IMG/VR virus record: IMGVR_UViG_3300042402_001379
Coordinates: 1 to 38,969 of that record
Source: a virus
Length of the DNA stretch: 38,969 nucleotides
Strand: one strand, 5' to 3'
The notes under the pieces are model-generated. The model was not told where the DNA came from and did not search any database. It saw only the letters and a list, made by a program, of their open reading frames with translations. This document shows, piece after piece, positions 1 to 38,969 of this stretch (within the stretch, counting starts at the first letter, position 1; every line of letters begins with the position of its first letter). Made by a program: the position numbers and the translations under genes.

Positions 1-50
1 CACCGTACGATTTAACAAGAGGACGTATCATATATAGATACAAGTAAAGC

Positions 51-536
51 ATGAAATTAACAGGTATTCTTTTAGTTGTTATTATGGTAATGGGAGGCAT
101 TGGTTATTGGTATTATAACGATACTCAAGAACGAATGGCAATATTGCAAGAAAATAATGCTAAGTTAGAAACCGCAGTTGCGTTAAATGAAGCAGCTATT
201 GATCAAATGCAAGCAGACTTTGCTTCTCAGCAAACTGAACTTAATCGTATAAACAAAGAATATGCAGATATCCGTAGAGAAAATAGCAGGCTAGCTAATA
301 AACTTGCAGACATTGATCTAAGTTTATTAGCAGCCGAAAAACCAACATCAATTGAACGTGCAGTCAACCGAGGCACCGTAAACGCAGGTAGATGTTTTGA
401 GATCCTATCCGGGTCACCGTTAACAGAAAGCGAAATAAATGCAAAAGATGGCGAAAGTTTTAACAAAGAGTGTCCTTGGCTTTGGCCTGGTCCTAACACT
501 AGTGGCGTGCAGCCGCCCACAGCCCCAGGTAATTGA
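51..536 (+). CDS. Inner-membrane spanin (i-spanin, Rz-like)
   Basis: Predicted i-spanin, the inner-membrane half of the complex that disrupts or fuses the outer membrane at the end of lysis. The 161-residue protein has an N-terminal signal-anchor (about residues 4-22, ILLVVIMVMGGIGYWYY), then a long Gln/Glu/Asn-rich coiled coil (about 25-95) and a C-terminal periplasmic part with two cysteines (C115, C141) around a PLTESEINA and ECPWLWP segment; I recall similar C-termini in small proteins of marine T4-like phages. Its 3' end overlaps, in another reading frame, the start of a lipoprotein gene, which is the classic Rz/Rz1 arrangement. It lies far from the endolysin and holin-like genes near 32-33 kb, so the lysis genes are split. 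The role is inferred from topology and overlap. Confidence 0.75.
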   Translation: MKLTGILLVVIMVMGGIGYWYYNDTQERMAILQENNAKLETAVALNEAAIDQMQADFASQQTELNRINKEYADIRRENSRLANKLADIDLSLLAAEKPTSIERAVNRGTVNAGRCFEILSGSPLTESEINAKDGESFNKECPWLWPGPNTSGVQPPTAPGN

Positions 537-885
537 GGTTAGCACAAAACCAATTGACAAGCCTGAACTAACATTACCCCCTGTAGATGAACTACGTCTA
601 CGCCAGGTAAATTGGATTATTATTAACCAAGAAAATCTTGATGCCAAATTGGCAGAACTAACTGCAGGTGGCAAACCACTTGCTATGTTTGTATTAACCG
701 GCGAAGGTTATGAAAACTTAGGTTTAAATATTAGTGACATCAGAGCCTTAGTCCAACAGCAACAGGCAATTATTGTTGCTTATGAAAACTACTATAAGCA
801 AGCTGAAGTTGCACTAGAAAATGCAGAAGAAACTTCAGTTACCCAACCAGAACCTCCTAGGGGAGTGTTAGGTTTGTTTAATTAA
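439..885 (+). CDS. Outer-membrane spanin lipoprotein (o-spanin, Rz1-like)
   Basis: Predicted o-spanin lipoprotein of 148 residues. The N-terminus is a lipoprotein signal peptide: basic MQKMAKVLTK, a hydrophobic stretch and the lipobox LVAC with the lipidated cysteine at residue 24. A second in-frame ATG at 448 would give nearly the same signal. The mature part is proline-rich near the start (RPQPQ, PELTLPPVDE) and helical later. The first 98 bases lie inside the i-spanin gene in a different frame, and the gene then continues about 350 bases beyond it, so the pair is overlapping rather than embedded. It should sit in the inner leaflet of the outer membrane and contact the i-spanin through the periplasm. 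It is longer than the small embedded Rz1 of lambda. Confidence 0.72.
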   Translation: MQKMAKVLTKSVLGFGLVLTLVACSRPQPQVIEVSTKPIDKPELTLPPVDELRLRQVNWIIINQENLDAKLAELTAGGKPLAMFVLTGEGYENLGLNISDIRALVQQQQAIIVAYENYYKQAEVALENAEETSVTQPEPPRGVLGLFN

Positions 886-933
886 TCAGTCAACGTCTTG
901 CCCGAAACAAGAATATAAAGATAATATTACACA

Positions 934-1764
934 ATGATCGATCCTTATTCCGTATTGGGTATCGGAAAGAATTCTTCTGATGCTGATATTAAAGCTGCAT
1001 ATCGAAAACTTGCAAAAGAACACCATCCTGACAAAGGCGGTTCACATGAAAAATTTGCCGAGATTAATGCAGCATATGATAGTATTAAAGATGCAGACGC
1101 AAGAGCAAAGTTAGCAGAAGAACAAAGTTTTCAAAAATATCAATCTAACAAACCTCAACAAGATCCGTTTGCAAATTTTAATGATTTATTTGCACAGCAT
1201 TTCGGCGGTCAAAATCCATTTAGAGATAATACGATAAATTTTCGCACTGGACCACGCAATCAAGATATAAATATTACATACAGTGTAGATTTAGAAGATG
1301 TGTTCAACTGCGCTAAGAAAAACCTAAACATAAATCTACCTAATGGAACACAAAGGGCAATAACTATCGAAATACCTAAAGGCGTTACTCACGGAACACA
1401 AATACGATATCAAGGATTTGGTGATAACACTTACCAAGGTAAACCCGGTAACTTATTAGTTACATTTCAACTTAAACCACATCCTAAATTTAGAGTAGAA
1501 GAATATAATGTAATTCTACCCTTGCAACTGTCGCTAAAGGAAGCACTGTTTGGTGCAGAAAAAGTAGTGGAAACACTTGACAAACGTCAACTGAAACTAC
1601 ATATTAAATCAGGAACACAAATAGGAACAAGACTTAGAATACCAGAAGGTGGATTATCACAACCCAACAAACCTAATGGAAATCTATATATAGAAGTTAG
1701 TGTTAGTATACCTAGCTTAACAGAAGAAGACTTAGATAAAACAGTGCGAGATGTTTTTAAGTAA
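934..1764 (+). CDS. DnaJ-like co-chaperone (class II, CbpA type)
   Basis: J-domain protein of 276 residues. Residues 3-65 form a J domain with the HPD tripeptide at 31-33 (EHHPDKGG), which in this family stimulates the ATPase of Hsp70/DnaK. A short Phe/Asn-rich linker (NDLFAQHFGGQNPF) follows, and then two beta-rich C-terminal substrate-binding domains (from about residue 108: QDINITYSVDLEDVF, then PHPKFRVEEYNVILPL, and a KLHIKSGTQIGTRLRIP segment). There are no CxxCxGxG zinc-finger repeats, so this is the class II type rather than full DnaJ. It stands directly upstream of a ClpA-like unfoldase, so a joint role in remodelling or degrading host or phage proteins with host DnaK is plausible. 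The family call is firm; the role in infection is inferred. Confidence 0.88.
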   Translation: MIDPYSVLGIGKNSSDADIKAAYRKLAKEHHPDKGGSHEKFAEINAAYDSIKDADARAKLAEEQSFQKYQSNKPQQDPFANFNDLFAQHFGGQNPFRDNTINFRTGPRNQDINITYSVDLEDVFNCAKKNLNINLPNGTQRAITIEIPKGVTHGTQIRYQGFGDNTYQGKPGNLLVTFQLKPHPKFRVEEYNVILPLQLSLKEALFGAEKVVETLDKRQLKLHIKSGTQIGTRLRIPEGGLSQPNKPNGNLYIEVSVSIPSLTEEDLDKTVRDVFK

Positions 1765-1794
1765 TTGACATCTATTGCACATAGTTTATATTAT
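1765..1794 (+). promoter_or_regulatory. Sigma70-like promoter before the ClpA-like gene
   Basis: TTGACA at 1765-1770, an 18-base spacer and TATTAT at 1789-1794 (5 of 6 to the -10 consensus). It begins just after the dnaJ-like stop codon and lies 33 bases before the ATG of the Clp gene, with AAGGT as a possible ribosome-binding site. It suggests early transcription by the host polymerase that does not depend on the upstream spanin genes. Confidence 0.55.
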
Positions 1795-1827
1795 AGAAAC
1801 AATACATAACTTTAAGGTAACATCAGT

Positions 1828-4074
1828 ATGTCACAAAATGATAAAATCGAACAAATTGTAGAACGGGTATTTGCTCTGTCTAGAGACATGAATCACGAAT
1901 ACGTTACACTAGAACACTTACTTGCTGTTCTACTAGATACTGAAGAAGTTCAAGACATCTTGGCCGATTTTAATCAAGATTCTTCGATTATTTTAACTGC
2001 ACTAACAAATTATCTAGAAAATGAAGTAGACAGTTTGCCTAACGAAGAAGGAATTCGTCCAACACAGCCGAAGAAAACAGCTATGCTTGAGCGTGTTTTC
2101 AATCGTGCATTTACTCAAGCACTGTTTAATGGAAGACAAAAATTAGATCCACGTGATTTGCTTATTAGTATTTTGAGTGAGTCTAGTAGCCCTGCAGTAT
2201 ACTTGCTAGGCAATTACGGCATTACACGGGATTCACTAGTAGGATATCTAAGCGACACACATCGTTCCGCACCAGACGATTCAGACGTAAAAACAAAATC
2301 AGTTAAAGGTGACAGAGTACTACGCAAATTCTGCGTTAACTTAAATGAACAAGCTGCAGAAGGTATTGTAGACCCGATTATTGGTCGTGAAAACGAATTG
2401 GAACAACTTGTTCAAACAATTGCTCGACGTAAAAAGAATAACGTTATCTTAGTAGGCGAAAGCGGCGTAGGTAAAACTGCAATTGTAGAAGGGCTTGCAC
2501 ATCTTATTAACGAGGATGCAGTGCCAGATATTATTAAGGACCATACAATTTATGGACTAGACATTGGTGCCCTACTCGCAGGAACTAAATTCCGTGGAGA
2601 CTTCGAAGAGCGTATTAAAGAAGTGTTAGATGCACTTGAAACACGTGACGACGCAATTTTGTTTATTGATGAAATCCATATGATTATGGGTGCCGGAAAC
2701 GCAGGCGGCGGTAGTATGGATGTTGCTAACTTGCTTAAACCTGCGCTACAAAAGGGCAAGCTACGTTGTATCGGCTCTACTACATACGATGAGTATCGTG
2801 AACACTTCGAAAAAGACAAGGCCCTTGTAAGACGTTTTTACAAGGTTGATGTTCCCGAGCCAAGTGTTACTGATGCAAAACGTATCGTCGAAAATGCTAT
2901 TCCAGCATATGAATTGTTCCATGAAATCGCATATACCATCGAAGCATTGCACGGTGCAGTAGACCTTACACATCAATACTGGCATAATCGCCAACTACCT
3001 GATAAAGCGTTCGATGCACTTGATGCTGCCGCTGCAAGGCAAAAGCTATTGCCAATGGATAAGCGTAAACATGTGTTAGAACTTGACGACATTAGATTCG
3101 AAGTAGCAAAACTTACACGTATTCCAGTCGATCAACTTGTTCTTACTAAAGACAGCGAATACAAAAAAGAAAAGCCAGTGGATATTGAAGCTGTTCTAAA
3201 AAACAAAGTGTTTGGGCAAGACGAAGCACTTACTAGACTTGCAGATGCTATCTACATTGCAAAAGCAGGACTCAAGGATCCTAATAAACCAATCGGATGT
3301 TTCTTGTTTACTGGTCCAACTGGTGTAGGTAAAACCGAAACTGCAAAACAACTTAGTGCAGCAATGACTATGCCTCTTGTTAGATTTGATATGAGCGAGT
3401 ATCAAGAGCGTCACACTGTTGCTAAACTAATCGGTGCACCTCCTGGTTATGTTGGTTACGGCGAAGGTGGACAAGGAAGCGGTCTTCTTGTAAACAAACT
3501 AGAAGAAAATCCAAACTGTATTCTATTGCTAGATGAAATTGAAAAAGCGCATCCTGATGTTAGCAATGTATTGCTACAGCTAATGGATAACGGCATGATT
3601 ACAAACAGTGAAGGTAAAAGTGTTAGTGCAAGAAATACTATCCTTATCCTTACTAGCAACTTAGGCGCTCGTGATGCAGAACGTAATACAATCGGATTTG
3701 GTAACAACACTAATACATCTGCAAGTGATGAAGCTGTAAAGAGATTTTTCAGTCCCGAATTTCGTAACAGACTAGATGCTATTGTTACTTTCCGTAAGTT
3801 AGACAAAGATCTAATGCGTAATGTAACGGTCAAATTTTTGTCAGAGCTTGACAGTATGCTTAAACCACGTAACATTGAACTTGTGTTCGACGAGGATGCA
3901 CTAGACTGGTTAACAAATAACGGGTTTACCGAAAGCATGGGCGCTAGACCAATGGCAAGACTTATTAACGAAAAGGTTAAGAAGCCGCTTGCAAAAGAAT
4001 TGTTGTTTGGCGATAATATCAATCGAGTTCACCTGGTAGTAGAAAATGACACAATCTGCATTAGAACAACTTAA
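1828..4074 (+). CDS. clpA: ClpA-like AAA+ unfoldase
   Basis: Two-AAA+ Hsp100 protein of 748 residues, close to the usual ClpA length and without the long middle domain of ClpB. Residues 1-145 are the N-terminal Clp repeat domain. AAA-1 has Walker A GESGVGKT (210-217) and Walker B LFIDE (279-282). AAA-2 has Walker A GPTGVGKT (496-503), the pore-loop region [13 protein letters not shown], Walker B LLLDEIEK, and a [10 protein letters not shown] segment. An IGF tripeptide at residues 622-624 occupies the place of the IGL/IGF loop by which ClpA and ClpX dock on ClpP. The host ClpP could therefore be recruited, giving a phage-directed protease; no clpP gene is in the window. It is preceded by a DnaJ-like gene and its own promoter, and its 3' end overlaps the next gene by 29 bases. 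Confidence 0.9.
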
Positions 4075-4753
4075 AGCGCATAAAAATTACCACATCTCTA
4101 AGGAGGTGTGGTATAATAAATTTCCTTACCGACTGTCATTTCTCGGATATTGGATCACATCGGAAGAATTAGAAAAACTAGGAACTGACAACTCTAGTGT
4201 TCGTAAAATGCAGCGTAATATCAGAACGTTTCTAAAAAATAAATTAGTGCCAATCGAATACAGAATCAGAGGATCAGACTCGTTTTGTGTTTACTTAAAA
4301 ACTGCAGAAGATGTTGTTACTGTAATGAATATCGTTGACTCTGTATTTTTGAGAGAGATAACAGGTCCTATTAGTGAAAAACAAGAAAGCATCATGTTAA
4401 ATGATGTAAACGTTCTTGTCAAAGAATCATTATATTACAAGAAATACAGATATAAAGTTGATGTAATTAGATTTCGAGATAGTGCAGATTTTTTAGCAGA
4501 GCTTAAAGATTTTGTAGTAAGCAACTTTGAAGAAGGCACTTATAAACTAAGCCAAGGATTTAGAGATTACGAGACCTTCCATTCCAATGGTATACCAGCT
4601 TCAGTAAGTATATTTGGTAGTATGTACACTGGCCCATGGAGATATCACGGATCTGTTTATTTAAAAAACTATGAAGATTTATGCACATTGCATATGATGT
4701 ATAAAAAAGAAATTAATAAAACTACAAAAATTGTAACAACGAGCGAAGTCTAA
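4046..4753 (+). CDS. Unknown protein downstream of clpA
   Basis: A 235-residue soluble protein that I do not recognise. It is mixed alpha/beta, rich in Tyr, Lys and Arg, with no membrane segment and no obvious catalytic motif. It has the look of two related halves: a segment around residues 55-85 (IEYRIRGSDSFCVYLKTAEDV) and one near 195-225 (PWRYHGSVYLKNYEDL) each pair a beta strand with an acidic helix start, perhaps an internal duplication. The start codon lies inside the end of clpA, suggesting translational coupling. A hairpin-forming stretch with an internal AAGGAGGTG lies at 4088-4113. The function is not assigned. Confidence 0.6.
   Translation: MTQSALEQLKAHKNYHISKEVWYNKFPYRLSFLGYWITSEELEKLGTDNSSVRKMQRNIRTFLKNKLVPIEYRIRGSDSFCVYLKTAEDVVTVMNIVDSVFLREITGPISEKQESIMLNDVNVLVKESLYYKKYRYKVDVIRFRDSADFLAELKDFVVSNFEEGTYKLSQGFRDYETFHSNGIPASVSIFGSMYTGPWRYHGSVYLKNYEDLCTLHMMYKKEINKTTKIVTTSEV
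4088..4113 (+). promoter_or_regulatory. Hairpin exposing a Shine-Dalgarno-like sequence
   Basis: A 10-bp inverted repeat (TACCACATCT at 4088-4097 with AGGTGTGGTA at 4104-4113, one G-T pair, six-base loop) starts 14 bases after the clpA stop, inside the next gene. The loop and 3' arm contain AAGGAGGTG, a perfect anti-16S match, followed by TATAATAAATTT. There is no ATG at a suitable distance, so it is not a normal start site. It could stabilise the clpA 3' end or pause ribosomes. It may also be chance. Confidence 0.3.
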
Positions 4754-4759
4754 TAAATA
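4752..4759 (+). promoter_or_regulatory. Late-promoter box (AATAAATA)
   Basis: AATAAATA followed by CTACTATAATAGG, resembling the T4 late -10 element TATAAATACTATT. It lies 21 bases before the ATG at 4781 and at the start of the structural gene block, where a switch to late transcription is expected. Confidence 0.5.
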
Positions 4760-4780
4760 CTACTATAATAGGAGTATAGC

Positions 4781-4945
4781 ATGGCTAAACTTAATCAAAG
4801 TATGGTAGTTATAAAAGTAAGTGAATTGCTACGTGACGAGCAGGATCCAACTACAATTCTCGACACTGATACAATAAATAGTATTGAAGCAGTTGTTCAA
4901 GAATTAGTTGGACCAGGTAAGTTAGTAGAAATCATAAAAGAATGA
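4781..4945 (+). CDS. Small unknown protein (54 aa)
   Basis: A short gene starting at ATG 4781 with GGAG at 4771-4774 as ribosome-binding site, encoding 54 residues (MAKLNQSMVVIKVSELLRDE at the N-terminus, GPGKLVEIIKE at the C-terminus). Predicted helical, acidic and amphipathic, with no membrane segment. Its stop codon overlaps the ATG of the next gene (ATGA), a strong sign of a real translated gene coupled to the structural gene downstream. The late-promoter box just upstream places it in the late class; it could be a small assembly or virion protein. The function is unknown. Confidence 0.65.
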   Translation: MAKLNQSMVVIKVSELLRDEQDPTTILDTDTINSIEAVVQELVGPGKLVEIIKE

Positions 4946-5355
4946 GCGCAACAAGTATAACATTATTAACAAATCAAAGTAGTCTTAGCTATAGCGGAGA
5001 TGCAGTTAAGGCTGATGGGTATTATGGTAAAACAGATGGTGTTCACACTGTCAGTGTAACTGTTAATAATTTTGTAGGTCGTATTCACATCGAAGCCAGT
5101 CTTGCGACAACACCAACTGCCGCAGACTGGTTTCCTATTTACTTAAACAGTGGTAATAGTTTTAAACAATATCCAGTTACAGCTACTCCAAGTGGTGCAG
5201 GTGGAATAGGCGACACTATCACCGAAGCATGGACATTCCGTGCTAATTTACTATGGATTAGGGCAAGGGTAGATCGCAGTTATATCTCCCCAACACCTGC
5301 ACAATATAGTAGTTCAGATCACGGTACGGTAGAAAAGATCCTCCTAAACCTATAA
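4942..5355 (+). CDS. Probable virion structural protein (beta-rich)
   Basis: A 137-residue protein dominated by beta-strand patterns and Ser/Thr/Gly turns (ITLLTNQSSLSYSGDAV, TVSVTVNNFVGRIHIEASL, TPTAADWFPIYLNSG, AWTFRANLLWIRARVDRSY). The pattern of a measured-quantity-like beta sandwich with alternating strands is typical of small head, neck or fibre-associated proteins in marine T4-like phages. There is no signal peptide or catalytic motif. It is translationally coupled to the 54-residue gene before it and followed by a late promoter and fibre genes, which supports a structural role. The exact place in the virion is unknown. Confidence 0.6.
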   Translation: MSATSITLLTNQSSLSYSGDAVKADGYYGKTDGVHTVSVTVNNFVGRIHIEASLATTPTAADWFPIYLNSGNSFKQYPVTATPSGAGGIGDTITEAWTFRANLLWIRARVDRSYISPTPAQYSSSDHGTVEKILLNL

Positions 5356-5358
5356 ATA
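5351..5358 (+). promoter_or_regulatory. T4-type late promoter (TATAAATA)
   Basis: A perfect TATAAATA followed by CTGTATATAAC, beginning within the stop codon of the preceding gene and 33 bases before the ATG at 5392, which has AGGA as ribosome-binding site. It matches the late -10 element recognised by gp55-type sigma factors. Confidence 0.65.
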
Positions 5359-5391
5359 CTGTATATAACAGTAAATGTTTAGGAAACAGAT

Positions 5392-6327
5392 ATGCCAATT
5401 TATGCACAAAGTTCTACACTTAGAAACCTACTAATACCGTTAGTAGATATAGATCAAACAACACTTGCAGCCGATCAAGTTTTACAATATAACGACACAA
5501 CTGGTAAATTTGAAAATCAAGCACTATCATTAAGTGGTGCAGGTTTTGTTGTCAGTGCATCGAACTTAGGTGCAGGGAATGAAGTATTCAAACAACAAAC
5601 AAGCGGTAACTTAGAATTTAGAACTCTTACTGCTGGCGCAGGTGTAACATTAACACAAAGCGCAACTGGAATTACAATTGCAACAAGTGGCGCAAATACA
5701 AGTGCAGTAAACATTGGTACCGGAACTGGAATTTTTACTAGTAAGTCCGGCGATAACATTCAACTAAGATCGTTAAAGACCGGAACGGGAAATATCAACC
5801 TTGCAATAGCAGCAAGCGGTGCAGGAAACGAAGTAGAATTTGTCAATACTGCAGAAATTAACACAGCAAGCAACTTGGGCGCTGGAACTGGAATATTTGC
5901 TCAAAAAAGTACATACGACTTACAATTCAAAAGTATAGTAGCAGGTTCGAATGTTACTATTACATCTTCTAGCACCGAAGTAACAATAGCAGCAGGCAGT
6001 GCGCCAAACACAGGTTTCACATATCAGTTAACAGTTAACTTTGATGGCAGCGGCAACGTATCATCTGTCACAGGTTTACCTAGCGGTTGGTCTTCATCTG
6101 TTTCCGGGAATAATATTACTATAACACACACTGCAGGTGTTATGGTCAAAACTATCAGTTACTGGGGTTCGGACCCAACAAATGGTTGGCAACTAAGATT
6201 CCCAACATCAGGTTATCAAGCAACTGTTCCAGCAGGATTTGAAACCACACGATTTAAGATAAATGTAAATTCGACTACAGCAGGTGCTGACCCGAATGGT
6301 AGCGCAAAAGTGAATGTGATATTCTAA
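5392..6327 (+). CDS. Fibre-like structural protein with three repeats
   Basis: A 311-residue beta-rich protein. After a conserved-looking start (MPIYAQSSTLRNLLIP and DQVLQYNDTTGKFENQ) there are three related repeats: one beginning NLGAGNEVFKQQ (about residue 54), one NIGTGTGIFTSK (about 107) and one NLGAGTGIFAQK (about 162), each ending in an alternating-strand segment such as GVTLTQSATGITIATSG. The C-terminal domain (from about 205) is a separate Gly/Ser-rich beta domain ending in KVNVIF. Such repeats are typical of trimeric tail-fibre or appendage shafts. It has its own late promoter and lies one base before the next large structural gene, so the two are probably co-expressed. Confidence 0.7.
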   Translation: MPIYAQSSTLRNLLIPLVDIDQTTLAADQVLQYNDTTGKFENQALSLSGAGFVVSASNLGAGNEVFKQQTSGNLEFRTLTAGAGVTLTQSATGITIATSGANTSAVNIGTGTGIFTSKSGDNIQLRSLKTGTGNINLAIAASGAGNEVEFVNTAEINTASNLGAGTGIFAQKSTYDLQFKSIVAGSNVTITSSSTEVTIAAGSAPNTGFTYQLTVNFDGSGNVSSVTGLPSGWSSSVSGNNITITHTAGVMVKTISYWGSDPTNGWQLRFPTSGYQATVPAGFETTRFKINVNSTTAGADPNGSAKVNVIF

Positions 6328-6328
6328 T

Positions 6329-8272
6329 ATGTTAACAAGACCAGCAAAATTATTACCAGTACACTTCACACTAGGTGCGCCGCTGTCAGCAGACGTGGAC
6401 GGTAAGGTATACCAGTTCGCTGGTTCTCTTACTATGGTCAACCCACAGATTCACAGTGATGCAAGTCTGGGTGGGGCATATGATTTAACTAATCTTAAAG
6501 TAGGTGACTATGTAGCAACCGAGCCCGGTGGCCGGATAATGAAGATTGTTGCTATTGCAAGTCAAAGTACAGGTGCAGCATCAGTCACAGTAGAAGACGA
6601 GCTTAGACAGAATCAGCAACAAGATCCAACAGGTAATAGTGACGCTTATATTACTAGCAATACAGGTATTGTATTTGAAGTAGTAGAAGGAAAGCCTATA
6701 CTATTTCCTTATGGAGACCAAAGCACAGAAGTAGTAGGTTTTGTTAAAGATTATGCAAGCGAAATACAAAGCAGATTTGAATACTTAAGACAAAGCAAAC
6801 TTATTGATGTAACACAAGCACATTCGTTTGTTGTTGGCGATTTAATTACATATAACACTGGAACTAGCACGTATCAATTGCTAACAACAAACACAGTATG
6901 GGTAGGTACTGTTATCGAAGTAGACAATCCTATAACAGGTAGTTTCAGATATAGACCCACAGGAAGCATTGTAGACATAGCACTCGCAGGTGCCGGGCCA
7001 TACTTTTATTGGGACAATTCTAATCCCGGTAAGCTAACATCAACTACACCATCATCAGGTCAGAGAGTTGTTCCTGCATTCTTTAAATTAAGTTCAACAC
7101 AAGCAATATATTTCCAAGGCGGGGCAGTAACTAACTTATCCGGTAACTTTGTGACACTAGATACTGCTCAGACTATTACTGGCGAAAAAACCTTTAATGC
7201 TGAACAAACATTTAACAACCCAACAGAATTTAATTCAACAATAAATGTAACAGACAACACTAATAGCAGTAGTGCAATCACAGGTGCAATCGTAGTTGCA
7301 GGTGGAGTTGGCATCGGCGATAATTTAACAGTTGGCGGTAACATATCTGTTGCAGGCGATCTAACTGTTAGCGGAACAGCTACTATTATTAACACCACTA
7401 ACATGACAGTGTCAGATAAACTTATCGAGTTAGCTACTGGCACAACAGGTGCACCTGGCGGCGACAGCGGTATTGTTATTGAACGTGGCGACGAAAATAA
7501 CGTATTCTTTGGTTGGGACGAAAGTGCTGATGTGTTTACCATTGGAACTGGCACATTTACAGGCAGTTCAAGCGGAAACTTGACTCTTACTGATGCTAAC
7601 ATTCGAGTAGCTAATGCTAGTGTCACCGGAACACTAGACGTAACAAATACAGCTACATTTAGTGGAAATATTATATTAGGTAGCGATACCACTGATAATA
7701 TCACCGTTAACGCTGACATTGCTAGCAACATAACACCCGACTCGACATCAACATACAGTCTAGGTTCTTTATCTAAAAGATGGGATCATGTTTATACCAC
7801 AAACATAAATGCTGATGGTTCGTTGACTGTTAGCGGAAACGCAACGTTTAACACAAGCGAACTAATTTTAAAAAATCCTAGTGCTGCACTAATAGAGCAT
7901 TCAATGCATGTGCTATATGGTAGTACATCAAATGGAACGCAAACAGAATTATTTTTAGATCCATCAAGCACAAGAATAACATTAGCTAACAATTCAACTA
8001 TGATGTTTGAAGTAGATGTTATCGGAAGAAATATTACAGGAACAAAACACTCAGTTATTAAAATTCAAGGTGTTATAGATAAAACAAGTAATAACACTGT
8101 ATTAGTAAACACAAACAACCAAACTATATTTGCACAAGTAGATAATACTTGGAGCGTAGTAGTTGAAGCAGACAATACTAGTGACACTATTGTAGTAAAA
8201 GTAACAGGCGAATCCAGTGAATCTGTCAGATGGACTGCTTTTGTAAAGACAACTAGCATAAATCATCAGTAA
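6329..8272 (+). CDS. Large tail-fibre/appendage structural protein
   Basis: A 647-residue protein of phage-fibre type. The N-terminal 250 residues look like an attachment domain (QFAGSLTMVNPQ, TVEDELRQNQQQD, GKPILFPYGDQSTEVVGFV). From about residue 270 come repetitive beta-helix-like elements (QTITGEKTFNAEQTF, GAIVVAGGVGIGDNLTV, GGNISVAGDLTVSGTATI), then a segment common in marine phage virion proteins (SDKLIELATGT, GIVIERGDENNVFFGWDES). Further on there are TFSGNIILGSD and YSLGSLSKRWDHVYTTNIN, the latter resembling fibre knob-proximal repeats. The C-terminal 140 residues form a distinct domain ending in TAFVKTTSINHQ. It immediately follows another fibre-like gene. It is probably a virion appendage that contacts the host, but receptor binding is inferred only from type. 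Confidence 0.72.
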   Translation: MLTRPAKLLPVHFTLGAPLSADVDGKVYQFAGSLTMVNPQIHSDASLGGAYDLTNLKVGDYVATEPGGRIMKIVAIASQSTGAASVTVEDELRQNQQQDPTGNSDAYITSNTGIVFEVVEGKPILFPYGDQSTEVVGFVKDYASEIQSRFEYLRQSKLIDVTQAHSFVVGDLITYNTGTSTYQLLTTNTVWVGTVIEVDNPITGSFRYRPTGSIVDIALAGAGPYFYWDNSNPGKLTSTTPSSGQRVVPAFFKLSSTQAIYFQGGAVTNLSGNFVTLDTAQTITGEKTFNAEQTFNNPTEFNSTINVTDNTNSSSAITGAIVVAGGVGIGDNLTVGGNISVAGDLTVSGTATIINTTNMTVSDKLIELATGTTGAPGGDSGIVIERGDENNVFFGWDESADVFTIGTGTFTGSSSGNLTLTDANIRVANASVTGTLDVTNTATFSGNIILGSDTTDNITVNADIASNITPDSTSTYSLGSLSKRWDHVYTTNINADGSLTVSGNATFNTSELILKNPSAALIEHSMHVLYGSTSNGTQTELFLDPSSTRITLANNSTMMFEVDVIGRNITGTKHSVIKIQGVIDKTSNNTVLVNTNNQTIFAQVDNTWSVVVEADNTSDTIVVKVTGESSESVRWTAFVKTTSINHQ

Positions 8273-8274
8273 AT

Positions 8275-8286
8275 GATAAATAAATA
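8275..8286 (+). promoter_or_regulatory. Overlapping late-promoter boxes
   Basis: GATAAATA (8275-8282) overlaps AATAAATA (8279-8286), both matching the NATAAATA late box, 40 to 44 bases before the ATG at 8326. A small inverted repeat GCGC-ACA-GCGC follows at about 8290-8300, so the leader may be structured. Confidence 0.5.
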
Positions 8287-8325
8287 TAAGCGCACAGCGC
8301 AATTTAAATTTTAGGAGATTAAATC

Positions 8326-8592
8326 ATGGCACTAACAACAGCAGCAGTATACAAGTCAGCAGTGAACGGTCTAGGTTCAACTACTTACATTGTAACTCTA
8401 AGCAAGTCAAGCATCACTGAAGCAGAAGCAGCAGCAGCAATCAAAGCAGCAGTAGAAGAAGGCAACACAGTTGCAGGCGTTATCGTTGCAACAAACGTTG
8501 TAACTGTCGCACTACAAGGCGCAGGCATCACTGCAGGTTCAAACTACGGTGCATCAGGTGTTACTTCAGCAGTTTATGCAACATTTGCATAA
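8326..8592 (+). CDS. Small Ala-rich virion protein candidate
   Basis: An 88-residue Ala/Val/Thr-rich protein: an Ala-rich helix (ITEAEAAAAIKAAVEEG) is flanked by beta-rich segments, ending GVTSAVYATFA. A strong ribosome-binding site (TTAGGAGA) precedes the ATG. Codon choice looks optimised (many GCA, repeated AAC and ATC) compared with its neighbours, as is common for abundant proteins. The gene is a single-gene transcription unit bounded by a late promoter and a strong terminator, which suggests a protein made in large amounts, such as a decoration or other virion protein. Its C-terminus (GSNYGASGVTSAVYATFA) resembles that of the next gene (GTNSYDASAATVVAYTF), so the two may be paralogues. 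I cannot name the protein. Confidence 0.65.
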   Translation: MALTTAAVYKSAVNGLGSTTYIVTLSKSSITEAEAAAAIKAAVEEGNTVAGVIVATNVVTVALQGAGITAGSNYGASGVTSAVYATFA

Positions 8593-8614
8593 TAGTTAAG
8601 TAACTTAACTTATT

Positions 8615-8643
8615 AAAGCCTCGCTTCGGTGGGGCTTTTTTAT
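8615..8643 (+). terminator. Rho-independent terminator with UUCG tetraloop
   Basis: Stem AAAGCCTCGC (8615-8624) pairs with GTGGGGCTTT (8629-8638, with G-T pairs), closing a C(TTCG)G tetraloop, followed by a T-rich run. This extra-stable cUUCGg loop is a hallmark of T4-type terminators. It ends the unit of the 88-residue gene. Confidence 0.85.
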
Positions 8644-8647
8644 TTTC

Positions 8648-8655
8648 TATAAATA
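8648..8655 (+). promoter_or_regulatory. T4-type late promoter (TATAAATA)
   Basis: A perfect TATAAATA just after the terminator and 18 bases before the ATG at 8674, with AAAGGAGA as a strong ribosome-binding site between them. The placement right behind a terminator supports it as a genuine start of a new transcript. Confidence 0.65.
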
Positions 8656-8673
8656 TAATAAAGGAGATATATT

Positions 8674-9006
8674 ATGGTAGCTCGTAACCCTAATAACTTA
8701 ATAGCATTCGGACACTTTAACGGCATCGGGGGTGATATACAATGCTATACAATTGACGGCGGTGCAACACTTGCTAACGAAACAAATCCAGGCGAAACCA
8801 TGGAATATATTATGAGAATTATCAATGAGGATGCAACTATTCTTGCAGTAGGCGCAGAAGACGGCTCAGGCGGGTTCCGTGTAATGTTGCAAACTAGTAG
8901 TTGGACTGCCGCTGCATTGCAAACTGCAATTCGTGCATTGGGTTCTACTGTGGGTACTAATAGTTATGATGCAAGTGCAGCAACAGTTGTAGCATACACA
9001 TTTTAA
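8674..9006 (+). CDS. Small virion protein candidate, paralogue-like
   Basis: A 110-residue protein with beta-rich N-terminal part (MVARNPNNLIAFGHFNGIGG, QCYTIDGGATLANET) and a helical segment followed by a strand (TAAALQTAIRALGSTVG, ATVVAYTF). The C-terminal pattern resembles the preceding 88-residue protein. Like that gene it forms its own late unit, with TATAAATA, a strong ribosome-binding site and a terminator 27 bases after the stop. This layout implies high, separate expression and hence a structural role. The protein is not recognised further. Confidence 0.62.
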   Translation: MVARNPNNLIAFGHFNGIGGDIQCYTIDGGATLANETNPGETMEYIMRIINEDATILAVGAEDGSGGFRVMLQTSSWTAAALQTAIRALGSTVGTNSYDASAATVVAYTF

Positions 9007-9032
9007 CTTACTGAATATAGTAAATTTGCTAT

Positions 9033-9059
9033 AAAAAGGACCCGAAAGGGTCCTTTTTT
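9033..9059 (+). terminator. Rho-independent terminator with GAAA tetraloop
   Basis: Perfect 11-bp stem AAAAAGGACCC (9033-9043) and GGGTCCTTTTT (9048-9058) around a GAAA tetraloop, running directly into T residues. The A-rich upstream and T-rich downstream arms would also allow function on the other strand. Confidence 0.88.
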
Positions 9060-9077
9060 ATTGTATACAGTAAATCA

Positions 9078-9085
9078 AATAAATA
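9078..9085 (+). promoter_or_regulatory. Late-promoter box (AATAAATA)
   Basis: AATAAATA, 32 bases before the ATG at 9118 and just behind a terminator. AAAGGAG at 9102-9108 is the ribosome-binding site. Confidence 0.5.
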
Positions 9086-9117
9086 TTAACAGAGGACAAG
9101 CAAAGGAGTGACACCCA

Positions 9118-9483
9118 ATGGCAAGAGCACCAAAAGGACCAAAAACACTAGAGTCAGGATCAAAGTATGAAGCATTTGATGTAGACGGTGACGGTGTAGT
9201 GACCGATTCAGAAATCGCAGCACAAGAAAAAATGATACAGATTGAAAATCAAGACAAGCGTGAAGATGCACAACGTAACATGGCATGGTTTGCACTGTTC
9301 GGTATGTTACTATACCCGTTTGCAGTTGTTATGGCAAGTTGGTTAAGTTTAGAGGCAGCACCTGGCATACTAGGTGATATGGCACCAACATACTTCGTAT
9401 CAGTGGCAGCAATAGTTGCAGCATTCTACGGAACACAGGCTTATACTAGCACCAGATCAAGTAGCGACGATACTTCAATTTAA
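9118..9483 (+). CDS. EF-hand membrane protein
   Basis: A 121-residue protein that combines a canonical calcium-binding EF-hand loop (residues 21-32, DVDGDGVVTDSE, with ligands at loop positions 1, 3, 5, 7, 9 and 12) with two predicted transmembrane helices (about 56-76, WFALFGMLLYPFAVVMASWL, and 91-107, YFVSVAAIVAAFYG). A charged helix (about 33-53) joins them. The N-terminus is basic and has no signal peptide. I recall similar EF-hand membrane proteins from marine T4-like phages, with no role known to me. The two-helix topology is also seen in holins, so calcium-sensitive membrane activity is one possibility, but this is speculative. It is expressed from its own late box. Confidence 0.72.
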   Translation: MARAPKGPKTLESGSKYEAFDVDGDGVVTDSEIAAQEKMIQIENQDKREDAQRNMAWFALFGMLLYPFAVVMASWLSLEAAPGILGDMAPTYFVSVAAIVAAFYGTQAYTSTRSSSDDTSI

Positions 9484-9498
9484 TAGATAAGTAACAAC

Positions 9499-10053
9499 AT
9501 GCAAGACTTTTATATCCTTCAACGAACCAACAGACCTTTAGTAGCAGAGGAAGTTAAAAAGTGGTATTACACTGTTAACTTACTAGCACCAGATGGCATA
9601 TTAGCAGGAGATGATGATACAACTAGCTTAATGCTAGGAATTCATCTGAACAAATATCTATATATTATTCCTCTAGTAAGACATCTTACTGCAGATGAAG
9701 CTGAAAAGATCGTTGAAGGATATATGCGTGTAACTACACATGATTTTGAGATAGAATCTAGTAACGTATATGAAGCAAACGCTAATTTCGGTCAACCATT
9801 TGAATATGATATTTCAATGGACGACGAAGCAAGAAATATATTATTAGATGCAGTCTCGAGAAAAGCACACAATGCGTGGATACTAGAACAAATGGATAAA
9901 GGCTGGCGATTTGGTTTAGACTTAGACATTGTTAACAAAACACACCCATGTATGCGCCCGTGGGACGACTTGCCAGATAGCTATAAGCGGTACTTGCAAC
10001 GTAGCGATAAAGACTTAGTAGATTATTACAGCAAAAACGCAAACAAGTTCTAA
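9499..10053 (+). CDS. RyR-domain protein
   Basis: A 184-residue soluble protein whose C-terminal third matches the RyR (ryanodine-receptor type) domain. Residues about 117-165 contain HNAWILEQMDKGWRFG, KTHPCMRP and WDDLPDSYKRYLQ, matching the family pattern H-x2-W, GW-x-YG, THP-x-L-x-P and dLP. The first 110 residues are an acidic alpha/beta region without a recognised family. RyR domains occur singly in many bacterial and phage proteins and have been proposed to bind nucleotide-like ligands in conflict systems; that role is not shown here. It lies between the EF-hand gene and uvsE with 15- and 69-base gaps. Confidence 0.7.
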   Translation: MQDFYILQRTNRPLVAEEVKKWYYTVNLLAPDGILAGDDDTTSLMLGIHLNKYLYIIPLVRHLTADEAEKIVEGYMRVTTHDFEIESSNVYEANANFGQPFEYDISMDDEARNILLDAVSRKAHNAWILEQMDKGWRFGLDLDIVNKTHPCMRPWDDLPDSYKRYLQRSDKDLVDYYSKNANKF

Positions 10054-10059
10054 ATACAG

Positions 10060-10087
10060 TTGACATTTATAGGTATGATGTTATGTT
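10060..10087 (+). promoter_or_regulatory. Sigma70-like promoter before uvsE
   Basis: TTGACA at 10060-10065, a 16-base spacer and TATGTT at 10082-10087, ahead of AAGGA and a TTG start. A TCTAAATA near-match to the late box overlaps the 3' end of the previous gene at 10049-10056, so both early and late starts are conceivable. Confidence 0.4.
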
Positions 10088-10122
10088 TATAAAGTAACCG
10101 CATCATATCAAGGATTGTCCTT

Positions 10123-11151
10123 TTGACTAAGCGCATCGGCTTTGCATGTAAATATATGCATCACAACCAGAATCTTAAGTCTAAGTTGCTTGAAGACATT
10201 CAGCGACCATATAATGAAAAAACTACAACAATTACTTGGCTTAATAATCAGAAGCGCAGCGTTGCAGAAGAACGTCTGTATGATATTGTTAAGCATAATG
10301 CACTCGCACTAGAAAGGCTAATTAGGTATGTTGGATCCCTCCCACCTGAACTTCGTATGGTTCGTATTGGCTCAGGTCTTCTTCCTGCTTATACTCACCG
10401 TGATTGGGATTATTTTTATCGGCAAGCAAGTATCCGAACATGGCTCGACAGAACTTACTCGAGCATTGGCAAAATTGCACGTGAGCTTGATGTTCGCTTG
10501 TCTTTTCACCCTGGGCAGTTCACCGTTTTGGCTTCCGATAATCCAGACATTGTCCGTAACTCACTAGAGGAATTTGAATATCATGCGGATATCATCAGGT
10601 GGATGGGCTACGGTAAGAGTTGGCAAGACTTCAAGTGTAACGTCCACATCTCCGGCAAACAAGGTCCCGCCGGTATCAAAAGCATCCTTCCAAAATTGTC
10701 TCCAGAGGCAAGAAACTGTATTACTATCGAAAACGACGAAAACTCCTGGGGACTCGAAGCTAGCTTAGAATTAATGAATGATGTTCCACTAGTTCTAGAC
10801 GTCCACCACCACTGGGTTAAGACTGGTGAATATATTGAGGTAACAGATGAACGTGTTAGAAAAGTTATTGATAGTTGGCGGGGTGTTAGGCCCGTTCTTC
10901 ATTATAGCATTAGCCGTGAAGACGTTATTCCCACAACTGAAACAAATTCACGGCCAGATTACAAAACGCTCCTCCAAGAAGGCTACAAAAAAGCGAAGCT
11001 AAGGGCGCACAGTGACTATTGCTGGAATACAGCATGTAACGATTGGGTCTTGACTTTTTGGCAAGATTTCGATATTATGACAGAAACTAAAAGAAAAAAT
11101 CTATCTGCTATGCAATTGTATTTGCAAGCAAAGGAAAATGGTCATATATAG
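10123..11151 (+). CDS. uvsE: UV-damage endonuclease UvsE (UVDE family)
   Basis: UVDE-family repair endonuclease of 342 residues, a TIM-barrel metal enzyme that nicks DNA 5' of UV photoproducts and some other lesions. Family signatures include RIGFACKYM at the N-terminus, MVRIGSGLLP, LSFHPGQFTVLAS, NVHISGKQGPAG, ITIENDENSWG, PLVLDVHHHWV and PVLHYSISRED, which supply the His, Glu and Asp metal ligands. The start is a TTG at 10123 with AAGGA eight bases before it; the next ATG would remove the first beta strand and is unlikely. The gene would allow light-independent repair of phage DNA in sunlit water. Its last 44 bases are overlapped by an endonuclease gene on the other strand. Confidence 0.9.
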   Translation: MTKRIGFACKYMHHNQNLKSKLLEDIQRPYNEKTTTITWLNNQKRSVAEERLYDIVKHNALALERLIRYVGSLPPELRMVRIGSGLLPAYTHRDWDYFYRQASIRTWLDRTYSSIGKIARELDVRLSFHPGQFTVLASDNPDIVRNSLEEFEYHADIIRWMGYGKSWQDFKCNVHISGKQGPAGIKSILPKLSPEARNCITIENDENSWGLEASLELMNDVPLVLDVHHHWVKTGEYIEVTDERVRKVIDSWRGVRPVLHYSISREDVIPTTETNSRPDYKTLLQEGYKKAKLRAHSDYCWNTACNDWVLTFWQDFDIMTETKRKNLSAMQLYLQAKENGHI

Positions 11152-11722
11152 GATGAGATTTATCTTTTAAACGACGAATAGTTGTATAGTCAAATCCGGT
11201 TTCTTTTACTATTTCCATAATAGTATGATTATTTAACAAACTGATTGCATTTTCAAATTTTAGATAATCATTTGTATATCTGGTGTGCCATGTTCTCCAC
11301 GCTTTTGCACTTTTATCAACGGTTTTATACCATTCCTTTAAACTAGCAACTCTATTTTGAGTTGCTTCTGCAGACGGTGGGCCGAGCTTTCTACCTTTAT
11401 TAATGCCTATCATTCTTTCACTTTGAAGTTTTCGCATTTCTTCGCTAGGAGAGTAGCCTTGACCGCCGTATAATAAGTTTACGAGCAAGCCGCCTTCGAG
11501 TTTCAGCCCATATTCAGATATAAGTTGTTTTTCTAGATTAAACGCTTGTTCTTCGGTAAGATTTTGTTTGATAATTTTTATACGATTTCTATCATCAGGC
11601 CGAAGTTCTACTCCATTGGATCTTTTATGAGATTGGTATGCTCTATAATTCTTCCCTTTACCTATATAGTAAGGGGTCATATCTTCTCTAAGATACTGAT
11701 AAACGTAATAAATATTTTCCAT
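11108..11722 (-). CDS. Freestanding GIY-YIG homing endonuclease
   Basis: A 204-residue GIY-YIG nuclease on the minus strand, the only clear minus-strand gene here. The N-terminus has the two-strand core in the variant form YYVYQYL and YYIGKGKNYRAYQSH, and then an EEQAFNLEKQLISEYG helix with the catalytic Glu. A NUMOD3-like stretch (SPSEEMRKLQSERMIGINKG) and a C-terminal helix-turn-helix-like segment (IMEIVKETGFDYTTIRRLKD) would bind DNA. This is the composition of T4 Seg-type mobile endonucleases. It has TAGGAG before its ATG. It overlaps the 3' end of uvsE by 44 bases, so it probably arrived by insertion next to that gene. Confidence 0.85.
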   Translation of the reverse strand: MENIYYVYQYLREDMTPYYIGKGKNYRAYQSHKRSNGVELRPDDRNRIKIIKQNLTEEQAFNLEKQLISEYGLKLEGGLLVNLLYGGQGYSPSEEMRKLQSERMIGINKGRKLGPPSAEATQNRVASLKEWYKTVDKSAKAWRTWHTRYTNDYLKFENAISLLNNHTIMEIVKETGFDYTTIRRLKDKSHPIYDHFPLLANTIA

Positions 11723-11782
11723 GCTGTAACTCCTACATAGTTATAGAGTAGTCGGATGTTGGCGCATCGTGGACTACACTTG

Positions 11783-11794
11783 TATTTATTTATT
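11783..11794 (-). promoter_or_regulatory. Late-promoter boxes for the minus-strand endonuclease
   Basis: Read on the minus strand, this stretch holds two overlapping AATAAATA boxes (complement of 11783-11790 and 11787-11794), about 60 to 70 bases upstream of the GIY-YIG gene start. The gene may thus be expressed late by its own promoter. Confidence 0.35.
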
Positions 11795-11821
11795 GACAAT
11801 AAGAAAAATGAGTGCTAGTAT
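11793..11821 (+). promoter_or_regulatory. Possible sigma70 promoter for the 11868 gene cluster
   Basis: TTGACA at 11793-11798, a 17-base spacer and TAGTAT at 11816-11821 (4 of 6). It lies in the divergent gap between the minus-strand endonuclease and the plus-strand genes, where a promoter is needed. Confidence 0.4.
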
Positions 11822-11867
11822 CAATTCATATAGCAACTTTACAAACAATATACTAAGGAATCGATTA

Positions 11868-12233
11868 ATGAAGCCTGAAACACCGGCACAAGGTATTTTA
11901 AAAACCAGCGAGTGGGGTGATAGCAAATGGTATCACATTCGATGTAGCTGTGGCAATGATGATTGCTCACATGAACTGAATGTGGAAGCAGACGAAGTTG
12001 ACGTTAGTGTTCACATCTATTCGAAGAACCATACCAAATGGTGGAAAATGAATCGCTGGCAGCAAATTTGGCAAATCCTAACTAAGGGCTATGCTGAAAT
12101 GGATACTACTATTGTGCTGGATGAGCAGACTGCAATTAACTATGCAGCCGCACTTACCAGTGCAGTCACTGACGTAAAACAGGCCAAAGCCGACTATTGG
12201 GCCAAGCGAGAAGCAAAGCGAGAAGAAAAATGA
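11868..12233 (+). CDS. Small Cys/His-containing phage protein of unknown role
   Basis: A 121-residue protein, start placed at ATG 11868 because AAGGA lies eight bases upstream and an upstream in-frame extension has no such site. The N-terminal half is beta-rich with a CSCGNDDCSH cluster that could hold a metal ion (ILKTSEWGDSKWYHIRCSC, ELNVEADEVDVSVHIYS); the C-terminal half is helical and ends in a charged tail (YWAKREAKREEK). I recall similar proteins in other T4-like phages but no assigned function. Its stop overlaps the start of the next gene by four bases. Confidence 0.6.
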   Translation: MKPETPAQGILKTSEWGDSKWYHIRCSCGNDDCSHELNVEADEVDVSVHIYSKNHTKWWKMNRWQQIWQILTKGYAEMDTTIVLDEQTAINYAAALTSAVTDVKQAKADYWAKREAKREEK

Positions 12234-12463
12234 AAAAACATCTTTGGGATATTTTATTTTATGCAGTGATTTTTGGTATGGTATATTACCAATCTTCGCA
12301 TGACAGCGACTGGTTACTAATGGGTTCTGTAACTGTTTTTCTTATTGGGGCAGCTCAAGTTCTATCAACATTCTTTACCATTCTGTTGTATGGCCTGGTT
12401 TGGTTCTGGGATGCAACTGTGAATTACAGCAAAAATCGTAAAGTATATGAGAGTGAAGAATGA
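12230..12463 (+). CDS. Small membrane protein
   Basis: A 77-residue protein starting at ATG 12230 in an ATGA overlap with the preceding gene. It has a hydrophobic stretch at about residues 5-20 (LWDILFYAVIFGMVYY) and a longer one at about 29-62 (LLMGSVTVFLIGAAQVLSTFFTILL in two parts), so two or three membrane helices, and a charged C-terminal tail (YSKNRKVYESEE). There is no signal peptide. It may be an inner-membrane protein of the infected cell; a holin-like role is possible but a better candidate lies beside the endolysin. Coupled by overlap to the next gene. Confidence 0.55.
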   Translation: MKKHLWDILFYAVIFGMVYYQSSHDSDWLLMGSVTVFLIGAAQVLSTFFTILLYGLVWFWDATVNYSKNRKVYESEE

Positions 12464-12900
12464 AAGTAGGTTTGAGTCTAAGTCGTTGCGTTCGTGACAT
12501 TTTTGAAAAACGTGTTCAACTAAAAGAAGTTTTAGTAGTAATTAGTCGTACTGATTTTGATCCAGAGGACGACAAACAATGGAATAGCATCTGGACAGGC
12601 TATGCAGATGACAATTTGTTAGGCAGTGTATGGAGTCATCCAGAGTGGCACGGATATAAAGATAACGAACAAGAATTCCGTAACATTTGCATTAACCTAA
12701 AAAAATCCGGACAACTACATCAACCAAGACAGTTTGGTGCATTTCCACCTCGACTAGATTATTACTGGTATGACGTTATTATTTCTCCCGCAGATCTTGC
12801 TAACAATCCTGCAGCAGAAGAAGCGTGGAATACATATAAAATTGCTGCAAAACTAGGATCAGCAAAAACACAAAACTTAATTTTTGACAACAATTTTTGA
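12460..12900 (+). CDS. Unknown protein, Trp-rich
   Basis: A 146-residue soluble protein beginning MKVGLSLSRCVRDIFEKRV. It is rich in Trp, Asp and Asn (TGYADDNLLGSVWSHPEWHG, FPPRLDYYWYDVIISPADL) with predicted alternating helices and strands and no recognised motif. Its start overlaps the previous stop by four bases and it ends seven bases before the next ATG, so it belongs to the 11868-13735 operon. The role is not known. Confidence 0.58.
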   Translation: MKVGLSLSRCVRDIFEKRVQLKEVLVVISRTDFDPEDDKQWNSIWTGYADDNLLGSVWSHPEWHGYKDNEQEFRNICINLKKSGQLHQPRQFGAFPPRLDYYWYDVIISPADLANNPAAEEAWNTYKIAAKLGSAKTQNLIFDNNF

Positions 12901-12907
12901 GGTTAAT

Positions 12908-13735
12908 ATGTCGGGATATACAGCACAGATCAGTCCATATGCAGTTGCAGCAACAGATTGGTTCACAAACAAAGTAACTGCAGTTGTTGATACATCCGAA
13001 GACGATAAAGAACAAACATACGTCATTGGTGGTATTGACCACAGTTTTAAATGTGTACCGGCACGAACTACAAATTTTAAATTATTCTGCTTGTCGAATC
13101 CACACCTAACCGAAGCCGAAGCATTTAATATTTGGGAATATTACCGAGAACAGTTTATTAGAGCAAAACTCAAGCGTTGTAATCTGAGTAGGTTCAGAGA
13201 AAACCTGTGTAATTTTATAACAGAACAGTATACAAATGTACACAGAGACGAGTTTTCTGGTAATGTTACGACATTGTCACGTCACGATAACATTGAAAAG
13301 TTGATCAGACTTGCACTGTGGCTAGAACTGCAATATCAAATTGATACAACATGTTCTCGTCTGAGCGAAAATATTAGCGTTGATGATATGTCAGATAGTG
13401 CAAAGATTTTCATGAAAACCGCTGTCTACAATAACTATGTGTCGTATTTTGCAAAAAGTGAACGGTTTCCATATGATCCAGAAGAATACAAAAACCGTAA
13501 ACTATTTGTAAAGAACGTATTCGAGTTCACATATAAAAACTATCATGCATATGTCTGCGAATCTGAGATTGGTGCAGTCGAGATCCGTGTTGACCGTAAA
13601 CATAGCCCATTTATTGTTAATTTTAGTAAACAGATTAACGAAGGGGTTACAATTAACATAGTTAACAGTGAAATCAGAACTAATATTGACAACAGTGTTC
13701 CGGTGTTAGTAATTAAAAACTGGTTCATCGAATAA
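12908..13735 (+). CDS. Unknown 275-residue protein
   Basis: Start chosen at ATG 12908, which has GAGG just before it; an upstream TTG at 12884 would overlap the preceding gene and has no such site. The protein has an N-terminal beta-rich part (SGYTAQISPYAVAATDW), a central helical part (EAEAFNIWEYYREQFIRAK, NIEKLIRLALWLELQYQ) and a C-terminal beta-rich part (YHAYVCESEIGAVEIRVD). There is no signal peptide, membrane helix or catalytic motif that I recognise. It is the last gene of the 11868-13735 cluster. It could be a phage structural or regulatory protein. Confidence 0.58.
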   Translation: MSGYTAQISPYAVAATDWFTNKVTAVVDTSEDDKEQTYVIGGIDHSFKCVPARTTNFKLFCLSNPHLTEAEAFNIWEYYREQFIRAKLKRCNLSRFRENLCNFITEQYTNVHRDEFSGNVTTLSRHDNIEKLIRLALWLELQYQIDTTCSRLSENISVDDMSDSAKIFMKTAVYNNYVSYFAKSERFPYDPEEYKNRKLFVKNVFEFTYKNYHAYVCESEIGAVEIRVDRKHSPFIVNFSKQINEGVTINIVNSEIRTNIDNSVPVLVIKNWFIE

Positions 13736-13801
13736 GCAAAAATCCGCTTATGTATTACTCTTGTTACATTGTGTTTTTAAGGTTTCTTTTAAATACATGT
13801 G

Positions 13802-14299
13802 ATGAGAGTGATATTATTTTGTTTATTAACAGCAGGCTGTGCGCCTCTATTCACATTTGATAAACCAAAAGAAACTCCTTCTGAGGAAATTATTAGTACC
13901 GCTGAACAATTTGAAGGACTAACTGAAAAATACCATCGCCGAGAATTAGCAGAAGCAATCGGAGTAGATCCGGTTAGAACCGAATGGTGCGCTGCATTCG
14001 TCAACGCAGTTTTAGATATGAATGACATTCAAGGATCTGAAACAGTAAGCGATAATCCTTTACTAGCCCGAAGTTTTCTTTCATGGGGCAGTCCAGTTAA
14101 CGAAGCGCAATCAGGCGATATTGTTGTTTTCCCACGTGGAAATCAAGCATGGCAAGGACATGTAGGAATACATGCTAGCACAGTATACATTGACGGAAAA
14201 AAATGGTATTGGGTACTGGGCGGTAATCAAAACAATAGCGTAAGTTTTAAGCTGTATCCAGCATATAAAACTATCGGTATCAGGCGTCTAATCTTATAA
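13802..14299 (+). CDS. CHAP-like lipoprotein (TIGR02594-type)
   Basis: A 165-residue predicted lipoprotein. The start is ATG 13802 (a GTG lies directly before it). Residues 1-13 are a short lipoprotein signal with lipobox LTAGC (C13). The rest resembles the TIGR02594 family of NlpC/P60-CHAP-like proteins: RTEWCAAFVNAVLD carries the catalytic Cys (C63), then LSWGSPVNEAQSGDIVVF, QGHVGIHAS with the His (H120) and WVLGGNQNNSV. Such enzymes usually cleave peptidoglycan peptides. A lipid anchor is unusual for a phage cell-wall enzyme and would hold it on the periplasmic face of a host membrane. A ribosome-binding site is not obvious; TTTAAATA lies close upstream. Confidence 0.75.
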   Translation: MRVILFCLLTAGCAPLFTFDKPKETPSEEIISTAEQFEGLTEKYHRRELAEAIGVDPVRTEWCAAFVNAVLDMNDIQGSETVSDNPLLARSFLSWGSPVNEAQSGDIVVFPRGNQAWQGHVGIHASTVYIDGKKWYWVLGGNQNNSVSFKLYPAYKTIGIRRLIL

Positions 14300-14302
14300 A
14301 TA
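14295..14302 (+). promoter_or_regulatory. T4-type late promoter (TATAAATA)
   Basis: A perfect TATAAATA overlapping the end of the CHAP-like gene, 81 bases before the ATG at 14384. The long leader that it would produce contains two hairpins. Confidence 0.65.
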
Positions 14303-14313
14303 ATAGATAGGAA

Positions 14314-14351
14314 CTGCAATAATTGCAGCTTTATGGGGTTCCCGCCCCGTA
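14314..14351 (+). promoter_or_regulatory. Structured 5' leader with two hairpins
   Basis: The leader between the late promoter and the ATG at 14384 holds CTGCAA-TAA-TTGCAG (14314-14328, 6-bp stem) and TATGGGG-TTCCCG-CCCCGTA (14332-14351, 7-bp stem with one G-T pair), followed by a strong AAGGAG site at 14371. The hairpins may protect the transcript of an abundant protein; no T run follows, so they are not terminators. Confidence 0.45.
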
Positions 14352-14383
14352 GGACCTAGAACGTCAATTTAAGGAGAAAACAA

Positions 14384-15295
14384 ATGGGGCGTCCGTTAAA
14401 CAAAAAATATTTTGGTAACCGCAATATCGGTTCCGCAAGCGTAACTACTGACGACGGAATCGGTGGTGGTTTCGTATCAGGTGTAACTATTACTACCGCA
14501 GGCTCATACTTGGGCGCTGCTCAACCAACAGTAACATTCTCTGCCCCAGACGGTGTCGGCGGTGTTACTGCAACAGGTACTACTGTTATGGAAGTACTAA
14601 GCGCAGTTGCAACAGCAGGCGGTTCTAACTATTCAGTAGGTGATGTGCTAACTGTTACTTACAGTGGCCAGACTGCTACCTTCACAGTAGCAACACTATC
14701 AGGCAACGCAGTTGCAACAGTAACACCACTAGCACGTGGTACATTTACTGCAACAACTACTGGTGCTAAATCAACAACAGTTGCACCAGCTGGTGGTACT
14801 GGTTGTACATTAACTATCACTTATCGTGTTAAGGATATTACTATCACTGAACAAGGTTCGGGTTATACTGATGCAGCAGATGCAGCTATCACATTTAGTG
14901 GTGGTACAGGTGCTGCTGACGCAGTATTAGGCACCGACACAGGTATCATCGGAACAGTAGGAAACCAAGAAAACTCAATTACTATGATTGGGTTTCTAAC
15001 AGGCGGATCAGCGGTACAGGTTGACATTATACGTCAAGTATCTACAAACCGTTACAAAGTAACAGATGGTACTCGTACTGGTATTGTACAGCTACAACCA
15101 TCACTAGCGAACGCTGCAGGCGAATGCAGTATTGTTGCTACTGACGCTGCAGGTGACACTTACTATGTAACTAAGTTAACTGCTCGCAGAGCGCAACTAA
15201 CACAAGGTACTGGAACAGTTTATACAACTGGTAAGAGCGTTCCATGGACATTTGGTACTGCTACTTCAACAGTATGCAAAATCGCTAACGCATAA
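14384..15295 (+). CDS. Virion structural protein, Gly/Thr-rich
   Basis: A 303-residue beta-rich protein beginning MGRPLNKKYFGNRNIGS, a start I associate with structural proteins of marine T4-like phages. Two or three related modules of the form V-x-I-x3-G-x-x-Y-x(n)-P-x-VTFS are visible (VSGVTITTAGSYLGAAQPTV, then DITITEQGSGYTDAADAAI), and the C-terminal domain differs (MIGFLTGGSAVQVDIIRQVS to PWTFGTATSTVCKIANA). Codon use is richer in preferred codons than in the neighbours, it has a late promoter, a strong ribosome-binding site and its own terminator, so it is likely to be an abundant virion protein. Its place in the particle is not known. Confidence 0.65.
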   Translation: MGRPLNKKYFGNRNIGSASVTTDDGIGGGFVSGVTITTAGSYLGAAQPTVTFSAPDGVGGVTATGTTVMEVLSAVATAGGSNYSVGDVLTVTYSGQTATFTVATLSGNAVATVTPLARGTFTATTTGAKSTTVAPAGGTGCTLTITYRVKDITITEQGSGYTDAADAAITFSGGTGAADAVLGTDTGIIGTVGNQENSITMIGFLTGGSAVQVDIIRQVSTNRYKVTDGTRTGIVQLQPSLANAAGECSIVATDAAGDTYYVTKLTARRAQLTQGTGTVYTTGKSVPWTFGTATSTVCKIANA

Positions 15296-15315
15296 CAAAA
15301 ACTAAAACATTACTG

Positions 15316-15359
15316 TCCTTGGTAAATAGTATAACAACTATTTTACCAAGGATTTTTTT
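15316..15359 (+). terminator. Terminator whose 3' arm contains the next gene's RBS
   Basis: A 15-bp stem (15316-15330 with 15337-15352, one bulged T, six-base loop) is followed by seven T residues and then an A that begins the ATG of the next gene at 15360. The AAGGA of that gene (15348-15352) is the base of the 3' arm. In read-through RNA the ribosome-binding site would therefore be paired and hidden. Confidence 0.85.
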
Positions 15360-15806
15360 ATGAAGATATCACACATAATTGAAGGATTAAAGGATCCTAA
15401 AGATAACCCATGCTGGGATGGGTATAAACCTGTAGGTACAAAAAAGAAAAACGGAAAAACTGTTCCTAATTGCGTTCCTGAAAGTTTAGAAGAATCATAC
15501 GATGGCGACGAGTTTTACGAAGCGTATGGCGATCTTTGGTTTAACGAAGACGAGCAATTAGACGAGGCTGAATATCAAGGTCGTAAAGTGCCGCTTGGAA
15601 AACCGATCCGAAGCAGTGGTGGCCCTAAGAAGTTCCATGTGTTTGTTAAAAACGGCGACAAAGTAAAAAAAGTAAACTTCGGTGATCCTAATATGAGTAT
15701 TAAGAAATCAAATCCTGCTAGACGAAGAAGTTTCCGTGCTAGACATAACTGCGATAATCCAGGGCCGAGAACTAAAGCTCGTTACTGGAGTTGTAAGGCT
15801 TGGTAA
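15360..15806 (+). CDS. Tagged small protein with basic Cys-containing C-terminal domain
   Basis: First member of the tagged block: MKISHIIE-G fits the tag, with I6-I7-E8 as the predicted prohead-protease site. The 148-residue protein has three parts: a Pro/Lys segment (DNPCWDGYKPVGTKKKNGK), an acidic linker with several further (L/F)-x-E sites (ESLEES, FNEDEQLDEA; L67-D68-E69 before A70), and a very basic C-terminal domain (NPARRRSFRARHNC, KARYWSCKAW). I recall this C-terminal domain from other phage head-region proteins, function unknown. Cleavage after E69 would release a small basic, possibly DNA-binding, protein. Its ribosome-binding site is inside a terminator hairpin. Confidence 0.7.
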   Translation: MKISHIIEGLKDPKDNPCWDGYKPVGTKKKNGKTVPNCVPESLEESYDGDEFYEAYGDLWFNEDEQLDEAEYQGRKVPLGKPIRSSGGPKKFHVFVKNGDKVKKVNFGDPNMSIKKSNPARRRSFRARHNCDNPGPRTKARYWSCKAW

Positions 15807-15807
15807 T

Positions 15808-16428
15808 ATGATAATTTATAAGTTCACAAACACAGTAAACAACAAAGCCTACATTGGTTTCAGCAAATATACTATCGCAGAACGCTGGGACAAACATACC
15901 AAGTTGTCTGCTAAAGATTCTGACAACAGAAAGTTTTACAATGCAATCAGAAAGTATGGACACGATGTTTGGCACAAAGAAGTAATTGCCACAGCGGATA
16001 CTGTAGAGCAAGCCAAGCAATTAGAAATCCAACTAATAGCAGAACACGATACATATAACACTGGCTACAATAGTACACTGGGCGGCGATGGATTTAGTGG
16101 TAATCACCGAGAAGAGTCAAAGCGTAAAGCAAGTAAAGCACTGAAAGGTATTCCAAAAGATTATGATCGTATGCTAGGTAAATCACACAGTGAACAGTCT
16201 AAGCATAAGATTTCAGAAGCTCATAAAGGCATGAAGAAGCCATGGGTAAAGTGGAGCAAAGAACAAATAACCACTAGGGCAATGACACGTAGGAGCCTTA
16301 CAAAAGAGCAGTATGATGAGATACATGCTCTACGTAATCAAGGTAAACTTATCAGAGAGATAGTATCAATCACAGGTCATAGCAACGATATTGTTAAAAA
16401 GTGGCTTAAGAAAGAATGGGTAATATGA
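15808..16428 (+). CDS. Freestanding GIY-YIG homing endonuclease
   Basis: A 206-residue endonuclease with start at ATG 15808, one base after the previous stop. MIIYKFTNTVNNKAYIGFSK is the GIY-YIG core; the catalytic Arg (AERWDKH) and Glu (QAKQLEIQLIAEH) follow. Two NUMOD3-like repeats (NHREESKRKASKALKGI and HSEQSKHKISEAHKGMKKP) and a C-terminal helix-turn-helix (LIREIVSITGHSNDIVKKWL) would bind DNA. It lacks the N-terminal tag of its neighbours and breaks the tagged block, so I read it as a mobile gene inserted between two block members. Its stop codon overlaps the next ATG. Confidence 0.87.
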   Translation: MIIYKFTNTVNNKAYIGFSKYTIAERWDKHTKLSAKDSDNRKFYNAIRKYGHDVWHKEVIATADTVEQAKQLEIQLIAEHDTYNTGYNSTLGGDGFSGNHREESKRKASKALKGIPKDYDRMLGKSHSEQSKHKISEAHKGMKKPWVKWSKEQITTRAMTRRSLTKEQYDEIHALRNQGKLIREIVSITGHSNDIVKKWLKKEWVI

Positions 16429-17399
16429 GATTATTTGAATTATTTGAAGCAAACGTTAGCAGTGTTGGATTGATATTTGGTAGATTCAACCCACCTCACA
16501 AGGGTCATAAAGCAGCATGGCAAATGGCTAGCGAAAATCCTGTTTGGTTTGTTGGCACAAATAAATCAACACAAGGTCCAAAAGACCCACTTCCATACGA
16601 AGTAAAAATTAAAGCAATGGAAACTATTTGGCCAGAAGTATCAAAACACATTGCACCAAGTCAAAGCTGGCTAACTCTTGCAAGTGAAATTTATCAAAAA
16701 TACGGCGACGTGGAATTGCGTGTATACACAGACGAAGACTGGGTATTAAAAACCCTAGAGCAATATAATGGAAAAGAAGGCGCACACGGAGGTTATAACT
16801 TCCCAAAAATTACCAAAGTCCCAACACCAAGATTAAGTAGTGCAACTGCACTAAGAACAGCGGTTGCACTAGGAGATCGCAGAGCATTTGCTGATGCTGC
16901 AGGAGTATCTGCAGATACAATGATAGACGGCAAGCCGTTCTTTGATTTAGTAGCGGAATATTTAGGGCAGTATAAAAAAGAATCCAAAGCTGTTGTATCT
17001 GCTATAAATGAATACGATGACGAAGAAGAAGAAATTTACTACAGTAAAAAATTTGCATCTGTTGCAAAGAAGATTTTTAAATCAATGTATCCCGATGCTA
17101 AAGTTAATGCAAGAGAAGATGATGATGGATATCTAGCTATTGAAACAACAGACGGTGTATTTGGATTTAGTATGGGTGTAACTCATCAATATGGTGATAA
17201 CGTTATAACTGTAGCAAATGCATATGCAGGTCAATACAAGGGCGTTGTAGGACAGCTAGTTAAGTCAGCTGTTGAATTTTTACAACAAAAACACCCAGAT
17301 GCAGAAACTACACTAGTTGCTCAGCACGATGTAAGTGATAACTACTGGCCACAACTTGCTAACAAGTTAGGCATTAACTACGAAAATAATGCGTGGTAA
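16425..17399 (+). CDS. Tagged nucleotidylyltransferase (NMNAT/cytidylyltransferase-like)
   Basis: A 324-residue protein, start taken at ATG 16425 (ATGA overlap) because this gives the tag MRLFELFE-A; an ATG nine bases earlier is in frame but would mask it. Residues 14-180 are a HIGH-type nucleotidylyltransferase domain: GLIFGRFNPPHKGHKAAW carries the HKGH motif (25-28), and LSSATALR (137-144) is the second motif (ISSTxxR type). The closest known class is nicotinamide-nucleotide or related adenylyl/cytidylyl transfer, but the substrate cannot be settled. I194-N-E196 then separates an acidic linker and a second domain (about 205-324) with a faint GNAT-like look (QYKGVVGQLVKSAVEFLQQ, NYWPQLANKLGINYE). 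The predicted location is inside the phage head. Confidence 0.78.
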   Translation: MRLFELFEANVSSVGLIFGRFNPPHKGHKAAWQMASENPVWFVGTNKSTQGPKDPLPYEVKIKAMETIWPEVSKHIAPSQSWLTLASEIYQKYGDVELRVYTDEDWVLKTLEQYNGKEGAHGGYNFPKITKVPTPRLSSATALRTAVALGDRRAFADAAGVSADTMIDGKPFFDLVAEYLGQYKKESKAVVSAINEYDDEEEEIYYSKKFASVAKKIFKSMYPDAKVNAREDDDGYLAIETTDGVFGFSMGVTHQYGDNVITVANAYAGQYKGVVGQLVKSAVEFLQQKHPDAETTLVAQHDVSDNYWPQLANKLGINYENNAW

Positions 17400-17408
17400 G
17401 GACATACA

Positions 17409-17771
17409 ATGAAGATAAATGAGTTTGGCGATGATTACTTTAATGAAACTATACGTAAAGTAAAAGGCGGATATCGCTTAGTTTCTAAATCTGGCAAAAA
17501 TCTCGGAACATATCCTACCCATTCCGGTGCAGAAAAACGTGAGAAACAAGTACAATACTTTAAGCATATGGATGAAGCACCGCAGCAACAGCAACCCCCG
17601 CTCCCTATAGATTTAAATAAAATTAACAATCTTATCGACAAACTAGAAAGTCGGGGCGTTGGTCCAGAGGATGCAGATAAAATGCGTAGAGAAATACAGT
17701 TATTGTCTACACCAAGACAATCAATGCATCCAGAAGCAATACTACAACTATTAACCATATTAGCAGGGTAA
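17409..17771 (+). CDS. Tagged small protein with conserved GGYRLVSKSGKNLG domain
   Basis: A 120-residue protein. The N-terminus MKINEFGDDYFNE is a divergent tag, with F11-N12-E13 in place of L-x-E. Residues 17-52 (VKGGYRLVSKSGKNLGTYPT then SGAEKREKQVQYFKH) form a small basic domain that I recall as common in phage genomes, without a known role. A M54-D-E56-A site follows, then a Pro/Gln linker and a helical tail (INNLIDKLESRG, AILQLLTILAG). Cleavage after E56 would leave two short pieces. It sits between two firmly tagged genes with spacings of 9 and 4 bases, and so most likely belongs to the same packaged set. Confidence 0.65.
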   Translation: MKINEFGDDYFNETIRKVKGGYRLVSKSGKNLGTYPTHSGAEKREKQVQYFKHMDEAPQQQQPPLPIDLNKINNLIDKLESRGVGPEDADKMRREIQLLSTPRQSMHPEAILQLLTILAG

Positions 17772-17775
17772 GAAC

Positions 17776-18969
17776 ATGAGATTACTAGAACTATTCGAAG
17801 CAGACGGGCTGTCGAGACAAGAGGCAAATGCGTTAAGCGTATATAATGCATTTACTAACGCAGGCTTTAGTGATGCTCAAGCCAAAGCTCTTACTGCAGA
17901 AGTTAATAGAGAAAATAGTTTTCAAGATAGATATTTGTATGGCACACACTCTGATCCGTACAACCGTGCCACTAATGCAGGTATGATTAGTTGGCAAGGA
18001 CCACGACACGATTCATTTATGAATTACATGCGTGATGCTGGCAGAGTCGATGACAGCGGTAGTCTTATTCCAGGGCAAGAAACACTAGATGCACAAGCAA
18101 AGTTTGTGCGGTATGAAATGGAAAATGTTCCGGATTATAGCAGAACAGCTAACGAGTTTTTAGCTAATCCAGATATTGACCCAAACACTGCAGCCGAAGT
18201 ATTAGGCGATAATTACATCAGATGGCGTAGAACAGATCCTGCATATAGTGCTGCCGGGTATGCAAACCTATCATCCGGATATGCTACACTAGACAGAGCA
18301 ATGAATACTACAGGCGGAAGTTTTGCTGCAGGTTCATACGTTCCGTCAAGTTCAAATGTTACACTATCAACTAAATCGGCACCGACACCTGTATTAAGAT
18401 CACCTATACCTGCTCCTCCAAATCCGTTTACTAGTATTCCTGCTCGTGTAGGAATTTTGCCTCCTAAGTTTATTCCAAAAATAGACGTAAGTAAACTTCC
18501 AGGTCCTAGTGGTGCAATTAACCTCAGAAGAGATTATAGAGCAAGTGGCGGGCCATTAGACAGTGTTAAAACACTTCAGTCTGGTTTATCTACACTAGGT
18601 TATAGTGTAGGAGATCAAGGTATTGATGGACGTTATGGCAGAAATACAACAGCGGCTGTTAGACAGTTTCAGCAAGACTATGGATTAAAAGTAGACGGCA
18701 TTGCAGGGGTGCAAACTCTAAGTGCAATGAAGGAAATATTTGATAAAACAAGTTTACCCACTAGACCTGTTACACCTACTCCAGGGTTAAGACCGAATAC
18801 AACAGTGGCTACAAAACCAGTTGTTACTGCACCCAAAGTTAATCCAACGCCAATGGGAGCATTTGATCGTACAGGACCGGTTGTAACTCCGCCTAAGCCA
18901 ATTGTAGCACCAAGACCAACTCCGGCACCGGTAATACCTCCGGCAGCAGTCACAGGACAACGCAGATGA
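17776..18969 (+). CDS. Tagged lysozyme-like protein with peptidoglycan-binding domain
   Basis: A 397-residue protein with tag MRLLELFE-A (L6-F7-E8). Residues 12-175 look like a phage tail-lysozyme type lytic domain: YNAFTNAGFSDAQAKALTAE, then NRENSFQD with a candidate catalytic Glu (E46), and GMISWQGPRHDSF. A Pro/Ser linker leads to a PG_binding_1 domain (262-318: LSTLGYSVGDQGIDGRYGRN, AAVRQFQQDYGLKVDG). The tail is Pro/Thr-rich. The domain set fits a cell-wall enzyme used at entry, but most T4-like entry lysozymes sit on the tail, whereas the tag predicts storage in the head. It overlaps the next gene by four bases. Confidence 0.72.
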   Translation: MRLLELFEADGLSRQEANALSVYNAFTNAGFSDAQAKALTAEVNRENSFQDRYLYGTHSDPYNRATNAGMISWQGPRHDSFMNYMRDAGRVDDSGSLIPGQETLDAQAKFVRYEMENVPDYSRTANEFLANPDIDPNTAAEVLGDNYIRWRRTDPAYSAAGYANLSSGYATLDRAMNTTGGSFAAGSYVPSSSNVTLSTKSAPTPVLRSPIPAPPNPFTSIPARVGILPPKFIPKIDVSKLPGPSGAINLRRDYRASGGPLDSVKTLQSGLSTLGYSVGDQGIDGRYGRNTTAAVRQFQQDYGLKVDGIAGVQTLSAMKEIFDKTSLPTRPVTPTPGLRPNTTVATKPVVTAPKVNPTPMGAFDRTGPVVTPPKPIVAPRPTPAPVIPPAAVTGQRR

Positions 18970-19340
18970 GATTACACGATTTGTTCGAAGAAAAAGGAAC
19001 CAAAGCTGAAGCAGGATACATTCCTCGTCCTAAGAATGGTCAAAAATGTATAAATTGTACTATGTGGAGAGATCCAAACAAGTGTAGTGCAGTTGCAGGA
19101 AATATTGATCCCAATGGTTGGTGTGATTGGTATGCAGGCGGTGCATACGGTAAGCGTGGCAAACGTGTAGACGAAGATGGTCGTATTGTGCCTGGTGTTA
19201 ACACAACTGTTGACGTTAAGCCCGGCGAGACTGAACGTCAAGCTAAAAAGTTTTTTGGTGGCGACGGCAAGCCAAAACTGTTAAATACTAGCACAACAAA
19301 TAAACTTTTTAATTTAGGACTGGCAAATGAGAATAAATGA
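18966..19340 (+). CDS. Tagged HiPIP-like Fe-S protein
   Basis: A 124-residue protein with tag MRLHDLFE-E. After a Lys-rich spacer, four cysteines (C28, C31, C40, C53) are arranged as C-x2-C-x8-C-x12-C in CINCTMWRDPNKC, NIDPNGWCDWYAGG. The C-x2-C ... GWC pattern is that of high-potential iron-sulfur proteins, which hold one 4Fe-4S cluster, and similar small domains occur in phages. A basic stretch (GKRGKRV) and a Gly/Lys-rich tail follow. If folded, this would be a redox or DNA-associated cluster carried in the head. A structural zinc site is the main alternative. The next gene begins inside its 3' end. Confidence 0.65.
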   Translation: MRLHDLFEEKGTKAEAGYIPRPKNGQKCINCTMWRDPNKCSAVAGNIDPNGWCDWYAGGAYGKRGKRVDEDGRIVPGVNTTVDVKPGETERQAKKFFGGDGKPKLLNTSTTNKLFNLGLANENK

Positions 19341-22300
19341 AATATCAGAGAACATTAGTCACACAAGTAAACGCTTGCGTGACATTGAACGTGAAAAGAA
19401 AGTAAAGCCAGGCACCGACGAATGGTTTAAGCTATGGTTTAGTTTGCCTTATCTTAAAGAAGCAAAAGAAAATATATACGACATTTTAGAACCTGAAGAT
19501 TGTGGACCATTTGACGGCGGGTGTGTTTTAGTAGCACAAGCATTACAAAAAATTCATGGCGGTGATATAGTAGTTCTTATTAATGATCGTGGAAACGCAG
19601 ATCATGCTGCAGTTAAAATCGGAAATACATTACTAGACTTTGATGGTCCGTTACCTGTCGATAAGTTTGTTAAACGTTTTGAAAAGAACGAACATGTAAA
19701 GATAACAGGCATTCGTCCAATGAAAGACAGCGATTTACCTGAAGCTACAAGAAATCAGACCTTATTGCCTAAAATTATTAATTTATTATCTAAGGGTGTT
19801 AAAGAAGCGTTTTCTTCAGAACCAGATCCTACCGGATATCAACACACTGCACTAACTAATCCACAATATACAATTGTAGTAAACACACCCGGCGAACTAG
19901 ATTGGTATAAGCTAGGTCAACATTTTGCTAATCTCGGACATGAAGATCCTCACGAATATGGTCAAGCAGAAAGCGATATGATGATTGTTGCTCCTAATAA
20001 AGAACAACTGTTGAGATACATGCAAGAATTAGATCGATTAGGTGCTGAATACAAACTAGTCGGCGGCTCACATGAACATCCCGAAATTCATGCCGAATCA
20101 AACGTGTTCACTAATGCACGTATGAACGCAATTAAAGCAGGTAAAACTGAATTTAAAGTTGGTAGTAAAACTTACAAAGTTACAGGTGATACTAAGGATG
20201 AAAAAGAAGCTGTAGCAAATCTTAGCGAATTAATGAATGGCAAAGTTGTTAGTATAAATCTGAAACACCCAGACAGTAAACGTGCAACTACAGCAACAAG
20301 CACAGCATTTAATGAAGATGTAAGCGTTCCTGAAAATGTCTTTCATATGAAAAACAGACTTTTAAAAGTTAAGCAAATAACAGATACTATGAGCAATCGC
20401 CCTCTTATGTTTAGAAGTTTTGTGTATGATGCAGAACCAATTGCAAAAATCATTAAAAAGGTAACTAATGATTCTGCTAGAAGTATCAAAACAGGATCGA
20501 ATCAAAAACAAAACGAAGTTTTAAAAAAATTAGGTATTAGTCATCCAACATTTGCAGCCATGGCCAACAGCAAATACGCAAATGTCAGCCGAGATTCATT
20601 GGAAGATATGGGAGTTTGGGGAATGGAAAACATTTTTATTCCGATGACCAATGAAATATACTACAGTGATGCTATCGAAGATCTAGGCATGGGACGCAAA
20701 TCTGGAGGACGTAATATTATAGTGCAATCTGATTTTGATGTAGATGAAGCAGTAGCAACTTATAAAAAAGGATGGCCGAGTGCCAATTTCGACAACGAAA
20801 TAATTGTCGACACAAAAGAATACTATCTTTTAAATTTACGTTCATTCTTACTAGAATTGACAAGCCCAGAAATCAAAGATAGAATAAAACGTTTAAAATC
20901 AATGTACAACAAATCATATGAAAGACGTGCTGAAGAAAATCATATCAATGATATATTGAAAGATATATTCAAAACAAAAATAACTACATACAGAGATATA
21001 TCAAATTGGATCAGCAATGTTGCCGTTCCGTTTGTAGATATGTTAGCAGCCAACAGAGGTGAGCCAACAAACAATGACGATTATGATGGCGATGATGAAT
21101 GGTCTGACTACAACATCGACAATGACGACTACGACGATGAAGATGAATTAAAATTAGACAATGACGACTACGACGATGAAGATGAATTAAAATTAGAAAG
21201 TGTTGGTAGCAAAGTCAACGAAGAAACCGGCAAAGAAATGTTGAAAATATTCAGAGGTATGCATCATGATGCTGGTATGAATAAAGACATGGATCGTTTT
21301 ATATTATCAAATGATTGGGAACTTAGAGATTTTACTCCTGACATGTTCCCTAGCGAAGAAGAATTTTTCGATTACGACGATCCGTTTGATCGTATAATTG
21401 ATATTGATTATAGCCATCATGTTAATCTAAGCGCACCTATTATTGTAGGACCACAGTTTAGTGATGGCAAGTACAGTGTAATAGATGGTAATCATCGTGC
21501 CGCCGCTGCACAGCGTATGGACAAAACTATCAAAGGTTATTTTCCTGTAAAGAAAGCAACTGAAGCAAGAACATTTGCTCCTCAACAAACTCCTATGCAA
21601 GACTTAGTAAACTCATATCTGTTTTTCACATCATTTGGACAAATGGGAACATCCGACGGTGCTAAATCTTTAGAAAGTGCAGAGAAAATAAAAGAAGTAA
21701 TAAGAACACTTTCCCAAAGTCATAAAAACTTGCAGAATTTAGATAAGCAAGCATTAGAAAAAAACAAAAACAAAATACTCACACATATTCACGATATGAT
21801 GAACTATGCTATTGCTCATTTTAGAGAACATTTAAAGCCGGAGCAATTTGATGCTAAGAAACAACAAATAAACAAGATATTAACCAAATACAATAATATA
21901 ACATCTACAAACGAAAATATGATCCGTGAACAACCAGATAGCAAAAATTATTTGTTACAACTAGAACGTGACAAACGTGCCGGTATGTTAATATTGCATA
22001 TTTTAGATAAAGGCACAGGCAAAAGAACTGAAGTGCGTGGCAAAATGGGGTATGAAACCAATGGCTACGATCCCAATGACAAGTTGCATCAACTGTTGGA
22101 CAAGGTAGGAAAGAGTGCTAGTGTAAGCGACCTTATGAATGGCGACGTTGTTAGTATCAATCCACGTCATCCAGATGGTGCAAGTGCAAAAGCCGCCGCC
22201 GACAAAGCATATAACGAAAACTTTGCTGAAAGCAGTGCGCTGTTCACTTTCAAAATTAAACGTAGAAAATTAAATGTGCCAGCCTTAATAAAAGCAGGTG

Positions 22301-22773
22301 CAATATTCATCACCTATCCACATGGCGAACAAGGGTGGGAAACTAATGATAAACAAGTGTGGTCCTATAGTTTGATCTCACTTTATAATGTCCAAAGCGG
22401 CGGCTGGCCTAAGGATGCAAAAAATTATCTTAAACCACAGAGCTACAAACGAGCAGAGCAACAAATTAACTCAAGTGCGCCAAACCTAGGATCTGATCAA
22501 TTAGTATATGATGGAAAATATAATCAAATACTATGGAGCATTAAAAAGTTAGGTATACCGGACAATGTAGCATTTCTAGATAACAGTCAGCAAGATGTAG
22601 CAGAAAACTTTGCAGATGGTAAGAATCCTGGTCGCAAAGGATTAGCAAAGCGTATGGGTGTAAATACTACAGCAAGTGTTAGTAGTTTAAGAAAGACTGC
22701 TAAAAATAGTTCTGGTGAAAAGCAAAGGATGGCACATTGGCTTGCTAACATGAAAGCAGGTCGTGAAAAATGA
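19327..22773 (+). CDS. Giant tagged multidomain (polyvalent-like) protein
   Basis: An 1148-residue mosaic beginning with a tag variant, MRINEISE-N. In order: a possible papain/NlpC-like domain (C66 in CGPFDGGCVLVAQAL, H93 in ADHAAVKIG, D104); a module at about 165-257 (YTIVVNTPGELDWYKLGQHF); a short module ending LMNGKVVSINLKHPD (about 298-331), repeated later at 931-964 as LMNGDVVSINPRHPD; a large unknown region (340-570); a very acidic linker with two perfect 13-residue repeats (599-624); a ParB-like element (YSVIDGNHRAAAAQRM, 716-731); a helical region; and a basic C-terminal module (TASVSSLRKTAKNSSGEKQR). Sites of the form [L/V/I/F]-x-E lie between modules, for example after 139, 160, 330, 632, 968 and 1093. 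This fits the polyvalent-protein type proposed to enter the host with the phage DNA. Confidence 0.7.
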   Translation: MRINEISENISHTSKRLRDIEREKKVKPGTDEWFKLWFSLPYLKEAKENIYDILEPEDCGPFDGGCVLVAQALQKIHGGDIVVLINDRGNADHAAVKIGNTLLDFDGPLPVDKFVKRFEKNEHVKITGIRPMKDSDLPEATRNQTLLPKIINLLSKGVKEAFSSEPDPTGYQHTALTNPQYTIVVNTPGELDWYKLGQHFANLGHEDPHEYGQAESDMMIVAPNKEQLLRYMQELDRLGAEYKLVGGSHEHPEIHAESNVFTNARMNAIKAGKTEFKVGSKTYKVTGDTKDEKEAVANLSELMNGKVVSINLKHPDSKRATTATSTAFNEDVSVPENVFHMKNRLLKVKQITDTMSNRPLMFRSFVYDAEPIAKIIKKVTNDSARSIKTGSNQKQNEVLKKLGISHPTFAAMANSKYANVSRDSLEDMGVWGMENIFIPMTNEIYYSDAIEDLGMGRKSGGRNIIVQSDFDVDEAVATYKKGWPSANFDNEIIVDTKEYYLLNLRSFLLELTSPEIKDRIKRLKSMYNKSYERRAEENHINDILKDIFKTKITTYRDISNWISNVAVPFVDMLAANRGEPTNNDDYDGDDEWSDYNIDNDDYDDEDELKLDNDDYDDEDELKLESVGSKVNEETGKEMLKIFRGMHHDAGMNKDMDRFILSNDWELRDFTPDMFPSEEEFFDYDDPFDRIIDIDYSHHVNLSAPIIVGPQFSDGKYSVIDGNHRAAAAQRMDKTIKGYFPVKKATEARTFAPQQTPMQDLVNSYLFFTSFGQMGTSDGAKSLESAEKIKEVIRTLSQSHKNLQNLDKQALEKNKNKILTHIHDMMNYAIAHFREHLKPEQFDAKKQQINKILTKYNNITSTNENMIREQPDSKNYLLQLERDKRAGMLILHILDKGTGKRTEVRGKMGYETNGYDPNDKLHQLLDKVGKSASVSDLMNGDVVSINPRHPDGASAKAAADKAYNENFAESSALFTFKIKRRKLNVPALIKAGAIFITYPHGEQGWETNDKQVWSYSLISLYNVQSGGWPKDAKNYLKPQSYKRAEQQINSSAPNLGSDQLVYDGKYNQILWSIKKLGIPDNVAFLDNSQQDVAENFADGKNPGRKGLAKRMGVNTTASVSSLRKTAKNSSGEKQRMAHWLANMKAGREK
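21118..21195 (+). repeat. Perfect 39-base tandem duplication (acidic linker)
   Basis: Two identical 39-base copies (21118-21156 and 21157-21195) in frame within the giant gene, each encoding a 13-residue Asp/Glu-rich unit DNDDYDDEDELKL. The lack of any base difference points to a recent slippage event that lengthened an acidic linker before the ParB-like part. Confidence 0.92.
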
Positions 22774-22991
22774 AATTGTTTTTAAAAAAGATTTGGAGAT
22801 ACTTTAATCCACAGCATATAATTTATTATAAGCATCAGGATAAAGACATGGCAATACATGTAAAGAGTATTGACAAGAAGACTAAAAATCTTATTAAAGG
22901 TAAAACAATTCAAAACGAAACATTTGAAATCTGTAGCGGTGACAAATCACTCGAATACTATATAGAAGAATATAAGGATGACTTAATATGA
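22770..22991 (+). CDS. Small untagged basic/acidic protein
   Basis: A 73-residue protein starting in an ATGA overlap with the giant gene. The N-terminus is basic and aromatic (MKLFLKKIWRYFNPQHIIYY), the middle is Lys-rich (HVKSIDKKTKNLIKGKTI) and the C-terminus acidic (YYIEEYKDDLI). It has no tag with Glu at position 8, no membrane helix and no known motif. Its stop overlaps the start of the next tagged gene, so it is part of the same translational chain. The role is unknown. Confidence 0.55.
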   Translation: MKLFLKKIWRYFNPQHIIYYKHQDKDMAIHVKSIDKKTKNLIKGKTIQNETFEICSGDKSLEYYIEEYKDDLI

Positions 22992-23716
22992 GATTGAAAG
23001 ATATATTTGAAGCTTCGCCGGAAGAAAGAGATGCCGAACGTCGTGCTGCCGCAGCGGCATCGTCAAGGTTGTCGAGACCACCAAGGCAAGGTCAAACAGT
23101 TAGTGGCCCCGATGCTGTTAGAACAGGCGCAACAGGCAATCAAGCATTTGTTTCATCGTTATCTGGTCCCGGGGTAACTAGCTCTAACTTAAGACGTGGC
23201 TCGACAGGCACTGATGTGAGCAGTCTTCAACAAATGTTGATAGACAAAGGTTACAATCTTGGAGATACTGGAGCAGATGGAAAATTTGGTCCGAGAACTG
23301 CCGCAGCGGTTAGACAATTTCAAACAGATTTTGGGTTACAAGCAGATGGTATAGCCGGCGACCAAACAATGTCTGCATTGAATAAGTTAGGAGCAAAACC
23401 GGCAGCAGCACCAGCACCTGGACGAGTAGATCGAGATCAACAAGGTAGCATAACAAGACCGACAACGCCAACAGCACTACCAACTAGACCAGGTCAAGAC
23501 AGAAGTGGTCCTCCAGCAGCACTACCAACCAGACCAGGTCAAGACAGAAGTGGTCCTCCAGCAGCACTACCAACCAGACCAGGTCAAGACAGAAGTGGTC
23601 CTCCAGCAGCACTACCAACCAGACCGGGGCAAAACGTTAGTGGTCCTATAACTGGAGGATTGCCAACCAGACCGGGGCAAAACGTTAGTGGTCCCAGGAA
23701 TAGACGAAGATTTTAA
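22988..23716 (+). CDS. Tagged peptidoglycan-binding protein with Pro/Gly repeats
   Basis: A 242-residue protein with tag MRLKDIFE-A (I6-F7-E8). A charged helix (SPEERDAERRAAAAASSRL) is followed by a PG_binding_1 domain at 69-134 (LQQMLIDKGYNLGDTGADGK, AAVRQFQTDFGLQADGIAG), closely related to that of the tagged lysozyme. The last 100 residues are low-complexity: five units built on LPTRPGQ-x-x-SGP, basic and Pro-rich. There is no catalytic domain, so it may bind cell wall as a partner of the lysozyme or act as a packaged binding protein. The repeats arise from 45-base DNA repeats, likely to vary in number. Confidence 0.72.
   Translation: MRLKDIFEASPEERDAERRAAAAASSRLSRPPRQGQTVSGPDAVRTGATGNQAFVSSLSGPGVTSSNLRRGSTGTDVSSLQQMLIDKGYNLGDTGADGKFGPRTAAAVRQFQTDFGLQADGIAGDQTMSALNKLGAKPAAAPAPGRVDRDQQGSITRPTTPTALPTRPGQDRSGPPAALPTRPGQDRSGPPAALPTRPGQDRSGPPAALPTRPGQNVSGPITGGLPTRPGQNVSGPRNRRRF
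23474..23698 (+). repeat. 45-base tandem repeats in the coding sequence
   Basis: Tandem units of 45 bases start at 23474, 23519, 23564 and 23609, with a diverged fifth near 23657. Units 1 to 3 are almost identical; units 4 and 5 change the second half from CAAGACAGAAGTGGT to CAAAACGTTAGTGGT. Each unit encodes 15 residues around LPTRPGQ. This is a coding minisatellite and not a CRISPR, as there are no spacers. Confidence 0.9.
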
Positions 23717-23744
23717 TAGACTGACACTCATCGCAGTAGGTGAC

Positions 23745-23756
23745 GTGGCATGCCAC
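23745..23756. other. Perfect 12-base palindrome GTGGCATGCCAC
   Basis: The palindrome lies in the 76-base gap between the repeat protein and the HAD gene, one of the few real gaps of the tagged block. It might be a protein-binding site or a small hairpin; there is no other support for a function. Confidence 0.3.
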
Positions 23757-23792
23757 TTGCAAACACAACACGCCGTTAAAGGATTTAGATAA

Positions 23793-24983
23793 ATGAGATT
23801 ACATGAATTGTTAGAAGCATACGGAGAGTCAAACTTAGGTTTGACTATCTTCGACATTGATGACACACTATTTCATACTACTGCAAAAATCAAAGTAGTA
23901 AAGGATGGTAATGTTGTTAAGACATTAGACAACCAACAATTCAACAATTACAAATTGCAACCTGGCGAAGAGTTCGACTTTGGTGAATTTAGAAGTGCAG
24001 AAAAATTTAATAAAGAAAGCGAACCTATGAAACCAATGATAGCAAAGTTAAATGCTATATTGAAAAATGCAGGTGACAGCAAAGTTATTATGTTAACTGC
24101 AAGGGAAGATTTCGATAACAAGGACTTATTTTTAGATACATTCAGACAGCATGGTATCAACATTGATTTAATACATGTACACAGGGCTGGCAATATAAGA
24201 GGTGATGCAATCCCTGCCGATAAAAAGGCTGTATTTGTAAGACAGTATTTGGACACAGGAAAATATGGTCGTGTAAGAATGTATGACGATAGTATGACTA
24301 ATCTAAAAGTGTTTAACAAACTACAACAAGAATATCCCGATGTAAAATTTTCAGCATATTTTGTAAACCATAATGGCAGCATCAGAACAGTAAAAGATGT
24401 AAATGAAATGAGCAGAGATGAATATAATGCTAAAGCAAAAGAAAAACTAGTCAATGCAGCATTAGAAGCAATGCACAGGCTTGTAAAAAGTAAAGGCGAA
24501 AGACATAGTTTAGGAGATTATGCATTCCGTATTGCAAATAGTTTTGCTGCAGGGCTAAGTCCACGTGAACTCGAAAAACTTTACAGAAACAAATATGGTA
24601 TCGCTGAAGCAGATGTTCCAGAAATTACACAAGTGCAACTAGATACATTAGAAAAGTATTTGGATCAGCTGTTTAGTAAACTAGGCATCGATGTTGAATT
24701 TACCCGTCACTTTTTAGATCGTGTAAACGACGAAAGAAACTTAAAACAAATCACAATAAAAGAACTTGCAATTTTGTTTAAAGACACGTATATCAATTAT
24801 GGTAAGAAGATTGCACAAATGGGTCCAGATGCACAAGCTGTTATCAAGGACATGCGGTCTGATATTAATGTCCCGTTTGTGTTAAATTGGGATTCACGTA
24901 GTCAAGTGTTGGACTTAGTCGCTAAAACAGTAATGCGTAAAAAGAACTTCACAACACCGAATCCTGAATTGCCGTTGAATTAA
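23793..24983 (+). CDS. Tagged HAD-like phosphatase with C-terminal domain
   Basis: A 396-residue protein with tag MRLHELLE-A (L6-L7-E8). Residues 15-205 form a HAD hydrolase: motif I FDIDDTLF (D21, D23), motif II MLTARE (T102), a motif III lysine near PADKKAVF (about 144) and motif IV MYDDSMTN (D165, D166). This group often includes 5'-nucleotidases and polynucleotide phosphatases; the substrate here is unknown. An I270-A-E272-A273 site then precedes a second domain (about 280-396: FTRHFLDRVNDERNLKQ, ITIKELAILFKDTYINYGKK) of a kind that recurs in phage proteins. The I-A-E-A junction suggests that prohead protease would split the two domains. Confidence 0.78.
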   Translation: MRLHELLEAYGESNLGLTIFDIDDTLFHTTAKIKVVKDGNVVKTLDNQQFNNYKLQPGEEFDFGEFRSAEKFNKESEPMKPMIAKLNAILKNAGDSKVIMLTAREDFDNKDLFLDTFRQHGINIDLIHVHRAGNIRGDAIPADKKAVFVRQYLDTGKYGRVRMYDDSMTNLKVFNKLQQEYPDVKFSAYFVNHNGSIRTVKDVNEMSRDEYNAKAKEKLVNAALEAMHRLVKSKGERHSLGDYAFRIANSFAAGLSPRELEKLYRNKYGIAEADVPEITQVQLDTLEKYLDQLFSKLGIDVEFTRHFLDRVNDERNLKQITIKELAILFKDTYINYGKKIAQMGPDAQAVIKDMRSDINVPFVLNWDSRSQVLDLVAKTVMRKKNFTTPNPELPLN

Positions 24984-24991
24984 GAGGTTAT

Positions 24992-25870
24992 ATGCGTATA
25001 GCAGTACTAGTTACCGGGCAACCGAGATTTTTAGATCAAGGAGCGTGGTGGTTCAAAAATAAAGTATTCACAAACAATAATAACATGCAAGTCGATTATT
25101 ATTGTTATTTTTGGAATGATGGATCGCCTGAACTAGAATCTAGAATTATAAATGCATACGCTCCAGTTAAGTATCAATTATGTGATTACGATTCTGTTAT
25201 CAATGAGTTTATAGTAAAAGTACAAACTTATAATAATGCAAACCCGTCTACATTAACGCAAATACCCGATCACATTAAAGAAAATGTTTTGTTTAATACC
25301 TCTGAAATTACAAAATGGGGGAGAAATTTTTGGGGGCAGTATTTTGCATCTAGTAAAATAACAGAAATGACTGGTAACCTAGCTAATGAAAATTACGACA
25401 TAATTATCAAAACCAGGAGTGATGCTATTTTTAATCCGATGCATGAAAAGCTGTGGTTACAATCATTCCATAATATGCGTAGAAATAATATATTCCATGA
25501 CAAAATATTACCGTCATGGTTATACATAGATAGTGGTATTGTGAATTTAGGAGATTTTGCATTTTTCTCCTTACCTAATACATGGTATAACTATAGCAAG
25601 GATTTAGAACAGCATTGTTTATCACTTGCCACTACTAATAACGTTTTGTTTAGCGAACTAGGCATTGCAGATTTTCAACACCCTGCACATTGGATATGGA
25701 CTAAATTAAGTTTGTATACAAAAACAAACTGGCTAAGTTTCGGCACAGTATGGCCCACACCTTATGCCGTAACACTGTTAAGAAGTGACATAGATATTAA
25801 AAATGTAGGGTATAAAGACATAGAGCAAGCATTTAAAAACACTGCACACTTACCTCACCAAATCAAATAA
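24992..25870 (+). CDS. Glycosyltransferase-like protein, untagged
   Basis: A 292-residue protein beginning MRIAVLVTGQPRFLDQGAWW, with a later YDIIIKTRSDAIF motif that carries the R-x-D pattern of a glycosyltransferase group seen in surface polysaccharide clusters, then GDFAFFSLPNTWYNYS and a C-terminal helical part (WIWTKLSLYTKTNW). It may glycosylate phage or host products. It lacks the Glu-8 tag, unlike the genes on both sides, so it is probably a cytoplasmic enzyme rather than head cargo. Spacing is 8 bases on each side. The substrate is unknown. Confidence 0.6.
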   Translation: MRIAVLVTGQPRFLDQGAWWFKNKVFTNNNNMQVDYYCYFWNDGSPELESRIINAYAPVKYQLCDYDSVINEFIVKVQTYNNANPSTLTQIPDHIKENVLFNTSEITKWGRNFWGQYFASSKITEMTGNLANENYDIIIKTRSDAIFNPMHEKLWLQSFHNMRRNNIFHDKILPSWLYIDSGIVNLGDFAFFSLPNTWYNYSKDLEQHCLSLATTNNVLFSELGIADFQHPAHWIWTKLSLYTKTNWLSFGTVWPTPYAVTLLRSDIDIKNVGYKDIEQAFKNTAHLPHQIK

Positions 25871-25873
25871 ATA
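25866..25873 (+). promoter_or_regulatory. Late-promoter box (AATAAATA)
   Basis: AATAAATA overlapping the stop of the glycosyltransferase gene, five bases before the ATG at 25879. It is too close to give that gene a normal leader, but could drive it as leaderless RNA or drive the genes beyond it. Confidence 0.35.
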
Positions 25874-25878
25874 AGTAT

Positions 25879-26082
25879 ATGAAAGTCTGGGAAATTGTAA
25901 AAGAAGACGCAAGCGCAGGTGCAACAGGAGCCGGTAGTATTGCCGCTGTTGCAATGCCTCTATTTACAGGTAAAAAAGGCAAAGCACATCACAAAGCTGC
26001 CCGCAAAGCTGTCGGACTTGAAAGCAAGGATGCTGTAGTTCATAACCCAGTATATACACAAATGATTCGGAGAGTCCCATGA
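25879..26082 (+). CDS. Tagged 67-residue Ala/Gly-rich peptide
   Basis: A short protein with tag variant MKVWEIVKE-D (V7-K8-E9 site). After the predicted cut it begins DASAGATGAGSIAAVAMPLF, an Ala/Gly-rich and mildly hydrophobic stretch, followed by a basic part (GKKGKAHHKAARKAVGL) and ends MIRRVP. The basic Ala/Lys composition is like that of small internal head peptides. I recall short relatives in other marine T4-like phages. Overlaps the next gene by four bases (ATGA). Confidence 0.6.
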   Translation: MKVWEIVKEDASAGATGAGSIAAVAMPLFTGKKGKAHHKAARKAVGLESKDAVVHNPVYTQMIRRVP

Positions 26083-26537
26083 GACTAGATAAAATTCAAA
26101 CAGCAAAAGTTATAGCAACACCTTTGCTACTTAAAGAAAATGCAAACACATATAAAGTATTAGACATCAACGGTGTCGAACGTAAAGTGTTTGAAGACAT
26201 CGATGTTGCAAAAGCATGGATGAAACGCCATAGCGCAGAACTTAAAGAAGGTCGTGAACCTGTAGTTTACATGAGTGAAATCATGGAAGGTGTACTTGAC
26301 GACGGTGACGAAGATGGCTGGATGGCAAAAAGCGAACTGTATAAGCTAGCCAAGTATGCTATTCAACTACACGGCATGATTCAAGATACCGATAACTTAG
26401 AACCTTGGGTGCAGTCAAAAATCACTAAGGCAGCAGATTATATTAGTAGTGTAAAGCATTACATGGAATATCTTGCAATGAACGAATATCCAGATCCTGC
26501 TCAAATAGTAAATGATATACCAGACGAGGAAATCTAA
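26079..26537 (+). CDS. Tagged protein with conserved helical domain
   Basis: A 152-residue protein. The tag region is longer and diverged, MRLDKIQ then LLLKE-NA with L18-K19-E20 as the likely site. A small beta segment (YKVLDINGVERKVFEDID) and an acidic linker (VLDDGDEDG) lead to a conserved-looking helical domain (about 100-152: GWMAKSELYKLAKYAIQLH, DTDNLEPWVQSKITKAADYI, SSVKHYMEYL). I recall this helical domain as recurring in many marine phage proteins, without a function. It lies in an ATGA overlap chain with the gene before it and one base before the next. Confidence 0.65.
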   Translation: MRLDKIQTAKVIATPLLLKENANTYKVLDINGVERKVFEDIDVAKAWMKRHSAELKEGREPVVYMSEIMEGVLDDGDEDGWMAKSELYKLAKYAIQLHGMIQDTDNLEPWVQSKITKAADYISSVKHYMEYLAMNEYPDPAQIVNDIPDEEI

Positions 26538-26538
26538 A

Positions 26539-28011
26539 ATGCGTATAAGCGATCTTAACAAAACAAAAAACATAAATGAATCAATTAAGATCAAGAAGAT
26601 CGCTAAAAAATCTTCGTTGAACGAAAGACATCAATTAAACGAGTTTGTTCCTGTTGCAGTTGTAGCAGCAGCGTCTGCGTTAGGTATTAGTGCAGATGTA
26701 TTAATAAGTTCGCTAGGGTTAGCCACTGCTACTGCTATAGCTGTAGATATACAACAAGATCCTGAAAAATATAGTAATTTAGGAAAAGCTGTTATGGGTG
26801 CATCCGGTGTGTTAGCAGCAACACTACTACAGCAATATGCATCGACGCCAGAAGAAGTAGATGATGCAATTATAAGTGGTGCTCAAGCTGCCAGGGAAGC
26901 TGAACAAACAGAACAAGTTGATTTCTTAAAAAGCATAGGTATTCCAGAAGACAGAATCGACACTAATATTAGTGCATACAGTCCGTATCAAGGTATGACT
27001 GCAGCAGAACGTGAAACCCGTTTGATGCAAGACATGGCTCGTGATGCAGAGTTTAACAGTGATAGTGAACGTAGAAATTTTGAAATTAATATGGCCGCTG
27101 CATTAGACAACACTAAACGTGAATTGCAGAGAAGTATAGAGCAAAAATTGGAAGCAGACGGTGTAACTTTAGACCGTGAAACTAGGGAAAATATAAGATC
27201 TTTTATTAATTCTGGAACTGCAGAAGAATTACTTAGTGGAATAAATCCGTCAGAAATACAACTTTCACGCAGTAGTGAAGCTGCCGCAATATCTAATGCA
27301 GTTGGGTCGTTTGTTTCAGGATTAGAAGTAAATGATATTACTGCACCAGCACGTAGTACAGCAGACACTGGAGTAAGATCATCACCTGCGCCAACGGCGA
27401 CCACTAATGCGGTAAGACCAGAACCTGCCACTGCAGCAGGTATGCCTGCACTTATTCCTGCAGTGCCTGCAGGCACTGCATCAGAACCCAAATTAAATGC
27501 TACACAAAGAAATGCAATAAGTGCAATGCCTACAACTGCAGCTGGTGCAGCACCTGCAGCAGATATTCCTGCAGACACTACAGATAACGATGTTAATGTT
27601 GCACCTACAGACCAAGAAGTTCGAGGCACCGGCAACGATGTAAACATTGACCCAAATCCTGATGTAATTCCCAATCCAGTAACTGGGCCTGGGACTATAA
27701 CAAATCCAACACCAGGTTCAGGTGTTGCTGCACCGGCTCCTGCAGGAGGATTAAACATACCTGGACTCGGACTCGGCGGACTAATAGGCGGTGCAGGCGC
27801 ATTGCACGGAGCAAGAGATCTTCTACGTAATCCGGCGGATTCAGTAACAAGTGCAGATACAGCCGACCGCACAAGAAGACTTCGGGATCCAAAACCAAAA
27901 CCAAAACCTAGACCAAGAGTCGGTGGCGGATTTAATATACCTGCTTTGAAATCTCCATTATTACCGATTGCTGATCCGTTAGAATTATCAAGAGCTGTTA
28001 CAGGCAAGTAG
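26539..28011 (+). CDS. Tagged Ala/Pro-rich protein
   Basis: A 490-residue protein, start at ATG 26539 with GAGGA upstream. The N-terminus MRISDLNKTKNINE is a variant tag (I12-N13-E14), followed by two more L-N-E sites (SSLNERHQLNEF) and a hydrophobic Ala/Val-rich segment (FVPVAVVAAASALG, VLISSLGLATATAIAV) that may enter membranes. The middle is helical and charged (AAREAEQTEQVDFLKSIG, KRELQRSIEQKLEADG). The last 200 residues are Ala/Pro/Thr and Gly-rich with a basic stretch (RDPKPKPKPRPRVGG). No catalytic motif. It could be an internal head or core-type protein; the hydrophobic stretch would suit a protein that contacts the host membrane at entry. Confidence 0.62.
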   Translation: MRISDLNKTKNINESIKIKKIAKKSSLNERHQLNEFVPVAVVAAASALGISADVLISSLGLATATAIAVDIQQDPEKYSNLGKAVMGASGVLAATLLQQYASTPEEVDDAIISGAQAAREAEQTEQVDFLKSIGIPEDRIDTNISAYSPYQGMTAAERETRLMQDMARDAEFNSDSERRNFEINMAAALDNTKRELQRSIEQKLEADGVTLDRETRENIRSFINSGTAEELLSGINPSEIQLSRSSEAAAISNAVGSFVSGLEVNDITAPARSTADTGVRSSPAPTATTNAVRPEPATAAGMPALIPAVPAGTASEPKLNATQRNAISAMPTTAAGAAPAADIPADTTDNDVNVAPTDQEVRGTGNDVNIDPNPDVIPNPVTGPGTITNPTPGSGVAAPAPAGGLNIPGLGLGGLIGGAGALHGARDLLRNPADSVTSADTADRTRRLRDPKPKPKPRPRVGGGFNIPALKSPLLPIADPLELSRAVTGK

Positions 28012-28025
28012 CAATCAACTATTTT

Positions 28026-28033
28026 AATAAATA
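28026..28033 (+). promoter_or_regulatory. Late-promoter box (AATAAATA)
   Basis: AATAAATA 24 bases before the ATG at 28058, with CACAGGAAACA as ribosome-binding region. It gives the 1043-residue polyprotein gene its own late start. Confidence 0.5.
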
Positions 28034-28057
28034 TTAATAAGTTCACAGGAAACAAAA

Positions 28058-31000
28058 ATGAAAAAGTTAGAATTAGCATACGAAATTATAAAAGAAAGTA
28101 AAAAGTCCAGAGCTTTATACTTGGAAAGTGGCAGAGATTATCATAAAGTAGCTGCACATATGTATAGTATTTTTGAATGCTATGCACATGGTCTTATTAA
28201 ATGGAACACTGCCAGAACTTACTGGCACAGCAGTATTTTAGAATATCTTAACTTATATAAAGATAATAAAAAACTTTATGTTATGGAAAGCAATCGTATG
28301 CTAGCAGAGTATGAAGATACTCTAAACAGATTCAAGCCCGCACTAGATGAATACAAAAAAGTTTCCGAAGCCAAAATGGTAAGCAACATCGTTGTTAAAA
28401 AACAAATTAGTGAAAGTGTTGCTAAAGATCACAGCAACATCTACTTTAATAAGCGTAGTTTATCAGAAAGCGCAATTAAAGATATTGCACACACAACTGA
28501 TTGGAAAAAAGTAGTTGAATCATATACTAACTTAACCTCAAATGATAAAGATAGACTTCGTATGCTAACTATCTTTGAAAACGATACATTTAATGTTACT
28601 GGTTGGTCAAAACTAAACGAAGGTCCTACTCTAGACACTACACAAATGATTACTACTGTTATGAGTGAGGCTCCTACACCCAAAATGAATCCTGCAGATA
28701 TCGAAGCAGCAATGAGTGCTAATCCAGGTGGTATGCCAAATCTAAGACCGGCAATGGTCGGGTCTATAGCAGGCGGGCAAATTGGAAGAATGGCAGGCAG
28801 CGCAATTGCCGGACCAATTGGCGGAATGGTTGGGAGAGCAATCGGTTCTCAAATTGGATCACGAGTGGGGACAAATATAGCAATGAACAAAGCAAATGCA
28901 GGTAAACCTAGTGTTACACTTAGCACCTCAGGATCAACACCGAGTGCAACAGCACCTACTACTAGCATGAGACCAATGCCAAGACCAATGGCAACAGAAG
29001 ACGCACCGAAAACTAGTATACGTCCAGTTGCAAGACCTGGTAAAAGTTTACCTGGAGGTGGTTATGAATGGCCGAACGGTGCAGTAGAGCCAGGAGCAGG
29101 CGCTAAGTTTATGACAGACATGCCACGTCCTATGCCAAGACCCGCCGGTCTAGGTGCAAAGCCAGCACCAAGCAAAAACATGATAGATGTGTATCCGCCA
29201 CGTGGTGATATGGAAATGGATCCTTCAAACATGGCACCGCCTAGCAAACTTGCGCCAACAACTAGTATAAGACCACAAAGACGTCCGGCGTCAAATGTTG
29301 GTCGTTCTGAAATGTCACCAACTCCTGGTGTATGGGATGGCAGCACACGTGGATTCGAAAGTGTCCAAAAAGAAGGTTATAAAACAATAAAGAGCATTGA
29401 TAAAGAACGTTATGACGAAATTCCTGGCCTAGAAGGTCCGTTCATGACATTAAGTGGTAAGGTTGTTTACTACGATCCAAAGGAAGGCTCATACTATGAC
29501 CGTGACACTGACATGTATCTTTCATACGAAGAATTCAAAGAGCTAGACAATGACTACAGCGGTATGAAGAATACCCGTGAAATAAAAGAAGCATCGTCAA
29601 AAAAAATTGCGTGCCTAAAGTGCGATGAAGTTTCAACCGCTAAAGCATGGGAAAAGAATAACGGATTTTGTCCAAAGTGCAAAACATCATCACAAGGTGT
29701 AGCAGAAAGCAGCGACTATGCAAAGCGCCGCAAAGCAGCCGACGATGAGTATTACGGCAAGAAGAAGCCAAAGCCAGCAGCTAAAGCAGTAGCCAAAACC
29801 GACTACCAGAAGCGTAGAGAAGTAAACGAAGCTGAAGAAGGTACCTATATGAAGCAATGGTATGACTACAGCGAAGACTTTGCAATGCTAGAACTATATG
29901 TTGATGGTAAATTAGTAGACCAATGGAATGATTACTTCGGCGCAAATGTAACAGGTAATCCGTTGCAACAAAAGTTTATTGATATGGCTAAGAAAAACGG
30001 AGTAGATCCGATTGGATTAAAAGTTATCGATGGCGAAGACGGCAACGAGGGGGTCTTTACTAGTCGTGGACTCAAGTGGAATTCAACCGAAGCAAAAGCC
30101 AAGCCAGGACACAATGCTAGAGCAATGGCAAGAGCGCAAGACATTATTCGTAAAAGCATTGAACAAAGTCAAAAAAATGTCGGTAAAAAAGACGATAAAA
30201 AAAAAGACCAAGTAGATGAAGCTGAAGTTACACATTGGGAAGTAAGTTACGATCACGGGCCGCATCAAAGTAATACAGTATCAGTGAAAGCAAAATCTAA
30301 AGAAGAAGCATTAGATAAAGCAAAACAAGTAGCCAAAGATGTGCATAAGCATAATAGAATTACAAGCATCGCAGTTTCTCCAAAAAAGAACGAGTCGTTA
30401 AGTGAGGCAAAAAGCTACGTAGGTCGTGAGACTAAAGATGGCACTTGGAGAGTATTCAAGACTGGTAACGCCGTTGCGGTGGCAGGTCCGTTTAAATCGG
30501 CACAAGAAGCCCAAGCCTGGATTAAGAAACAATCAATGCAAGATAAAGTAGACGAAGCCAACACTTCATACGAAAAAGATATGGACCACGGCAAGGCTGT
30601 TGTGATCCATGGCGTCAAAGGTGTAAAAAGCACACCGTTCCGCAAGAAGTTTAAAAACATGGCTGCATTTGAACGTTGGTCTGACACTGAAGAAGCAGAC
30701 AATTACGAAGTGCATGACATCATGAATGAATCAGTGTTATCCGAAAGCGATATTGTAAACTTTAGTTCGTTTGCCGGCATGTATAGCGACGGCGCACATG
30801 CTTATTTTACAGGTAAAGATGGCAAGGTGCATAAAGTTTCTGCCACAGGTGATAGACCTCGTAAGTTTTACATTAATGGACAAGAAACACCATGGGATGA
30901 GGTTAAGCGTATAGTAGGCAATCAGCATATTCAGCCGATGCAAGGTATGATGCACGAATCTAACGTCAACGAAGCAGTTACACTTGACTACTCACGTCAT

Positions 31001-31189
31001 GTAAGATCACACGGTAAAAAGCCACGTGACCCTGGATACTCTGCACTATGGATGTTTACTACACGTGAATATGACATGCCAGACGATGACGAGATTTTTA
31101 AATTCCAAGGTAGCTTTGCAGATGCTAAAAAAGCTGCCGCAAAATGGGCCAAGACTCAAGGCGCATACCGTGTTTATGTGATGGAGTAA
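28058..31189 (+). CDS. Tagged beads-on-a-string polyprotein
   Basis: A 1043-residue modular protein. The N-terminus MKKLELAYEIIKE-S ends in an I-K-E site at 13. A helical domain (about 14-180) is followed by a Gly/Pro/Met-rich region (205-430) with a glycine-zipper-like stretch (236-275). From 435 on, small domains follow one another, separated by [V/L/I]-x-E-[A/S] sites after residues 511, 550, 591, 721, 783, 833, 896 and 972. These bound, for example, a 39-residue zinc-ribbon (C519, C522, C538, C541), a 130-residue alpha/beta module, and four modules of 50 to 76 residues (HWEVSYDHGPHQSNTV, YVGRETKDGTWRVFKTG, FSSFAGMYSDGAHAYF). Earlier sites fall after 104, 119, 137 and 188. The pattern suggests a precursor cut by the prohead protease into mini-proteins. 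Confidence 0.72.
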   Translation: MKKLELAYEIIKESKKSRALYLESGRDYHKVAAHMYSIFECYAHGLIKWNTARTYWHSSILEYLNLYKDNKKLYVMESNRMLAEYEDTLNRFKPALDEYKKVSEAKMVSNIVVKKQISESVAKDHSNIYFNKRSLSESAIKDIAHTTDWKKVVESYTNLTSNDKDRLRMLTIFENDTFNVTGWSKLNEGPTLDTTQMITTVMSEAPTPKMNPADIEAAMSANPGGMPNLRPAMVGSIAGGQIGRMAGSAIAGPIGGMVGRAIGSQIGSRVGTNIAMNKANAGKPSVTLSTSGSTPSATAPTTSMRPMPRPMATEDAPKTSIRPVARPGKSLPGGGYEWPNGAVEPGAGAKFMTDMPRPMPRPAGLGAKPAPSKNMIDVYPPRGDMEMDPSNMAPPSKLAPTTSIRPQRRPASNVGRSEMSPTPGVWDGSTRGFESVQKEGYKTIKSIDKERYDEIPGLEGPFMTLSGKVVYYDPKEGSYYDRDTDMYLSYEEFKELDNDYSGMKNTREIKEASSKKIACLKCDEVSTAKAWEKNNGFCPKCKTSSQGVAESSDYAKRRKAADDEYYGKKKPKPAAKAVAKTDYQKRREVNEAEEGTYMKQWYDYSEDFAMLELYVDGKLVDQWNDYFGANVTGNPLQQKFIDMAKKNGVDPIGLKVIDGEDGNEGVFTSRGLKWNSTEAKAKPGHNARAMARAQDIIRKSIEQSQKNVGKKDDKKKDQVDEAEVTHWEVSYDHGPHQSNTVSVKAKSKEEALDKAKQVAKDVHKHNRITSIAVSPKKNESLSEAKSYVGRETKDGTWRVFKTGNAVAVAGPFKSAQEAQAWIKKQSMQDKVDEANTSYEKDMDHGKAVVIHGVKGVKSTPFRKKFKNMAAFERWSDTEEADNYEVHDIMNESVLSESDIVNFSSFAGMYSDGAHAYFTGKDGKVHKVSATGDRPRKFYINGQETPWDEVKRIVGNQHIQPMQGMMHESNVNEAVTLDYSRHVRSHGKKPRDPGYSALWMFTTREYDMPDDDEIFKFQGSFADAKKAAAKWAKTQGAYRVYVME

Positions 31190-31192
31190 TAA

Positions 31193-31378
31193 ATGAAAAT
31201 TTCAGATAAATCAAGTTGCACTTGCAAAAATTGTGGGTGCAACCATCATTGCGGCACCGAGTGTAAGAATTGTCGTAACGATGTTTGTCACACATGCGAT
31301 TGTGAACATTGCAATTCAACGAAAGCAACAGATCAAGTCTGGAATTGGCAAGATAGCGGTATAGAACTAGGATTTTAA
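31193..31378 (+). CDS. Cys-rich metallothionein-like protein
   Basis: A 61-residue protein with 11 cysteines (9, 11, 14, 16, 20, 24, 27, 32, 35, 37, 40) and 4 histidines (18, 19, 33, 39) packed into residues 9-40, in C-x-C and C-x2-C pairs (SSCTCKNCGCNHHC, CKNC, CHTCDCEHC). This density is typical of metallothioneins, which bind several Zn or Cu ions through thiolate clusters. It starts 3 bases after the polyprotein stop and its stop runs into the next ATG. It begins MKISDK but lacks Glu at position 8. A zinc-ribbon-like structural role is the alternative. Confidence 0.65.
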   Translation: MKISDKSSCTCKNCGCNHHCGTECKNCRNDVCHTCDCEHCNSTKATDQVWNWQDSGIELGF

Positions 31379-31972
31379 ATGCCAGCAGAAGAGGAAGTTT
31401 GGAAAAATGTAGATCCCGATGATATTTGGGTTATGGACAAACTTATACTCAGTCGTAAAATGTATTACAATTGTGGCCCGGTTGGTTTAGAAGTAACCAA
31501 GCCGGGCTATTATATTGTTAGACCATGCGTCAATATGCAGGGACTAGGACTAGGTGCTCAGAAAGTTTGGTTAGAAAATTCTACAAAACATTTACCAGTA
31601 GGACATTTCTGGTGCGAATGGTTTGAAGGCAGGCATTTAAGTATCGACTATTATAAAGGTAAACAGATGCTAGCAGTTGAAGGTATCAAACCCGACAATA
31701 CTTTTACCAAATGGAACGATTGGATTAAAGTGTCTGATCGAATCAAATTACCCTCTATACTAAAAGACTTTTCAAAAAAGTACAAATGGATAAACTGCGA
31801 GTACATAGGTGGTAAACTTATTGAAGTACATTTTAGACATAACGAAGACTTTGATGAAGGAATTACACATTTTATACCTGTTTGGGAGGGTCAAGATACG
31901 ACACCACCAGACGGATACAAATATAGGGTTTATCCGGATGTTCATGGGCGTATTGGCGCCTGGGTAAAATAA
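31379..31972 (+). CDS. Possible ATP-grasp-like protein of marine phages
   Basis: A 197-residue protein starting directly after the preceding stop. It includes ILSRKMYYNCGPVGLEV, YYIVRPCVNMQGLGLGAQKV and, near the C-terminus, INCEYIGGKLIEVHFRHNED, which resembles the metal-binding end of an ATP-grasp domain (N-x-E-x-I-G-x-K-x-I-E-V-H). A complete ATP-grasp N-terminal part is lacking. I recall this protein as widespread in marine T4-like phages with no known function. It is not tagged. The ATP-grasp idea is only suggestive. Confidence 0.55.
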   Translation: MPAEEEVWKNVDPDDIWVMDKLILSRKMYYNCGPVGLEVTKPGYYIVRPCVNMQGLGLGAQKVWLENSTKHLPVGHFWCEWFEGRHLSIDYYKGKQMLAVEGIKPDNTFTKWNDWIKVSDRIKLPSILKDFSKKYKWINCEYIGGKLIEVHFRHNEDFDEGITHFIPVWEGQDTTPPDGYKYRVYPDVHGRIGAWVK

Positions 31973-31975
31973 ATA
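31968..31975 (+). promoter_or_regulatory. Late-promoter box (AATAAATA)
   Basis: AATAAATA at the end of the ATP-grasp-like gene, 33 bases before the endolysin ATG, which has AAAAGGAA as ribosome-binding site. Late expression suits a lysis gene. Confidence 0.55.
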
Positions 31976-32008
31976 ATACGAACTAAAGCTAACAAAAGGA
32001 ATAGTAAA

Positions 32009-32881
32009 ATGGCATTTAAATTTAATTTCACTAAAGAGCATTTAGCAGCTCTAATACCAGGAAATAAAAAAGTCGAAGAGTGGTACGATGCACTTGCCGA
32101 TATTTTACCAAAGTACGATATTACAACAGAAGCAAGAGTCGCCGGCTTCATCGCACAATGCGCTCATGAAAGCGGAAACTTTATGACGCTAGAAGAAAAC
32201 TTGAACTACAGAGAAGAAACTCTACTAAAAGTATTTCCTCGCTACTTTGGCGCAGGTAAGCGCAATGCAGCAGAATATGCAAAGAACCCAGAAAAGATTG
32301 CTAACTATGTTTATATGGACGAGTTCAGAACTTCAAAGATGGGCAACGTTAAAGAAGGTGACGGATGGAGATTCCGTGGTCGTGGTCTAAAGCAACTTAC
32401 AGGCCGTGAGAACTATACCAACTTTGGTAAAAGTGTTAACATGACTGCTGAACAAGCTGCTGATTATGTTGCAACTGAAAAAGGTGCAATTGAAAGTGCT
32501 TGCTGGTTTTGGAACGCAAAGAAACTGAATGATGTTGCGGACACACAAGACATTGTTAAGATGACAAAAATCATCAACGGTGGTGACATTGGTCTTGCTG
32601 ATCGTCAGGCACGTTACAAAAAAGCAATGGAAGTATTTGGTGGCAAAGTTGCACTTAAACCAGTTGCAGAAGCTGCAAGCGAAAGTGCTGCAACAGCAAC
32701 ACTTAAAAAAGGTAGCAAAGGCGAACTAGTTAAAAAGATGCAAGCTGTACTCGGACTATCTGCCGATGGTGACTTTGGTCCAGGCACCGAAGCAGCACTT
32801 AAAAAATGGCAAGCAAGCAAGGGTCTTACAGCAGATGGTGTAGCAGGTCCAAAAACACTAGCAGCTATGGGGATTAAATAA
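32009..32881 (+). CDS. Endolysin: GH19-type lysozyme with peptidoglycan-binding domain
   Basis: A 290-residue endolysin. Residues 1-210 are a GH19 (chitinase/lysozyme) domain: RVAGFIAQCAHESGNF contains the proton-donor Glu (E54), LEENLNY a second acidic pair (E62, E63), and RFRGRGLKQLTGRENYTNFG is a signature of phage GH19 lysozymes, followed by ESACWFWNAKKLND and TKIINGGDIGLADRQ. An Ala/Ser linker leads to a PG_binding_1 domain at 233-288 (KGELVKKMQAVLGLSADGDF). There is no signal peptide, so release needs a holin. The stop overlaps the start of the membrane-protein gene by one base (TAATG). It hydrolyses the glycan strand of peptidoglycan by family knowledge. Confidence 0.9.
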   Translation: MAFKFNFTKEHLAALIPGNKKVEEWYDALADILPKYDITTEARVAGFIAQCAHESGNFMTLEENLNYREETLLKVFPRYFGAGKRNAAEYAKNPEKIANYVYMDEFRTSKMGNVKEGDGWRFRGRGLKQLTGRENYTNFGKSVNMTAEQAADYVATEKGAIESACWFWNAKKLNDVADTQDIVKMTKIINGGDIGLADRQARYKKAMEVFGGKVALKPVAEAASESAATATLKKGSKGELVKKMQAVLGLSADGDFGPGTEAALKKWQASKGLTADGVAGPKTLAAMGIK

Positions 32882-33147
32882 TGTCAGAAGATGATATGAA
32901 GACAACAGACAACAGTTTACGGGACGCACACGAAGAACTGGTAAGACGGGGCGATAAACTAGCATCACACTTTACATATTGGTTTGCTTGGTTTTGGGGA
33001 ATAGTTAGCGTAATATATTTCTTCTGCGTTACATTTTTCCCACTACCGCCAGATGGTGTAAATTTTGCTAATATTATCCTAGGATTCTTATTAGGCACAG
33101 CAGTATCGACTATTATTAACTTCTTCTTTGGGGCAAGCGACAAATGA
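32881..33147 (+). CDS. Holin-like membrane protein
   Basis: An 88-residue protein with a charged N-terminal helix (MSEDDMKTTDNSLRDAHEEL) and two hydrophobic segments (about residues 33-52, YWFAWFWGIVSVIYFFCVTF, and 63-82, ANIILGFLLGTAVSTIINFF), ending in a short charged tail. Size, topology and position directly after the endolysin suggest a holin, which would let the endolysin reach the cell wall. No family was recognised with certainty. A remnant of an endolysin-like 3' end follows at 33150. Confidence 0.65.
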   Translation: MSEDDMKTTDNSLRDAHEELVRRGDKLASHFTYWFAWFWGIVSVIYFFCVTFFPLPPDGVNFANIILGFLLGTAVSTIINFFFGASDK

Positions 33148-33149
33148 AA

Positions 33150-33173
33150 TTAGCAGCTATAGGTGTTAAATAA
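33150..33173 (+). pseudogene. Remnant copy of the endolysin 3' end
   Basis: Twenty of 24 bases match the last codons of the endolysin gene (32858-32881). It would encode L-A-A-I-G-V-K-stop against L-A-A-M-G-I-K-stop in the intact gene, and the differences are conservative or synonymous. It looks like the tail of a lost second gene with a related peptidoglycan-binding domain, or a leftover of an insertion of the holin-like gene. Confidence 0.5.
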
Positions 33174-33176
33174 TTG

Positions 33177-33341
33177 ATGGTCGACTTAAAGCATTATGTT
33201 GAAGTATTAAAGAAGCACGAGGAAACTCGTGCTTCTACCAATGAAAGAACAGCGTATTGGAAAAAATACATGGAAGATTTACAAAAAACAAAAAATGTAT
33301 TACCAATACCAAAATCATTAGCAAGGTTTGAACACGGATGA
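33177..33341 (+). CDS. Small unknown protein (54 aa)
   Basis: A 54-residue gene from ATG 33177 to a TGA that overlaps the next ATG (ATGA). The product is basic and helical (MVDLKHYVEVLKKHEETRAS, TAYWKKYMEDLQKTKNV) and ends LARFEHG. A perfect 11-bp inverted repeat lies inside it. A TTG three bases upstream of the ATG is an alternative start. The short overlap with the following gene supports translation. No function is known. Confidence 0.5.
   Translation: MVDLKHYVEVLKKHEETRASTNERTAYWKKYMEDLQKTKNVLPIPKSLARFEHG
33211..33236 (+). repeat. Perfect 11-bp hairpin with GAAA loop inside a gene
   Basis: Stem AGAAGCACGAG (33211-33221) and CTCGTGCTTCT (33226-33236) around GAAA, a GNRA tetraloop. There is no T run after it, so it is not a standard terminator. 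It may be an RNA processing or pausing element between the lysis genes and the downstream set. Confidence 0.7.
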
Positions 33342-33628
33342 GTATGTATAATATGTATGGGGCTAAAAAGAAAAAGCCTATCGACGAAGAAAAAAATCCA
33401 AATAGAGTAGTAGGCGGATTAAAAAGCCAAGGCGCTGATTCATTTAAAATGTTAGATGAACATGGTCAGGAAAAATTAATTCCTACACAAGCATATGTTC
33501 GTGGATTGGAAGAACAACTGCGTAGACTACATGCACTTGTCATAGAACAAGGTCGTGACTTGAGAAAGGTTGCCAATGAGCAACAAAGTGTAAAACAAAC
33601 TGTAGAACGTTTTAGTAAAGTGAGATAA
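33338..33628 (+). CDS. Unknown protein with coiled-coil tail
   Basis: A 96-residue protein starting MSMYNMYGAKKKKPIDEEKN. The N-terminal part is basic, the middle has a beta-like element (DSFKMLDEHGQEKLIPTQAY), and the C-terminal 45 residues form a probable coiled coil (LEEQLRRLHALVIEQGRDL, EQQSVKQTVERF). An ATG two codons downstream is an alternative start. It lies between the lysis region and a small membrane protein with a four-base gap. I do not recognise a family; a small structural or scaffold-binding role is possible. Confidence 0.55.
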   Translation: MSMYNMYGAKKKKPIDEEKNPNRVVGGLKSQGADSFKMLDEHGQEKLIPTQAYVRGLEEQLRRLHALVIEQGRDLRKVANEQQSVKQTVERFSKVR

Positions 33629-33632
33629 TATT

Positions 33633-33914
33633 ATGATTTGGGATATGTTAGAACGTATGGCTAGCGATAGGCTATGGATTTATACTGCTATAGCAGGAAG
33701 TATTGTTGGTGCTATGGTTGTAGCATATCTCGGAACAACTCGCATCGGGTTATGGACGTATGCACAGTTTGACCGATTGGTCGATTACTTAGTTGATCGT
33801 TGGGGATTAACATGGTTACAACAGCCAGACGATGCATGGCGAAAGAAGTATCCAAAAATCACAGCAAAAATCGACGAGCTAGAAGTACGCATTAAAGACC
33901 TAGAAAATCGTTGA
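33633..33914 (+). CDS. Small membrane protein with charged tail
   Basis: A 93-residue protein with one hydrophobic helix (about 14-34, LWIYTAIAGSIVGAMVVAYL), an amphipathic region (YAQFDRLVDYLVDRWGLTWL) and a charged C-terminal coiled-coil tail (ITAKIDELEVRIKDLENR). It may be an inner-membrane protein of the infected cell. I recall similar small proteins near the replication genes of marine T4-like phages, role unknown. Its last bases overlap the -35 element of the next promoter. Confidence 0.55.
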   Translation: MIWDMLERMASDRLWIYTAIAGSIVGAMVVAYLGTTRIGLWTYAQFDRLVDYLVDRWGLTWLQQPDDAWRKKYPKITAKIDELEVRIKDLENR

Positions 33915-33939
33915 CAACCTAGCAAATATAACATATATT
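33911..33939 (+). promoter_or_regulatory. Strong sigma70-like promoter for the replication block
   Basis: TTGACA at 33911-33916, a 17-base spacer and TATATT at 33934-33939 (5 of 6), 29 bases before the dsbA ATG with ATAGGAG as ribosome-binding site. It is the best sigma70-type match in the window and would allow early host-driven expression of dsbA, gp43 and the genes after them. Confidence 0.7.
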
Positions 33940-33968
33940 GTAGGATATACAAGGTTATAGGAGTTATC

Positions 33969-34229
33969 ATGACCAGAGCATTTAGCGAAAGCGAAATTAC
34001 AAAACTCAAACAAATTATCCAAGAGGGTATCCAAGTAACAGCAGAACTCGAAACACTACGTGGAGGTCTGTCAGATACTGTTAAAGCTATTGCAGAAGAA
34101 CTAGATCTCAAACCAGTAGTTATTAACAAAGCAATTAAAATTGCATATAAGAACGAATTTGCTAAAGTCAAAGACGGTTTCAATGAAGTAGAAGAAGTAC
34201 TTCATGCAGTTGGTCGTGCAACTGAATAA
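33969..34229 (+). CDS. dsbA: DsbA-like double-stranded DNA-binding protein
   Basis: An 86-residue helical protein similar to T4 DsbA, a small double-stranded DNA-binding protein that modulates late transcription. The conserved-looking part is ITKLKQIIQEGIQVTAELET, then LRGGLSDTVKAIAEELDLKP and VVINKAIKIAYKNEFAKVK. Length fits T4 DsbA (about 89 residues). It is transcribed from a strong sigma70-like promoter and lies 18 bases before the DNA polymerase gene. The identification rests on recalled sequence similarity and context. Confidence 0.75.
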   Translation: MTRAFSESEITKLKQIIQEGIQVTAELETLRGGLSDTVKAIAEELDLKPVVINKAIKIAYKNEFAKVKDGFNEVEEVLHAVGRATE

Positions 34230-34247
34230 TTTAACTAAGGAATAATA

Positions 34248-36947
34248 ATGTCATATGTAGACGCCCTATTTGATAGGGAGCGTGACATAATCCATGTCGT
34301 TGAACGTAATAACGGGCGTAGGGATTATAAAGAATACCCTGCCCGTTATATTTTCTATTATAAAGATAACCGTGGCAAGTTTGAAAGTATTTTTGGTGAA
34401 AAACTAGAACGTGTAATTACTTCTAGTAATAAAGCATTCCAAAAAGAAAAGAAGTTATACAGCGGTCAAAAACTTTATGAAAGCGATATCAATCCAGTAT
34501 TTCGCTGTTTTGAAGATAACTATCTTGGAAAAGAACCGCCTAAACTAAACATTGCATTTTTCGACATCGAAGTTGACTTTGATAAGGACAAGGGCTTTGC
34601 GGATCCAAGCGATCCGTTTAACCCTGTTACTGCAATTGCTGTTCATCTAAGTGCAATTAAAAAAACAATTTGTCTTGTGTGTAAGCCAAAAACACTAAGT
34701 AGAGCTGATGCACAAACAATTGTAGAAAAGTTTGACGACACTCTTCTCATGGAAAACGAAGAAGAATTGTTAGACACGTTCCTTAACTTAATCGACGATG
34801 CTGATGTATTAACTGGTTGGAACTCAGAAGGATTCGATATTCCATATATGGTAAATCGTGTAGCAAGAGTTCTTGGTAAGGAACATACCCGTAGATTCTG
34901 TCTATGGCATCAATATCCAAAGCGCAGAGATTTCGAACGTTTTGGTAAAGTACAGGAAACATTCGATACACTAGGTCGTATTCACTTAGACTATATGCAA
35001 CTATACCGCAAATATACGTATCACGAAATGCACAGTTATTCGCTTGACGCAATCGGCGAATACGAACTAGGTGAACGTAAGATTGCATATGAAGGCACAC
35101 TAGACCAACTATACAACAACGACTTCTTTACGTTTATTGACTATAACAGACAAGACGTCGATCTACTCGTTAAGCTAGATAAAAAACTACAGTTTATTGA
35201 TTTAGCTAACGTTATTGCTCATGACAATACAGTTCTTATTCAAACTACAATGGGTGCAGTTGCGGTTACTGACCAAGCAATTGTAAATGAAGCCCATCAA
35301 CGTGGTTATATTGTTCCTGACAAGCAACACGATAAAGTGCAAAAAGGCTATCCACATGCTGTTACTGCAGCAGGTGCATATGTTGCTACCCCAGTGAAGG
35401 GATATCATGAGTGGATTGGGTCTATGGACTTAAACTCGCTGTATCCAAGTATTTTGCGTAGCACTAACATGAGTACCGAAACAATCGTAGGTCAAATCAG
35501 GCACACATTAACTGTAAAGCTGTTGCAAGAACATGACTGGGAAGTAGCCAAAGCATGGGAAGGTAAGTTTGCTTGTCCTGAATACGAACTAGTAATGTCT
35601 AAAGATAATGAAGTGTTACTATATATTGACTTTGAAAATGGAGAAGAGTTGCCTGCAACAGGTGCAGAAATTTATGATATCATTTTCAACGGAGATCAAA
35701 ATTGGGTGTTAACTTCTAACGGAACAATTGTTACACAAGATCGTAAAGGTATTATTCCAGGTCTACTAGAACGCTGGTATAGTGAACGAAAACAGCTACA
35801 AAAGAAAGCAAAAGAGTTCAAAGGTGTAGACGATGAACAATTTGCATTCTGGGATAAACGACAGCTAGTTAAAAAAATTAACCTTAACTCGCTATACGGC
35901 GCTGTTCTCAATCCAGGGTCAAGATTTAACGATGGCAGGTTAGGACAATCTACAACACTAACAGGACGTTGCATTGCACGCCATATGGCTGCAAAGGTTA
36001 ACGAATTGTTTACAGGTTCATACGACCACAAAGGCGATTCTATTATATACGGCGACACTGACTCTGTATACTTTAGCGCATACCCTGTATTCAAACAGCA
36101 AATCGAATCAGGCGAATTTGAATGGTCTAAAGAAAAAGTCATTGAGTTATATGACGCAGTATCGAATGAAGCAAACGATACATTCCCTGATTACATGCAA
36201 GATGCACATAACGTAAAAAACTTAGACCAAGGCAAAATTATTGCAGCAGGTCGTGAAGTTTGTGCAAGTGCTGGTATTTTTATTACTAAAAAACGCTATG
36301 CTATTCTTGTATACGATTCGGAAGGTCACCGAGAAGATCAAAACGATAAACCTGGTAAGATTAAAGCAATGGGTCTCGACCTAAAGCGCAGTGACACACC
36401 TGCATTTATGCAAGACTTTTTAAGTGAGCTATTACTTAAAGCACTAACCGGAACAAAAGAATCGGACATTATTAGTCGTATCATTGATTTCCGACAAGAG
36501 TTCAGATCTATGCCGCCATGGCTTATCGGAACACCAAAGCGTGTAAACAAACTAACATATTATTATAGCCAAGAGTTTATGACAGATCCTCATACTGGAA
36601 ATGAAATTTACAAAGGTAAATTCAACATGCCGGGCCATGTTCGTGCTGCAATTAATTACAATCGGTTGCGTAGACTTAATGGTGATAAGTATAGTTTGGA
36701 AATTATGGATGGTATGAAAACTATCGTTTGTAAACTAAAACCAAATCCAATGGGATTTACGAGTATAGGTTATCCTACCGACGAAGGTCGTTTAGCCGAA
36801 TGGTTTAAAGAGTTGCCGTTTGATACAGACATTATGGAGGACGGCATCATTACGCAAAAGATCGAAAACCTATTAGGTGTAATGGGGTGGGATTTAAGTA
36901 AAGCTGAAGATAAAACCACTTTCGAAAGTTTGTTTGACTTCGGATAA
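34248..36947 (+). CDS. 43: Family B DNA polymerase (T4 gp43-like)
   Basis: Replicative DNA polymerase of 899 residues, near the length of T4 gp43 (898). All motifs are present: exonuclease I FFDIEVD (D106, E108), exonuclease II LTGWNSEGFDIPYM, exonuclease III YNRQDVDLL; polymerase A SMDLNSLYPSILR, polymerase B VKKINLNSLYGAV, polymerase C YGDTDSVYFS (D603, D605). So both 3'-5' proofreading and synthesis are intact, with no intein or intron. It works with the sliding clamp encoded 800 bases downstream. TAAGGA lies before the ATG. In T4 the order is 43, regA, 62, 44, 45; here the clamp-loader genes are replaced by an OmpA-like and an Smr gene. Confidence 0.97.
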   Translation: MSYVDALFDRERDIIHVVERNNGRRDYKEYPARYIFYYKDNRGKFESIFGEKLERVITSSNKAFQKEKKLYSGQKLYESDINPVFRCFEDNYLGKEPPKLNIAFFDIEVDFDKDKGFADPSDPFNPVTAIAVHLSAIKKTICLVCKPKTLSRADAQTIVEKFDDTLLMENEEELLDTFLNLIDDADVLTGWNSEGFDIPYMVNRVARVLGKEHTRRFCLWHQYPKRRDFERFGKVQETFDTLGRIHLDYMQLYRKYTYHEMHSYSLDAIGEYELGERKIAYEGTLDQLYNNDFFTFIDYNRQDVDLLVKLDKKLQFIDLANVIAHDNTVLIQTTMGAVAVTDQAIVNEAHQRGYIVPDKQHDKVQKGYPHAVTAAGAYVATPVKGYHEWIGSMDLNSLYPSILRSTNMSTETIVGQIRHTLTVKLLQEHDWEVAKAWEGKFACPEYELVMSKDNEVLLYIDFENGEELPATGAEIYDIIFNGDQNWVLTSNGTIVTQDRKGIIPGLLERWYSERKQLQKKAKEFKGVDDEQFAFWDKRQLVKKINLNSLYGAVLNPGSRFNDGRLGQSTTLTGRCIARHMAAKVNELFTGSYDHKGDSIIYGDTDSVYFSAYPVFKQQIESGEFEWSKEKVIELYDAVSNEANDTFPDYMQDAHNVKNLDQGKIIAAGREVCASAGIFITKKRYAILVYDSEGHREDQNDKPGKIKAMGLDLKRSDTPAFMQDFLSELLLKALTGTKESDIISRIIDFRQEFRSMPPWLIGTPKRVNKLTYYYSQEFMTDPHTGNEIYKGKFNMPGHVRAAINYNRLRRLNGDKYSLEIMDGMKTIVCKLKPNPMGFTSIGYPTDEGRLAEWFKELPFDTDIMEDGIITQKIENLLGVMGWDLSKAEDKTTFESLFDFG

Positions 36948-36964
36948 TTAAAGGGATTAAGGAT

Positions 36965-37510
36965 ATGAAAAAACTTAGTATACTTGCATTTGTGCTACTC
37001 GGCTCAACTGCAGCACTAGCACAAACAACACCAGCAGAAGATATTAAAGTCTATATCAACAGTCAGATCACTGATGCAGTAACACAGTTGACTAGAACTG
37101 ATGGTGACTTACAGACCCAAATTAAAACTTTGGAACAGCAAGTAGCAACACTATCTAGTATGGTTGAAGCAACAAATCTATACGATACTGCATTTTACTT
37201 TGACTTTGGTAGCAACAAATTATCTGTAGAAGAAGCTGCTAAACTCACAACTGTTGTTGAATTCTTGAAGAAGAATCCTAGTGCATATGCAGTTATCGAA
37301 GGTCATGCAGACGAGCGTGGATCAAGAGAGTATAACATCGCACTAGGCAAGCAAAGAGCAGAATCGGTTAGACAGATTATGGTAGACAGTGGAATTGCTG
37401 TTGATCGTCTCGACATAATTTCATACGGTGAAGAAAGACCAGTATGCATTTATTCTACAGATGACTGCTTATACTTAAATCGCAGATCGCAGATCAACAT
37501 TCAATTCTAA
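36965..37510 (+). CDS. OmpA/Pal-like periplasmic protein
   Basis: A 181-residue protein with a Sec signal peptide (residues 1-19, cut after ALA), a coiled coil (about 27-68) and a C-terminal OmpA/Pal domain (74-181): AFYFDFGSNKLS, VIEGHADERGSREYNIALGK, RAESVRQIMV, ISYGEERP. D116 and R131 fit the pair that binds diaminopimelate in peptidoglycan. There is no lipobox, unlike true Pal, and C161/C168 may form a disulphide. It would reside in the host periplasm and bind cell wall. Its place between gp43 and the clamp is odd for such a gene. It may alter the Tol-Pal system or block superinfection; this is inference. Confidence 0.85.
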   Translation: MKKLSILAFVLLGSTAALAQTTPAEDIKVYINSQITDAVTQLTRTDGDLQTQIKTLEQQVATLSSMVEATNLYDTAFYFDFGSNKLSVEEAAKLTTVVEFLKKNPSAYAVIEGHADERGSREYNIALGKQRAESVRQIMVDSGIAVDRLDIISYGEERPVCIYSTDDCLYLNRRSQINIQF

Positions 37511-37511
37511 A

Positions 37512-37748
37512 ATGCCTACGTTAGATTTACATGGTTTTCATATACACGAAGCGTGGAAAAAGATTGCAAATTTCATAAATGAGTGTTATTATGGAAATTA
37601 TACATACTGCAGAGTTATTTGCGGACAAGGCAGCATTAAAGACGAAATTGAACACTGGCTTGTTTTACATGATAAAGTTCGTGAATTTACATTAGAACGC
37701 ACACAAGGCAGCTACAAAATTAAACTTATAAAGAGGACAAACACATGA
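37512..37748 (+). CDS. Stand-alone Smr-domain protein
   Basis: A 78-residue Smr domain: the N-terminal LDLHG motif (TLDLHGFHIHEAW), then FINECYYGNYTYCRVICGQG with the G-x-G turn and IKDEIEHWL. In the family the domain binds or nicks nucleic acid, and stand-alone and fused forms act in mismatch repair or on stalled-ribosome mRNA. It lies one base after the OmpA-like gene and overlaps the sliding clamp gene by four bases, so it is made with replication proteins. The target here is unknown. Confidence 0.78.
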   Translation: MPTLDLHGFHIHEAWKKIANFINECYYGNYTYCRVICGQGSIKDEIEHWLVLHDKVREFTLERTQGSYKIKLIKRTNT

Positions 37749-38476
37749 GAGACTATCTATTAGATATCGTTAAGCATACAAAAGGTGTTAGCAATATCGA
37801 AGCAGTCAAAGTAATCACCGATGCCGAAGCAACAACGGTCGAAGCAAAAGACGATGACAATAAAGTTGTTGTCCGTGCAAAATACAAAAAGCCAATTCCA
37901 GGTCTAACGGGAACTTTTGGTTTGCCAAATCTTAGCAAACTAAACGTTATTCTTAACATTCCGGAATATAAAGAAAACGCTAAGATTACTGTTACTACTC
38001 GTGACCGTAACGGTGAAAAAGAAGCATTCGGTATGCACTTTGAAAATGCTACTGGCGACTTTAAAAACGACTTCCGCTTTATGCAAAAAGAACTTATGGA
38101 AGAAAAACTAGCAAGTGTTCGCTTTAAGGGTGCCAATTGGAATGTTACAATTGATCCATCAAGTGCTAGCACACAGCGTTTCAAATTTCAATCACAAGCT
38201 AACAGTGAAGAAGTAGTATTCGTTGCTAAAACTGAAGGTAGTGATCTTAAGTTTTACTTCGGCGACGACAGCGGTCACACTGGTAACTTTGTATTCCAGG
38301 CAAGCGTTGAGGGAGAACTAAAGCAGGGGTGGAAATATCCTATCACTGAAGTATTGAGCATTCTTTCACTAAATGGCGATATCAAGATGCAGTTCAGCGA
38401 TATGGGTGCGGCTATGATTACAGTAGATAACGGTCTTGCGGTATACGAATATATCTTGCCTGCTCAAAGCAAATAA
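37745..38476 (+). CDS. 45: Sliding clamp (T4 gp45-like)
   Basis: A 243-residue DNA polymerase processivity clamp, trimeric ring type by family knowledge. Typical features are two similar beta-alpha-beta domains, with VVVRAKYKKPIPGLTGTFGL and LPNLSKLNVILNIPEY in the first half, and YPITEVLSILSLNGDIKMQF, then AMITVDNGLAVYEYILPAQ in the second. In T4 gp45 also tethers late RNA polymerase via gp33/gp55, which would tie it to the late promoters here. AAGAGGA lies before the ATG, which overlaps the Smr gene end. Confidence 0.88.
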   Translation: MRDYLLDIVKHTKGVSNIEAVKVITDAEATTVEAKDDDNKVVVRAKYKKPIPGLTGTFGLPNLSKLNVILNIPEYKENAKITVTTRDRNGEKEAFGMHFENATGDFKNDFRFMQKELMEEKLASVRFKGANWNVTIDPSSASTQRFKFQSQANSEEVVFVAKTEGSDLKFYFGDDSGHTGNFVFQASVEGELKQGWKYPITEVLSILSLNGDIKMQFSDMGAAMITVDNGLAVYEYILPAQSK

Positions 38477-38478
38477 TA

Positions 38479-38969
38479 ATGAATGAACTAAACACAGACT
38501 TAACTTCGACACAAAACGATTACGCTATATTTCTCCCTGCACTTAGCACATTCTATGCGCTGTTTGTGGGGAGACAGCGTCGTGGTCTAATCGAAGGCAA
38601 TCCTTACATTGATCCTGCACGTATTCCTGCAAGTATGCCAAACGGTGTAGAAAGCCTAAACTGGTTAGATCCTAAAGGTCTCTGGCAATATAAGTGGAGT
38701 CTACACAGTGCAGGTCATGCTAGCTTAGACCTTACTAAAGATATGTATCGAGAAGATATGTATCGTGATCGAAACAAGAACACTAGCTGGGTCTTAGGAG
38801 ACAGCGGCGGTTTCCAAATTGGTAAAGGTGTGTGGGAAGGGGATTGGAAAGATCCTGCTTGTCCGAATGCAATGAAAAAGCGTAAAGGCGTTCTAGAATG
38901 GATGGATGCCTTTATGGATTATGGCATGATCTTAGATATCCCTGCATGGGTAAGTCGCAGTCCAGAAGG
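38479..38969 (+). CDS. TGT/DpdA-like protein, truncated by window end
   Basis: An open reading frame from ATG 38479 that runs off the window (about 163 residues seen). It contains LGDSGGFQIGKG, the D-S-G-G-F-Q motif carrying the nucleophile-area aspartate of tRNA-guanine transglycosylases, plus IFLPALSTFYALFVGRQR and DYGMILDIPAWV. Phage relatives are DpdA enzymes, which place 7-deazaguanine bases into DNA. tRNA modification is the alternative. Its start follows the clamp gene by two bases, so it belongs to the replication operon. Without the rest I cannot separate DpdA from tRNA-acting types. Confidence 0.65.
   Translation, partial: MNELNTDLTSTQNDYAIFLPALSTFYALFVGRQRRGLIEGNPYIDPARIPASMPNGVESLNWLDPKGLWQYKWSLHSAGHASLDLTKDMYREDMYRDRNKNTSWVLGDSGGFQIGKGVWEGDWKDPACPNAMKKRKGVLEWMDAFMDYGMILDIPAWVSRSPE

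Follow-up and report, generated by a model that had tools for sequence, protein, structure and literature searches.

A short N-terminal tag shared by proteins of one phage gene cassette is very probably a capsid-targeting sequence (CTS) of the T4 type that is cut by a gp21-type protease, and the cassette very probably encodes a large set of internal proteins, partly polyprotein-like in construction. The window, i.e., the whole stretch of DNA analyzed, is a virus fragment of 38,969 bases; the cassette under test spans positions 15360 to 31189 and contains 15 genes, with the 32 other genes of the window serving as the comparison set. The front of the tag, M-[RK]-phi-x-[ED]-phi (phi, hydrophobic residue), would attach to the scaffold core while the prohead is being built. 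As the head matures, the phage's gp21-type protease would cut at the phi-x-E end; the cargo would then lie free inside the head and could be ejected together with the DNA. Some cassette proteins would be polyprotein-like, with further phi-x-E joints cut by the same protease. If the tag targets proteins to the prohead and is cut there, then the cassette is a large set of internal proteins, which would comprise an NMNAT/cytidylyltransferase, a HAD phosphatase, peptidoglycan-binding and lysozyme proteins and several unknowns. For this phage itself, we infer rather than show that the tagged proteins are targeted, cut and injected. The features are listed below, with a slash marking the presumed cut.

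15360 to 15806, + strand: tagged cargo MKISHIIE/G with a CWxGY module and a DUF5754-like domain; the tag end is an internal phi-x-E junction elsewhere
15808 to 16428, + strand: untagged internal control, GIY-YIG homing-endonuclease-like ORF (label from sequence and the sequence-only reading)
16425 to 17399, + strand: tagged NMNAT/cytidylyltransferase-like enzyme MRLFELFE/A (Pfam CTP_transf_like, fold matches, predicted structure, homologue alignment)
17409 to 17771, + strand: tagged protein with a long-spaced leader, MKINEFGDDYFNE/T (comparison with relatives, two-part motif)
17776 to 18969, + strand: tagged phage lysozyme and peptidoglycan-binding protein MRLLELFE/A (domain match)
18966 to 19340, + strand: tagged protein MRLHDLFE/E with internal junction RVDE/DGRIVPGVNTT (homologues begin at the GVNTT module)
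19167 to 19175, + strand: putative internal phi-x-E site VDE in 18966 (junction comparison)
19327 to 22773, + strand: tagged multimodule protein of 1148 aa, MRINEISE/N (modules occur separately in other phages)
22597 to 22605, + strand: putative internal phi-x-E site VAE/N preceding the C-terminal module of 19327 (49 junction contexts)
22606 to 22770, + strand: mobile basic module C, 3 predicted helices, net charge +10 (577 IMG/VR stretches)
22988 to 23716, + strand: tagged peptidoglycan-binding protein with Pro/Arg repeats, MRLKDIFE/A (domain match)
23793 to 24983, + strand: tagged HAD phosphatase with a conserved C-terminal domain, MRLHELLE/A (weak polynucleotide-kinase-type match)
24992 to 25870, + strand: untagged internal control, glycosyltransferase-like (label from the sequence-only reading; no Pfam hit)
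25879 to 26082, + strand: small tagged protein MKVWEIVKE/DASAGATGAG (tag motif, protein comparison)
26079 to 26537, + strand: protein with a long-spaced leader MRLDKIQ...LLKE/N, in full MRLDKIQTAKVIATPLLLKE/N (two-part motif)
26539 to 28011, + strand: protein with a long-spaced leader, MRISDLNKTKNINE/S (two-part motif)
28058 to 31189, + strand: 1043-aa protein with the weakest leader, MKKLELAYEIIKE/S (density of phi-x-E[ASGTN] sites)

The sequence-only reading had described a common tag on about 12 genes, and every start that it listed exists. A motif taken from the literature alone (K/R at residue 2 or 3 and [LI]xE near the N terminus) was present in 8 of the 15 cassette genes and 0 of the 32 others (P = 2e-5), a window-derived motif was present in 10/15 versus 0/32, and a two-part motif based on T4 (M-[RK]-phi-x-x-phi, then phi-x-E within ~20 residues) was present in 11/15 versus 0/32 (P = 8e-8). 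The literature-only test deserves more weight, since the two-part definition was drawn up with the sequences already in view. Shuffling of residues 2 to 15 in the same proteins yielded mean matches of 0.85 for the literature-only motif and 0.06 for the window-derived motif. Three tags that had been considered diverged, those of 17409, 26079 and 26539, were regular under the two-part design and resembled the leader of T4 IPI. A leader is likewise present in 28058, but this is the weakest case and is not matched by the two-part expression. The untagged genes proposed as internal controls (15808, 22770 and 24992) held as such, and the homologue of 24992 in G008, a relative, is similarly untagged.

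Alternatively, the shared start could have no role in the protein and could have spread by recombination as an element of the leader RNA or of translation initiation. Codon differences between the tags had been offered as evidence of selection on protein, an argument that proved weak: same-residue pairs with identical codons numbered 58 versus 43 expected, which, like the frequency of A-rich starts, leans toward an RNA element. Against this, hydrophobic residues interchange (L/I/F/V) and E and D swap while their order is preserved, spacing varies in amino acids, and untagged neighbors lie within the same operon. Furthermore, M1 and E8 are invariant among homologues of 16425, even at 26% identity. 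This ORF has a further ATG at 16416, but 16425 is the likelier start, as homologues align from the residue 1 Met of that reading. An RNA element is extremely unlikely. A search of the window's own record with a tag nucleotide pattern gave 0 matches, due to the pattern being too strict. The late-promoter motif TATAAATA occurred at 4 sites in the window, not above chance; 3 of these 4 sites were upstream of genes.

The domains behind the tag had been described as unrelated. This does not hold for all of them: a peptidoglycan-binding domain is common to 17776 and 22988, and the cassette proteins draw on a shuffled set of modules. The product of 16425 matched Pfam CTP_transf_like and contains an HxGH-type PPHKGH; its predicted fold matched NMNAT and PPAT enzymes, and the predicted structure had a disordered leader and a confident enzyme core. 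Sequence searches with 16425, 19327 and 23793 against the PDB gave no hits. A HAD phosphatase is encoded by 23793, with a weak match to the polynucleotide-kinase family, and 17776 is lysozyme-like. Tagged proteins in the cassettes of relatives include a sigma-70 region 4 protein and a weakly matching PARP-like protein; a CCA-adding enzyme is encoded there as well, but its start is uncertain. The C-terminal part of 17409 is shared with a tagged sigma-70 region 4 protein of a relative. It is reasonable to read the cargo as possible tools of early takeover or counter-defence, with NAD supply and RNA end repair as examples.

Clustering of the tag in related phages, as predicted from the window, was observed: it recurs in syntenic cassettes of relatives that were found without the tag as a criterion. 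The queries used to identify these relatives were the cytidylyltransferase and HAD protein sequences, each with its tagged N terminus still attached, and the limits of the relatives' cassettes were set from flanking genes, without reference to tags. The literature-only motif was present in 28/72 cassette genes versus 13/375 others and a strict motif in 33/72 versus 3/375, counts for which P values overstate independence because the relatives share ancestry. Two of the contigs, G006 and G007, are near-duplicates; with G007 omitted, the two-part motif was found in 18/55 versus 6/350. Within one family, the hydrophobic pair was constant while the presumed cut site shifted (MRYQEIIE/A, MRFSEFSIISE/S, MRFLEFNQTLTE/K and MQFSEFNKKLTE/A). 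Loss of the tag from a retained domain, which would speak against the packaging reading, was seen in the cytidylyltransferase of P-HM2, but the enzymes of S-SM1, S-CREM2 and Melnitz and most relatives of the window proteins are tagged. Inspection of the cytidylyltransferase region of CBB detected no tag, and that of the phiM12 region detected no clear tags.

A gp21-type protease was expected alongside the tag and was found in G001 and in four large contigs with cassette or module relatives. The nearest near-complete relative, G001 (175.7 kb), has a gp21-type Peptidase_S77 gene (E = 2e-26) adjoining gp22-like and gp23-like genes, the latter two named by position and sequence. Peptidase_S77 was detected in 4 of 17 further contigs with cassette or module relatives; all 4 are at least 170 kb, and the remainder are mostly shorter, so that the lack of a match there carries no information. 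Genes for gp21, scaffold and capsid were absent from the 38,969-base window, which is only a fragment. At 34248, the window encodes a gp43-type DNA polymerase similar to those of T4-like and Rak2-like phages; among isolates, Sinorhizobium phage Phosso and Rak2-like jumbo phages match it best. This polymerase, and the gp21 gene of G001 with its gp22/gp23-like neighbors, place the system in a T4-like genome.

Published proteomes of isolates provided information on whether tagged proteins occur in particles, through homologues and analogues of the window proteins. Purified S-SM1 virions contain T4-GC190, a cytidylyltransferase (PMC3037559); the product of this gene begins MKKFSAFLNE/A, and the homologous enzyme of the OM43 phage Melnitz begins MKKFSEIIE/A. 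The S-CREM2 virion table includes a SAM hydrolase, an APH-like kinase, a cytidylyltransferase, Cas9 and unknowns, and the authors could not exclude contamination as the source of these enzymes (PMC10665884). The N termini of the S-CREM2 virion enzymes are MKDFDSFLEE, VKRFDAFLTEE and MKNFSSFLTEA, that of ORF13 is MKDLHSFLTEQ, and Cas9 has a T4-like leader slightly inside (...LRFASFMAEA). A T4-derived motif within the first 14 residues was matched by 4 of 221 S-CREM2 proteins, namely, the SAM hydrolase, the kinase, the cytidylyltransferase and ORF13, all of them virion proteins (4/52 versus 0/169; P = 0.003, a small count). Widening of the limit to 30 residues added Cas9 and three nonvirion matches (P = 0.02). 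As the expression was chosen after several N termini had been seen, this test supports the reading strongly but does not amount to a blind prediction. In the accessible parts of the S-SM1, S-CREM2 and S-SCSM1 virion papers, a packaging-tag mechanism was not recognized.

These data also bear on whether the tag directs proteins not to the head but elsewhere, to the tail, the membrane or a phage compartment. Lysozyme and peptidoglycan-binding cargo would also fit a tail, but the tag matches T4 head internal proteins and the virion enzymes of S-SM1 and S-CREM2, phi-x-E is a head-protease motif, and the baseplate and tail proteins of S-CREM2 gave no match to the T4-derived motif. A nonhead address is, hence, very unlikely.

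All-against-all comparison indicated that the cassette proteins are mosaics of modules, and the joining of these modules at phi-x-E is the newest part of this work. Module C, the unannotated last 61 residues of 19327, was detected in 577 stretches in IMG/VR and in one Rickettsiales MAG; no match was found among 50,697 isolate phages or, for its fold, among solved structures. In 49 distinct upstream contexts, P1 was E in 49/49 and P3 was L/I/V/M in 39/49 (background, 0.206; P = 1.5e-18), while P2, P4 and P5 were hydrophobic in 2 each; related contexts are not fully independent, and the E may belong to the module itself. Neither would explain the conserved P3 behind upstream sequences that differ. 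Module C also directly follows N-terminal tags (MRINELFE/NFADGK in L151 and MRAKEFITE/NFADGK in L138), and 35 of 55 module C ORFs are tagged, several of the untagged ones being broken off at contig ends. Similarly, the GVNTT module follows MKINDLDE/AVGRIV (MKINDLDE/AVGRIVKGVNTT) at the N termini of homologues and RVDE/DGRIV inside window gene 18966, and the tag end of 15360, IIE/GLKDPKDNPCW, corresponds to an internal junction (IAE/ or VDE/) in other proteins that carry that module. The earlier view of the tag as an N-terminal cut signal was supported but had missed phi-x-E at internal module junctions.

The junctions are also relevant to whether the tag is cut at all. An uncut packaging tag would leave the proteins on the core or capsid, with phi-x-E merely part of a binding helix, and the front half (phi-x-x-phi) is indeed the more constant part. 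Leaders of differing length nevertheless retain the phi-x-E end, and phi-x-E lies exactly at internal junctions whose upstream sequences are unrelated; an uncut tag thus appears unlikely. Returning to a tag that is cut, we slightly favor the proposal that phages string interchangeable modules with prohead-protease joints behind a capsid address, that these polyproteins are cut in the head into separate injected proteins and that the arrangement is widespread in uncultured phages. No description of such polyprotein logic for phage head cargo was found in the literature. We also considered whether tagged cargo has fewer internal phi-x-E sites than expected. It did in the raw set (0.87 versus 1.18; P < 0.001), but P rose to 0.08 for single-domain cargo once homologues were removed; this was dropped as evidence and counts against the reading.

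Beyond its leader, 28058 contains 18 phi-x-E[ASGTN] sites versus 4.05 expected. The T4 core proteins gp22 and gp68 are cut many times, and the same count gave 11 versus 3.4 for gp22 and 5 versus 0.96 for gp68 and was not high for gp17, gp18 and gp20; the gp22-like scaffold of G001 had 15 versus 3.2. Site density thus sets gp22 and gp68 apart from gp17, gp18 and gp20 and groups 28058 with the former, suggesting that 28058 may be cut many times. Comparison of 28058 with scaffold families gave no match, and the gene is located in the cassette, not next to gp21/gp23.

The packaging interpretation first drawn from the window stands up well as far as packaging and cutting, on the basis of clustering, recurrence, the protease in relatives and the virion enzymes of isolates. 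Read as an address label, the tag may allow prediction of the phage proteins that accompany the DNA into the cell, in phages distant from T4, and the long-standing question of what phages inject besides DNA becomes testable genome by genome. A mechanism is also suggested for an otherwise puzzling finding, namely, that the particles of one cyanophage contain Cas9, SAM hydrolase, kinase and NMNAT.

In T4, targeting by the CTS is mostly via residues 4 and 7 and processing via residues 8 and 10, and gp21 cleaves after L/I-x-E (PMC9026906). T4 IPII and IPIII start MKTYQEFIAE/A and IPI starts MKTFKEF...TITE/A (cut positions after the literature), and the proposed likeness of design was confirmed, including the long-spaced versions resembling IPI. 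In the window, MRLFELFE/A keeps the hydrophobic pair (residues 3 and 6) and phi-x-E; since it is two residues shorter than the T4 leader, the tag is a variant of that of T4. Two marks of CTS cargo were found, a short leader common to otherwise unrelated proteins and its ending in the gp21 motif L/I-x-E. Leaders of this sort already serve to recognize T-even internal proteins, which have no other homology among them (PMC12373910); hence, the kind of system is known, while its scale and cargo are not. The three internal proteins of T4 inhibit type IV restriction enzymes (PMC12373910).

T4 IPI, IPII, IPIII and Alt (CTS and gp21) resemble the window system in having a basic residue, a hydrophobic pair and a phi-x-E end on unrelated proteins in a T4-like genome. 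T4, however, has few tagged genes, compared with at least 11 in the one window cassette, where the cargo includes enzymes, the leader is shorter and modular proteins have internal phi-x-E junctions. Cyanophages S-SM1, S-CREM2 and S-SCSM1 share NMNAT/cytidylyltransferase in virions and, for the first two, T4-like leaders, but have few tagged genes per genome and other cargo (SAM hydrolase, Cas9 and kinase). In phiKZ/SPN3US, many head proteins, among them ejection proteins, are likewise cut after x-x-E by a gp21 relative, gp175/gp245 (PMC5694885, PMC9026906), but the propeptides are mostly >100 residues and there is no common short tag. The Dar antirestriction proteins of P1 are also carried in the head by an N-terminal packaging signal, 30 residues of DarB being sufficient (PMC9024508), but the signal is unlike the tag, and the prohead protease of P1 is of another, HK97-like type.

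In the related contig G015, the small tagged protein in its mature form would start with TASAGGTSAGAVAS, after VE at the presumed cut. This resembled TATAGGTSAGNVAT, which follows SE and is where the major capsid protein of G001, a near-complete relative, is predicted to begin after cleavage. The loci compared were as follows.

Window 25879-26082: small tagged protein
L028 (DNA stretch) 11664: locus included in the comparison
L043: gp23-like gene of G001, contig position 163462

Judged from these sequences, capsid arm mimicry by the small protein (25879-26082) is possible. Propeptide lengths varied within the DUF6267 family (L037, the G001 gene at contig 52086, and its homologues), while the two-part leader design was constant; by eye, the KWDG of this family was a ligase/nucleotidyltransferase-like motif I.

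A second tag, MKIFEIIAEDKKTW, was present within a longer, itself tagged reading frame of the related contig G006 (gene at contig 15146; L048/L049); it could mark a start site within the frame or stem from a fusion in which the tag was retained. A tagged protein of another relative, G008 (gene at contig 24978; L052-L053), carried a sigma-70 region 4 domain and is a candidate injected transcription factor.

Module C (window 22606-22770) was basic, about 55 to 61 amino acids long and without annotation. Among contigs of uncultured phages, the best matches were mostly 82 to 96% identical; isolates gave no match, and neither did the fold comparison. In one multi-module protein bearing this module (L012 11769-14366), a CCA-adding enzyme domain was set within the protein.

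Other features of the window included the following.

Window 934-4074: DnaJ-like genes and genes for ClpA/B-type ATPases, close to the block of tail genes
Window 5351, 8648 and 14295: TATAAATA, T4 late-promoter-like, upstream of genes

Similar ATPase genes were also present at the flanks of the cassette in several relatives. The TATAAATA at 14295 preceded the gene immediately before the cassette; the count of this T4 late-promoter-like sequence in the window was no higher than chance.

A T4-like capsid leader was also observed approximately 17 residues inside the annotated start of the Cas9-like nuclease of cyanophage S-CREM2 (L069 7704-10313), a protein reported from cyanophage virions (PMC10665884).

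What the first reader, a model, noticed from the sequence alone, without database searches (positions are those of the whole stretch)
19327..22773. Tagged giant polyvalent-type protein
The 1148-residue protein combines a possible C-H-D protease-like domain, a duplicated LMNG-VVSIN module (298-331 and 931-964), a ParB-like VIDGNHRAAAA element and a basic C-terminal module, with candidate cut sites between them. Polyvalent proteins were proposed to enter hosts with phage or plasmid DNA and act against host defences. The tag offers a concrete route: targeting into the head.
Basis: partly seen in the sequence, partly recalled or inferred. Interest (0 to 1): 0.72.

Follow-up and report, generated by a model that had tools for sequence, protein, structure and literature searches.

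The report
Head-targeted phage cargo polyprotein
This uncultured aquatic phage appears to encode a giant chain of small protein modules that carries an address tag for the virus head and a cutting site at most of its module joints, so that the head protease could chop it into separate parts to be injected into the host bacterium with the viral DNA.

Summary
The 1148-residue ORF and its listed features are real. It is one of at least eight ORFs in a 13-kb island (8 of 14 there, 0 of 29 elsewhere) that begin with a short tag ending in [LIVF]xE, resembling the T4 capsid targeting sequence and its gp21 cut site (L/I-x-E). The protein is a chain of about ten modules. Most recur in other phage proteins, in other orders, and at least four occur alone behind a tag. 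Module joints coincide with the tag's end motif. The last module has E just before it in 51 of 51 distinct contexts. Across 50 module clusters the motif is exact in 72/205 joints, against 25/1295 in controls. Related contigs that hold the head genes encode gp21-type protease and gp23. In cultured cyanophage S-CREM2, 5 of 6 ORFs with such tags are in the published virion proteome. One module is ParB-like; the C-H-D domain resembles phage YunG-like proteins; an ADP-ribosyltransferase assignment is only a motif guess. Best reading: head-targeted cargo, cut by the prohead protease into separate effectors and injected. Cutting, injection and anti-defence action are not shown.

The parts
19327..19350 (+). 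N-terminal tag MRINEISE, T4 CTS-like; predicted gp21-type cut after residue 8
   Evidence: matches [LIVF]xE end; same tag type on 8/14 island ORFs
19351..19461 (+). module HTAKRL (residues 9-45)
   Evidence: recurs in small ORFs and in other tagged proteins
19489..19746 (+). C-H-D, YunG-like domain (about residues 55-140; C66, H93, D104)
   Evidence: Pfam PF24591 E 0.006, sub-threshold; 25% match to Rctr197k giant ORF
19807..20100 (+). module M6 (residues 161-258)
   Evidence: about 30 relatives among loci ORFs, in varied positions
20101..20316 (+). small basic module fused to a truncated copy of the LMNG repeat (residues 259-330)
20317..21075 (+). large module (residues 331-583), ART-like only by motif reading
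   Evidence: occurs alone behind a tag in L087, L097, L099; no profile hit; AF2 pLDDT 42
21076..21222 (+). acidic linker with tandem NDDYDDEDELKL
   Evidence: sequence
21223..21564 (+). ParB-like module (residues 633-746), preceded by VNE|
21565..21930 (+). helical module (residues 747-868)
   Evidence: also in L006, L008, L021
21931..22230 (+). full LMNG repeat module M2 (residues 869-968), preceded by IRE|
   Evidence: 36 occurrences with model start, 21 distinct upstream contexts
22231..22605 (+). module M7 (residues 969-1093), preceded by FAE|
   Evidence: encoded by a separate 131-aa ORF in L012 beginning MRIDEFTTTVIELLE|
22606..22773 (+). basic C-terminal module NFADGK... (residues 1094-1148), preceded by VAE|
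   Evidence: 51 distinct upstream contexts, E at -1 in 51/51; 92% aa identity with 54% third-base identity at conserved residues
15360..15806 (+). tagged ORF MKISHIIE|; modules CWDGYK and EYQGRK
   Evidence: CWDGYK-type module also in S-CREM2 virion protein gp160
16425..17399 (+). tagged cytidylyltransferase MRLFELFE|A
   Evidence: Pfam PF01467 above cut-off; family members found in cyanophage virions (PMC3037559, PMC10665884)
17409..17771 (+). small ORF MKINEFGDD carrying a module also fused inside the L129 and L127 polyproteins
17776..18969 (+). tagged lysozyme plus PG_binding protein MRLLELFE|A
   Evidence: Pfam
18966..19340 (+). tagged ORF MRLHDLFE| with module VDE|DGRIVPGVNTTVDV
22988..23716 (+). 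tagged PG_binding repeat protein MRLKDIFE|A
   Evidence: Pfam
23793..24983 (+). tagged HAD-type protein MRLHELLE|A
25879..26082 (+). tagged small module MKVWEIVKE|
   Evidence: SAGATGAGSIAAV module occurs behind internal VSE/MEE/IAE in other loci
28058..31189 (+). second likely polyprotein (1043 aa) with joints VDE|A, LSE|A, VDE|A, LSE|S, VNE|A
   Evidence: sequence; one module matches KVP40.0154

Best explanation
The ORF encodes a head-targeted cargo polyprotein. Steps inferred: (1) the 8-residue tag binds the prohead core like the T4 capsid targeting sequence; (2) after shell assembly the gp21-type prohead protease cuts after the tag and at the [LIVM]xE motifs between modules; (3) the freed modules (ParB-like, YunG-like, a possible ART, helical and basic ones) stay with the packaged DNA and are injected; (4) in the host they act early, probably against defence or on host enzymes. 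Shown here: the tag and its clustering, the module shuffling, the coincidence of joints with the tag's end motif, gp21 and gp23 in related contigs that hold head genes, and tags predicting virion proteins in one cultured relative. Steps 2-4 are not shown for this protein.
For: Tagged ORFs cluster: 8/14 in the island against 0/29 elsewhere. The C-module is preceded by E in 51/51 distinct contexts and by a hydrophobic residue at -3 in 43/51. Positions that follow the tag in one protein show the motif exactly when the same module is internal in another: 72/205 against 25/1295 in offset controls, Fisher 2e-46, over 50 module clusters, 23 of them with an exact case. Modules are permuted: L129 M6-M2-ParB, L127 M2-ParB-M6, L092 ParB-M2-M6. 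At least four modules of this protein occur alone behind a tag elsewhere: L099 (331-583), L079 (C-terminal), L012 (M7), L119 (LMNG repeat). Prohead protease PF03420 and capsid PF07068 are in 5 of 13 related contigs, always together, in T4-like gene order in the two contigs read through the block, where capsid N-termini have candidate ALNE|NATAGG and LLQE|TPTNFA sites. T4 gp21 cuts L/I-X-E, and 10 residues of IPIII suffice for targeting (PMC9026906). S-CREM2 virion list (PMC10665884): 5 of 6 non-structural ORFs with the tag are in the virion (p 2e-4), including SAM hydrolase, APH kinase and cytidylyltransferase; gp160 carries a CWDGYK-type module.
Against: There is no proteomics, cleavage or infection data for this phage. 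The window itself lacks the head genes. The tag is two residues shorter than that of T4 IPIII. Joints could be plain acidic linkers, and about 28% of internal instances show no [LIVMF]xE within 5 residues. Tag regex rates are low (about 3-4% of ORFs) in the distant large contigs read. In the unrestricted boundary scan, untagged ORFs also show enrichment, though less at module starts (2.2 against 3.3 fold). The S-CREM2 tag test rests on six ORFs, one of which (gp17) matches the pattern only loosely. The enzyme assignments of two modules are weak. S-PM2 virions did not yield the cytidylyltransferase (PMC3037559).
Confidence: 0.66

Rival explanations
1. Head-targeted but uncut: a tagged polyvalent protein injected whole, like N4 virion RNA polymerase, with xxE motifs acting only as linkers or recombination joints.
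For: N4 vRNAP is packaged unprocessed (PMC5512222). Shuffling alone would put joints at linkers. Only the tag cut is needed for targeting.
Against: Joints carry the same motif as the tag end, with E invariant in 51/51 contexts, and the motif is exact far above offset controls. T4 gp21 needs only this short motif (PMC9026906).
Confidence: 0.2
2. Scaffold or core function: the tagged modular proteins are prohead core components, cut into fragments that leave the head, like T4 gp22, gp67 and gp68.
For: gp21 cuts gp22, gp67 and gp68 into pieces that mostly exit (PMC9026906, PMC5694885). There are many E-rich linkers.
Against: Separate gp22-like and acidic gp67/68-like ORFs are in the head block of related contigs (by position and composition). 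Modules and tagged neighbours include enzyme-like families (ParB-like, cytidylyltransferase, lysozyme, HAD). The content is hypervariable. Tagged enzymes are detected in mature S-CREM2 virions.
Confidence: 0.08
3. The tag is a coincidental N-terminal helix and the proteins are intracellular takeover proteins made after infection.
For: No proteomics exists for this phage. Short motifs are degenerate.
Against: 8/14 against 0/29 clustering. Cytidylyltransferases carry the tag in cyanophages (S-SM2, P-SSM7, S-CREM2), where the family is virion-borne, and lack it in RaK2 and XaC1.
Confidence: 0.06

Closest known systems
T4 internal proteins IPI-III and Alt (capsid targeting sequence plus gp21 processing)
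   Same: short N-terminal tag ending in L/I-x-E; highly variable cargo; T4-type gp21 and gp23 in related contigs
   Different: T4 cargo is essentially one product per gene with the tag removed; here many shuffled modules are joined through repeated copies of the cut motif
Polyvalent proteins (Iyer et al. 2017, PMC5512222)
   Same: large multidomain phage protein with a ParB-like domain, proposed to act in the host; the YunG-like domain recurs in a giant ORF next to an annotated terminase
   Different: no metallopeptidase domain found by Pfam; targeting tag and probable cutting by the head protease; most modules not in Pfam or PHROGs
phiKZ and SPN3US inner-body/ejection proteins
   Same: head proteins cut after x-x-E by a gp21 homologue
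   Different: long propeptides and fixed proteins rather than short tags and shuffled modules
Cyanophage virion-borne enzymes (S-CREM2 SAM hydrolase, kinase, Cas9; T4-GC190 cytidylyltransferase)
   Same: three of the four begin with a CTS-like tag (Cas9 has a CTS-like stretch at residues 17-26); cytidylyltransferase family shared with the window
   Different: mostly single-enzyme products rather than long module chains

Membership tests
T4-type CTS cargo proteins | short N-terminal propeptide ending in a gp21 site (L/I-x-E) | tested here: met
   MRINEISE|N; cluster of 8 such ORFs
T4-type CTS cargo proteins | gp21-type protease and gp23 capsid in the same genome | tested here: inconclusive
   present together in 5 related contigs; the window is a 39-kb fragment without the head block
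T4-type CTS cargo proteins | presence in mature virions | not testable with these tools
   published proteome of S-CREM2 supports tag-to-virion for relatives
Polyvalent proteins | two or more distinct domains in one phage polypeptide | tested here: met
   about ten modules, most recurring elsewhere
Polyvalent proteins | domains from the published vocabulary (MPTase, ART, ParB and others) | tested here: inconclusive
   ParB-like met; ART not confirmed; no Pfam peptidase hit
Polyvalent proteins | injected with DNA | not testable with these tools
   needs infection experiments
ParB/Srx superfamily (module 633-746) | DGxHR core motif and profile similarity | tested here: met
   DGNHR invariant except one N-to-A; SbnI, ParB and Noc as PDB hits
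Papain-like or NlpC protease (55-140) | profile or fold match to a protease family | tested here: inconclusive
   only YunG-like, sub-threshold; AF2 pLDDT 46
ADP-ribosyltransferase (331-583) | R-S-E or H-Y-E catalytic motif in an ART fold | tested here: inconclusive
   conserved R and EVIVDT strand in the alignment; no profile hit; AF2 unusable

The most novel reading that the evidence does not exclude
T4-like phages of fresh and coastal water carry a hypervariable island that works as an effector cassette: dozens of interchangeable modules, joined into tagged polyproteins by prohead-protease sites, are cut loose inside the head and injected together, so that new effectors can be added simply by inserting a module between two cut sites.
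Probability: 0.5. Interest if true: 0.88.

Novelty: new variant of a known kind. Interest (0 to 1): 0.74.

Why it matters
It gives a readable sequence rule (tag plus xxE joints) for spotting proteins that T4-like phages may inject, among proteins now annotated as hypothetical. It offers a simple explanation for enzymes such as SAM hydrolase, kinase, cytidylyltransferase and possibly Cas9 found in cyanophage virions. It would be a phage equivalent of polyprotein processing for effector delivery. It can be tested with existing cultured phages and mass spectrometry.

Tried and rejected
Pfam, PHROGs and NCBIfam on the whole protein gave nothing above cut-off. tblastn of the whole protein and of the C-module against cultured phages found nothing. 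A genome-contig scan for the C-module found nothing. A composite full-length alignment misaligned the fragments and was not folded. AlphaFold of the ART-like module (7 sequences) and of the C-H-D domain (single sequence) gave pLDDT 42 and 46, so no fold search was run. Searches for more C-H-D relatives failed. The idea of two equal LMNG modules was rejected: the first is a truncated copy attached to another small module. The first boundary scan was too noisy to stand alone and was replaced by the tag-adjacent test.

Full report
CHECK OF THE OBSERVATION. The ORF 19327-22773 exists as described. The window is a 38,969-base virus record. Its DNA polymerase (34248-36947) is closest to that of large phages such as Sinorhizobium phage Phosso and the RaK2 and Munch groups (43-48% identity), so it is a T4-like myovirus fragment by inference. 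The tag MRINEISE is not isolated. In the window's non-overlapping gene set, 8 of 14 ORFs between 15.3 and 28.1 kb start with M[RK]...[LIVFM]xE, against 0 of 29 same-strand ORFs elsewhere; internal methionines match in 4 of 223 cases.

MODULES. The protein is a chain of about ten segments. The loci fetched show most of them in other proteins. The C-terminal NFADGK module was found with high identity in many loci (listing). The 331-583 module is found alone behind a tag (MKINEIIE|, L097 and L099). The 969-1093 module is a separate 131-aa ORF in L012. The LMNG repeat module has 36 occurrences among the non-redundant ORFs. Order is permuted: L129 has M6-M2-ParB, L127 has M2-ParB-M6, L092 has ParB-M2-M6. 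A 65-residue ORF in L079 consists of a tag (MRINELFE|) plus the C-module alone. The region lies between the DnaJ- and Clp-like genes and the DNA polymerase gene in many of the related contigs, with variable content.

JOINTS. For the C-module, 51 distinct upstream contexts all have E immediately before it, and 43 have L, I, V, M or F at -3, while other upstream positions are unremarkable. For the DGRIVKG module, 11 of 16 contexts have an exact [LIVMF]xE and most of the others have one a few residues earlier. A general test used the first residues after a tag as query and asked what precedes the same sequence when it is internal in another protein: exact [LIVMF]xE in 72 of 205 distinct contexts, against 25 of 1295 for queries shifted by 15-100 residues (Fisher 2e-46); within five residues 147 of 205 against 370 of 1295. 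There are 50 clusters of such starts, 23 with at least one exact case; a few clusters come from ORFs whose N-terminus fits the tag pattern by chance (for example a Clp-like ORF), which dilutes rather than creates the signal. So tag ends and internal joints are interchangeable. Contexts are not fully independent events, since modules share ancestry. The C-module is conserved at the protein level (92%) while third bases of conserved residues agree in only 54%, so it is under strong purifying selection.

MACHINERY. T4 gp21 cuts after L/I-X-E; ten residues of IPIII are enough for targeting; Alt and many of the IPs are ejected into the host (PMC9026906; PMC5694885; PMC3012670). Of 13 related contigs, 5 hold a gp21-type protease, and the same 5 hold gp23. 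In G001 and G003 the head block reads portal-like, core-like ORF, gp21, gp22-like, gp23, and the capsid N-termini contain candidate sites ALNE|NATAGG and LLQE|TPTNFA.

EXPERIMENTAL ANCHOR. S-CREM2, a cultured cyanophage, has a published virion proteome (PMC10665884). I translated its genes. Six non-structural ORFs match the tag pattern; five are in the virion: SAM hydrolase MKDFDSFLEE, gp13 MKDLHSFLTE, kinase VKRFDAFLTE, cytidylyltransferase MKNFSSFLTE, and gp17, which matches only loosely; the sixth is a 61-aa ORF (Fisher 2e-4). Cas9, also in the virion, has LRFASFMAEA at residues 17-26. gp160, in the virion, carries a CWDGYK-type module like window ORF 15360. Cytidylyltransferases of S-SM2 and P-SSM7 begin MKSFFQFLSEA and MKKFSAFLTEA, while those of RaK2 and XaC1 have no tag. 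The family was found in S-SM1 virions but not in S-PM2 virions (PMC3037559). The S-CREM2 paper does not contain the term capsid targeting, and its authors leave open that some of these proteins are carry-over from purification.

FUNCTION OF MODULES. The ParB-like module is supported by Pfam and by PDB profile hits. The C-H-D domain is YunG-like below threshold, and a similar domain lies in the giant ORF next to an annotated terminase in virus Rctr197k. The ART reading of 331-583 rests only on conserved R and EVIVDT-like motifs. Both structure predictions failed. The cytidylyltransferase, lysozyme/PG-binding and HAD ORFs of the same island carry the same tag (and the tag list).

CONCLUSION. The protein is better described as a cleavable cargo polyprotein, one of a family built from a shared module library. 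Cleavage, injection and action in the host remain to be shown. In the papers searched here I found no description of this architecture; the library is incomplete.

Noticed in passing
window 17776-18969 and 22988-23716: Two tagged peptidoglycan-related ORFs (Phage_lysozyme2 plus PG_binding_1; PG_binding_1 with tandem LPTRPGQDRSGPPA repeats) sit in the same island, as if murein-active proteins were also head cargo.
   Followed up: no
L206 7704-10313 (S-CREM2 gp12): The virion-borne Cas9 of S-CREM2 has a CTS-like stretch LRFASFMAEA at residues 17-26.
   Followed up: partly
window 28058-31189: A second long ORF with joints VDEA, LSEA, VDEA, LSES, VNEA; one of its modules matches a small KVP40 ORF (KVP40.0154) that starts MQGFKDYFKKGE.
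   Followed up: partly
window 15736-16428 and 11108-11722 (-): GIY-YIG-like ORFs by eye (not searched), one inside the tagged island; possible homing endonucleases that could help shuffle modules.
   Followed up: no
L203 and L205 (Melnitz-3, C48C1): Named Kyanoviridae carry clusters of tagged modular ORFs (MKKFSEIIEA, MKKFKQYIDEG and others), useful for experiments.
   Followed up: partly
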